Positions 1 to 44,074 of a stretch of 44,074 nucleotides of DNA are shown piece after piece. Location: NCBI GenBank assembly GCA_930990665.1, contig CAKNQN010000013.1:1-44074 (forward strand), in the 5' to 3' direction. The notes under the pieces are model-generated. The model was not told the origin of the DNA. It searched no databases and saw only the letters and a list, made by a program, of their open reading frames with translations. The first letter of the stretch is position 1, and every line of letters starts with the position of its first letter. The translations under genes were made by a program, and so were the position numbers. This DNA comes from an uncultured Clostridia bacterium. Its GTDB lineage: Bacteria > Bacillota > Clostridia > Christensenellales > Borkfalkiaceae.

Positions 1-2
1 CA

Positions 3-236
3 CACCTGCCCGTCATGCTCGTCCGTCACGCCTGCCCGTCACGCCCGCCCGTCACGCCTGCCCGTCACGCCCGCCCGTCACGCCTGCCCGTCACGCCCGC
101 CCGTCACACCTGCCCGTCAAGCTCGCCCGTCACGCCTGCCCGTCACGCCCGCCCGTCACGTCTGCCCGTCACGCCCGCCCGTCACGTCTGCCCGTCACGC
201 CTGCCCGTCACGCCCGCCCGTCACGCCCGTCCGTCA
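3..236. repeat. 13-bp tandem repeat (minisatellite), 18 copies
   Basis: Eighteen consecutive 13-bp units read CGCCTGCCCGTCA or close variants. Units with CTG and CCG mostly alternate, which gives a 26-bp higher-order period. The array starts at the window edge and may extend further left. Each unit puts GGG runs on the minus strand, so that strand could form G-quadruplexes. Because 13 is not a multiple of three, the reading frames through the array look artificial. It lies directly 3' of the minus-strand AraC-type gene. Confidence 0.95.
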
Positions 237-261
237 AGAATCGCAATCGTGCGGATGCGCG

Positions 262-1071
262 TTATCGGGCGATGCCGACAAAGTTTTTCCTCCATGCGGA
301 AGGGGAGGCGCCGAAGCGGTGTTTGAATTGTTTGGAAAAATAGTTGTAATCGGGGATGCCGCAAAGTTCGGCGACCTTGTTGACGGGAAGGCGGGTCTCT
401 TCCAACAGAAGGCGGGCCTTTTCCAGCTTTCGCATCTTTACAAAGTCGGCCACCGATGAAGAGAAGTATTCGCGAAAGAGGGAGTACAGCTCGCCGCGCG
501 AGAGACGGAATTGTCTGCAAAGGGCGGATACAGATAGATCGCCCGTCAGATTTTCCTCGATGTAGGAAGAGATGCGCGCGTCGATGCGGGCGTCGTAGTC
601 GGATACAAGCGCTTTGAGGTATTCGTACCCGGCGCAGGCGTCCAAAATATGTATGGCGGAGTTGATCTTGTCCATCTTCACCCGCGGCAGAGCGCGGTAG
701 AGCTCATTCAGCCTCTCGTCTTCGCTTTGGAAACAGTCGGCGTCCTTCGTGCGGATCTGCCCGATCACGATGTAGCCGATGATCCTTTCCCCGTAGAGGA
801 TGGGGGAAAAGCATTCCACAAGCCCGGCATGGCAGGAATATACGGCACGGCGGTGGGTGCGCTTGCATTCGGCAAACGCCCGCCTGTCGCAAAGGCGGCA
901 TTTTTCGTCGGCGGCCTTGTCCTCGCGCAGGAGGCGGCAGAAGGGGGTCAGCTTTTCCGGATAATAGCACACCTCCGTCTCCGTGTTGTCGTATATGCAG
1001 ATCTTGATCCCTGTCAGATTGTAAAAGTCGTGCAGAAGCTCCTGCATTTTTTGCAGATCATATGTCTTCAT
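262..1071 (-). CDS. PocR-domain AraC-family transcriptional regulator
   Basis: A 269-residue regulator. Residues 1 to about 155 match the PocR sensory domain: an N-terminal helix, then a Cys-rich segment with C58, C61, C69 and C80, and a core around GYIVIGQI. Residues of roughly 165-265 form a double helix-turn-helix of the AraC type ending in YFSKQFKHRFGASPSAWR. PocR domains in characterised relatives sense small hydrocarbon or polyol-derived ligands. The gene is divergent from the sugar-catabolic operon starting at 1176, so it is probably its activator. The ATG at 1071 has only a modest upstream AGGATT. The ligand is unknown. Family assignment is confident; the regulatory target is inferred from position. 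Confidence 0.9.
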   Translation of the reverse strand: MKTYDLQKMQELLHDFYNLTGIKICIYDNTETEVCYYPEKLTPFCRLLREDKAADEKCRLCDRRAFAECKRTHRRAVYSCHAGLVECFSPILYGERIIGYIVIGQIRTKDADCFQSEDERLNELYRALPRVKMDKINSAIHILDACAGYEYLKALVSDYDARIDARISSYIEENLTGDLSVSALCRQFRLSRGELYSLFREYFSSSVADFVKMRKLEKARLLLEETRLPVNKVAELCGIPDYNYFSKQFKHRFGASPSAWRKNFVGIAR

Positions 1072-1089
1072 TTTCGTAAATCCTAATAC

Positions 1090-1148
1090 GATTTTACCAT
1101 ATTTTTATACATATGATACTATAAAATCCGCCGAAAAGCAAGTATAAT
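1090..1148 (+). promoter_or_regulatory. Divergent control region of the sugar operon
   Basis: An AT-rich stretch between the two divergent genes. TATAAT at 1143-1148 is a good -10 box, but there is no matching -35 box 17 bp upstream, as expected of an activator-dependent promoter. Inverted arms GATTTTA (1090-1096) and TAAAATC (1122-1128) flank an AT-rich core and are a candidate regulator site. Confidence 0.5.
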
Positions 1149-1175
1149 GCAACAGAAAAAGAGGGGAGGGCGGCC

Positions 1176-2645
1176 ATGAATTTTCTGAGTCTGGATATCG
1201 GCACGACCTGTTGCAAGAGTCAGGTGTTTTCGGCGGCGGGGGAGATCCTGCGTTACAGAGCCAGAGAATACTCATTTCTGGAAAAGGACGGCGAGCGCTA
1301 TGCGGACATGGGCAGGATCGTAGCCAATATGCGGGAGATGATCGCGGAGGCGGCGAAGGAATATGAAATCTCCTCCGTCTGTATCTCCACATTCGGGGAA
1401 TCCTTCGTGCTTCTCGGCGAAAAGGACGAGATCCTTTTTGACCCGATGCTCTACACCGACCCACGCGGAGAAAAGGAAGCAGAGGAGCTTTTGCAGGCGT
1501 TCGGCGCGGAAAAGCTGTTTTCGGTGACGGGCACGGTGCCGCAGAGCATGTATTCTCTTTCCAAGCTCCTGTGGATCAAGAACAACCGTCCTGAAGTGTT
1601 TGCGCGCGCTGAAAAGTGCATGCTCATCTGCGACTATCTGGGATATCTTCTGACGGGGAAACGGGTCATCGACTATGCACTTGCCTCGCGCACGGGCGCG
1701 TTCGACATCGAAAAATTGCAGTTCAGTGAAGAGGTCTTGGGGAAGTGCGGCATTTCTGCCGGGCTCTTTTCCGCTCCCGCTCCGGCGGGCAGCATCGTCG
1801 GGGAGCTGCGGCAGGAAGTCAAGAACAGTCTGGGAATCGGGGGAAGCTGTCAGCTCGTCCTCGGTTCGCACGATCAGATCTGTTCCGCGCTCGGCGCGGG
1901 TGCGGTGAGCGCGGGCGACGCGGTGGACGGCATGGGCACGGTGGAGTGTATCACGCCGCTGTTTGCCGGTCGGCCTGCCGATGTCTCCATGGGGAGAGAA
2001 GGGTATGTCTGCGTGCCGTACGCGGTGCCCGGGCTGTACTGTACTTACATGCTCAACTATTCCTGCGGCTCGATCGTGAACTGGTATCAGAAAGATCTGC
2101 TGCACGGCTATCATGGCGACGCGGAAAACGTCTATACGTACCTCGAAAAATCGGACGATTCGCCTTCGGGGATCCTGCTTTTGCCCTATTTCGGCGGTGC
2201 GGCGACGCCATTTCAGAACATCAACGCAAAGGGGGCCTTTCTCAATCTCACCGCCGCGGCAAAGGATAGCGATCTCTACAAGGCGATCATGGAAGGGACG
2301 GCGATGGAGATGCGCCTGAATGCGGAGCGCTGCAGGAAATACGGCATACGCATCCGCCGCATCGTCGCCACGGGCGGCGGCGCCAATTCAAAGAAGTGGC
2401 TCTCGCTCAAAGCGAGCGTGCAGAAGGTGCCCGTGCGCACACTGCGCTCGTCCGAGGGCGGGCTGTGCGGCTGTGCGATCTTGCAGGCGGCGGCAATGGG
2501 AGCGGCAAAAGATCTTCCCGAGGCGGCCCGCATTTTCGTGCGGTACAAGGAAGAGTTTCTGCCCGACGCAAAGAGGAGCGAGGCATACGAAGGGCAGTAC
2601 AAAAAATACAAAAAACTATATCGGAAATTAAAGGAGTTTTTCTGA
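1176..2645 (+). CDS. FGGY-family carbohydrate kinase
   Basis: A 489-residue cytoplasmic sugar kinase, the usual length for the FGGY family (xylulose, rhamnulose, fuculose, gluconate and glycerol kinases). The N-terminal phosphate-binding motif is DIGTT (residues 7-11). A GSHDQICSALGAG segment lies mid-protein, and the C-terminal ATP-binding loop ATGGGANSK is near residue 400. It would phosphorylate the ketose made by the next gene. GGGAGGG precedes the ATG. It is the first gene of a four-gene operon; its stop is one base before the next start, which suggests translational coupling. The exact sugar cannot be read from the sequence. Confidence 0.92.
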   Translation: MNFLSLDIGTTCCKSQVFSAAGEILRYRAREYSFLEKDGERYADMGRIVANMREMIAEAAKEYEISSVCISTFGESFVLLGEKDEILFDPMLYTDPRGEKEAEELLQAFGAEKLFSVTGTVPQSMYSLSKLLWIKNNRPEVFARAEKCMLICDYLGYLLTGKRVIDYALASRTGAFDIEKLQFSEEVLGKCGISAGLFSAPAPAGSIVGELRQEVKNSLGIGGSCQLVLGSHDQICSALGAGAVSAGDAVDGMGTVECITPLFAGRPADVSMGREGYVCVPYAVPGLYCTYMLNYSCGSIVNWYQKDLLHGYHGDAENVYTYLEKSDDSPSGILLLPYFGGAATPFQNINAKGAFLNLTAAAKDSDLYKAIMEGTAMEMRLNAERCRKYGIRIRRIVATGGGANSKKWLSLKASVQKVPVRTLRSSEGGLCGCAILQAAAMGAAKDLPEAARIFVRYKEEFLPDAKRSEAYEGQYKKYKKLYRKLKEFF

Positions 2646-2646
2646 G

Positions 2647-4041
2647 ATGAAATTTGCATTGTTTTTCGGAAACCGCGGCTTTATGCCCGCGGAACTCATT
2701 GCAGGCGCCCGCGCGGACATGATCAAGGCGGTGACGGACGCGGGGCATGAAGCGCTCGTCATGGACGAAAAGGCGACTCGCTACGGCGCAGTGGAGACGC
2801 GCGACGAGGGCAGATTGTACCACGACTGGCTGAAAAGCCACGAAGGGGAGTACGACGGCGTCATCCTGTGCATGCCCATCTTTATCGATGAGAACGGCGC
2901 GGTGGCGGCCTTGCAGGACGCAAATGTTCCCATCCTCATGCAGGCGTATCCCGACGAGATCGGCAAGATGGATTTTGCCCACCGCCGCGACGCCTTCTGC
3001 GGAAAATTTTCGGTGACGGACGTCTTCTATCAGTACAACATCCCCTTCACGGTGATGAAGCCGCACGTCGTGCATCCTTTGAGCGATGCCTTCCGCAAAA
3101 ACCTCGAAGATTTTGCCGCCGTCTGCCGTGTCGTCAAGGGCATGAAACGCTTCAACCTCGGCTGTATCGGTGCCCGCACGACCGCGTTCAAGACGGTGCG
3201 CTTTGACGAAGTCACCCTGCAGCGCTACGGCATCAACGTGGAGAGTTTTGACCTTTCCGAGCTCATCTTCAAAGTCGGTCAGAAAAAGGATACGGACAAA
3301 AAAGTTCAGGAAAAAGTCAAGCGCCTGGAAAATTACACGGATTTTTCCCGCGTTCCCGAAAAGAACAAGTTTACGCTCGCCAAGATCTCCGTCGTCATCG
3401 ACGAGTACATCGAAGAGTATCACCTCGACGCCATCACTCTCCGCTGCTGGAACGAGATGGAAACGATTTTGCGCGTCTGCCCGTGCGTGCTCATTTCCGA
3501 GCTCAACGACCGCGGCGTCGTCTGTTCCTGCGAGATCGATCTGTGCTCCGCAATCACCATGCGCGCGATGAACCTTGCCAGCGGCAAGCCGACGGCCTGC
3601 CTCGACTGGAACAACAACTATGGCGACGACGAAAACAAGGTCATTCTCTTCCACTGCGGGCCCGTTGCACAGACGCTGATGGCGGGCAAGGGTACGGTCA
3701 CAGAGCACAAGATGTTCGCCAAGGGCGATCCCGGTTCGGGCTGGGGGAGCAACGAGGGGCGCATCGCGGCGTTCGATATGACTTTCTCCAACTGCTTTAC
3801 CGAAAACGGCAAACTCAAAGTGTATGCGAGCGAGGCGCGCTTTACGGGTGAGCCCATTGAAGACGGATATTTCGGCTGCGGCGGCGTGGCGGAAATTCCC
3901 GACCTGCAGAACAAACTCCTCCGCCTTGCTAAGGGTGGGTTCAAGCACCATACCACCGTCGGGATGGGGCACATGAAAGAGGTGCTGGAAGAGGCGTTTT
4001 CCACCTATCTGCACTACGATATCGTCGATATTGAGAGGTAA
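2647..4041 (+). CDS. L-fucose/L-arabinose isomerase-family protein
   Basis: A 464-residue protein resembling the L-fucose isomerase-like family: an N-terminal Rossmann-like half, a conserved CIGARTTAFKTVR stretch in the middle, and a C-terminal catalytic half with the acidic and His residues expected for Mn-dependent aldose-ketose isomerisation (for example RCWNEME and KHHTTVGMGH). By position it should convert an aldose to the ketose substrate of the upstream kinase. AAAGGAG at 2628-2634 lies inside the end of the kinase gene. True L-fucose isomerases are about 590 residues, so this is one of the shorter relatives whose substrates are poorly known. Confidence 0.82.
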   Translation: MKFALFFGNRGFMPAELIAGARADMIKAVTDAGHEALVMDEKATRYGAVETRDEGRLYHDWLKSHEGEYDGVILCMPIFIDENGAVAALQDANVPILMQAYPDEIGKMDFAHRRDAFCGKFSVTDVFYQYNIPFTVMKPHVVHPLSDAFRKNLEDFAAVCRVVKGMKRFNLGCIGARTTAFKTVRFDEVTLQRYGINVESFDLSELIFKVGQKKDTDKKVQEKVKRLENYTDFSRVPEKNKFTLAKISVVIDEYIEEYHLDAITLRCWNEMETILRVCPCVLISELNDRGVVCSCEIDLCSAITMRAMNLASGKPTACLDWNNNYGDDENKVILFHCGPVAQTLMAGKGTVTEHKMFAKGDPGSGWGSNEGRIAAFDMTFSNCFTENGKLKVYASEARFTGEPIEDGYFGCGGVAEIPDLQNKLLRLAKGGFKHHTTVGMGHMKEVLEEAFSTYLHYDIVDIER

Positions 4042-4046
4042 AAAAC

Positions 4047-4892
4047 ATGCTCGCATCTTTGAAAGAAGTCATCGAAGAGGGAAAAAAGCGCAAAATCGCC
4101 GTGGGCGCGTTCAACACGCCCAACCTCGAATGTCTGCTCGCCGTATTGGGAGCGGCGGAAAAGCTGGAGGTTCCCGTCATCATTTCGCATGCACAGCTGC
4201 ATGAGAGCGTCGCGCCCCTCGACAAGGTCGGGCCCGTGATGATTGAACTTGCCAAAAGGAGCAAGACGAAAGTCTGTGTGCACCTCGACCACGGCGAAGA
4301 TTTCGAATATTGCAAAAAGGCGATCGCGCTCGGCTTCACGTCGGTGATGATCGACTGTTCGGCGAAGCCGTACGAAGAGAACGTGAAAGAAACGCGTGCC
4401 GTCGTCGACTATGCGCACGCGCACGGCGTGGACGTGGAAGCGGAGCTGGGAAGACTTCCCAACCGCGAAGGGGGCGCGGGCGGCGGCGAGGAAAAGCCGG
4501 AAGATCTGTACACGGACGCGGAGCTGGTGCCCGATTACCTCGAAAAAACGGGGGTGGACGCGCTCGCCATCGCGTTCGGAACGGCGCACGGCATTTACAA
4601 GGTGAAGCCCGTCCTCAACATGGACGTCATCACCAAAGTGCGGCAAAAGACGGATATACCGCTCGTCATGCACGGCGGCAGCGGGATCAGTCCGGAAGAG
4701 TACAGGGAGGTCATCCGCCGCGGGATCAACAAGATCAATTACTATACGTACATGTCGTACGCGGGCTATGCGGCGGCAAAGGCGCTCGCGGAGAAGGTAC
4801 CTGCGGGATTTTTCCATGACATGGCGCTCTCCGCACAGAATGCGATGGAAGAAAACGCGGAAAAGACGCTCAGGGTCTTCAGCGGTCTGTAA
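4047..4892 (+). CDS. Class II ketose-bisphosphate aldolase
   Basis: A 281-residue zinc-dependent aldolase of the GatY/KbaY/FbaA family. HLDHG at residues 79-83 supplies the catalytic Asp (D81) and a Zn ligand (H82). H181 in FGTAHG and H209 in HGGSG are the other expected Zn ligands, and the acidic EAELG motif is at 131-135. It would cleave the phosphorylated ketose into dihydroxyacetone phosphate and an aldehyde. It starts 5 bp after the isomerase with GAGAGG upstream. The partner set kinase, isomerase, aldolase and epimerase indicates a complete intracellular sugar route, but no transporter is encoded in the operon. Confidence 0.92.
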   Translation: MLASLKEVIEEGKKRKIAVGAFNTPNLECLLAVLGAAEKLEVPVIISHAQLHESVAPLDKVGPVMIELAKRSKTKVCVHLDHGEDFEYCKKAIALGFTSVMIDCSAKPYEENVKETRAVVDYAHAHGVDVEAELGRLPNREGGAGGGEEKPEDLYTDAELVPDYLEKTGVDALAIAFGTAHGIYKVKPVLNMDVITKVRQKTDIPLVMHGGSGISPEEYREVIRRGINKINYYTYMSYAGYAAAKALAEKVPAGFFHDMALSAQNAMEENAEKTLRVFSGL

Positions 4893-4942
4893 CGGAATAA
4901 GGCGCGTCGAAATCCGGCGCGCCCTTGCAAAAGGAGCAAAAA

Positions 4943-5866
4943 ATGGACGGACGTATCTCCAATTTTATGCAAACGGCGAGTATCCGCCGCTACGAGATGA
5001 CGGAGGGGAAAGAGCGCGGCCTGCGTGTTCTGGACTGCGACAACGGAAAGCTGCGCTTTCTTCTCAACGAGAGCAAGGCGCTGGACGTGATGCAGCTGTA
5101 TCACGAGGGGCAGAATGTCTCCTTCATTTCCAAAAACGGATTTACCGCGCGGGAGATCCCTTTTGGAAGCCGCTTTGAAGGGGGCATGGTATACACCTGC
5201 GGGCTGGACAGCGTAGGCGGGAGAGAGGGCTACGAACTGCACGGCACCCTGCACAACACGCCCGCACGCGTCGTGCGCGCAGAGTGCGGCGAGGAGGGCA
5301 TTACGGTGGAAGCGGAGATCGCCGACACCGCCCTGTTCGGAAAAAATCTGCTGCTGCGCCGAAAGATCTTTTCCGCGCTCGGCTCGGAGCGGCTGGAAAT
5401 TTGCGACACGCTGGAAAACAGGGGAGAGCGGGAAGAGGAGTATTGCCTTCTGTACCACGTCAACCTCGGCTATCCCATGCTGGATGCGGGCGCGGAACTG
5501 TGGGACGATGCCGAAAAGGCGATCCCCCGCACGCCGTGGGCGGCGGAACACATCGCGCGCCGCAAGGAGATGGAAAAACCCCTCCCGAACGAGGAGGAGA
5601 TGTGTTATTTTCTCCGCCTGAAAACGCCGCGCGTGTGCCTGAAAAACAGGGCGGGCAAACAGTTCACGTTGGAATGGACCAAAGACACACTGCCGCATTT
5701 TGTCGAGTGGAAGAGCATGGCGGCGGGCGACTATGCGCTCGGCCTGGAACCTTGTACCACCGAACTGGACGACGCCTTTGCCTATCGCGTCGTCGGCCCG
5801 GGCCAGACAAAGATTTTCGGCCTGCGGCTGGAAGTTTCGCCTCAAAGAAAGGAAGGCGCACGGTAA
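4943..5866 (+). CDS. Aldose 1-epimerase-like protein (DUF4432 type)
   Basis: A 307-residue galactose-mutarotase-fold protein resembling the DUF4432 family. Visible features are the FISKNGFTAREIPFG segment, the GGMVYTCGLDSVGG motif with GREGYELHGTLHNTPA, and a late LYHVNLGYPMLDAG. It probably interconverts anomers of the sugar or sugar-derived substrate of this operon. The ATG at 4943 is preferred over an upstream TTG because AAGGAG at 4930-4935 sits at the right distance. It is the last gene of the operon. Fold assignment is good; substrate is unknown. Confidence 0.85.
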   Translation: MDGRISNFMQTASIRRYEMTEGKERGLRVLDCDNGKLRFLLNESKALDVMQLYHEGQNVSFISKNGFTAREIPFGSRFEGGMVYTCGLDSVGGREGYELHGTLHNTPARVVRAECGEEGITVEAEIADTALFGKNLLLRRKIFSALGSERLEICDTLENRGEREEEYCLLYHVNLGYPMLDAGAELWDDAEKAIPRTPWAAEHIARRKEMEKPLPNEEEMCYFLRLKTPRVCLKNRAGKQFTLEWTKDTLPHFVEWKSMAAGDYALGLEPCTTELDDAFAYRVVGPGQTKIFGLRLEVSPQRKEGAR

Positions 5867-6109
5867 GCGCGGCGTTTCAGAGAGATATGGCGGACGGAAG
5901 ATCGCTCGTGTTGCTCAGCGGATATCGGATTTTCCGTAAAGCGGAGAATGCGCGCCGCGCCTGAGAACGCGATTGCTGCCGCCTGCGTCTTTTTCAGAAA
6001 ACTTAGTGCGCCTAAAAAGCCGTACGGCGGTACGGGCCTGTGCGGTTACTCTCAAAGCAATTTTCGGCGGAGCGATTCCGCCGAAGATGGAAGATCGGAA
6101 AGGCAAGGG

Positions 6110-6139
6110 GCCGGACCGGGATAACCCGGTCCGGCTCCT
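6110..6139 (+). terminator. Intrinsic terminator at the end of the sugar operon
   Basis: A perfect 11-bp stem GCCGGACCGGG / CCCGGTCCGGC with an ATAA loop, followed by TCCTTTT. It could serve both the operon (plus) and the HxlR gene (minus). The gap 5867-6231 also holds a smaller hairpin at 6063-6083 and the HxlR tail repeats; no gene is seen in it. Confidence 0.75.
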
Positions 6140-6149
6140 TTTACGTTTC

Positions 6150-6276
6150 CGCTCGGCGACGTCTGTCTGCAAACGGCATATCGGCTGACTTTCATTCGGC
6201 TGTATCTGTCTCCCCTTTCGCACATGGCGCATCAGAGCTCTTTTGCTCGGCGGTGCTTGTCGCCCCATTCGCACAT
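6150..6276 (-). repeat. 51-bp tandem repeat of the HxlR gene 3' end
   Basis: Read on the minus strand, the last codons of the HxlR gene beginning ATGTGCGAATGGGG (from 6276) recur 51 bp further on as ATGTGCGAAAGGGG (from 6225). A third, degraded copy starts near 6182. Fifty-one bases keep the reading frame. The gene's stop codon (6232-6234) lies at the end of the first unit. The second copy is diverged but alignable over about 40 bases. Confidence 0.75.
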
Positions 6277-6585
6277 TCCGTCGAGGATGGGCATGAGCGA
6301 TCTTCCGCGCTCGGAGAGGCTGTATTCGACTTTCGGCGGTATCTGGGGGTATTCTTTGCGCACGATGAGGTCGTCCGCTTCCAGTTCTTTGAGTGCGCAC
6401 GACAACGTCTTGTGCGTGATTCCCTTGATGTAGCGGTGCAGCTGGTTGTAGCGCACGACGCCGAATTCCATCAGGGTATATAAAATCGTCATCTTGTATT
6501 TTCCGTTGATCAGCGACAGGGTATAGCTGAACCCCGTATCGCACAGTCTTTCGCTCGCAATGCACCGGCCCTGCGTTTTTTCCAT
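6232..6585 (-). CDS. HxlR-family transcriptional regulator
   Basis: A 117-residue winged-helix regulator with the typical HxlR layout: an N-terminal Cys near CDTGFSYTLSLINGKYK, a recognition helix region GITHKTLSCALKELE, and a wing YPQIPPKVEYSLSERG. It is divergent from the two reductase genes, and a perfect inverted repeat overlaps the reductase promoter. HxlR proteins often sense electrophiles or formaldehyde-like stress, which fits control of flavin reductases; that is inference. AGAGGA precedes the ATG. The 3' end is followed by partial copies of itself. Confidence 0.92.
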   Translation of the reverse strand: MEKTQGRCIASERLCDTGFSYTLSLINGKYKMTILYTLMEFGVVRYNQLHRYIKGITHKTLSCALKELEADDLIVRKEYPQIPPKVEYSLSERGRSLMPILDGMCEWGDKHRRAKEL

Positions 6586-6641
6586 TTTCTTGTCCTCTCT
6601 TACGCTCTACTTTAGGATAGTATCGCACTTTTATGTGCGTA

Positions 6642-6683
6642 CTTGACAAATCAATTATATGGTATATAATAAGATTTGTCAAG
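6642..6683 (+). promoter_or_regulatory. Reductase promoter with 11-bp operator palindrome
   Basis: TTGACA (6643-6648) and TATAAT (6665-6670) are separated by 16 bp. The exact inverted repeat CTTGACAAATC (6642-6652) / GATTTGTCAAG (6673-6683) brackets the core promoter, so a bound HxlR dimer would block RNA polymerase. This is a strong operator candidate. Confidence 0.85.
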
Positions 6684-6703
6684 ACGGACAACGGAGGATT
6701 TTT

Positions 6704-7324
6704 GTGAAAGTTTTGATGATCAACGGCAGTCCGCATGAAAACGGGTGTACATATATCGCCCTGGCGGAAGTAGGTGAGGTGCTTGCAATGCACGGGATCG
6801 GAACGAAGATGGTGTATCTTGGCAAAAAGCCGATCGCGGGGTGTATTGCATGCGGCAAGTGTTTTGAAACGGGAAAATGCGTCTTTGACGATGCGGTCAA
6901 CGAAGTCTCGCGGGAGCTGGACGAATATGGCGGGATCATCGTCGGTTCGCCCGTCTATTATGCGGGGCCTTCCGGCCAGCTGACGGCTTTTCTCGACAGG
7001 CTGTTCTACCCGAACGAGGGCAGGCTGGCGGGAAAGCTCGGGGCGGCGGTGGTGTCGTGCAGGCGGGGCGGCGCGAGTGCGGCGTTCGACAGGCTGAACA
7101 AATATTTTCTGATCTCGAACATGCATGTGGTCGGCTCGCAGTACTGGAACCAGGTCCACGGCTTTACGCCGGAGGACGTGCGCAAAGATCTGGAAGGCTT
7201 GCAGACCATGCGTACGCTGGGCGAGAACATGGCCTGGCTCTTGAAGTGTATGGAAGCGGGCAAAAAGGCGGGCGTGCCTTTCCCCGTGTATGAGCCGCGG
7301 GTACGCACGCATTTTATCCGTTAA
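6704..7324 (+). CDS. Flavodoxin-like NADPH-dependent FMN reductase
   Basis: A 206-residue flavodoxin-fold protein. The FMN phosphate loop is INGSPHENGCTY (residues 6-17), and a CIACGKCFETGKC stretch is typical of iron-sulfur-flavoprotein-like or NADPH-dependent FMN reductases of anaerobes. GSPVYYAGPSGQLTAFLDR is the second flavin loop. The GTG at 6704 is chosen because CGGAGG (6692-6697) precedes it and upstream in-frame codons overlap the promoter. It probably reduces quinones, flavins or electrophiles under HxlR control. The four-cysteine pattern is compact and may bind metal or be redox-active. Confidence 0.88.
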   Translation: MKVLMINGSPHENGCTYIALAEVGEVLAMHGIGTKMVYLGKKPIAGCIACGKCFETGKCVFDDAVNEVSRELDEYGGIIVGSPVYYAGPSGQLTAFLDRLFYPNEGRLAGKLGAAVVSCRRGGASAAFDRLNKYFLISNMHVVGSQYWNQVHGFTPEDVRKDLEGLQTMRTLGENMAWLLKCMEAGKKAGVPFPVYEPRVRTHFIR

Positions 7325-7341
7325 AGAAAGACAGATTTGGA

Positions 7342-7372
7342 CCGGCGATGCGCCGTAAAGGCGCATCGCCGG
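7342..7372 (+). other. Intercistronic hairpin between the two reductase genes
   Basis: A perfect 13-bp stem CCGGCGATGCGCC / GGCGCATCGCCGG with a GTAAA loop and no T-run. It is more likely an mRNA-stabilising or processing hairpin than a terminator. Confidence 0.6.
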
Positions 7373-7408
7373 AATACAGATACGATTCAACAAAAAGGAG
7401 AAAGGATT

Positions 7409-7954
7409 ATGTCTAAGAAAATTGTTGTGATCACGGGAAGTCTGAGGAAGAACGGCAACAGCTTTGCCATGACCGATGCGTTTATCCGTGCGGCAGAGGC
7501 GAAGGGATACACTGTGACGAGGTTCGATGCGGCATTCCGCAAAGTGGGCGGATGCCACGCCTGCGAAACCTGCTACAAGTCGGGCAAGGCGTGCAGTTAT
7601 GACGACGATTTCAATGCCCTGGCGCCGCTCATTCTTGAAGCGGACGCCGTTATATTTACCACGCCCGTTTATTGGTATTCTTACCCGGCACAGATCAAGG
7701 CCGTCATCGACAAGCTGTATTCCCTCTGCGTGGGCGGAAAGGAAGTGGCGGGCAAAGAGTGCGCCCTCATCACCTGCTGTGAGGAAGAGGATGTGACGGT
7801 GATGAACGGCGTGCGCCTGCCCTATGAACGCACCGCCGCGCTCCTGCAGTGGAAGTCGGTCGGCGAAGTGCTGGTTCCCGGCGTGCTGCGTGAAGGCGAC
7901 ATCGAAAAGACGGACGGCTGCCAAAAAGCTGCCGCACTCGCGGAAAAGCTGTAA
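7409..7954 (+). CDS. Flavodoxin family protein
   Basis: A 181-residue paralogue of the preceding gene's fold. The FMN loop TGSLRKNGNSF is at about residues 9-19, then GGCHACETCYKSGKAC (again a Cys-rich loop) and TTPVYWYSYPAQIKAVID. It probably works as an FMN-dependent NAD(P)H oxidoreductase alongside its neighbour. AAGGAGAAAGG precedes the ATG. The C-terminal sequence (QKAAALAEKL, stop) is repeated in frame 51 bp downstream. Confidence 0.88.
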   Translation: MSKKIVVITGSLRKNGNSFAMTDAFIRAAEAKGYTVTRFDAAFRKVGGCHACETCYKSGKACSYDDDFNALAPLILEADAVIFTTPVYWYSYPAQIKAVIDKLYSLCVGGKEVAGKECALITCCEEEDVTVMNGVRLPYERTAALLQWKSVGEVLVPGVLREGDIEKTDGCQKAAALAEKL

Positions 7955-8005
7955 AAAAGAAAAGACGGCCGCCAAAAAGCTGCCGCCCTTGCGGAAAAGC
8001 TGTAA
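7905..8005 (+). repeat. 51-bp tandem copy of the flavodoxin gene 3' end
   Basis: The final codons from AAAAGACGG to the stop (7952-7954) reappear at 7960-8005 with a 3-bp deletion and few substitutions. The second copy again ends QKAAALAEKL plus TAA, exactly 51 bp later and in the same frame. Confidence 0.9.
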
Positions 8006-8019
8006 AACAAAGAGGAAGA

Positions 8020-8042
8020 GGACCCCGGTTCAGCCGGGGTCC
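8020..8042. terminator. Bidirectional hairpin between convergent genes
   Basis: A 9-bp perfect stem GGACCCCGG / CCGGGGTCC with the LysR gene's stop codon (complement of 8030-8032) inside the 5-nt loop. T-rich sequence follows in both directions. It probably terminates both the reductase transcript and the LysR transcript. Confidence 0.7.
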
Positions 8043-8932
8043 TGTTCTGTTTCCGCCACGATCGCCCGCAGCCGATCGAGAAAGATCTGCGCGGGCCGCG
8101 AAAAGACGGCATATTTTTTCCAGACGAGGTCGAGATGCGTCCGCAGGGAGGGGTAGAGGGGCCTGAAACACAGCTCGCTTTCTCCCGTCGTGTTGATGAG
8201 GCCGCCCAGCCCCAAAGCGTAGCCCATGCCCGCCTTTACGAGCAGGCTGGCGTTGTAGAGCAGGTTGTATTTCCCTTTGACGGCAAGTGCATTTGCGCTC
8301 TCTCCGAACCAGGAATATACGCGGCTTCCCTTCGTAAGCGCCTGCATCGAGCACAGGAGTGGCTTGTCCGTCAGGTCCTCTTTGGCGATGCGTTCCTTTT
8401 GGGCGAGCGGACTGTCTTTGCGCATCAGTACCCCCCATTCGTCCGAAAGGGGAAGACGCAGAGAATTGTATTCGGAAAGATCGGGCAAGTCGACCACGAT
8501 CCCGAAGTCGAGCAGCCCCTTGTTCAGCTTTTCGAGGATGTCGCCCGCGTCGCCGCTGATAAACTGGAATCGCACGGAAGGATACTCCCGCTGTACCGCA
8601 CAGGCCGCCCGTGCGACGGTGATCACCGAATAGCTCTCTCCGCCGCCGACGATCACTTCGCCCATCACTTCCTCGGGCGGAGCCGCGATCTCCGCCTGCG
8701 TCTTTTCGTAGAGCGCGAGCATCTCTTCCGCCCGCTTTTTCAGCAGCATTCCCGTCTCCGTCAGCGTGATCTTGCGGCTCCCGCGCGTGAACAGCGGCTG
8801 CCCGATCTCCTTTTCGAGATTCTGCATCTGCTTGGAAAGGCTGGGCTGCGATATGTACAGCCGCTCCGCCGCCTTCGTGATACTCTGTTCCTGCGCCACG
8901 GCGATGAAATACCGCAGTTCCCTCAGTTCCAT
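8030..8932 (-). CDS. LysR-family transcriptional regulator
   Basis: A 300-residue regulator. The N-terminal winged helix-turn-helix ([21 protein letters not shown] at the start, [13 protein letters not shown] recognition helix) is followed by a linker helix and a periplasmic-binding-like effector domain from about residue 90. The ATG at 8932 gives the standard LysR start and has GGAGAAAGGG upstream; an earlier TTG at 8947 is less likely. It is divergent from the acetyltransferase-hydrolase pair with a dyad in between, so it probably controls them. The effector is unknown. Confidence 0.93.
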
Positions 8933-8970
8933 TCCCTTTCTCCGCAAGTTTTTCTTCCATTATACCAGAC

Positions 8971-9043
8971 AAAACCATAGCCGTCAACTATGTTTTTATA
9001 TTCCATATAAGTATTTGACATGGTTTTATGAATGTCCTATAAT
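8971..9043 (+). promoter_or_regulatory. Consensus promoter with LysR-type dyad
   Basis: TTGACA (9015-9020), 17 bp, TATAAT (9038-9043): a full consensus promoter. Upstream lies the dyad AAAACCATAG (8971-8980) / CTATGTTTTT (8988-8997), one mismatch, placed where LysR proteins usually bind between divergent genes. Confidence 0.8.
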
Positions 9044-9164
9044 GAGGTCGAAAAAAGGAAAGCGCCGCTACGCCGAAGCGGCGGAGTCCCTCGGCCTCGG
9101 CGGAAAGGAATGGCTTTCGGAAAAGTATTCAGACAAGGATTTCTGCGGCGGGAGGAGAAAGACA

Positions 9165-9734
9165 ATGACGACGAAAGAGTATATAGAATATATGAAGGAG
9201 AGGCCGTATCTGGAGGCGGGATCGGAGGTGCATATGTGCATGCATCGGGCGGCGGAGGAAGCGCGGCGGATCACGTCGCAGATCAACGGAACCTTTCACA
9301 CGGCGGAAGAGCTGCGTGCCCTCTTTTCGGAGCTGATCGGAAAGCCGGTGGATGAGAATTTCGGGCTCTTTCCGCCCGTCTATTCCGATTTCGGAAAGAA
9401 TATTTCGGTCGGCAAGCGGGTGTTTATCAACGAAGGGTGCTGTTTTCAGGACCAGGGCGGCATCGAGATCGGGGACGACTGTCTGATCGGGCATCAGGTC
9501 GTCTTTGCGACCATCAACCACGATGCGGCGCCCGAAAAGCGCGGAAACATGCTGTCTGCGCCCATCCGCCTGGGCAAGCGGGTCTGGATCGGCGCGCACG
9601 CGACCATCCTTGCGGGGGTCACGATCGGCGACAATGCGATCGTGGCTGCAGGGGCGGTCGTAACCAAAGACGTGCCCGCCGATACGATCGTCGGCGGCGT
9701 CCCCGCGCGGGTCATCAAAAAGATCAGAAAATGA
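9165..9734 (+). CDS. Sugar O-acetyltransferase (maltose/galactoside type)
   Basis: A 189-residue hexapeptide-repeat (left-handed beta-helix) acetyltransferase of the LacA/Maa family. An N-terminal Mac domain (residues 1 to about 60) precedes the helix. The catalytic His is in ATINHDAAP, and the C-terminus [13 protein letters not shown] is diagnostic. It transfers acetyl from acetyl-CoA to sugar hydroxyls. The ATG at 9165 is chosen over upstream in-frame codons because GGAGGAG (9151-9157) precedes it; the longer frame runs across the promoter. It is probably co-transcribed with the hydrolase 82 bp downstream. Confidence 0.93.
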
Positions 9735-9816
9735 GCGCCGCACAGGTGCGCGATCAATCAAACGGCATTGCCGCACGGCTGAACCCTTTCGGCCGGTAAA
9801 AAAGGAGGATCGAAAG

Positions 9817-10791
9817 ATGGAAGAGCAAAAACTGCAATGGACGGAAGAATGGGACAAGACCTTTCCCGAGAGCGATCGGACGGAGCACACGAAGGTGGCC
9901 TTTCATAACCGATACGGCATCACGCTTGCCGCAGATCTGTACCGTCCGAAGGGGGCGGAAGGAAAGCTGTCTGCCATTGCGGTCGCGGGGCCTTTCGGGG
10001 CGGTCAAAGAGCAGGCGTCCGGCCTGTATGCGCAGAAGCTGGCGGAAATGGGTTTTCTGACGATCGCCTTTGACCCGTCCTTTACGGGCGAAAGCGGCGG
10101 CGAGCCGCGGTATGTGGCGTCGCCGGACATCAATACGGAAGATTTCTGCGCGGCTGTGGATTATCTTTCCGTGCGGGAAGACGTCGACCCCGGGCGCATC
10201 GGGATACTCGGCATCTGCGGCTGGGGCGGAATGGCGCTCAATGCGGCGGCGATCGATACGCGCATCAAGGCGACGGTCTCCTCGACCATGTACGACATGA
10301 GCCGCGTCATCGCGAACGGGTATTTCGATTCCATGAGCGAAGAGGACCGCCAGGCTCTCCGCCGCCGGCTGAACGCACAGCGCACCGCCGATTATCGGAA
10401 CGGAAGCTACGCGCTCGCGGGTGGCGTCGCCGACAGCGTTCCGGAGGACGCCCCCTTCTTTGTCAAGGATTATTACGATTATTACAAGACGAAGCGCGGC
10501 TATCATCCCCGCTCACTGAATTCCAACGGGGGCTGGAACGTGACTTCGGCTCTCTCCTTTCTGAATATGCCCCTGCTGACGTACATCGGGGAGATAGAAA
10601 ACGCCGTCCTCGTCATCCACGGGGAGAAGGCGCATTCCCGCTATTTCAGCACGGATGCCTTTGCAAGGCTCAAAGGGGATAACAAGGAACTCCTGATCAT
10701 ACCCGGTGCGGTTCATACCGACCTGTACGACAATCTTTCCGTGATCCCGTTTGAAAAGATCGCAAGTTTCTATCGCCGTTATCTGCAGTGA
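9817..10791 (+). CDS. Alpha/beta hydrolase with cysteine nucleophile
   Basis: A 324-residue alpha/beta-hydrolase. The nucleophile elbow is GICGWGG, with C134 where most relatives have Ser; dienelactone-hydrolase-like and YcjY-type proteins share this. A catalytic His is probably in PGAVHTDLYD near the C-terminus, and an insert at about residues 150-235 forms a cap. No signal peptide is visible, so it should be cytoplasmic. AAAGGAGG precedes the ATG. Pairing with a sugar acetyltransferase suggests esterase or lactone hydrolase activity on an acylated small molecule, but the substrate is unknown. Confidence 0.85.
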   Translation: MEEQKLQWTEEWDKTFPESDRTEHTKVAFHNRYGITLAADLYRPKGAEGKLSAIAVAGPFGAVKEQASGLYAQKLAEMGFLTIAFDPSFTGESGGEPRYVASPDINTEDFCAAVDYLSVREDVDPGRIGILGICGWGGMALNAAAIDTRIKATVSSTMYDMSRVIANGYFDSMSEEDRQALRRRLNAQRTADYRNGSYALAGGVADSVPEDAPFFVKDYYDYYKTKRGYHPRSLNSNGGWNVTSALSFLNMPLLTYIGEIENAVLVIHGEKAHSRYFSTDAFARLKGDNKELLIIPGAVHTDLYDNLSVIPFEKIASFYRRYLQ

Positions 10792-10871
10792 GCGGAAAAT
10801 TTCCGCTTTTGCGATCGTTCCGATCGGTTCCGGCATTCTCATGCCTCTTTTGTTAACAGTTTTTTTCAATT

Positions 10872-10915
10872 ACAGCGCTTCGGAGGTTTTTCTCGGAAGC
10901 GCTGTCTGTTTTTTT
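10872..10915 (+). terminator. Intrinsic terminator after the hydrolase gene
   Basis: A 10-bp stem ACAGCGCTTC / GAAGCGCTGT followed by a T7 run. A shorter hairpin GCGGAAA / TTTCCGC at 10793-10807 directly follows the stop codon. The rest of 10792-11130 holds the MarR promoter; no gene is seen in it. Confidence 0.85.
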
Positions 10916-10954
10916 AGCCTTTATCGTTGGGTTGAAAATTGTTTTGCCAAACAG

Positions 10955-11012
10955 TTGACAAAAATGTAGGATGATAAAATAAATCGTATGCGATGTATCG
11001 TATACGATTTAT
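10955..11012 (+). promoter_or_regulatory. MarR promoter with 11-bp operator palindrome
   Basis: TTGACA at 10955-10960 is followed by AT-rich candidates for the -10 box (TAAAAT at 10975-10980 or ATAAAT at 10979-10984). An exact inverted repeat ATAAATCGTAT (10979-10989) / ATACGATTTAT (11002-11012) overlaps the -10 and start region, with a smaller palindrome CGAT-GT-ATCG in its centre. This fits autorepression by the MarR protein. Confidence 0.75.
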
Positions 11013-11130
11013 AAAGGCAGCCGAATTGCCGGCCTGTCCGCAAAAGAGGGAAGCGGCGGGATGCCGGGCGATGGTGCGGCCGGATCGGGCGAGAAAGAGC
11101 GCGCAAAAAATAAAAAAGAGAGGAATGTAT

Positions 11131-11574
11131 ATGATCGAATTATCACAGTTCAAAACGGCGACTTTATTGGTAAAGATAGGGAATGCGGTCACCTATTACA
11201 GAAACAGAAAGATGGAAGACCTGGATCTGACGTCCGTCCAGAGCGATGTGCTGATCGACATATTGCGTAATCCTGGGATTACGGCCAGTGAAATCAAGGA
11301 GCATATACAGTTGTCGCAGTCGACGGTGGCGGGAATCATCGGGAGATTGGAGTGTAAAAGGCTGATCAGCAAAGTAGTCGACGAAAAGGACGGGAGGAAA
11401 GTGATCCTATATCCGGCCGAACAGGGGAGAGGGCTGGAAGAAACTCTGAAAGCCATAGCAGTGGAGACGCAGGAATTTTTATTGGAAGGGATGGACGAGA
11501 ACGAACAGGCGGAGTTTGCCCGTCTTTTGGAGAAGTCCCTGAACAACCTGAATCGGGTGCGCAATAATAATTGA
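11131..11574 (+). CDS. MarR-family transcriptional regulator
   Basis: A 147-residue winged-helix regulator. The DNA-binding core is ITASEIKEHIQLSQSTVAGI, followed by the wing KVVDEKDGRKVILYPAEQG and a C-terminal dimerisation helix. The ATG at 11131 is preferred over one at 11125 because AGAGAGG needs about 7 bp spacing. It lies 22 bp upstream of the MATE gene and probably represses the whole operon, as MarR proteins often do for drug exporters. Confidence 0.92.
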   Translation: MIELSQFKTATLLVKIGNAVTYYRNRKMEDLDLTSVQSDVLIDILRNPGITASEIKEHIQLSQSTVAGIIGRLECKRLISKVVDEKDGRKVILYPAEQGRGLEETLKAIAVETQEFLLEGMDENEQAEFARLLEKSLNNLNRVRNNN

Positions 11575-11596
11575 ACGGGCAGGAGGTCAAAGCAAA

Positions 11597-12409
11597 ATGA
11601 CACAGGAAAATGAATTATTTGTTTCGATGCCGGTAGGCAAAGCGATCGCGAAACTTGCGATACCCACCGTGATCAGTCAGATCATCGTCATATTATACAG
11701 TATGGCGGACACGTTTTTTATCGGGAAGACGGGCGATCCGAACCAGCTTGCGGCACTGTCCATAGCCTTTCCGATCTACACGGTCCTTACGGCAGTGGCG
11801 AACCTTTTCGGTATCGGTGCAAACAGTCTGATTGCGCGGAGTTTAGGACAAAACGATGAAAAAACGGCCAGAAAGGCATCTTCATTTTGTTTTTGGGGAA
11901 GCATAGCCCTGACGGCGGTTCTTTGTATCTTGCTGGCTGCGCTGATGAAGCCGATCCTGATGCTTGCGGGGGCGGATGATCTGACGTTTCGCCATACGGC
12001 AGATTATCTGTTGTACGTCTTTGTGATCGGGGGGATCCCCACGGTCGCGGGGCTTGCTCTCGGACATTTGGTTCGGGCCGTGGGAAAAACGAGAGAAGCC
12101 GGCATAGGGCTGGCATTGGGCGGGATTCTGAACATTCTTCTGGATCCGGTTTTTAATTTTTGTCTTCGATATGGGCGTTTCGGGAGCCGCGATCGCGACG
12201 GCTGTTTCCAACACCATTTCTCTGATTTTTTTCTTGGTCGTTCTGTACAGGATTCGCAAAGGGAGCTGCATCACCATTTCTCCAAAGCAATTCACATTGA
12301 AAAAGGAGGTTTCCTGGAAAGTTTTATCCGTTGGATTTCCTGCGGCAATTTCGGTGCTTTTGGTGTGTTTTTCCATCTCTCTTTTAACGGCGCTGCTGCT
12401 TCGTCATGA
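11597..12409 (+). CDS. MATE efflux transporter, N-terminal part (frameshifted)
   Basis: The first half of a MATE-family multidrug/sodium antiporter. Homology runs from the start to about residue 187 (MADTFFIGKTGDPNQLAALSI region, then LGHLVRAVGKTREAGIGLALG and LDPVFNF). At the T5 run 12157-12161 the frame changes, and the rest of this frame (to 12409) is unrelated. Dropping one T restores VFNFVFDMGVSGAA, the expected MATE sequence, and joins it to the downstream frame for a 656-residue protein. AGGAGG (11581-11586) precedes the ATG. The shift may be a sequencing error, phase variation or a genuine mutation. Confidence 0.8.
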   Translation: MTQENELFVSMPVGKAIAKLAIPTVISQIIVILYSMADTFFIGKTGDPNQLAALSIAFPIYTVLTAVANLFGIGANSLIARSLGQNDEKTARKASSFCFWGSIALTAVLCILLAALMKPILMLAGADDLTFRHTADYLLYVFVIGGIPTVAGLALGHLVRAVGKTREAGIGLALGGILNILLDPVFNFCLRYGRFGSRDRDGCFQHHFSDFFLGRSVQDSQRELHHHFSKAIHIEKGGFLESFIRWISCGNFGAFGVFFHLSFNGAAASS

Positions 12410-13568
12410 AGGCGGCAACATCATCGCGGCGGCATACGGTGTGACGGCAAAAGTCGGAACGATCGCTCTGCATATCAGCATCGGGATCGCGCAGGGCGTG
12501 ATGCCGCTGATCGGTTACAGTTACGGCGCCAAAGATCATAAGAGAGTGCGGGATGTGGCCAAATTATCCTTTATTATTCTCTGGTTTTTTTCCATTTTAT
12601 TTCTCTTATTGGTGCAGCTTCTTCCGGATTCTTTTATCCGGATGTTCATTGACGATGCGGAGACGGTCGCGGTGGGCGAGGTTTTTATCCGTCGGTGGTC
12701 GTGGTGTGCGATCGGCATGTGTCTGGTCGCACTGTATGATGCCATTTTTCAGGCTGTCGGCAAGTGGAAAACCTCTCTGCTGGTGGCGGTGATTCGTTTT
12801 CTTGTCGTGTTTCCCGCATTTTGTTTTATTTTGGACGCCGCATTCGGGGCGGACGGCCTGATGTGGGTACAGCCGATCGCGGATACGATCGCGCTGATTC
12901 TTGCGGCGGTCCTTTTTATGCATTTCAAACGTTCGCTTGCCAAGCATACAGAGCAAACCGGTAAAATTTCGGACGTGCCGATCATCGCTCATCGCATTGT
13001 CGCGATCAGTCGTGAGTTCGGCAGCGGCGGCCGCACGATCGGAAAAGAAGTCGCGTCCCGGCTGAAAATTCCCTGCTATGACAGTGAACTCATCGAGAAG
13101 ATCGCAGCCCAAAGCGCGTTTGCCAAAGAATATGTGGAGAAATATGGTGAATATGCTATTTCAGACAGTCTGTATGAGAATGCCCTTGCGGGGCGTACGC
13201 GCGACGGGCAATCCGATTCCGATAAGCTTTGGCTGGCACAGCGTAAAGTGATCACAGATCTGGCAGAAGAGGGGCCTTGCGTCATCGTGGGGCGATGTGC
13301 CGATTTTATCCTACGGAATATTGCCGATTGTCTGACGGTCTTTATTCATGCTTCGGACGAAAAGCGGGCGGACAGAATTGTCTCCGTATACGGAGAGCGG
13401 GAGGACGAACCCATGCAGAGGATCAAAGAGAAAGATAAAAAGCGCCGAGCCTATTACGAGATCTACACGGGAACGGAGTGGGGTAAGGCGGACAATTATG
13501 ATCTGTGTCTGGACAGCGGAGTGCTCGGCATAGAGAAATGTATTGAAACAATTAAAAGGCTGTATTGA
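12171..13568 (+). CDS. MATE C-terminal part fused to cytidylate-kinase-like domain
   Basis: This frame continues the MATE transporter (SGAAIATAVSNTISL onward, six or so membrane helices to about 12940). It then carries a soluble domain of about 195 residues: ISREFGSGGRTIGKEVASRL is a P-loop-like N-terminus, and GPCVIVGRCADFIL and FIHASDEKRADRI are typical of the cytidylate-kinase-like (AAA_26) family. That family often sits next to MATE genes in Clostridia; here both are in one polypeptide. The ATG at 12171 is only the first Met of the frame and is unlikely to be a real start, since the protein should begin at 11597. The kinase domain's substrate is unknown. Confidence 0.8.
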   Translation: MGVSGAAIATAVSNTISLIFFLVVLYRIRKGSCITISPKQFTLKKEVSWKVLSVGFPAAISVLLVCFSISLLTALLLRHEGGNIIAAAYGVTAKVGTIALHISIGIAQGVMPLIGYSYGAKDHKRVRDVAKLSFIILWFFSILFLLLVQLLPDSFIRMFIDDAETVAVGEVFIRRWSWCAIGMCLVALYDAIFQAVGKWKTSLLVAVIRFLVVFPAFCFILDAAFGADGLMWVQPIADTIALILAAVLFMHFKRSLAKHTEQTGKISDVPIIAHRIVAISREFGSGGRTIGKEVASRLKIPCYDSELIEKIAAQSAFAKEYVEKYGEYAISDSLYENALAGRTRDGQSDSDKLWLAQRKVITDLAEEGPCVIVGRCADFILRNIADCLTVFIHASDEKRADRIVSVYGEREDEPMQRIKEKDKKRRAYYEIYTGTEWGKADNYDLCLDSGVLGIEKCIETIKRLY

Positions 13569-13593
13569 CAATTGCAGAAAAAACAGTTACAAT
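13565..13593 (+). promoter_or_regulatory. V-type ATPase operon promoter
   Basis: TTGACA (13565-13570), 17 bp, TACAAT (13588-13593). The -35 box overlaps the stop codon of the MATE-kinase gene, so the ATPase operon can be transcribed independently of the exporter. Confidence 0.8.
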
Positions 13594-13628
13594 AAAAAGG
13601 TAAGGAATGCAAAAAGGAGAGATCGGTC

Positions 13629-14189
13629 GTGGAAATGCAGATCGGAGACTTGATCCAGGCGATCAAGAAAGAGGGCGTAGAGTCTGCGCACGCGGAAGCG
13701 GAGCGCATCGTGGCGGAAGCAAAGCGGCGTGCGGGGGAGATCGTGGCCGAAGCGGAAGCGGATGCGGCGCATATCCGCGCCGAGGCGGAGCGGGAGAGCC
13801 GCGTGCTGAAAGAGAGCGCCAGAGCCGCGGCCGAGCACGCTGAGCGCGACGCACTTCTGGCCTTCAAAAGTGCCGTGCGGGAGGAGTTTGAAAAGCTGCT
13901 TGCGGCCGAAATCGGAAAGGCTTTGGACGTGTCTGCGCTCGCAAAGCTGATCGCGGCGGCCATCGGCGGGGAAGACCCGGGCCTGTATGCCGCAGAGGTG
14001 CATGCAGTTTCGGAAGGATTGAAAAGCCAACTGGCGGAAAAGATCCGCGGCGGGCTGGAGATCCGCATCAATCCCCGTATCAAGGCGGGATTCCGGCTGG
14101 TACAGAAGGACGGGGCGGGCTACTTTGACTGTTCCGACGAAGAGATCGCGCGGATGCTGCAGCCGTATCTGTCAAGCCTGGAATTCTGA
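13629..14189 (+). CDS. ntpE: V-type ATP synthase subunit E
   Basis: A 186-residue peripheral-stalk subunit. Residues of roughly 15-85 are a long Ala/Glu/Arg coiled coil with repeated AEAERIVAEA and AEADAAHIRAEAERE segments; a globular C-terminal domain follows. It would link the catalytic head to membrane subunit I. The GTG at 13629 is chosen since GGAGAG at 13615-13620 gives 8 bp spacing; the ATG at 13635 is the alternative. It is first in the operon. The partner G/H stalk subunit is not found here, as in the compact operons of Chlamydia and spirochetes. Confidence 0.85.
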   Translation: MEMQIGDLIQAIKKEGVESAHAEAERIVAEAKRRAGEIVAEAEADAAHIRAEAERESRVLKESARAAAEHAERDALLAFKSAVREEFEKLLAAEIGKALDVSALAKLIAAAIGGEDPGLYAAEVHAVSEGLKSQLAEKIRGGLEIRINPRIKAGFRLVQKDGAGYFDCSDEEIARMLQPYLSSLEF

Positions 14190-14200
14190 CGGGGTGGAAA

Positions 14201-14725
14201 ATGGCATCTTATTACTATTTACTGTCGAGCCTGCCCATGCTGCGGGCGGAGGGGAAAAGCCCCCTTTCCTATCCGGAATTTCTGGCGATGTGCAAAACGT
14301 CTGTCGGGGAGAGGAAGTATGCGCAGCTGGAGGCTCTGACGCTTTCAGACGATCGGGGGCCTTTGCTCGGGGAATGGTCGAAATTTTACAGAGCCTGTCG
14401 CCGGGAACTCGGCGCTCTGCGCCGTAAGCGGCTCGGCCGCTCCGCGTCCGACGCGGCAGACGGCGCGCTGTCCGGGGCGATCGCCGCGGCGATCGCGAAC
14501 AAGGACCCGCTGGAAGCCGAAAATGCCCTGCTTGCGCTGCAATTTCAGAAGGTGGACGAACTGATCGGCAATCATCTGTTTGACGATTGCGCGCTGATGG
14601 GCTACGCGCTGAAACTGAAGCTGTTGGAACGAAAGGATGTCTTTGAACAGGGGAGCGGCCGGGCGGAACTGGAGCGCATACTGGGCGGTCTGGAAGAGCA
14701 GATACTGCTGGGCGAAGGGGAGTAA
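14201..14725 (+). CDS. DUF2764 family protein of the V-ATPase operon
   Basis: A 174-residue protein starting MASYYYLLSSLPML, the hallmark of DUF2764, which occurs almost only inside V-type ATPase operons of the spirochete, Chlamydia and Bacteroides type, between E and A. It is mainly helical. It may replace the missing subunit C/d or F of the central stalk, but this has not been shown. It starts 11 bp after subunit E. Confidence 0.85.
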   Translation: MASYYYLLSSLPMLRAEGKSPLSYPEFLAMCKTSVGERKYAQLEALTLSDDRGPLLGEWSKFYRACRRELGALRRKRLGRSASDAADGALSGAIAAAIANKDPLEAENALLALQFQKVDELIGNHLFDDCALMGYALKLKLLERKDVFEQGSGRAELERILGGLEEQILLGEGE

Positions 14726-14731
14726 AACCAT

Positions 14732-16471
14732 ATGGAATGTATAACGGGAAGCGTGACGGGCGTAAACGGAAACCTGGTGTCTGTGCGGATCGACGGGCCG
14801 ATCCGCAAGAACGAGGTGGGGTATGTGCTCGTCGACGGGAAGAAGCTGAAAGGGGAGATCATCCGCGTGGGCGGCGGCATTGCCGACATGCAGATCTACG
14901 AAATGACGGAAGGCATCAAGGTGGGGGACCGCGCGGAATTCACGGGAGAACTGATGAGTGTTTCGCTGGGCCCGGGGCTGCTGACGCAGATCTACGACGG
15001 TTTGCAGAATCCTCTTCCCGAGCTGGCGGAGAAATGCGGCTTTTTCCTGGAACGGGGAGAATACATAGACCCGATCCCGGACAAAGACTGGGAGTTTACC
15101 CCGACGGTCCGCCCGGGCGATATCGTCCGGCCGGGCGATGCGGTCGGCACCGTGCGGGAAGGGATGTTTGTACACCGCATCATGGTGCCGTTCGAGTTTG
15201 CCGACGAAGACTGGACGGTGCGCTCCGTCGTGCCGAAAGGGACATACAATGTCCGCAGCGAGATCGCGGTGATCGGCAACGGAAAGGGGGAGGAGAAGTC
15301 GCTTTCGATGGTCTTCACCTGGCCGATCAAAAAGCCGATCACCTGTTATGAGGAGCGGCTTCGTCCGGACGAAACGCTCATCACGCAGATCCGCTGCATC
15401 GATACCTTTTTGCCCATCGCGAAGGGCGGCACCTTCTGTGTGCCGGGCCCTTTCGGCGCGGGAAAGACGGTGTTGCAGCACATGGAAGCGAAGAATGCGG
15501 ACGTGGATATCGTGATCATCGCCGCTTGCGGCGAGCGTGCAGGCGAAGTGGTGGAGGTCCTGAAAGAGTTTCCCGAACTGACCGACCCGCGCACGGGTAG
15601 GTCGCTCATGGAGCGCACGATCATCATCTGCAACACTTCCTCGATGCCCGTGGCGGCGAGGGAGGCGTCCGTCTATACGGCGATCACGCTGGCGGAATAT
15701 TACCGTCAGATGGGGCTTTCGGTCCTGTTGCTGGCCGATTCCACCTCCCGCTGGGCGCAGGCGATGCGGGAGATGAGCGGAAGGCTGGAAGAGATCCCCG
15801 GCGACGAGGCGTTTCCCGCCTATCTCGAATCGGTCATCGCGTCCTTTTACGAACGGGCGGGCAAGGTGCGCCTGCGGGACGGGAGCATCGCATCCGTCAC
15901 GATCGGCGGCACGGTATCGCCTGCGGGCGGCAACTTCGAAGAGCCCGTCACCCAGGCGACGCTGAAAGTGGTGGGCGCGTTCCACGGCCTGTCGCGCGAG
16001 CGCTCGGACGCGCGGAAATATCCCGCGATCCACCCCATCGATTCTTGGTCGAAGTACAGGGGGATCGCGGAGCAGTCCAAGGTGGACGCGGCGCGGCAGA
16101 TCCTGGTGCGGAGCACGGAGATCGGGCAGATGATGAAGGTGGTGGGCGAAGAAGGCGTTTCGGCGGAAGACTATATCACCTATCAGAAGGGCGAGCTTCT
16201 GGACGCGGCGTATCTGCAGCAGGACTCCTTCGACGCGGTCGACGCGGCCTGCGGGCCGGCGCGCCAGCTGCGCGTATTTGCGGTGCTGTACGACATACTC
16301 ACCCGCACCTACCTGCTGGAAGAAAAGAGCGCCATCCGCACTTTCTTCAATCGGCTTCGCCAGCTTCTTCTCGACTGGCACGCGATGGAGTTCGAAACGG
16401 CACAATTTGACGAGCAGGAAAGATCGATCCGGGATCTGTACCTGTCGGAATCAACAGAAAAGGCGGTCTGA
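14732..16471 (+). CDS. ntpA: V-type ATP synthase subunit A (catalytic)
   Basis: The 579-residue catalytic subunit. Residues 1-70 form the beta-barrel; a bulge domain with [15 protein letters not shown] lies at about 115-185; the Walker A loop GPFGAGKT is at 239-246; [23 protein letters not shown] marks the later catalytic region. Length and motifs are complete, so it should hydrolyse or make ATP. GGGGAG precedes the ATG inside the end of the DUF2764 gene. The next gene starts 1 bp after its stop. Confidence 0.97.
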
Positions 16472-16472
16472 T

Positions 16473-17768
16473 ATGCAGAAAGTATATACCCGGATCCGTT
16501 CGATCGTGGGCAATGTGATAACGGTGGAGGCGTCGGGCGTGCGGAACGGAGATCTGGCGCTGGTCGGCGACAGCTATGCCAATGTGATCCGTCTGGACAA
16601 CGATCTGGTCTATTTGCAGGTATTTGCCGGAACGCAGGGAGTGAGTACGAGGGATCCCGTCCGCTTTCTGGGCCGGCCGATGATGGTCTCCTATTCCGAG
16701 CATCTGCTCGGCCGCATCTTTAACGGCGCGGGGGTGCCCAAGGACAACGGTCCCGCGCTGACGGAGAACATGATCCCGATCGGCGGGCCGTCCGTCAATC
16801 CGACGCGCAGGGTCGTCCCGAAGAAGATGATACGGACGGGCATACCGATGATCGACGTATTCAATACGCTGGTGGAGAGCCAGAAACTTCCCATCTTTTC
16901 GGTGTCGGGCGAGCCGTACAACGAGCTGCTCGCGCGGATCGCGATGCAGGCGGAAGTGGACGTGATCGTGCTGGGCGGCATGGGTCTCAAATACGACGAC
17001 TATCTGTTTTTCCGCGAGACGCTCGGTCGCAGCGGCGCGCTGGGCCGCACGGTGATGTTCATCCATACGGCGGCCGACCCGACCGTGGAGTGTACGCTGG
17101 TGCCCGATATGTCGCTCGCCGTAGCCGAGCGCTTTGCGCTGGACGGGAAGAGGGTGCTGGTCCTCCTTACCGACATGACCAACTTTGCCGACGCGCAGAA
17201 AGAGACGGCGATCACGATGGAGCAGGTGCCTTCCAACCGCGGGTATCCGGGCGATCTGTACAGCTGTCTTGCGTCCCGTTATGAAAAGGCGGTGGATTTT
17301 GAGGGCTTGGGTTCGGTGACCATTCTCAGCGTGACCACCATGCCGGGTGACGATGTCACCCATCCGGTGCCGGACAATACCGGCTACATCACGGAGGGAC
17401 AGTATTATCTCAAAGGGGGCAGGATCGAGCCGTTCGGTTCGCTTTCCCGCCTGAAACAGAACGTCAACGGCAGGACGCGGAGCGATCACCGCGCGCTGAT
17501 GGATTGCATGATCAAGCTTTACAGTGCTTACAGAGAGAGCCAGGAAAAGAGATCGATGGGCTTTTCGATGAGCGAGTGGGACGAAAAGCTGCTCCGATAC
17601 GGCAAACTGTTTGAAGAGGAGCTGATGGATCTGCGCGTGAACATTTCCCTGGAAGAGGCGCTCGATCTGGGCTGGAAGATCCTTGCGGAGTGCTTTGAAC
17701 CGAACGAAACGGGGCTGAAGAGCAATCTGCTGCGGGAAAGATGGCCCAAACCGACGGAACTTGCGTGA
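16473..17768 (+). CDS. ntpB: V-type ATP synthase subunit B (regulatory)
   Basis: A 431-residue non-catalytic head subunit. Motifs are [16 protein letters not shown], an [16 protein letters not shown] loop where the catalytic subunit has a P-loop (the normal loss of Walker A), and [14 protein letters not shown] and [19 protein letters not shown]. The ATG at 16473 follows the subunit A stop by one base with a weak AGGCGG site, so it is probably translationally coupled. Confidence 0.97.
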
Positions 17769-17780
17769 GGGGAAAGGGAC

Positions 17781-18398
17781 ATGGGCGCGGTAAAGCTGAC
17801 AAAGAACGATTTGAAAAAGCAGAAAGACCAGCTTCGGCAGTTTGAGCGGTATCTTCCGACGCTGCAGCTGAAAAAACAGCAGCTTCAGATGGTGATCATG
17901 CACGCGCTGAGCGAGCTGGACAGCACGGAAAAAGAGCTGTCGGCGATGGTGGAAGGGCTGGATGACTGGGTGGCGGTCTTTGCGGAGAACACGCGATTTG
18001 CAAAGGAGAAGAAGATCGAAAGGCTGGTCGTGCCGGACAAGATCGTGTGCGTGCGGGAAAACATAGCGGGCGTCTCCGTCCCTGTTTTCCGTGAACTGAC
18101 CTTCCGCCCGATCGAGTACGACGTGGAAGACTATCCGCTCTGGGTGGATGAGGCGGTGGTGCGCCTGCGGGAGATCGCCCGCTGCAGCGCGCTCGCGGAG
18201 ACGCTGAAACGAAAGCTCGGGCTTCTGAACAGGGAGCTGAGCACCACGTCGCAGCGCGTGAATCTGTTTGAAAAGGTCAGGATCCCCGCGACGAAGGAAA
18301 ATATCCGCAGGATCGAGATCTATCTCGGAGACCAGCAGACGAGCGCGGTCGTGCGCGGAAAGATCGCAAAGAAAAAGAGGCAGGGCGCAAACGTATGA
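17781..18398 (+). CDS. ntpD: V-type ATP synthase subunit D
   Basis: A 205-residue central-shaft subunit: an N-terminal helix MGAVKLTKNDLKKQKDQL and a C-terminal helix with RVNLFEKVRIPATKENIRRI form the rotor coiled coil, with a globular part between. It ends in a basic tail. Its stop overlaps the start of subunit I (ATGA at 18395-18398). Confidence 0.95.
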   Translation: MGAVKLTKNDLKKQKDQLRQFERYLPTLQLKKQQLQMVIMHALSELDSTEKELSAMVEGLDDWVAVFAENTRFAKEKKIERLVVPDKIVCVRENIAGVSVPVFRELTFRPIEYDVEDYPLWVDEAVVRLREIARCSALAETLKRKLGLLNRELSTTSQRVNLFEKVRIPATKENIRRIEIYLGDQQTSAVVRGKIAKKKRQGANV

Positions 18399-20230
18399 TC
18401 GAGAGAATGAAGGCCGTCTGCATAGCGGCCGCGGATTCGCATAAAGACGAACTGCTCGTTTCCCTCCGCGATTTAGGCGCAGTGCATCTGGCGCGGAAGC
18501 AGGCGGCGGATCCTCTGCTTGCCGAGCGGTTTTCCGAGCTTTCGCACACGATGCGGGAGCTGAAAGACTACGAGGAGCGGGGCGGGCAGAAAAAGGAGAT
18601 CCTCCCGGATGCGGAATTTGAGGCGCTGCATCTGAAAACTGCGGCCGCGCTGCGGAAGAAGGCGGAATGCGCGGGGCGCCTGAGCGATCTTCTTCTGGAA
18701 GCGGAGCGGATCAGACCTTGGGGCGAATTTGATCCGCGCGAGATCGGCGAACTTCCGCCGCAGGCGGAATTGCACTTATACCAGTTGGATAAGAAAGAGT
18801 ATCGGGCTCTTTGCCGGGAGGAGGGGGTGCGGTTCATCCGCCTCCGTCCCGTCGGCTCGATGGAAGCGGTCGCGGTGATCGGAAGTCCGCCCGTCCTGCG
18901 CGCGGCCGAGTTCCGGCTGCCGGAAAAGGGCCTCGTGCAACTGTCGGAAGAAATGCGGCAATGCAGGGAGGAGATCGCGGGGTGCGAGAGTACGCTTCGG
19001 GAATCTGCCCGCTGCATGAACAGCTACGCTGCGCAGCTGTTAAAGGCGCAGAACGCCGCGGCTTATTCTGCGGCAGATGCGTCGCTCGGCCGAGGGGCCT
19101 CTCTCGTGTGGATCACCGGATATATTCCAGAATCGGATCGGGAGCGGTTCATAAAGGCGGCAGGGGAACACGGCTGGGCGTATCTTCTTACCGATGTTCC
19201 CGAGACGGACGACGGCGTTCCGACCAAGATACGGTACAACAAAGTGACTTCGCTCATCCGTCCCGTTTTCGACGTGCTGGGCACGGTGCCGGGATACAGG
19301 GAATACGACATTTCTTTCTGGTTCCTCGCATTTTTTGCCCTGTTTTTTGCGATGATCATCGGCGATGCGGGGTATGGCGCGCTGTTTTTGGTCGCCGCCG
19401 CGATCGTGCATATCCGCACGAAAAAGCTGACAAACGCGCTCTTGCTGCTGTATCTTCTGTCGGCGGCGACGATCGTCTGGGGCGCGCTCACGGGCACCTG
19501 GTTCGGATTGGAAGGGGCAATGCGCATCCCCTTTTTCAGAGCGCTGGTCCTGCCCGCCTTTGCGAATTATCCCGAATACTTCGACGTCACGGCCACAGCC
19601 GCGCAGAACAACGTCATGAAGTTCTGTTTCAGCATCGGGGCAATCCAGCTGGCTCTGGCGTGCGTCATGAACATCCGTCGGAAGCTCTGCGGCCGCGATC
19701 TGAGTTGGCTGGCAGACCTGGGCTGGCTGATCGCGATCTGCGCGCTGTATCTGTTGGTGCTCTATCTCGTCGTCGGCGAAAGTATCCCTTTGGCGGCGTC
19801 TGCCGCGGCGATCGGGGCGGGATTTCTGCTTGTCGTCCTGTTCGGCGGAATGGCGCGCGGAAAGCCGTTCGGTCAGGGCCTGAAGGCGGGGCTTGGAAAT
19901 ACCTTTACCGTCTTTCTGAATACCATTTCCGCCTTCGGCAACGTGATGAGCTATATCCGCCTCTTCGCGGTGGGCATGGCATCGCTGGCGATCGCGCAGA
20001 GCTTCAACGATATGGCGGCGGGATTTTCCGGCGCGCTTGTCGTCGTGGGGATCCTGATCATGATCATCGGGCATGCCCTGAACATCGTCATGGGATTCCT
20101 GTCCGTTGTCGTGCACGGCGTCCGTCTGAATCTCCTGGAATTTTCCGGCCAGCTCGGCATGGAATGGGCGGGGATTCCGTATGAACCCTTCCGTGAATTA
20201 AAAAACGAAAAAAAACAACTGAAGTTATAG
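18395..20230 (+). CDS. ntpI: V-type ATP synthase subunit I (membrane stator)
   Basis: A 611-residue stator. The cytoplasmic N-terminal half (to about residue 300) contains helical stalk-binding regions. The C-terminal half has about seven or eight membrane helices, beginning near FWFLAFFALFFAMIIGDAGYG, with NTISAFGNVMSYIRLFAVG carrying the Arg that faces the rotor ring. Length is near the bacterial norm. It lies 8 bp upstream of subunit K, whose AGGAGG follows the stop codon. Confidence 0.95.
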   Translation: MIERMKAVCIAAADSHKDELLVSLRDLGAVHLARKQAADPLLAERFSELSHTMRELKDYEERGGQKKEILPDAEFEALHLKTAAALRKKAECAGRLSDLLLEAERIRPWGEFDPREIGELPPQAELHLYQLDKKEYRALCREEGVRFIRLRPVGSMEAVAVIGSPPVLRAAEFRLPEKGLVQLSEEMRQCREEIAGCESTLRESARCMNSYAAQLLKAQNAAAYSAADASLGRGASLVWITGYIPESDRERFIKAAGEHGWAYLLTDVPETDDGVPTKIRYNKVTSLIRPVFDVLGTVPGYREYDISFWFLAFFALFFAMIIGDAGYGALFLVAAAIVHIRTKKLTNALLLLYLLSAATIVWGALTGTWFGLEGAMRIPFFRALVLPAFANYPEYFDVTATAAQNNVMKFCFSIGAIQLALACVMNIRRKLCGRDLSWLADLGWLIAICALYLLVLYLVVGESIPLAASAAAIGAGFLLVVLFGGMARGKPFGQGLKAGLGNTFTVFLNTISAFGNVMSYIRLFAVGMASLAIAQSFNDMAAGFSGALVVVGILIMIIGHALNIVMGFLSVVVHGVRLNLLEFSGQLGMEWAGIPYEPFRELKNEKKQLKL

Positions 20231-20238
20231 GAGGAATT

Positions 20239-20676
20239 ATGGAACTACAGTTTATCGGCATGGCGTGTGCTCTGGGCCTTGCGGCCATCGGCTCGGCGTT
20301 CGGCGCGGGGTATGCGGCCATGGCATCGGTCGGTGCATGGAAAAAATGTTACGCGAGCGGAAAACCCGCGCCGTTCATGATGGTTGCCTTTTCCGGTGCG
20401 CCGCTGACGCAGACCATCTACGGCTTTCTTTTGATGAATTTCATCCGCAGCGCATACGGCTCGGGAGCCGCCTCACCGACGCTGTGTATGTTCGTGGGCA
20501 TCTTTGCAGGGCTCGCGATCGGGCTTTCGGCGCTGTTCCAGGGCAAAGTGGCCGCCGCCGCGGCCGATGCGCTCGGCGAAACGGGCAAGGGCACGGCCAA
20601 CTATTTCATCGTCATCGGTATCGTGGAGACGGTCGCCCTGTTCACCCTGGTCTTCGGTCTGCTGCTGTTGCAGTAA
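20239..20676 (+). CDS. ntpK: V-type ATP synthase subunit K (rotor proteolipid)
   Basis: A 145-residue four-helix proteolipid, a double hairpin as in sodium-pumping V-ATPases. T57 and Q58 (APLTQ), Q101 (FQGK) and E130 (IVETVAL) correspond to the sodium-binding T64, Q65, Q110 and E139 of Enterococcus hirae NtpK. The ring may therefore use sodium rather than protons; this is inferred from ligand conservation only. It ends the operon, and its last 14 codons plus stop recur three more times downstream. Confidence 0.95.
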   Translation: MELQFIGMACALGLAAIGSAFGAGYAAMASVGAWKKCYASGKPAPFMMVAFSGAPLTQTIYGFLLMNFIRSAYGSGAASPTLCMFVGIFAGLAIGLSALFQGKVAAAAADALGETGKGTANYFIVIGIVETVALFTLVFGLLLLQ

Positions 20677-20880
20677 ACAAGGCTCCGTGTTTTGCGCTCG
20701 CCCTGTTGCCCCAGGCATTCGGCCTGCTGCTGTTGCAGTAAACAAGGCTCCGCGTTTGTCGCCCGCCCTGTTGACCCCGGCCTTCGGGCTCCCGCAGTTG
20801 CAGTCAACAAGGCTCCGCGTTTGGCGGTCGTCCTGTTGCCCCTGATCTTCGGATGCACGCTGTTACAGTGAGCGCGGAAT
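20634..20880 (+). repeat. 65-bp tandem repeat, four copies of the subunit K gene end
   Basis: Copies begin at 20634, 20699, 20764 and 20829 (exact 65-bp period). Copy 1 is the real gene end ALFTLVFGLLLLQ-stop. Copies 2-4 still encode ALLPQAFGLLLLQ-stop, ALLTPAFGLPQLQS and VLLPLIFGCTLLQ-stop, each in its own frame. Copies 1-3 share a linker close to ACAAGGCTCCGCGTTTG. Because 65 is not a multiple of three, the copies are in different frames. Confidence 0.93.
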
Positions 20881-20930
20881 TTTCCGCGGTATAGTTTTCC
20901 CTCCCGTGATCGGGCGGGGCAGATTTTTCA

Positions 20931-20956
20931 AAAACCCGGCATATGCCGGGTTTTTT
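20931..20956 (+). terminator. V-ATPase operon terminator
   Basis: A palindrome AAAACCCGGCATATGCCGGG followed by T6. A second GC-rich palindrome (13-bp arms, 20966-20992, GCGGAGCGGCAAA) follows without a clear T-run. In the gap 20677-21311 there are otherwise the tail repeats, these hairpins and the AraC promoter region. Confidence 0.9.
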
Positions 20957-21132
20957 CATGCGGATGCGGAGCGGCAAAATTTGCCGCTCCGCGTGACTTT
21001 TCAGCAATACACATGGGGTATCGGGGAGCTTGGAGATCAGAAAAAGGTGTGAGAAAAAAAGCGTTTTCAGATCTGAAAAAAAAGGGTGAGGAGCAAAGCG
21101 TTTTGGATTCCGGGAGGAGAAGGCGGGCATGG

Positions 21133-21186
21133 ATTTTGACAAATTTTTGTCAAAATATTGCCTGCAGCATGTCTTTATGTTATAAT
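21133..21186 (+). promoter_or_regulatory. Promoter and palindrome upstream of the cupin-AraC gene
   Basis: A perfect palindrome ATTTTGACAAA (21133-21143) / TTTGTCAAAAT (21146-21156) sits just upstream of TTGCCT (21158-21163), 17 bp, TATAAT (21181-21186). The half-site ATTTTGACAA recurs at 22104-22113 before the operon that follows. Confidence 0.75.
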
Positions 21187-21252
21187 AAAACAAACGGATG
21201 GCAAGCGCGGCGGCGTTTGAAAGAGCGCTGCGCTGAAATCGGCGATACGTCG

Positions 21253-21315
21253 ATGAAAAACCGAAACAAAAAGCGAAAAAAGGAGCGGGCGTTGCCCGGT
21301 GGTGGGCGGTCATGA
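21253..21315 (+). CDS. Possible 20-residue leader peptide
   Basis: A short frame starting MKNRNKKRKKERALPGG, very rich in Lys/Arg, whose stop overlaps the start of the AraC gene (ATGA at 21312-21315). The AraC gene itself has only a weak GGTGGGCGG site, so translation of this peptide could couple to it. No good Shine-Dalgarno site is seen for the peptide; it may be chance. Confidence 0.22.
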   Translation: MKNRNKKRKKERALPGGGRS

Positions 21316-22103
21316 AAAACGGCGTTTATGAGCCGGCGGCCGATTCGGTCGGCTACATATTCTTTGATAAGACCGAAGATAATTTTACATCGGCGCACTT
21401 TCACAACAGCTGCGAGGTCGTAGTGGTGGAGAAAGGGCAGCTTTCCGTGCGCGGCAACGGCGAAGAGCACGTTCTCTCGCGCGGGGATGTGTTTTTTGCC
21501 GAGCGCTACGTCACACATCTATATAAGAGTGTAGGACATTCGTCGGCGTATGTTTGGGTACTTTCCGATTTTTATATGAGCGGTTTGCGCGCGCTGTACG
21601 AGGGCAGTTTTCCCATGTTCATGTTTGCGGGAGAGGACGGGAACGAGCCGCTTGTATCCTTTTTGCAGCGGCTGTGCGGCGACTGGGATAAGCGCAACGC
21701 GCTCATGCGCCGCTCGGCGGCGGAATGGATGCTCGGGTTTCTTGCCGGGCGGTATCCGCCCGTCTGTCAGAACAAAGGAGAGGGGATGCTCATTGCGGAG
21801 GTGCTGCGCTACATCGATGAAAATTACGGCGAAAACCTCAGCGTCGCTTCCGTGGCAAAGAAATTCGGGTATTCGCCCAATTATTTTTCCTGTCTCTTTC
21901 ATCGCTACACCGATGTGAATTTCCGCCGATACCTCAACCGCATCCGCATCCAGAAGACGGAAAAGCTGCTGGAAAAGGGGGATATCGGCGTGATCGCGGC
22001 GGCGCAGCAGTGCGGCTTTGTCAGCATGAATACCTATTACCGCGCCTTGGCGGAGCAGGAGAAGGTCCCTGCGGATACCTCTGTGCGTCGACTTGAATCG
22101 TAG
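21312..22103 (+). CDS. Cupin-domain AraC-family regulator
   Basis: A 263-residue regulator. An N-terminal cupin (AHFHNSCEVVVVEKGQL with metal- or sugar-facing His, SRGDVFFAE) is followed by a C-terminal AraC helix-turn-helix pair from about residue 165 (ENLSVASVAKKFGYSPNYF, then FRRYLNRIRIQKTEKLL). It is upstream of a sugar isomerase and oxidoreductase pair that shares its promoter palindrome half-site, so it probably controls them. Confidence 0.92.
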   Translation: MKNGVYEPAADSVGYIFFDKTEDNFTSAHFHNSCEVVVVEKGQLSVRGNGEEHVLSRGDVFFAERYVTHLYKSVGHSSAYVWVLSDFYMSGLRALYEGSFPMFMFAGEDGNEPLVSFLQRLCGDWDKRNALMRRSAAEWMLGFLAGRYPPVCQNKGEGMLIAEVLRYIDENYGENLSVASVAKKFGYSPNYFSCLFHRYTDVNFRRYLNRIRIQKTEKLLEKGDIGVIAAAQQCGFVSMNTYYRALAEQEKVPADTSVRRLES

Positions 22104-22162
22104 ATTTTGACAAGAATTGAATAAGTGGCGGGATTGCATTTTTTTTCTTTTTCTCTTATAAT
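22104..22162 (+). promoter_or_regulatory. Promoter of the isomerase-oxidoreductase operon
   Basis: TTGCAT (22134-22139), 17 bp, TATAAT (22157-22162). The half-site ATTTTGACAA at 22104-22113 matches the palindrome before the AraC gene and is a candidate activator site upstream of -35. Confidence 0.75.
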
Positions 22163-22207
22163 GGAAAGAAAGTAAACGCGCCGGTTTCGGCCGGCGGGGA
22201 GGGAATC

Positions 22208-23041
22208 ATGAAGATCGGAGTGATCATCGAATCGTTTCGCAAGCCATTTGCGGAAGCGGTAAAAGCGGCGGCCGGGATCGGGGCGGACGGCGTACAGATG
22301 TATGCCAACACCCAGACGGTGCACGCCGGCATGCGGCCTGCCGAGATCCGTCAGGTCCGGGAGATTCTGACGGATGCAGGACTGGAAGTTTCCGCGCTGT
22401 GCGGCGATTTCGGGTGCGACATGTATTATACCAAGGACCGTGCCGCCATCGATACCGAAAAGCGCATCATGGAAATAGCCAAGGAGCTGGGTACGGATAT
22501 CGTCACCACGCACATCGGCGTCGTTCCGGAAGATGCCGCCACGCCGCAGTACGAGAGCATGCAGACAGTCTGCCGCGAACTGGCGGAGTTTGCCGACTCG
22601 GTCAAGGGACATTTTGCCGTGGAAACGGGCCCGGAAAAGGCAGCCAGGCTGAAATCTTTTCTCGACTCGCTCGACAGCCGCGGGGTCGCGGTCAACTTTG
22701 ACCCTGCCAACCTCGTGATGTGTGCGGGAGATGATCCCGCTTCCGCCGTGCGCACGCTCAAAGATTACGTTGTGCACACCCATGCCAAAGACGGCGTCAT
22801 GCTCCGACAGACGGATACGCGCCGCCTGTACACCCCGCAGTTTTTCGGACTGGAACCGGACAAGTGGGAGGAGTGCATCAAGGAAGTTCCGCTCGGCGAG
22901 GGCGGCGTGAACTGGCCGGAATACTTCAAGGCTCTGCGCGAGATCGGCTACGACGGATACCTCACCATCGAGCGTGAAGTGGGGGAAGACCCTGCCAAGG
23001 ACATCGCGCTGGCGGCGGATTTTCTGCGCAAATTTCTGTGA
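22208..23041 (+). CDS. Sugar phosphate isomerase/epimerase (xylose-isomerase-like TIM barrel)
   Basis: A 277-residue TIM-barrel protein of the AP-endonuclease-2/IolE-like family. Metal-site positions are visible as ETGPEK (Glu on strand 5), NFDPANL, VHTHAKDG and the final TIERE. It acts on a sugar, inosose or a 3-keto-sugar and is typically paired with a Gfo/Idh/MocA dehydrogenase, as here. GGGGAGGG precedes the ATG. Confidence 0.9.
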   Translation: MKIGVIIESFRKPFAEAVKAAAGIGADGVQMYANTQTVHAGMRPAEIRQVREILTDAGLEVSALCGDFGCDMYYTKDRAAIDTEKRIMEIAKELGTDIVTTHIGVVPEDAATPQYESMQTVCRELAEFADSVKGHFAVETGPEKAARLKSFLDSLDSRGVAVNFDPANLVMCAGDDPASAVRTLKDYVVHTHAKDGVMLRQTDTRRLYTPQFFGLEPDKWEECIKEVPLGEGGVNWPEYFKALREIGYDGYLTIEREVGEDPAKDIALAADFLRKFL

Positions 23042-23149
23042 AAAAAGCGCCGGGCCCGCTCTGCGGCAAGTTATGCCTGCGGCGGGACCCTGGCATAAAA
23101 AATGGATGAACGTATCTGAAAAATACGTACCTTTACGGAGGGAAACAAA

Positions 23150-24208
23150 ATGAAAAAACTGAAAGTCGGCGTGATCGGCGTGGGAAATATTTCATCCACG
23201 CACATCGAGGGATATCTGCAAAATCCTGCCTGCGAACTTTATGCGTTCTGCGATATCAATCCCGCAACGCTGAAAGAAAAGGGCGAAAAATACGGCGTTA
23301 CGCGGCTGTATGAAAGCTGTGATCGGATGCTGGCGGAGCTTCCCGAACTGGACGCGGTGAGCGTATGCACATGGAACAACGCGCATGCGCCCTGCACCAT
23401 TGCAGCGCTCAACGCGGGCAAGCACGTCTTCTGCGAAAAACCGATGGCGATGAACGCAACCGAGGCGGAAAAGATGCGCGCGGCGGCGGAAAAGGCGGGC
23501 AAAGTTCTCGGCGTCGGATTTGTGCGCCGTTTCGGCAACGATGCGGATCTGGCGCGGGCGCTGGTCGAAGACGGAAAGATGGGGGAGATCTATTACGCAA
23601 AGGCCAACTATATCCGCCGCCATGGCAATCCGGGCGGTTGGTTTTCGGATAAGAGCCGTTCGGGCGGCGGCCCGCTGATCGATCTCGGCGTACACGTGAT
23701 CGATCTCGTCCGCTACATAGCCGGCAATCCCAAACCCGTTTCCGTCTACGGCGCCACTTTCCGCAAGCTGGACCGCAGTATGATAAAGGATACGCGCGGC
23801 TATGTCGTGACCGGCTCGGATATCCGCAAAGACGTCTGCGACGTGGAGGACCTCGCCGCGGCGATGATCCGCTTTGAAAACGGCTGCGTGCTCACGGTGG
23901 AAACGAGTTACAGCCTGAACACCGACCGCGATACCGGCCGCGTGGAGATCTTCGGGACGAAGGGCGGCATCATCATCGACCCCGATCTTTCCTTCCATTC
24001 GGTCCTTGAAGATCGCATGACGGACGTCACTTTCCCCTCTTCCACCGCTTTCAACGGCACGGAATACGCCAAAGAGATCGACAACTTTGTTTCGGCGATC
24101 CTGCACGGCACCCCTCTGCGGGCGCCCGCGGAGGACGGCATCCAGCTCATGCGCATCCTCGATGCCGTTTACGAATCCGCAAGGACGCAGAGCGAAGTCA
24201 AACTTTGA
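23150..24208 (+). CDS. Gfo/Idh/MocA-family oxidoreductase
   Basis: A 352-residue NAD(P)-dependent dehydrogenase. The Rossmann motif GVGNIS is near residues 10-15, the EKPMAMN motif is near residue 100 (catalytic Lys), and GGGPLIDLGVHVIDLVRY carries the catalytic Asp/His. It probably oxidises or reduces a sugar or inositol derivative produced or used by the upstream TIM-barrel enzyme. GGAGGG precedes the ATG. The 108-bp gap before it contains GC-rich complementary segments but no clear terminator. Confidence 0.93.
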   Translation: MKKLKVGVIGVGNISSTHIEGYLQNPACELYAFCDINPATLKEKGEKYGVTRLYESCDRMLAELPELDAVSVCTWNNAHAPCTIAALNAGKHVFCEKPMAMNATEAEKMRAAAEKAGKVLGVGFVRRFGNDADLARALVEDGKMGEIYYAKANYIRRHGNPGGWFSDKSRSGGGPLIDLGVHVIDLVRYIAGNPKPVSVYGATFRKLDRSMIKDTRGYVVTGSDIRKDVCDVEDLAAAMIRFENGCVLTVETSYSLNTDRDTGRVEIFGTKGGIIIDPDLSFHSVLEDRMTDVTFPSSTAFNGTEYAKEIDNFVSAILHGTPLRAPAEDGIQLMRILDAVYESARTQSEVKL

Positions 24209-24222
24209 TTTTTTTCATAGGC

Positions 24223-24260
24223 TGCGGGCCCGCGTTTTGAAACGCGGGCCCGCATTTTTA
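24223..24260 (+). terminator. Intrinsic terminator after the oxidoreductase
   Basis: A 15-bp or longer perfect stem (arms TGCGGGCCCGCGTTT and its complement, centre 24239-24240) followed by ATTTTT. Confidence 0.92.
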
Positions 24261-24353
24261 GATTAAACCGATTTGCTGCAATAAACAGATCTGCGTCAAT
24301 ATCGTCTGCCTTTCCGGCAAATCGTGACAGCCGCGGGCCGCAGAGTTTACCCC

Positions 24354-24512
24354 GCGGCGCACGGGCGAGCGGAAAAGGGGCAAGGATGTCGCCGCGAGCG
24401 CCGCTTGTCATAAAAGTTACCCTTGCGGCGCACGGGCGAGCGGGAAAGGGGGCAAAGATTTCGCTTCGAGCGCCGCTTGTCATAATAGTTACCCTTGCGG
24501 CGCACAGGAGGG
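24354..24512. repeat. 71/72-bp intergenic tandem repeat, two and a half copies
   Basis: The segment starting CGGCGCACGGGCGAGCGG recurs at 24355, 24426 and (partly) 24498. Each unit contains GCGGCGC and, about 40 bp later, GCGCCGC, so it can fold on itself, and ends TTGTCATAATAGTTACCCTT or a variant. It lies in the gap 24209-24632 before lgt, which otherwise holds only a terminator and the lgt promoter. I recognise no known element and see no gene end duplicated here. Confidence 0.9.
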
Positions 24513-24566
24513 GAAAAACGGATAAAAAATTTTCGCCGAAAATTGCTTTTCCTTTGCCTGCAAATG

Positions 24567-24575
24567 TGGTATAAT
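24567..24575 (+). promoter_or_regulatory. Extended -10 promoter of the lgt operon
   Basis: TGGTATAAT matches the extended -10 consensus; no good -35 box at standard spacing, which such promoters tolerate. An AT-rich imperfect palindrome (AAAATTTTCGCCGAAAATT, about 24527-24545) lies upstream. Confidence 0.7.
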
Positions 24576-24632
24576 ACAGTCATCTTATCCAATCATCGGC
24601 CGATTGTGCCGGCGGCAGGCGGAGAAAATGTC

Positions 24633-25736
24633 ATGAATGAACCCAATTATTTTATTCCCGAACGTTCTTTCCACATCTTCGGGCTGGAGATCTATTATTA
24701 TGCGGTCATGATCGTGCTGGGCATCCTCTGCGCGATCGTCGCCGTTTCCTTCCTCTTCAAGAGGCGGAACATTTCCGTCGACTGGGTGGTCGATCTGCTC
24801 TTGTGTATCCTGCCCCTCGGCATCATCGGCGCGCGCACGTTTTATGTGCTCACGGATCCGAGCACAAGCATGGCTGAATGGTTCACACATTTCCGCGACG
24901 GCGGGCTCTCCATTATCGGCGGGGTCATCGGCGGCGCGCTCGGCGTGGTGCTTTTCTGCCTGATCCACAAGATCAATTTCTTGCGCGTTGCCGACTGTCT
25001 TATGCCCGGTGTGATCCTGGCGCAGGGCATCGGCCGCTGGGGTAACTTTTTCAACCAGGAGGTGTACGGCGCCCTCGTCGAAAACCCCTCCATGCAGTGG
25101 TTTCCGCTCTCTGTGTACATCGAAAGTGCAAAGGAGTGGCACCTCGCTTTTTTCTTTTATGAAAGCCTGACGAATTTTCTTATCTTCGGCCTGCTCTTTG
25201 CGCTCATGTGGAATTTCCGCAAAAAACCGCACGGGCTTTCGACGGCCGGGTACTTTTTCGGCTACGGATTGGTTCGCTCCATCATGGAGCCCTTGCGCGA
25301 CCCGACCTTTATTCTCGGTTCTTCGGCGCCCGTATCGCAGGTGTTCGCCATCCTGATGTGCGTGGGCGGCGTATTGCTGGCGGCGGGAGTGATCGCATGG
25401 AACCGGTATAAAAACGGAAGCTTTTTCGGGGCGGCAGAAGGCAAGGAGCCGCTCGCCATTCTGCCCCGCTATTATTCGGCGGACGAGCGGAAGAAAATGG
25501 AAGAGGCAAGGCTTGCCAAAGAACGTGCCGTCGCGTCGGCGGGAGAAAAAGCGGCGGACAAGGGAGTGTCCGGAAAAGACGCGGATACGGAAAAAACGGA
25601 GGCAGGAGAAGAAAATTCGATACTGATCTGTCCTGCGTGCGGTGCGCGCATCGAAGTTTCGGAGAAAGGCGTTTCGAAATGTCCTTATTGCGGGGCGCCC
25701 GTAAAGCCGGATGAGAAAGGGGAGGAGGGCAAATAA
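24633..25736 (+). CDS. lgt: Prolipoprotein diacylglyceryl transferase with C-terminal zinc ribbon
   Basis: A 367-residue membrane enzyme that attaches diacylglycerol to the lipobox Cys of prelipoproteins. The core shows seven membrane segments and the signature QGIGRWGNFFNQEVYG (residues 131-146), preceded by GGLSIIGGVIGGALG. Normal Lgt ends near residue 280. Here a charged, coiled-coil-like linker is followed by a rubredoxin-like zinc ribbon with C333, C336, C350 and C353 (CPACGAR...CPYCGAP). The ATG at 24633 is the first one after AGGCGGAGAAA. Its stop overlaps the next start (TAATG). The function of the ribbon is unknown. Confidence 0.95.
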   Translation: MNEPNYFIPERSFHIFGLEIYYYAVMIVLGILCAIVAVSFLFKRRNISVDWVVDLLLCILPLGIIGARTFYVLTDPSTSMAEWFTHFRDGGLSIIGGVIGGALGVVLFCLIHKINFLRVADCLMPGVILAQGIGRWGNFFNQEVYGALVENPSMQWFPLSVYIESAKEWHLAFFFYESLTNFLIFGLLFALMWNFRKKPHGLSTAGYFFGYGLVRSIMEPLRDPTFILGSSAPVSQVFAILMCVGGVLLAAGVIAWNRYKNGSFFGAAEGKEPLAILPRYYSADERKKMEEARLAKERAVASAGEKAADKGVSGKDADTEKTEAGEENSILICPACGARIEVSEKGVSKCPYCGAPVKPDEKGEEGK

Positions 25737-27172
25737 TGCGCAATCTCACTCTTCTGACCGATCTGTATCAGCTTACGATGATGAACGGATACCTGCGCAA
25801 CGGGAAGGAAAAGGATGTGGCGGTATTCGATCTGTTTTTCCGCCGCAACGGCATCATATCCTATTCGGTGGCGGCGGGGTTGCAGCAGGCGGCGGACTAT
25901 GTGCGCGGCCTGCGTTTTGAAGAGGAAGACATCGCCTATCTTCGCTCGCTCGAACTTTTCGACGAGTCTTTTCTCGATTATCTGAAAACATTCCGCTTTA
26001 CGGGTGACCTGTACGCAGTGCCGGAGGGAACGGTGTTGTTTCCCGAAGAGCCGCTCATCACCGTCAAGGCGCCGGTGCTGGAAGCGCAGTTTCTGGAAAC
26101 GGCGCTTTTGAACATCGTCAATCATCAGACGCTCATTGCGACCAAGGCGGCGAAAGTTGCATCCGCGGCGGCGGGTGATTCTGTGATGGAGTTCGGCCTG
26201 CGCAGGGCACAGGGTCCGGATGCGGGCGTATACGGCGCGCGCGCTGCCGTCATCGGCGGCTGCGGTTCCACGTCTAATGTTCTGGCCGGAAAACTTTTTT
26301 CCATTCCCGTCGCGGGCACGCACGCACACAGCTGGGTGATGAATTTCCCGTCCGAATACGAGGCCTTCCGCGCCTATGCGAAACTGTATCCGGACGCCTG
26401 CCTGCTGCTTGTCGATACTTATGATACCCTCAAAAGCGGTGTTCCCAACGCCATCCGCGTCTTCCGCGAGCTGCGCGCGGAGGGACATGAACCGAAGGGG
26501 ATCCGCCTGGACAGCGGCGATCTCGCCTATCTGTCCAAATGCGCGCGGCGCATGCTCGACGAGGCAGGTTTCCCCGATGCGATCATCTGCGCCTCGGGAG
26601 ATCTGGACGAATACGTCATCTCTTCTCTGAAGGCGCAGGGAGCGAAGATCGATCTTTGGGGAGTGGGGACAAAACTCATCACCAGCGCCGATATGCCCGC
26701 GCTCGGCGGCGTATACAAACTTTCGGCGCTCTATCCTGCGGGCGGCGGCGAGATCCCCAAGATCAAACTGTCCGACAATACCGAAAAGATCACAAACCCC
26801 GGGTTCAAGCAGGTCTACCGCATCTACGGCGCGGACGGCAAGGCGGAGGCGGATCTCATCTGCCTGCGCGACGAAAGCATCGATGTGACCCGTCCGCTGA
26901 CCATCTTTCATCCCGTCGATACCTGGAAGACGACGACGTTCACCGATTATACCGTCCGTCCGCTCTCCGTCCCCGTATTTCTGGGCGGCAAACAGGTTTA
27001 TGAATTTCCTCCTCTCTTTGAGGTATGCAGCTACGCCGCGTGCGAAAAGGAGAGCTTCTGGGAAGAATATAAGCGACTGATCAATCCGCATGTTTATAAA
27101 GTGGACCTTTCGCAGAAACTGTATGATGTCAAAAAAGAACTGATCGCGGAGATTCGGGAAGAAAATGGCTAA
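25736..27172 (+). CDS. pncB: Nicotinate phosphoribosyltransferase
   Basis: A 478-residue enzyme making nicotinate mononucleotide from nicotinate and PRPP in NAD salvage. Motifs include [14 protein letters not shown] at the N-terminus, the catalytic-His loop [27 protein letters not shown] and [22 protein letters not shown]. It overlaps lgt by one base and the next gene by 8 bp, so it is embedded in the operon. Confidence 0.96.
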
Positions 27173-27752
27173 GAAGTTTACCCAACAGGAAATGGAAAAG
27201 CTGATCGCGGGCATCCGCGAGGCGTATGAGATCAAGATCCGCCAGCTCAACTATCGGCTGGACGGTCTCACGGCGGAGAACCGCAGCCTTCGCGCCAGCA
27301 TTGCCGAGTACAAGGAGCGCGAGGGGCGCGTGGGGCGCGCCATTCTGGATGCGGAAGAGAAGGGGGAGGAGATCCGCGCCTTTTACCGTGCGTCTGCGGA
27401 GACGGAGTGGAAAAATCTTCGCCTGTTTGCGGACAAATGGAAGAGCTTAGCCGCGCAGATGGCGGACGTTTTGCCGCGCGAGTCGAAAAAATACGGCGAT
27501 CTGGCGGGTGATCTGGCGGCGCTTCTCGGGATGGAGGCGAACCGGATGGGGGCGGAAAAAGGGGAAAAGGCGGACACACAGGACGCCGTCTCGCCCGAAA
27601 AATTCGACCCGCAGGCCGTAATCGGAAAGTACATGGAGAGCGAGGAGGAGAACGGCTTCAATCTCGACGACGTGCTCAACCCGAAGGGGGACCTCGATCT
27701 GGCAAAACTATGCAAAAACCTCGGCCTGATGGACGAGGACGAAGGAGAATAA
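27165..27752 (+). CDS. Coiled-coil protein, DivIVA-like (unknown function)
   Basis: A 195-residue soluble, acidic protein. Residues of about 5-55 (MEKLIAGIREAYEIKIRQLN, then LDGLTAENRSLRASIAEYKE) form a coiled coil resembling DivIVA-type or cell-division helical proteins. The middle is helical with W and K residues; the tail is strongly acidic (EDEGE). It overlaps pncB by 8 bp and ends 1 bp before lspA. The resemblance to DivIVA is weak; it could be any cytoskeletal or scaffold helix protein. Confidence 0.75.
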   Translation: MAKKFTQQEMEKLIAGIREAYEIKIRQLNYRLDGLTAENRSLRASIAEYKEREGRVGRAILDAEEKGEEIRAFYRASAETEWKNLRLFADKWKSLAAQMADVLPRESKKYGDLAGDLAALLGMEANRMGAEKGEKADTQDAVSPEKFDPQAVIGKYMESEEENGFNLDDVLNPKGDLDLAKLCKNLGLMDEDEGE

Positions 27753-27753
27753 G

Positions 27754-28335
27754 ATGGGCTATTTGTTGCTGTTCCTGCTCGTGCTCTTTGCTGACCAGCT
27801 GACGAAGGCGATCGCTTTCGCCGTGATGGGTTCGGAAAGTTCCCTGCATACCTGGATCCCGAATTTTCTCGGTATCCGCACCACGGTCAATACCGGCGTG
27901 TCGTTCGGGTGGTTCGGAGACGAACCCTGGGCGATGCCCGTATTTATCGCGATCACGGCGGTGGCGCTCGTCGTGTTCTTTATCTTTTTTCTCAAGGCTG
28001 CCAAGCGCAAGCATTTTCTGCGGGTAGCGCTCGTGCTCATCATGGTGGGCGCGGCGGGCAATCTCATCGACCGCTGTGTCATGGCGGGCGTGCGCGACCT
28101 GATCTGGATGAATTTCGGATTCGTCGATTTTTCCAATAACCTTGCGGACATCGCCATATTCATCGGGGCGATCATGTTCATCCTGGCGCTGTTTTTCGTC
28201 GATGACGATGCCGTGTTCCGTCCCAACAAGAAGAAGGAGGAGCAGGAACTGGAAGAGGCCGCCACAGATCTCACCGAGCGCGCCGCGAAGGCGGAGAAGT
28301 CGGAGGAGGATGTCGGGCCCCTTTCGGACGGCTGA
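27754..28335 (+). CDS. lspA: Lipoprotein signal peptidase (signal peptidase II)
   Basis: A 193-residue aspartyl protease of the membrane with four helices that cleaves lipidated prelipoproteins after Lgt. The catalytic pair is D106 (GNLIDR) and D132 (NNLADIAIF). NTGVSFGWF replaces the more common NTGAAF. It has a long charged cytoplasmic tail of about 40 residues (KKKEEQELEEA), as does Lgt in this window. Lgt and LspA in one operon couple consecutive maturation steps. Confidence 0.96.
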   Translation: MGYLLLFLLVLFADQLTKAIAFAVMGSESSLHTWIPNFLGIRTTVNTGVSFGWFGDEPWAMPVFIAITAVALVVFFIFFLKAAKRKHFLRVALVLIMVGAAGNLIDRCVMAGVRDLIWMNFGFVDFSNNLADIAIFIGAIMFILALFFVDDDAVFRPNKKKEEQELEEAATDLTERAAKAEKSEEDVGPLSDG

Positions 28336-28338
28336 GCG

Positions 28339-29265
28339 ATGGAGAATCGGACATTTACGGCGGAGGAGGCCTGCCCGCGGCTGGACGTGTTCCTGTCCGA
28401 AAAGCTGGGCGTGACGCGCTCGGCCGCCAAAAAGATCATCGACGGGGGACTGGTGACGGTGGGAGGAAAGCCCGCCAAGGCCTCGCATCCCGTCGCCGCA
28501 CACGAGATCGTGCAGGCGGAGATCCCCGCGCCGCAGGCGCTCGATCTTACCCCGCAGGATATCCCCATCGGCATCGTGTACGAAGACGAGGACATCGCCG
28601 TCGTCGACAAGCCGCAGGGGCTGACCGTGCACGCGGGCAACGGCAACCTTACGGGCACGCTCGTCAACGCGCTTTTGTACCGTCTCAAGAGCCTGAGCAC
28701 CATCAACGGGGTGGTGCGCCCGGGCATCGTGCACCGCATCGACAAGGACACGTCGGGGCTTCTCGTCGTAGCCAAGAACGACGCGGCGCATCTTTCCCTT
28801 TCGGCGCAGATCGCCGATAAGACCTGCTGCCGCGAATATCTCGCGCTGTGCGAGGGGATTTTCAAGGAAGACAGCGGCTGCATCCGCACCTACATCGGCC
28901 GCGACCCGCGCGACCGCGTGCGGATGGCGGTCGTCCCGAAGGAAAAGGGTCGGCTGGCGGTCACCCATTACGAGGTGGTAAGGCGATATCCCCAGGGCTA
29001 TACGCTCGTGCGTTTCCGCCTGGAAACGGGCCGCACGCACCAGATCCGCGTACATTGCCGCAGCATCGGTCATCCCATCGTAGGGGATCCCGTCTACGGC
29101 ATCAAGAATCAGAAATTTGACCTGAACGGCCAGCTTTTGCACGCTTGCCGCCTCACGCTCAATCATCCCCGCACGGGCGAGCGCATGACCTTCGAGTCGC
29201 CGCTTCCGCCGCATTTCGTGCGCGTTCTGGATATTCTCGAAAGGGGCGCGAAGGGAAAGGAGTGA
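28339..29265 (+). CDS. RluD-family 23S rRNA pseudouridine synthase
   Basis: A 308-residue RNA-modifying enzyme. The N-terminal S4 domain (residues 10-70) precedes the synthase domain; the catalytic Asp is D137 in HRIDKDTSGLLVVAKND, and ETGRTHQIRVHCRSIGHPIVGDP is the family signature. It typically follows lspA in Firmicutes. The exact target uridines cannot be assigned. Confidence 0.95.
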   Translation: MENRTFTAEEACPRLDVFLSEKLGVTRSAAKKIIDGGLVTVGGKPAKASHPVAAHEIVQAEIPAPQALDLTPQDIPIGIVYEDEDIAVVDKPQGLTVHAGNGNLTGTLVNALLYRLKSLSTINGVVRPGIVHRIDKDTSGLLVVAKNDAAHLSLSAQIADKTCCREYLALCEGIFKEDSGCIRTYIGRDPRDRVRMAVVPKEKGRLAVTHYEVVRRYPQGYTLVRFRLETGRTHQIRVHCRSIGHPIVGDPVYGIKNQKFDLNGQLLHACRLTLNHPRTGERMTFESPLPPHFVRVLDILERGAKGKE

Positions 29266-29267
29266 CA

Positions 29268-29804
29268 ATGAAGATCAAAGGAAAACTCATGGATGCGTCC
29301 GGCATGGAGAACACCTTTCAGCGCCTCGCACTGCAGGTCATCGAACGCAATTCCGGCGTTAAAGACGTCGTCCTGATCGGGATCCGCACGCGCGGGATCA
29401 CTGTGGCAAAGCGGATCAAGGCCTGCCTCGATGCGCTCGAGGGCGGCAGCGTGCCGCTGGGCGTGTTCGACATTTCCCTCTATCGCGACGATCTGGAAGA
29501 CCTCTCTTCCGAAGTCGTGTTTTCGGGCAGCGAGGTAAACTTTCCCGTCGACGGAAAGACGGTCTTGTTGTGCGACGACGTCGTCTATACCGGCCGCACG
29601 GTGCGCGCCGCCATTTCCGAGATCATGTCGATGGGCCGCCCTGCCAAGGTACAGCTTCTGGCGCTCGTCGACCGCGGCCACCGCGAACTTCCCTTCAAGG
29701 CGGATTTCATCGGCAAAAACGTGCCCACTTCCGCACGGGAGGGGATCGCCGTGCGCTTTGCGGAAAACGACGGCGAAGATGCCGTCTATATCTACGACAA
29801 GTAA
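29268..29804 (+). CDS. pyrR: PyrR bifunctional regulator/uracil phosphoribosyltransferase
   Basis: A 178-residue PRTase-fold protein. The PRPP-binding loop is VLLCDDVVYTGRTVRAA (residues 99-115), and the RNA-binding surface includes RTRGITVAKRI. PyrR attenuates pyr operons by binding their leader RNA. No pyr biosynthesis gene follows here, so it acts in trans. Length is normal. AAGGAG precedes the ATG at 29268. Its last codons YDK-stop are repeated five more times downstream in frame, with the stop changed to TCA in three of them. Confidence 0.95.
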   Translation: MKIKGKLMDASGMENTFQRLALQVIERNSGVKDVVLIGIRTRGITVAKRIKACLDALEGGSVPLGVFDISLYRDDLEDLSSEVVFSGSEVNFPVDGKTVLLCDDVVYTGRTVRAAISEIMSMGRPAKVQLLALVDRGHRELPFKADFIGKNVPTSAREGIAVRFAENDGEDAVYIYDK

Positions 29805-29916
29805 TTTTTGTTTTACGACAAGTCATTTCTGATTTACGACAAATCATTTTTGCTTTATGACCAGTCATTTATGATTTATGACAAATAATTCTTGATGCAA
29901 GACAAATAATTTTCAG
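29791..29916 (+). repeat. 21-bp tandem repeat, six copies spanning the pyrR stop codon
   Basis: Units start at 29791, 29812, 29833, 29854, 29875 and 29896. Each contains ACGACAAGTAATTTTTG or a variant. The codon at the stop position is TAA in units 1, 5 and 6 but TCA in units 2-4, so if the pyrR stop were read through translation would continue to the TAA at 29886-29888, adding 28 residues of a YDKSFLI-like heptad. In the rest of the gap to 30274 there is a terminator, a vague 54-bp repeat near 30058-30135 and a promoter. Confidence 0.93.
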
Positions 29917-29931
29917 CGTAAAAATCAGTCG

Positions 29932-29965
29932 GGCGCGGCGCGGATATTTCCGCGCCGCGCCTTTT
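29932..29965 (+). terminator. Terminator after pyrR
   Basis: A 12-bp perfect stem (GGCGCGGCGCGG / CCGCGCCGCGCC) with an ATATTT loop, then TTTT. Confidence 0.9.
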
Positions 29966-30213
29966 GATAACTTGCGAGCTTGCGCACCTTTTGTCCGCGG
30001 TCGCTATGCTTACCCTTTGTGCCCCTGTGGGTATTGGCGCAGTCTTTTATCCGCGGCCGCTTTTCAGAGCAAAGTACGGCAGGAGTGTAAAAAATTCGGC
30101 GATACGTGGCCTGCTTTTCAGAACAGACGTATGGGCGGAAAGATCTCCGACGGAAGGAATGCCATCTTTCGGCAAGCATCGCGAATTTTTTCTGAAAAAT
30201 TCTGCGCGTTTGC

Positions 30214-30242
30214 TTGCCAAACGGCGGCGGGGGTGGTACAAT
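30214..30242 (+). promoter_or_regulatory. Promoter of the small membrane protein gene
   Basis: TTGCCA (30214-30219), 17 bp, TACAAT (30237-30242), with TG one base before the -10 box. An AT-rich imperfect palindrome lies upstream near 30184-30205. Confidence 0.8.
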
Positions 30243-30274
30243 ATACCCGAGTAAAAAAAGGAGAAAGATCTCAT

Positions 30275-30580
30275 ATGGCAAACAATAACAGACAGAGAAC
30301 GGAAGGACAGGCGCGCAGGGATTTCATCAATCTTTGCTGCTTTATCGCGCTGGGGCTTGCGGCGCTGCTCATCTTTATCAACAATGTGCTGCCGCTCATC
30401 GGCGTCAATATGTCCGGCACGCTGATCGGTGTTCTCGCTTTGATCAAGGATATCGCCCTGCTTCTCGGCATCGCGTTCGGCGCCTATCGCTTTGCGCGCG
30501 CACACGGCAAGACCTGGGTCATCATTTACTGGATCGCGATCGCGCTGTATGTGGCGAGCGCCATCTGCGGACTCTTTTGA
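30275..30580 (+). CDS. Small three-helix membrane protein (unknown)
   Basis: A 101-residue protein with a basic N-terminus and three predicted membrane helices at about 18-40, 46-68 and 78-100. AAAGGAG and its own promoter and terminator support that it is a real, monocistronic gene. I recognise no family; there is no catalytic motif. Confidence 0.75.
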   Translation: MANNNRQRTEGQARRDFINLCCFIALGLAALLIFINNVLPLIGVNMSGTLIGVLALIKDIALLLGIAFGAYRFARAHGKTWVIIYWIAIALYVASAICGLF

Positions 30581-30592
30581 GAAAAGGACAAA

Positions 30593-30625
30593 AGAGCGGT
30601 CAGCCTGCGGGCGGCCGCTTTTTTC
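30593..30625 (+). terminator. Terminator of the small membrane gene
   Basis: A short AGCGG / CCGCT stem with a GC-rich internal part followed by T6. It abuts the next promoter. Confidence 0.6.
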
Positions 30626-30654
30626 TTTACAAACGCCGCAGATTTTAGTATAAT
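30626..30654 (+). promoter_or_regulatory. Promoter of der
   Basis: TTTACA (30626-30631), 17 bp, TATAAT (30649-30654). Confidence 0.8.
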
Positions 30655-30714
30655 AGAGAAGAAAAATAACCGGGTTTTCCGCCCGAAAGACGGGAAACGG
30701 ATGCGGAGCAGATC

Positions 30715-32043
30715 ATGGCAAACCCTTTGGTTGCGATCGTGGGGCGCCCCAATGTGGGCAAATCTACGCTTTTCAATAAAATAGTCGGAAAGAAACTTTC
30801 CATCACCGAAAACCGTCCGGGCGTCACGCGCGACCGGCTGTATGCCGATGCCGTATGGCGGGGGAAAAAATTCACCGTCGTCGATACGGGCGGCATCGAA
30901 TTGCGGTCGGAAGATACGATGTGGAGCGAGATCCTGCGGCAGGCGGATATCGCCATTGAAATGGCGCAGGTGATTTTGCTTGTCGTGGACGGCAAAGAGG
31001 AGCTCACCGCATCCGATTTCGACGTGGCGGACAAACTCCGCCGCAGCAAAAAGCCGGTCATTCTGGTCGTCAACAAGATCGACAATTTTTCTCCCGACAA
31101 GCTGTTCGAATATTATTCTCTCGGCCTCGGCGAGCCGTATGCGGTATCCGCCGAGCATTCGCAGGGCATCGGCGACGTGCTGGATGCCGCCGTGGCGATG
31201 TTCGAAGGCGGGGAGGAAGAGGATGCGGAACGCCTGAAGATCGCCGTAGTCGGCAAGCCGAATGCGGGCAAGAGCAGCCTTGTAAACCGCCTGCTCGGCT
31301 TCGAGCGCACCATCGTCACCGACGTTGCGGGCACCACCCGCGACGCGATCGATACCCCCTTCGAACTGGACGGGCAAAAATACACCCTCATCGATACGGC
31401 GGGCATCCGCCGCAAGCGCAGCGTTTCGGACGACGTCGAATATTACAGCGTTCTGCGCGCCTTCGACGCGGTGCGCCGCGCGGACGTGTGCCTGCTCGTG
31501 GTGGACGCGTCCGAAGGCCTCACCGAACAGGACGTGAAGATCGCCGGGTATGTGCATGAACAGGGGAAGCCTTCCGTGGTCGTGATGAACAAATGGGACC
31601 TCGTGGAAAAGGATACGGGCACGATCAACCGTTTTGAAGAGAAGATCGCAAACGACCTCAAATTCATGGATTATTACCGTTCCGTCTACATTTCCGCCAA
31701 GACGGGTCAGCGCGCCGAAAAGGTTTTGCGCATCGCGCAGGAAGTGTTTGCCAACGCCAACCGCCGCATCTCCACGGGCACGCTCAACGATCTGATCCTT
31801 GCGGCCGTGCGCACCAACGAACCGGCGTCGGTCAACGGCAGACGGCTGAAAATCTACTATTGCTCGCAGCCTTCCGTCTGTCCTCCCACCTTCGTGCTGT
31901 TTGTAAACGATGAGACGCTGATGCATTTTTCGTACAGACGTTACCTCGAAAACGTGATCCGCCGCTCCTTTGACTTTTCCGGCACGCCCATCCGGATCGT
32001 GCTCCGTCCGCGCGGCGACAACGAGACGGGAATGATGGGGTGA
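30715..32043 (+). CDS. der: Ribosome-associated GTPase Der (EngA)
   Basis: A 442-residue tandem GTPase required for 50S subunit assembly. The first G domain has GRPNVGKST near residues 10-18 and DTGG; the second has GKPNAGKSS near 180 and DTAGIRRK, with NKWD. A KH-like C-terminal domain ends it. Two complete G domains and a normal length show it is intact. The neighbours plsY and spoIVA recall the der-gpsA-spoIVA order of Bacillus subtilis. Confidence 0.97.
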   Translation: MANPLVAIVGRPNVGKSTLFNKIVGKKLSITENRPGVTRDRLYADAVWRGKKFTVVDTGGIELRSEDTMWSEILRQADIAIEMAQVILLVVDGKEELTASDFDVADKLRRSKKPVILVVNKIDNFSPDKLFEYYSLGLGEPYAVSAEHSQGIGDVLDAAVAMFEGGEEEDAERLKIAVVGKPNAGKSSLVNRLLGFERTIVTDVAGTTRDAIDTPFELDGQKYTLIDTAGIRRKRSVSDDVEYYSVLRAFDAVRRADVCLLVVDASEGLTEQDVKIAGYVHEQGKPSVVVMNKWDLVEKDTGTINRFEEKIANDLKFMDYYRSVYISAKTGQRAEKVLRIAQEVFANANRRISTGTLNDLILAAVRTNEPASVNGRRLKIYYCSQPSVCPPTFVLFVNDETLMHFSYRRYLENVIRRSFDFSGTPIRIVLRPRGDNETGMMG

Positions 32044-32046
32044 GCG

Positions 32047-32769
32047 ATGGAACTTTCTTTTGCGGATAGCTGGTACTGGTTTTTGGTGATGGCGGCCGTG
32101 TCCTACCTGATCGGCTGTTTCAACTTTGCGCTCGTCATTTCGCGCTTCAAACACAAAGACGTGCGCAGGATGGGCAGCGGAAACCCCGGAACGATGAATA
32201 TGAGCCGTCAGTTCGGCTTAAAGATCGGCGCGATCACCCTTTTTTGCGATATGTTCAAGGCGGGCATTCCCGTCCTGATCGCCTTTTTCATCTTCCGCGG
32301 CTATGTGTTTGCGGGCACGGACGTGCTTGTGTCCGATCTCGCGCGCTATGTCTGCGGTGTGTTTGTCATCGTCGGGCACATTTACCCCGTCACGATGAAA
32401 TTCCATGGCGGCAAGGGGATCGCTTCCACGCTCGGCATGTATACCTTTGCGCTCAGCTGTGAAGTGTGGTGGATGTTCTTTGTCGCGTTTGCGATCTTGC
32501 TTCTGACCCTCTTTTATATCTGGGCAAGCGAATGGGGCTCGATGGGCTCCCTGCTCGGCGTCTCGCTGATGACGGCCGTGCAGGGAATTCTCTTCGGCCT
32601 GCGGTATGCGGGCGAACTCACGAACGGTTTCGTCATCGCCCTCTTTTGCCTCCTCGCCTTCGATTGCTTTCTCACCTGGTTCGCGCATCGCAAAAACATC
32701 GCCGCGCTTCTGGCAGGGGAGGAACACCGCACATCGGTCAGAAAACTTTCCCATAAAAAAGCAGAGTGA
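32047..32769 (+). CDS. plsY: Glycerol-3-phosphate acyltransferase PlsY
   Basis: A 240-residue membrane enzyme with several helices that uses acyl-phosphate to make lysophosphatidic acid. Signatures are GSGNPGTMN near residue 43 and GHIYPVTMKFHGGKGIAS in the cytoplasmic loop. It starts 3 bp after der. The C-terminus carries a short basic tail. Confidence 0.95.
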   Translation: MELSFADSWYWFLVMAAVSYLIGCFNFALVISRFKHKDVRRMGSGNPGTMNMSRQFGLKIGAITLFCDMFKAGIPVLIAFFIFRGYVFAGTDVLVSDLARYVCGVFVIVGHIYPVTMKFHGGKGIASTLGMYTFALSCEVWWMFFVAFAILLLTLFYIWASEWGSMGSLLGVSLMTAVQGILFGLRYAGELTNGFVIALFCLLAFDCFLTWFAHRKNIAALLAGEEHRTSVRKLSHKKAE

Positions 32770-32778
32770 TCTGTACAG

Positions 32779-32803
32779 CGCCCCCGCCCGGGGGCGTTTT
32801 TTT
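32779..32803 (+). terminator. Terminator after plsY
   Basis: A 7-bp stem CGCCCCC / GGGGGCG with a GCCC loop, then T7. Confidence 0.9.
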
Positions 32804-32924
32804 ATGGGTTGTCCGTCTTTGCATTTCGTCTTTTTTCTTTAAGAGGTTTTTATAATGTTGTATTCCCGCCGCGGGGGCAAAGGGCTCTTTGTGGCAGGGG
32901 GCGTTCTGCTTTGCGGAAAAAATT

Positions 32925-32954
32925 TTCATATTTCGGAAATTGCCCTCATATACT
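32925..32954 (+). promoter_or_regulatory. Sigma-E-type promoter of spoIVA
   Basis: TCATATT (32926-32932), 14 bp, CATATACT (32947-32954). This matches the mother-cell sigma-E consensus (KMATATT, 14-15 bp, CATACAHT) in all but one position, as expected because B. subtilis spoIVA is sigma-E dependent. A TATAAT also occurs at 32851-32856 without a good -35 box. Confidence 0.75.
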
Positions 32955-33036
32955 GAACTGTAACAGGCGGAAACGGGGGCAAAGCGGCAAAACGGCCTCC
33001 GTGCATCCGGTAAAGGTACAGGGAGGCTGTTTGAAT

Positions 33037-34269
33037 ATGATCAACGAAGTTTACGCAGATCTTGCGGCGCGCACGGGCGGGAAGGTAAACATAGCCGTAA
33101 TGGGCGGAGCGGGCGCGGGCAAAAGCACGTTCGTGCGGCGCTTTGCGCAAACTTTTCCGCAACGCGCGGAGATTTCCGAAGAGGAGAACTGTACGGCGGC
33201 GGAGTGGACGGGCGAAAACTGCTCGGTTTCGGTGCGCGAAATAAAGGAGAACGATCTCTCCGCATACAGTTGTGCGGTGCTGGTGGTTTCGGACGGAAGT
33301 TTCGGCAAAGAGCCGGCTGAAGGGGTTTTGCGCGCGCTGTCCGAAAGCGGCAAGCCTTATATTGTGGTGATCAATTCTTCCGCGCCGGGCGGGGAGTCCT
33401 GTGCGGCGCACCAGACGGAATGGGCGGAAAAGTGCGGCTGTGCGGCATTTTCGGCCGATTGCGAAGGGGGCGATCTGTCGTTTGCGGCGCAGGAGCTGCT
33501 GCTCTCCTTTCCCGTGTGTTCGGCGGAGATCTATCTGCCTGATTGGATCTGCGTCCTTCCGGAAACCAGCCGCGTCGTCTCCGATATTTTGCAGCGGGTG
33601 CGCGGCGCCGCGCCGTCCGTGCATTGTCTGCGCGATGCCGCGCGGCTGGAAGAGGCGTTTGCCGAGGGGGATATATTCTGCTCTTCGCTCGAAACGGACG
33701 CCGCGCGCGGCAGTGTGCGCTGTACGCTCGAGGCGAAAAGCGGCCTGTTTTACCGCGTCCTTTCGGAGGAGTGCGGCGCGGAGATCACGGACGATCTGCG
33801 TCTGATGGCATACGTGAGCGAGCTGGGCGGCGCAAAGGCCTTTTATGATCGTTTCCGCAACGCATTTGCCGAGGCGGAAGAGGTGGGTTACGGGATCGCG
33901 GGCCCTGCCGACAGCGATCTGGTGCTGGCCGCACCGGAATTGTTCCGCCGCGGTACCCGCTGCGGGGTGAAACTCAAGGCGGATGCACCCACTTACCATA
34001 TCATTCGCGTCGATGTTCACAGCGAAGTCAGTCCCGTAACGGGCGAGGGCGCGCGCGGGGAAGAGATCGCCAAGGGCGTAATGGAGAGCTACGAAAAGGA
34101 CGCCGAAGCACTTTGGAACACGGATATGTTCGGTCGCACTTTCAAAGATATGGTGCGCTCCGGCCTGCACGAAAAGATGATGCCCGAAGACGCCTGCGGA
34201 AAACTCCGCCGTGCGCTCACGCGGATCGTCAACGAGGGGAAGGGCGGCGTGATCTGCATTTTGCTGTAA
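33037..34269 (+). CDS. spoIVA: SpoIVA-like spore coat morphogenetic ATPase
   Basis: A 410-residue protein. Its C-terminus (VDVHSEVSPVTGEGARGEE, then NEGKGGVICILL) closely resembles SpoIVA, the ATPase that polymerises on the forespore surface as the coat base. The N-terminus is also SpoIVA-like, with a Walker A loop GGAGAGKST (residues 23-31); Bacillus has GPVRTGKST. It is about 80 residues shorter than the Bacillus protein (about 490), missing sequence between the P-loop and the middle domain. The ATG at 33037 follows GGGAGG. It keeps the Walker A Lys, but downstream sensor Thr residues are not obvious, so full polymerising activity is uncertain. Confidence 0.88.
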   Translation: MINEVYADLAARTGGKVNIAVMGGAGAGKSTFVRRFAQTFPQRAEISEEENCTAAEWTGENCSVSVREIKENDLSAYSCAVLVVSDGSFGKEPAEGVLRALSESGKPYIVVINSSAPGGESCAAHQTEWAEKCGCAAFSADCEGGDLSFAAQELLLSFPVCSAEIYLPDWICVLPETSRVVSDILQRVRGAAPSVHCLRDAARLEEAFAEGDIFCSSLETDAARGSVRCTLEAKSGLFYRVLSEECGAEITDDLRLMAYVSELGGAKAFYDRFRNAFAEAEEVGYGIAGPADSDLVLAAPELFRRGTRCGVKLKADAPTYHIIRVDVHSEVSPVTGEGARGEEIAKGVMESYEKDAEALWNTDMFGRTFKDMVRSGLHEKMMPEDACGKLRRALTRIVNEGKGGVICILL

Positions 34270-34285
34270 CGTATCCCAAAAAATG

Positions 34286-34346
34286 AAACACAAAAAGCGG
34301 GGCGCGCGGAAGGAATTTCCTTCCGCGCGCCCCGCTTTTTGTGTTT
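34286..34346. terminator. 61-bp near-perfect palindrome, bidirectional terminator
   Basis: Arms of 30 bases (34286-34315 and 34317-34346) pair around a single central T. The core is GCGGGGCGCGCGGAAGGAA and its complement, bordered by A and T runs, so both the spoIVA and the WYL transcripts would terminate. Confidence 0.93.
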
Positions 34347-34389
34347 TGTTTCAACCTTGCCCCCGCTTTTTGTCCTTTATTTCAACCTT
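34331..34389 (-). repeat. 31-bp repeat of the WYL gene 3' end
   Basis: On the minus strand the gene end AAGGTTGAAATAAAGGAC followed by AAAAAGCGGGG recurs 31 bp on as AAGGTTGAAACAAAACAC plus AAAAAGCGGGG. The stop codon TGA is inside the unit. The second copy runs into the palindrome. Confidence 0.85.
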
Positions 34390-35311
34390 TATAGAGGGCG
34401 GCAATGTCTTCGGCACGGGCGCGGATCTCGTCGGCAAGGCTCCGGGGGGAGAGCACGGTGATCCCGCTGCCGAAACTGAGCAATTTGGAAAGCAAAAGAT
34501 CGTCGTCGGGCAGGGTGGCCGCGGCGGTGAGTTCGCCGTCGGGGGAGGCGGAGATGCTGTCGATACCCAGCCATTCCTCCAGATCGGGCAGCGCGCGCTT
34601 TTGTACGGCAAGACGGATGTCGATGAGCTCTGCCTGCTTGAACTGGAATTTGAGGGGCAGATTTGCGCGGTCAAAGGGCCGCCGCTCAAAGATTTCGCCC
34701 GTGCGCCGCGCGCTGCGGATGCGCCCGATCTTGAACAGGCGGAAATCTTTCCGCGTGCGGCACCAGGCGTACACATACCAGATGTTCTGTTTGAATACGA
34801 GAAGGTGCGGCTCGATCACCCTGCGGCTCTGCGCGCCGTTGCGGTCGATGTACAGAAGATCGAGGCAGGCGCACTGTTCGGTGGCCTCTTCGAGCACGCG
34901 CAGTTTGTCCGAAAAGCTGTAAGCGTCTCCCCAGGTCCCGCTGTCGACGAGAATGTTGCCCGAAATGGTCAGATTTCGGCTGTCCTCTTTGCTGCGTCTG
35001 TCCAGCTTTTCGAGCGCACTTTTTACTGTCTCGTCGGGCAGCTGCTCGTAGAGCGCTCCGAGCGCATTGCGCGCCGCCGCATACTCTTCCTTCGTGAAAA
35101 AATTTTCCGGAAGTCTATATGTGTCCGGCAGGCATATTCCGCCGTTCCTGCCGCGTATTATATCTATCGGGACCCCCGAAACGATCAGCTCTTCCACATA
35201 TCTGTAAATGCTCCGCTCGGAGACCCCGTTGTCGGACGCAAGTTCCGCCGCGCTGGCCTTGCGCTTGCGCAGCAGCGTGAACAGAATCCGCAACATTCCC
35301 TGAAATTTCAT
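34382..35311 (-). CDS. WYL-domain transcriptional regulator
   Basis: A 309-residue regulator: an N-terminal helix-turn-helix (LLRKRKASAAELASDNGVSE), a WYL domain in the middle (LDLLYIDRNGAQSRRVIEPHLL, WYVYAWCRTRKDFRLFKIGRI) and a C-terminal WCX extension. WYL proteins bind nucleotides or ssDNA-like ligands and regulate diverse genes. Sites between it and the divergent hypothetical gene include a TGACAA / TTGTCA palindrome. AGAGGTGG precedes the ATG. Confidence 0.93.
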   Translation of the reverse strand: MKFQGMLRILFTLLRKRKASAAELASDNGVSERSIYRYVEELIVSGVPIDIIRGRNGGICLPDTYRLPENFFTKEEYAAARNALGALYEQLPDETVKSALEKLDRRSKEDSRNLTISGNILVDSGTWGDAYSFSDKLRVLEEATEQCACLDLLYIDRNGAQSRRVIEPHLLVFKQNIWYVYAWCRTRKDFRLFKIGRIRSARRTGEIFERRPFDRANLPLKFQFKQAELIDIRLAVQKRALPDLEEWLGIDSISASPDGELTAAATLPDDDLLLSKLLSFGSGITVLSPRSLADEIRARAEDIAALYKG

Positions 35312-35361
35312 CTTCCACCTCTAAAAAATTTTTTGTTTTTTCAAAAATATTTTAATATATA

Positions 35362-35376
35362 TGACAATATTTGTCA
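35362..35376. promoter_or_regulatory. Palindrome between divergent WYL and hypothetical genes
   Basis: TGACAA-TAT-TTGTCA in an AT-rich region. It could be a WYL operator. No standard spacing of -35 and -10 boxes was found for either gene. Confidence 0.5.
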
Positions 35377-35420
35377 AGTTTTCTGTGATAGAATGAGGGC
35401 GTAAACAGGAGGACAAGCGT

Positions 35421-36083
35421 ATGTTTTTCAAAAAAAGCCATTTTGGGAAAGAGCGCACGGTATTTTTGCCCGCGGAGAAAGCGGACGGGCGGGTGCGTAT
35501 CCGTGAGAACGCCTTTGCGAGTGCGCATATGGCGTCTGCCCGTCTGCAGGCGGCGCGCACGCGTTGTGCGGCCGCACGGCTCTTTGAAAGGCCTGAAAAG
35601 GAAGAGGCCGCCGCAGCGCTTTTTGCCGTCGTGCGGCTGGAAGATCGTCGGAAAGCCGCCCGCGCGTCCGTCCGTTCCTCAGCGGTAGGACAGGACGTGT
35701 CTTCCGTCCGTGCGTACCGTTACTGCGCGGCGGAGCAGAACGTGTCTTCCGTCCGTGCGGCTCGTTTCTCCGCGGTGGCCGGGCAGAGGGGCGCGCCTTC
35801 TTCCTTTGCGGAAAAAGAGGAGAAAAGCATTGTATCGCGCCAGGCAGAAGAGTCGCGCGCGTTTTCTTCGGAACAAAGCAAAGTTCGCGGCGGGGCGGAG
35901 GACCTGCGTAGGCGGGAGGACCTGTATCGGAGGGAAGACGCGTCGTGGTTTACGGGCAAAGAATTGGCGCGGCAGGAGCGCAGCGAAGAAGGGGAAGAGT
36001 GCGTCGATCTGCTCGACGAGCTGATTGCCGGCCTGCGGAATGTGCGAGGGCTGCGTGTACGCGGCTCCGAGGGAGAAGATTAA
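35421..36083 (+). CDS. Low-complexity basic/acidic hypothetical protein
   Basis: A 220-residue protein with no recognised domain. The centre has a 15-residue repeat (DVSSVRAYRYCAAEQ / NVSSVRAARFSAVAG; 45-bp period) and a six-residue repeat (EDLRRR / EDLYRR). It is rich in Ala, Arg and Glu and ends in an acidic helix with DLLDELIAGLRNVRGL. AGGAGG at 35408-35413 gives an ideal ribosome site, so it is probably translated. It could be a fast-evolving surface or spore protein, but it has no signal peptide. Confidence 0.6.
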   Translation: MFFKKSHFGKERTVFLPAEKADGRVRIRENAFASAHMASARLQAARTRCAAARLFERPEKEEAAAALFAVVRLEDRRKAARASVRSSAVGQDVSSVRAYRYCAAEQNVSSVRAARFSAVAGQRGAPSSFAEKEEKSIVSRQAEESRAFSSEQSKVRGGAEDLRRREDLYRREDASWFTGKELARQERSEEGEECVDLLDELIAGLRNVRGLRVRGSEGED

Positions 36084-36195
36084 ATCCGAAGGTTTGCCTT
36101 CCGTTTTTCAAAGCTGCGGCAGAAAGTTAGCCGTAAATTATATATAGTATAAGTTTTTGTAATATCCTGGAATGGCGGAAACGGCGGCAGAATGT

Positions 36196-36224
36196 TTGCA
36201 AAACGGCGCAAATCGTGTTAAAAT
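36196..36224 (+). promoter_or_regulatory. Promoter of gdhA
   Basis: TTGCAA (36196-36201), 17 bp, TAAAAT (36219-36224) with a TG one base before it. Confidence 0.8.
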
Positions 36225-36226
36225 AA

Positions 36227-37594
<1,368 letters not shown>

Positions 37595-37643
37595 TTTCAT
37601 AGCTTATCCTTCGGAAAAGGAAAATTTTTCGAACGGACATACA

Positions 37644-37678
37644 CAGGGCGGAGAACAAAAATTCTCCGCCCTGTTTTT
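37644..37678 (+). terminator. Terminator of gdhA
   Basis: A 12-bp stem CAGGGCGGAGAA / TTCTCCGCCCTG followed by T5. In the gap 37595-37935 the only other item found is the promoter at 37750. Confidence 0.9.
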
Positions 37679-37749
37679 ATAAGTCGAAACAAGACAGATT
37701 GCATCGGTCCCATCTTGCCAAAAATTTTTGGAAAAGAGTTTTTCGGTTC

Positions 37750-37778
37750 TTGCAAAAACCGGGAGTCTGTGCTATACT
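37750..37778 (+). promoter_or_regulatory. Promoter of the large lipoprotein gene
   Basis: TTGCAA (37750-37755), 17 bp, TATACT (37773-37778). Confidence 0.75.
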
Positions 37779-37935
37779 GAAGTCGTCGCAAGGATATGTT
37801 GCATGAGGACAGGCGGAAAGGGCGGATATGGATACGGGCAGCATTTGTCCGGGCGGCAGACATGGCGGGCGGAGCGGCAGAGGCGGACGAACATTCGCCG
37901 CAGAAGATACGCCTGCGGTAAGGAGTCGGGAGAAC

Positions 37936-40900
37936 ATGAAAAGGAAATTTCTGTTGGTTTTGGCGGCCATCTTGGTGGCGGTATCCTGCGCGGCGGGCCT
38001 GACGGCTTGCGGCGGGACTGGCGAAGAGCAGCCGCAGCATGTACATACCCTTGTCTGGCATAAGGCAAAAGAGCCAGCCTGCACCGAAGACGGCAACCTC
38101 GAATACTGGACTTGTTCGGAGTGCGGGAAATACTTCCTGGATGCGGAAGGGAGCAAGGAGGTCACAGATCCGGATACTCTGCTTTTGCCCGGGTCGCATT
38201 CTCTGGTATATTATGAGGAAAATGAGGCGAGCTGTACAAAGGACGGCAATATTGCCTACTGGCAATGTGAAAAGTGCGGGAGATATTTTGCGGACGAGAA
38301 CGGGGAAAAAGAGCTTACGTCGGTGACGATCGAAGGAAAACACGAGCTTCAACATTTTGATGCGCTGGCTCCGACCTGCACGGAGGGAGGGAATTCCGAA
38401 TACTGGCAGTGCGTAAAATGCTACTTATTGTTCTCGGATGCAGACGGAACGGAGCCGATTGACAGTGCGACTCTTCCTGCCGCAGGGCATTCGATGGATT
38501 ACTCTTCCGAAATTCTTCCCTCCTGTACCCAGAGCGGGCAATACGGGTTTTATCATTGCACCGTCTGCGAAAAAGATTACTGGGATGCGGAAGGGGTGAA
38601 CCCTGTTGCAAGTGCGGAAGATCTCATCATTCCCGCGAACGGTCACCGGATGAGCTATACCGATTATCTTGCGCCCACCTGTACTTCTTCGGGAAATCTC
38701 GAAAACTGGTATTGTGTCGATTGCGGCAATTATTATTCGGATGAGTCCGGCACAATGCTGATCGAGGGGAGCGTTTATCTGGATCCGCTCGGGCACGAAA
38801 TGATCTTTCACGCAGCGAAGGATGCCACATGTACGGAAGACGGCAACAGCGCATATTATGAGTGCACGCGGTGCCATCTGTATTTTCAAGACGAGCAGGG
38901 TACTTTGCAGGTGCCCGGGGGCAATCCGTTCATTCCGGCCGCACATCAGCCGCTGGTACAGGTTTCGCGCGTCGAGCCGACCTGCACCTCGGAGGGCTCG
39001 ATCGGATATTGGGAATGTCCGGCCTGCCACGATAAATTCTATGATTGGCTCGGAAATGAAAAGATCGAGGACGAGGCGGACATCGTTTTGCCGATGAGAG
39101 ACCATGGTCCGAGTTATAACGCGGCGAGTGCCGTAACCTGCACGCAGAACGGATACCGCGAATATTGGTATTGTTACAATTGCGGTCAGTATTTTGCGGA
39201 TGCAGAGGCGCAGACGGTGATAAGCTGGGAAGATATCGTGATTCCTGCGACGGGGCATGAAAACATGGAATACCACGCAGCCGTACAGCCGGGCTGCCTG
39301 ACAAAGGGGAATACTGAATATTGGTCCTGCCCCGACTGCGGAAAATATTTTTCGGACGAGAGCGGGAATACGGAGATCGCTGCGGATAGCTGGATCATTG
39401 CGGCGACGGGCCATACATATTCCGATGAATGGACGAAGGACGAATCCTTCCACTGGCATGCGGCCACCTGCGGCCACGACGAGGAGGTTTCCGGCAAAGA
39501 AGCGCATGACTTCCGCGACAGGGTGTGCACCGTCTGCGGATATACGATCGACTATACTGCCGGCCTGGAATATGTCCTGAACGAAGAGGGAACGGGGTAC
39601 GAAGTGAGTGGCATCGGGCTTGTTACGGATGAGGAGATCATCGTCCCGTCCGAACATCTCGGATTGCCCGTGACGGGGATCGCCGCATCTGCCTTCGAAA
39701 GCTGTAAGAGTTTATATAGCCTTGTCCTGCCGGACAGCGTGGTCACGGTCGGCGAGAAAGCCTTCAATTATTGCAGCAATCTTTCGGAAATAGCTTTCGG
39801 CGACAGTCTGACGGGCATAGCCGCATCGGCTTTTGCCGGCTGTGCATCGTTACAAGAGATCGTCTTGCCCGACAGTCTGGTAACGATCGGAGAAAAGGCT
39901 TTCTATCAATGCGAGAATTTGGCTGAAGTGACCTTCGGCAACGGCCTGCTCGAAATCGGTAACAGTGCGTTTTGTTTTTGCGGTGTGGAAAAGGTAGTCG
40001 TGCCCGACAGCGTTGTATCTATCGGCCAAAGCGCTTTCAGCAACTGCGTATCTCTCAGTGAACTCACGCTCGGCGTAAACCTGCGCGAGATCGGCTTGGA
40101 TGCTTTTTTCAGCAGTTATAATCTTTCAGTCCTCTATTATAATGCGGAATACGTTCCGAATTTTGATTACCAGAACGGCGTGTTTGACGAAGCGGGGCGG
40201 GATTCGGGAGGCGTCGTCGCAATATTCGGCGATACCGTGAAAAACATCCCCGACCATCTGTTCAGCGGTTATCTGAAAGGATCCAATATCAAAGAGATCC
40301 GCCTCAACGAGAATGTGGAACGGCTCGGTGCGGGCCTGTTTTCGGGTCGGGGATTGAAGGAGTTCCGCATACCTTCCGGGGTAAAAGAGATCGGAACGAA
40401 GGCCTTCGCCTACAATGATCTCACGACCATTACTATCCCCGAAAATGTGACTTTGATCGATGATAGCGCCTTCTATGAATGCAGAAGACTCATTGAGGTG
40501 TATAACAAGAGTTCTTTGGATATCAAGCCGGCGGACTGGCAGAATGGACATGTGGCATACTATGCAAAGAACGTCTATACGCCGACAAGCGGCTGTTCCA
40601 GGATCACAAATACGGAAGACGGATACCGTTTTTACAAAGATGATCGGTATGCTGCACTTTTTGACTATACGGGCACGGACGCAGATCTGGTGCTGCCGGA
40701 CGGGTTTGTGGCATGGGACGGAACGGAAGTCACATCTTACTATGTAAATGCGTATACATTCCAGGAGCGGGACGATATTCTTTCCGTCGTCTTTCCGGAC
40801 AGTGTTTCTTATATCGAACAAAATGCGTTCTATGCCAGCTCTGTCGAGAGCATTGTGATGAGTGTGTCCCTCGACCTTATCTACGACGGCGCGTTCGGCG

Positions 40901-41124
40901 GTTGTACAAACCTGACGCACGTGTATTACGAGGGGACGGCAGAGCAATGGGCGGAGATCACTTTCAGCGTGTGGGCAGAGGAATCCAATCAGGAGCTGAC
41001 AGAGGCGCCCCGTTCCTACTACCGCGCGGAAGATCCTTATCTGGACGGCACGGCAGTGGAAGGGGAAACCTATTGGTACTATGATACGGACGGTAAAACG
41101 CCCGTTCTTTGGACGGTTTCTTGA
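37936..41124 (+). CDS. BspA-type leucine-rich-repeat lipoprotein with His/Cys modules
   Basis: A 1062-residue surface lipoprotein. The signal peptide ends in the lipobox LTAC near residue 22. Residues of roughly 35-500 contain nine modules of about 50 residues, each starting with His and containing one Cys, then a CxxC (as in HTLVW...CTEDG...CSECGKYF); a tenth is degenerate (HTYSDEWTKDE type). From about residue 560 to the end run LRR_5/BspA repeats (AFESCKSLYSLVLPDSV and so on), closing with YWYYDTDGKTPVLW. Such proteins bind host or bacterial surfaces. ATG 37936 is chosen for AAGGAG upstream and the signal peptide. The 1-His-3-Cys modules could bind metal, which is unproven. Confidence 0.9.
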   Translation: MKRKFLLVLAAILVAVSCAAGLTACGGTGEEQPQHVHTLVWHKAKEPACTEDGNLEYWTCSECGKYFLDAEGSKEVTDPDTLLLPGSHSLVYYEENEASCTKDGNIAYWQCEKCGRYFADENGEKELTSVTIEGKHELQHFDALAPTCTEGGNSEYWQCVKCYLLFSDADGTEPIDSATLPAAGHSMDYSSEILPSCTQSGQYGFYHCTVCEKDYWDAEGVNPVASAEDLIIPANGHRMSYTDYLAPTCTSSGNLENWYCVDCGNYYSDESGTMLIEGSVYLDPLGHEMIFHAAKDATCTEDGNSAYYECTRCHLYFQDEQGTLQVPGGNPFIPAAHQPLVQVSRVEPTCTSEGSIGYWECPACHDKFYDWLGNEKIEDEADIVLPMRDHGPSYNAASAVTCTQNGYREYWYCYNCGQYFADAEAQTVISWEDIVIPATGHENMEYHAAVQPGCLTKGNTEYWSCPDCGKYFSDESGNTEIAADSWIIAATGHTYSDEWTKDESFHWHAATCGHDEEVSGKEAHDFRDRVCTVCGYTIDYTAGLEYVLNEEGTGYEVSGIGLVTDEEIIVPSEHLGLPVTGIAASAFESCKSLYSLVLPDSVVTVGEKAFNYCSNLSEIAFGDSLTGIAASAFAGCASLQEIVLPDSLVTIGEKAFYQCENLAEVTFGNGLLEIGNSAFCFCGVEKVVVPDSVVSIGQSAFSNCVSLSELTLGVNLREIGLDAFFSSYNLSVLYYNAEYVPNFDYQNGVFDEAGRDSGGVVAIFGDTVKNIPDHLFSGYLKGSNIKEIRLNENVERLGAGLFSGRGLKEFRIPSGVKEIGTKAFAYNDLTTITIPENVTLIDDSAFYECRRLIEVYNKSSLDIKPADWQNGHVAYYAKNVYTPTSGCSRITNTEDGYRFYKDDRYAALFDYTGTDADLVLPDGFVAWDGTEVTSYYVNAYTFQERDDILSVVFPDSVSYIEQNAFYASSVESIVMSVSLDLIYDGAFGGCTNLTHVYYEGTAEQWAEITFSVWAEESNQELTEAPRSYYRAEDPYLDGTAVEGETYWYYDTDGKTPVLWTVS

Positions 41125-41180
41125 TCGATGTATGCTGCGTTGTCAGGAAGGATTGTATTCTGACGCGCTGTATGAAATGC

Positions 41181-41214
41181 AAAAATGCCTTTGCGTTTTC
41201 GCAAAGGCATTTTT
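41181..41214 (+). terminator. Terminator of the lipoprotein gene
   Basis: A 14-bp stem AAAAATGCCTTTGC / GCAAAGGCATTTTT with a GTTTTC loop. Confidence 0.92.
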
Positions 41215-41300
41215 GCTAAAAAAATCAGCCGGCCGAGTTTTTCCGCATCGTTGCGGCACAGAAAAACACGGCCGTGCCGATTGTATTTTTACAGAAAAAA

Positions 41301-41640
41301 TGGCTCCCGTACGGAAGCCATTTTTATTTTTGCATTACTTTGTCATACCTTCCTGGACTGCAACGGCACAGAGGACGGTTGGGAAAGACCATGTTGCATG
41401 CGCCGCCCGTCGAAAAAAGGCTTCCAGACGGAAGCCTTTTTCTCTTTTCCGCGGCGCAACGGTTGGGAAGGACCATGTTGCTTGCGCTATCTGCCGAAAA
41501 AAAAGGCTTCCAGACGGAAGCCTTTTTCTCTTTTCGGCGGCGCAACGGTTGGGAAAGACCATGTTGCATGCGCCGCCCGTCGAAAAAAGGCTTCCAGACG
41601 GAAGCCTTTTTCTCTTCATTATTTTGTCATACCTTCCTGA
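41301..41640 (-). repeat. Tandem terminators with copies of the GGGtGRT gene end
   Basis: Three almost identical hairpins (core GGCTTCCAGACGGAAGCC at 41419, 41505 and 41589; period 84-86 bp) and a fourth variant at 41301-41320 follow the gene on the minus strand, each with a T-run. The linkers derive from the gene end: GGCGC, GCAAC, ATGGTC and ACCGTTGC recur in order. The last linker keeps TVLCAVAVQEGMTK-stop, almost the real C-terminus TVACAVAVQEGMTK. No gene other than this was seen in 41125-41618. Confidence 0.93.
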
Positions 41641-42623
41641 ACCGCAACGGCACAAGCAACGGTCATACCGACCATCGGGTTGTTGCCGGCGCCGATCAGG
41701 CCCATCATCTCGACGTGTGCAGGGACGGAGGAAGAACCTGCAAACTGCGCATCCGAGTGCATACGGCCCATCGTGTCCGTCATGCCGTAGCTGGCAGGGC
41801 CTGCCGCCATGTTGTCCGGGTGCAGGGTACGGCCCGTGCCGCCGCCGGATGCCACGGAGAAGTACTTCTTGCCGTTGTCCCAAGCCCATTTCTTATAGGT
41901 GCCCGCGACGGGGTGCTGGAAGCGGGTCGGGTTGGTCGAGTTGCCGGTGATGGAGACGTCGACGTTCTCCTTGATCATGATCGCGACGCCCTCGTTCACG
42001 TCGTCCGCGCCGTAGCACTTGACTTTCGCGCGTTCGCCGTTCGAGTAGGGGGTCTCTTTCACGACGGTCAGTTCGCCGGTATAGTAATCGTACTTGGTCT
42101 GCACATAGGTGAAGCCGTTGATGCGGGAGATGATGTACGCCGCATCCTTGCCCAAACCGTTGAGGATGACGCGCAGCGGCTCCTTGCGAACCTTGTTCGC
42201 GTTTTTCGCGATGCCGATCGCGCCTTCTGCGGCGGCAAAGGACTCATGCCCCGCGAGGAAGCAGAAGCACTTGGTCTCGTCGCGCAGCAGCATGGCGGCG
42301 AGGTTGCCGTGGCCGAGGCCGACTTTGCGCTGGTCGGCGACCGAGCCGGGGATGCAGAATGCCTGCAGGCCTTCGCCGATGGCTTCCGCGGCGTCCGCGG
42401 CTTTCGTGCATCCCTTCTGGATGGCGATGGCGGCGCCGAGGGTGTACGCCCAGCCGGCGTTCTCGAAGGCGATGGGCTGCACGCTCTTGACGATCTCGTA
42501 CGCGTCGAAGCCCTTCTCGTTGCAGATGCGCTTCGCGTCTTCAAAATCTTTGATGCCGTACTTGTCCATGACGGGACGGATCTGGGCAATTCTTCTTTCG
42601 TAACCTTCAAACGTGATGCTCAT
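41619..42623 (-). CDS. GGGtGRT family protein
   Basis: A 334-residue protein with the eponymous motif GGGTGRT (residues 260-266, followed by LHPDN). It is named only by that motif; its function is not established. Other conserved stretches are GLGHGNLAAMLLRDETKCFCFLA and AGNNPMVGMTVACAVAVQEG at the C-terminus. It is the second gene of a two-gene operon behind a NifU-like scaffold, a pairing common in anaerobes. A role with iron-sulfur cofactor assembly is inference. AGGAGG precedes the ATG. Confidence 0.93.
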   Translation of the reverse strand: MSITFEGYERRIAQIRPVMDKYGIKDFEDAKRICNEKGFDAYEIVKSVQPIAFENAGWAYTLGAAIAIQKGCTKAADAAEAIGEGLQAFCIPGSVADQRKVGLGHGNLAAMLLRDETKCFCFLAGHESFAAAEGAIGIAKNANKVRKEPLRVILNGLGKDAAYIISRINGFTYVQTKYDYYTGELTVVKETPYSNGERAKVKCYGADDVNEGVAIMIKENVDVSITGNSTNPTRFQHPVAGTYKKWAWDNGKKYFSVASGGGTGRTLHPDNMAAGPASYGMTDTMGRMHSDAQFAGSSSVPAHVEMMGLIGAGNNPMVGMTVACAVAVQEGMTK

Positions 42624-42637
42624 AGCTCGCTACCTCC

Positions 42638-43339
42638 TTACTCTTTGCGGGGGTCGATGTACTTGACCGCCCCGTCTGCTTCGGTGAATCTGCCGTAGTG
42701 GCCGGTCGCCTTCTGCAACGCTTCGTTGGCGTCCATGCCGCCCTTGACGAAGTCCATCATCTTGCCGAAGTTGACGAATTCGTAGCCGATCACTTCATTG
42801 TTTGCGTCCAGAGCCAGCCGGCGGACATAACCGTCCGTCATTTCGAGGTAACGTACGCCCTTGGCGGCGGTGGAGTACATGGTGCCGATCTGCGAGCGGG
42901 TGCCTTTGCCGAGGTCCTCGAGGCCCGCGCCGATGACCAGACCGTCGTCGGAGAAGGCAGACTGGCTGCGGCCGTACACGATCTGCAGGAACAGCTCGCG
43001 CATCGCGGTATTGATCGCGTCGCACACGAGGTCGGTATTGAGCGCTTCGAGGATGGTCTTCTTCGGCAGGATCTCGGCAGCCATCGCGGCCGAGTGGGTC
43101 ATGCCCGAGCAGCCCAGCGTCTCGACGAGCGCTTCCTGAATGACGCCCTGTTTGATGTTGAGCGTCAGTTTGCAGGCGCCCTGCTGCGGCGCGCACCAGC
43201 CCACGCCGTGCGTGAGGCCGGAGATGTCTTTGATCTCCTTTGCCTGCACCCATTTGCCCTCTTCGGGGATGGGGGCGGGGCCGTGGTTGGGGCCCTTGGC
43301 AACGCAAATCATCTCTTCAACTTCGCGTGAATATTGCAT
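42638..43339 (-). CDS. NifU/IscU-like iron-sulfur scaffold protein
   Basis: A 233-residue protein. The N-terminal half resembles NifU/IscU scaffolds, with Cys at 49, 56, 77 (GCSGMTHSA) and 106. It differs from classical IscU in spacing and carries a C-terminal domain of about 110 residues (RSQSAFSDDGLVIGAG and later). The ATG at 43339 is chosen because GGAGGAAG precedes it. It lies 14 bp upstream of the GGGtGRT gene and is presumably its functional partner. Confidence 0.88.
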   Translation of the reverse strand: MQYSREVEEMICVAKGPNHGPAPIPEEGKWVQAKEIKDISGLTHGVGWCAPQQGACKLTLNIKQGVIQEALVETLGCSGMTHSAAMAAEILPKKTILEALNTDLVCDAINTAMRELFLQIVYGRSQSAFSDDGLVIGAGLEDLGKGTRSQIGTMYSTAAKGVRYLEMTDGYVRRLALDANNEVIGYEFVNFGKMMDFVKGGMDANEALQKATGHYGRFTEADGAVKYIDPRKE

Positions 43340-43392
43340 TTTTCTTCCTCCGATAAAATTTTGACCAGTTATTTTTCGGTTCAACCGCCAAA

Positions 43393-43421
43393 ATTATACC
43401 ACAACCCCGAAAAATTATCAA
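43393..43421 (-). promoter_or_regulatory. Promoter of the NifU-like/GGGtGRT operon
   Basis: On the minus strand TTGATA (43421-43416), 17 bp, TATAAT (43398-43393), with TG one base before the -10 box. Confidence 0.85.
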
Positions 43422-43556
43422 GTTTTGCGGGGCATTTTGCGCGCGAGCTTGCAAATTTTTTTGAAAATTCGCCGCGCTTGCGCACATGGAAGGCTTTGAA
43501 AGGAGGGGGACGTTTCAAAAATTTTCTGAAAATTGTCGCGGGCGCGCGCGATATGT

Positions 43557-43584
43557 TTACAAAATCTTTTTATTATGTTAGAAT
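43557..43584 (+). promoter_or_regulatory. Promoter of tyrS
   Basis: TTTACA (43557-43562), 16 bp, TAGAAT (43579-43584), TG one base before it. No T-box leader sequence is visible between promoter and gene. Confidence 0.75.
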
Positions 43585-43629
43585 ATCGGCAAGAAACCAA
43601 CAAAAATCAATATTCGGAGAAAGACTGCA

Positions 43630-44074
43630 ATGAAAAACATCATGGATACCCTCCGCGAAAGGGGATTCGTAAAACAGACGGTTTACGAGGAAGAGCTCTA
43701 CAAGAAACTGGGCAGCGAGAGCGTACCGTTTTATATCGGCTTTGACCCTACGGCCGACTCTCTGCATGTGGGGCATTTTATGCAGCTGATCGCGATGAAG
43801 CACATGCAGGACGCGGGGCACAAGCCCATCGTGCTCATCGGCGGCGGCACGGGCATGGTCGGCGATCCTTCCGGCCGTACGGACATGCGGCTGATGATGA
43901 CGCGCGAGACGGTCGACTATCACTGCGAGTGTTTCCGCAAGCAGATGGCGCGCTTTATCCGTTTCGACGGGGAGAACGGTGCGGTCATGGTCAACAATGC
44001 CGACTGGCTCCTGAATCTCAACTACATCGATTTCCTGCGCGAGATCGGCGTGCATTTCTCCGTCAACAAGATGC
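43630..44074 (+). CDS. tyrS: Tyrosyl-tRNA synthetase, N-terminal part
   Basis: The first 148 residues of a class I aminoacyl-tRNA synthetase, cut by the window end. It shows [17 protein letters not shown] (the HIGH-type motif is LHVGHF) and [17 protein letters not shown], both diagnostic for bacterial TyrRS. The start ATG follows GGAGAAAGACTGCA. No truncation other than the window edge is seen. Confidence 0.95.

Follow-up and report, generated by a model that had tools for sequence, protein, structure and literature searches.

Repeated gene ends in the window

The window, which is the whole stretch of 44,074 nucleotides that was analysed and an entire contig (C13) of a source genome of 1.50 Mb (28 contigs, 74% complete), carries repeats at or near the ends of several genes. 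Five of these loci have ordinary, locus-specific units. On the forward strand, the end of a flavodoxin-like/FMN reductase gene (Pfam FMN_red) lies in a 51-bp unit present twice (7913-8014, 86%), in which 42 coding nucleotides including the stop are duplicated, with 2 synonymous and 1 nonsynonymous codon differences. The end of NtpK (ATP-synt_C, forward strand) is followed by decaying copies of a 65-bp unit (20633-20852, 3.4 copies; 1 synonymous and 5 nonsynonymous codon differences), an array that is unique within the source genome. The 21-bp unit at pyrR (29793-29913, forward strand, 5.8 copies) includes 12 coding bp, and the 31-bp unit at a WYL regulator gene (34330-34389, reverse strand, 1.9 copies) includes 8 coding bp and half of the terminator stem. 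At the HxlR gene (reverse strand, 6196-6276, score 30), the gene end at 6247-6276 has a weak downstream copy at 6196-6225, a 30-nt match right at the score cut-off with 1 synonymous and 4 nonsynonymous codon differences, and this duplication is absent from the list of window arrays produced by TRF.

These arrays do not recur at the same stops in the relatives compared. An array at the stop was found in none of five near relatives for NtpK, and a stop-crossing array in none of the 29 pyrR and none of the 11 WYL loci fetched from relatives, of which three and two, respectively, have an array that begins within 200 nt of the stop without crossing it. The flavodoxin gene has no copy behind it in either of two relatives as judged by eye, a comparison that is insensitive because TRF there also failed to detect the source genome's own array. 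The nearest relative of the source genome stands at 82-84% in the DNA searched, in which no conspecific genome was seen.

The sixth gene, GGGtGRT (PF14057, 657 bits), lies on the reverse strand at 41619-42623; we propose below that an attachment site coincides with its 3' end. Just past its stop begins an array of 84-86 bp units (41375-41616, 2.9 copies), each comprising a terminator hairpin and a border in which inverted arms surround AT-GGTC, a spacer and ACCGT. The array is followed on the same strand by a displaced GGGtGRT gene end of 15 codons with stop (41335-41379), with 4 synonymous codon differences and 1 nonsynonymous one, and by a terminator behind this displaced end (41295-41331). 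The borders of the window are among the poorest, as their arms pair at 5-8 of 11 in the register tested, and no large element is present between the gene-end repeats at this locus.

Other arrays of the window lie away from stops, so that the list of six loci from which this analysis started was selective. A 72-bp array on the forward strand (24347-24532), situated 138 bp past a stop and 100 bp before the next gene, is a counter-example to placement at stops only; a 26-bp array at the contig edge (1-236) crosses no gene end, and a further array (35672-35761) lies within a gene.

An earlier sequence-only reading of the window had described six duplicated gene ends with units that differ between loci, always include the real gene end and in several cases still encode the C-terminal peptide. 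The locus-specific nature of the units is borne out. Duplication at or near the end holds for flavodoxin, NtpK, pyrR, WYL and GGGtGRT, and HxlR is marginal. The unit does include the gene end at flavodoxin and NtpK, and only by a few coding bp at pyrR and WYL; this is not so at GGGtGRT, where the 86-bp array starts past the stop and the copy of the gene end is separate. The peptide is nearly preserved in the GGGtGRT and flavodoxin copies and lost in those of NtpK. As to the possibility of assembly artefacts, which that reading had raised, most window copies differ by about 10-25%, which argues against assembly stutter; the exception is a pair of GGGtGRT units that are identical over 72 nt.

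Placement of repeats at stops and starts

The sample from the source genome consisted of the window and 40 stretches of 20 kb (844 kb), and it was compared with eight congeners (1,200 kb) and nine other genomes of the order. Arrays were those reported by TRF with a score of at least 50 and a period of 12-250, and their placement was counted in closed intergenic regions, with genes called by a home-made caller whose probable mis-calls include at least one gene of the window (27676-29268). No match to Rfam was found in 10 sources.

By direct comparison, a downstream copy was present at 18 of 435 testable gene 3' ends of the source sample and an upstream copy at none of 441 5' ends (Fisher 3e-6; 5e-5 when the four of the window are removed from the numerator only). 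The same comparison gave 3 of 598 3' ends and 1 of 600 5' ends in the congeners and 1 of 164 and 0 of 166 in the order sample, and inverted matches over all samples amounted to one at a 3' end and two at 5' ends. Gene-end copies are thus commoner in the source genome than in its congeners (18/435 vs 3/598, Fisher 5e-5), a surplus for which a reading in terms of slippage and selection gives no explanation.

The source sample is rich in arrays: 64 lie in closed intergenic regions, and 13 of them cross a stop, none crosses a start only, one crosses both and 50 cross neither. How many should do so by chance depends on the null. Sliding of whole arrays, applied to 70 noncoding arrays that again split 13/0/1, predicts 17.9 at stops and 9.9 at starts; when single units are placed, the expectation is 5.3 at stops (p 0.001) and 5.5-5.6 at starts for the global null, 7.1 (p 0.011) and 4.4 for the local null, and 6.8 (p 0.014) and 7.1 when partial copies are counted. 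With partial copies counted and the window left out, 10 arrays at stops stand against 5.9 expected (p 0.058) and none at starts against 6.2 (p 0.003). In convergent regions, the unit null gives 6 observed against 2.2 expected, which becomes 4 against 2.1 (p 0.14) with partial copies counted and the window left out. The congeners have 46 arrays, of which four cross a stop, none a start and two both (2.6 expected at stops and 2.6 at starts), and the nine other genomes of the order have nine arrays, one of them at a stop. The absence of arrays at starts is therefore firm (none crossing a start only against 4.4 to 9.9 expected over the nulls), and the excess at stops, at most about 2.5-fold and null-dependent, is weak. 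Three of the four nulls nevertheless leave some excess at stops, which counts against a reading of uniform slippage. Within genes, the period is divisible by three in 38 of 43 arrays (p 1e-13).

The sequence-only reading had proposed a mechanism tied to transcript ends, by termination or slippage, or else selection for multiplied stops and terminators. In its general form, this would make gene ends a genome-wide target, with hairpin slippage at terminators and replication-transcription conflict as further possible routes. The asymmetry between 3' and 5' ends that the sequence-only reading asked for is present and would speak for such a mechanism, as would the excess over the unit null and that in convergent regions; its firm part is the absence at starts. 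The excess loses strength when partial copies are counted without the window and is gone under the slide null, most arrays cross no gene boundary and the ordinary copies decay (see below), so that we regard a genome-wide targeting of gene ends as improbable. With the stop excess dependent on the null and the absence at starts firm, no such mechanism is needed at the five ordinary loci, and at most a mild preference for stops may exist. A more general caution follows, namely that an enrichment of repeats at 3' ends can stem from selection at starts.

Codon changes in the gene-end copies

The two kinds of copies differ in how their codons have changed. In gap-free comparisons over all genomes sampled, synonymous codon differences number 14 and nonsynonymous ones 28 in gene-end copies outside GGGtGRT (NtpK, HxlR and flavodoxin contribute to this count, and the coding overlap of pyrR and WYL is too small), and these ordinary copies decay. 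The GGGtGRT copies (21 copies at 15 loci, which are 13 of the genus together with L085 and L123, L074 having been dropped as the same data as L232) show 54 synonymous and 9 nonsynonymous differences, not all of them separate events since related copies have changes in common, and 59 of their 70 base differences fall at third positions. The contrast is marked (Fisher 6e-8, codons taken as independent), and all codon differences are synonymous in the copies of G016 (7/7) and L085 (10/10). The GGGtGRT copies probably still served as coding sequence until recently. The ratio of synonymous to nonsynonymous change thereby offers a test, applicable to sequence data, for telling integration scars from neutral gene-end repeats.

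GGGtGRT gene ends in the genus and the order

Within the genus, where the GGGtGRT protein is 92-100% conserved, 13 of 27 loci repeat the last 26-47 nt of the gene within 600 nt (three further loci have too little flank), and the repeats reach the stop or end one base short of it. A degenerate gene-end pattern allowing at most two mismatches located the end in 37 of 40 genomes; 18 of these 37, among them the source genome, have more than one. The copies lie behind the gene on the same contig, except for those of G005 (contig C56) and G024 and the single match of G015, for which no neighbouring gene could be assigned; none of the gene-end copies in the 40 genomes was shown to be unlinked. In the genome_contigs set, a copy within 600 nt occurs only at L085, L123 and L074 among 75 loci tested (five of 80 were too short; L074 is the genus locus L232), and in the order sample at two of 27 loci, L318 (from the genome of L085) and L327, with two more too short.

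In G016, the 3' UTR and terminator of the second unit are those found in the first unit of its sisters G029, G031 and G019 (over 62 nt downstream of the second stop, the score is 0.94 with unit 1 of G029, 0.87-0.89 with G031 and 0.75 with G019), while its own unit 1 is closest to G013 (0.77) and G018. As the second unit matches the first unit of the sisters, a new ending appears, in this one species, to lie ahead of an older one.

One rival explanation invokes homologous transfer between species, in which recombination in the conserved body of the gene and, out of register, within a unit would bring in foreign endings without an integrase. The high conservation of the protein within the genus and the resemblance of unit 1 of G016 to units of other species fit it; the existence of a first unit, the inverted-arm borders and the integrases behind the gene end would stay unexplained. 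This explanation is on the doubtful side, and it may act together with integrase attachment.

Neighbouring borders are 74-133 bp apart, or 301-418 bp in five cases. Of 37 borders, 36 have both a left and a right arm, which enclose a core that mostly reads AT-GGTC and a spacer that varies; the exception, the border of G016 at 246, lacks the right arm. The arms covary between species: 157 of 187 cells are paired over 17 distinct borders (shuffled mean 137.9, maximum 152), and 186 of 198 with one border per genome (shuffled 159.5, maximum 175), in both cases against 5000 shuffles.

These same features can be read in another way, in which all six loci are ordinary tandem duplications and GGGtGRT would be no more than a hotspot, since a quasi-palindrome in its end provokes template switching, with direct-inverted-direct duplication as the outcome; through turnover of the array, the copies would take turns as the actual end of the gene. 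In several species CATGGTC-GGTAT-GACCGT or a similar motif is present in the gene itself, and the layout (gene end, inverted arm, gene end) fits this reading. Some copies also look like plain tandem repeats (L221, and G024 with units of 116-118 bp), the arrays of G024, G013 and G031 are homogeneous, and no integrase was seen beside arrays. The wholly synonymous differences of G016 and L085, however, hardly fit a long untranslated life, and neither the different unit at the front in G016 nor the presence of integrases at this gene end in lineages outside the genus is accounted for, which makes this explanation unlikely.

Integrases and elements behind GGGtGRT

Outside the genus, there are eight places (L343 and L344, on one contig, L346, L364, L366, L141, L087 and L128) where the gene end or its copy has a tyrosine-integrase gene or remnant immediately behind it. 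In the viral records L364 and L366, the integrase gene follows the gene end at a distance of 93 and 135 bp; at L141 the integrase behind the gene is cut by the contig end, and remnants lie behind the gene at L087 and behind the displaced copy at L128. The L128 copy has 8 synonymous and no nonsynonymous differences over the last 15 codons (by eye), with a stop upstream in the border region. A viral contig (IMGVR_UViG_3300018878_002442) carries two gene ends; a hairpin and a tyrosine integrase lie behind each, and beyond one of them there is a weak relative of a tail protein; a search of viral_contigs with its integrase gave no match beyond the contig itself. Of 14 viral stretches, seven have similarity to GGGtGRT, and besides L343/L344 only L364 and L366 have this integrase. 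In the single-contig genome G070, an integrase gene lies behind the GGGtGRT gene, and one pattern searched revealed no second gene end. Over the loci scanned, a gene end and an integrase relative occur together at 10 of 147, which is not a frequency because the scanned set included cases already known. Two loci were discarded as cases of adjacency, since at L089 the integrase relative lies upstream of the gene and at L324 a partial match lies about 0.9 kb behind it on the other strand.

In G073, 3.07 kb separate two gene ends and contain genes for a phage-type holin (PHROG 13712) and ToxN. Direct repeats of the gene end (277 nt at 95%) flank this element and leave the gene complete, as expected of an attachment site at a gene's 3' end. 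The codon differences between the two ends are 7 synonymous ones and a single nonsynonymous one, which falls at the edge of the match. Among six phage records with a match to GGGtGRT, MT839063 and MT836003, which begin with a GGGtGRT tail, were set aside as evidence because their next genes are host-like by eye.

In the genus of the source genome, inspection by eye revealed no integrase beside the arrays, several contigs ending in or soon behind them. Only G016 has an integrase on the contig of the array, about 22 kb off and beyond the other end of the gene, and the source genome (with the completeness given above) has one integrase match, a fragment.

Origin of the repeats

Taken together, these observations make it likely that two causes are at work, namely slippage duplications at the five ordinary loci and an integrase attachment site at GGGtGRT. 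At the former, slippage would produce tandem duplications without regard to position in the genome; one that extends across the stop would keep the gene and its stop intact in the first copy and so survive, those that span a start or break the frame would be removed by purifying selection, and the spare copies would then decay. Slippage with purifying selection at starts suffices to explain these five loci, which is in line with the earlier statement that the repeats are not a mobile family, a statement that is probably wrong for GGGtGRT. There the placement at the gene end is specific, and its best cause is site-specific integration.

We conclude from the sequences compared that the 3' end of GGGtGRT is likely to be an integrase attachment site. 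The last ~46 nt of the gene would serve as attB for tyrosine-integrase elements; at each integration, the element would supply a synonymous ending, a stop and a terminator, and the old ending would be pushed downstream. Through internal deletion and out-of-register recombination, short units joined at inverted-arm borders would remain. We infer that the short units of the genus derive from integrase elements in this way, by deletion of the element bodies and amplification, with the border as the putative crossover site. The window array is probably a stack of such integration scars, which we infer rather than observe because no integrase was seen beside arrays in the genus. Besides this lack, several findings weigh against the attachment-site reading, namely the poor pairing of the window's own borders, the failure of one pattern to reveal a second end in G070, the few copies in the genome_contigs set, the small number of viral stretches with this integrase and the copies that resemble plain tandem repeats.

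A variant of the attachment-site reading, which we consider rather doubtful, is that the units of 74-133 bp are themselves gene-less mobile mini-cassettes, stacked in front at one gene end throughout the genus. Each would consist of a synonymous ending with its stop and a single inverted-arm border, in many cases with a terminator as well, and would depend on a recombinase provided in trans. If short units do move alone, few site-specific mobile units would be smaller, and a gene could swap its ending repeatedly with its protein unchanged. On the attachment-site reading itself, a very conserved and widespread gene, GGGtGRT, would be added to the hotspots for tyrosine-integrase elements in several lineages. 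Literature searches on the gene name, integration and gene-end duplication returned no account of GGGtGRT as an integration site, which does not prove its absence, and in a search on repeats at gene ends nothing was recognised.

Comparison with known systems

Dispersed repeats of the MIRU/REP type consist of short units at gene ends, some of them with hairpins, as is the case here; unlike them, the present units differ between loci and no gene-end copy was shown to be unlinked. The GGGtGRT units also resemble integron cassettes and their attC sites, in which the newest unit stands in front, the border folds with bulged bases and units are stacked serially. They differ in that no integron integrase or cassette genes were noticed, attC boxes were not recognised by eye and the integrases are listed only as PF00589.

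The five ordinary loci are closest to bacterial minisatellites or VNTR, with a locus-specific head-to-tail unit in few diverged copies (weak at HxlR) that are often intergenic, and are unlike them in that several units include the gene end; in excerpts of one source, repeats of at least 20 bp are treated as a class of variable segments (PMC2884548). For GGGtGRT, the nearest parallel is phage 21, which, according to the excerpted account, takes the place of 165 bp at the icd 3' end and so gives the gene an alternative ending (PMC4129442). The present case is distinguished by the gene concerned, by endings that are stacked in short units with terminators and by the lack of an integrase seen beside the units in this genus. 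What the two have in common, under the proposed reading, is that the element would supply the gene with its new end.

Repeated GGGtGRT ends and their surroundings

In a Treponema MAG (L123, locus ~4000-4260), the GGGtGRT end is repeated 3' of the gene stop, with about four ends in total by eye; in these repeated ends, a hairpin encloses the stop and its arms covary from copy to copy. Gene-end repeats could be more numerous than seen, given that the GGGtGRT gene is divided between contigs in assemblies G184, G147, G055 and G029, three of which break inside roughly its last quarter. In the window, a large BspA-type leucine-rich repeat protein (37936-41124) lies beyond the array behind the GGGtGRT stop, convergent with GGGtGRT.

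Other elements at gene ends

Within the window's genus, a structured interspersed repeat of ~230 nt was seen by eye immediately 3' of the stops of differing genes, with the layout GTTCACGAAA-hairpin ... GGGCACAC ... TTCACC, also drawn by eye. By the same inspection, it follows GGGtGRT ends (loci L214, L215, L221, L231 and L236) and pyrR (L047 and L049); the window's own genome carries it too (L021:10421-11043), in a family of six intergenic regions. An Rfam search with this repeat returned no match.

In genome G073, the DNA inserted at the GGGtGRT end carries at L339:2060-2720 a ToxN toxin gene together with three near-identical repeats that adjoin it, the arrangement that a type III toxin-antitoxin pair would be expected to show.
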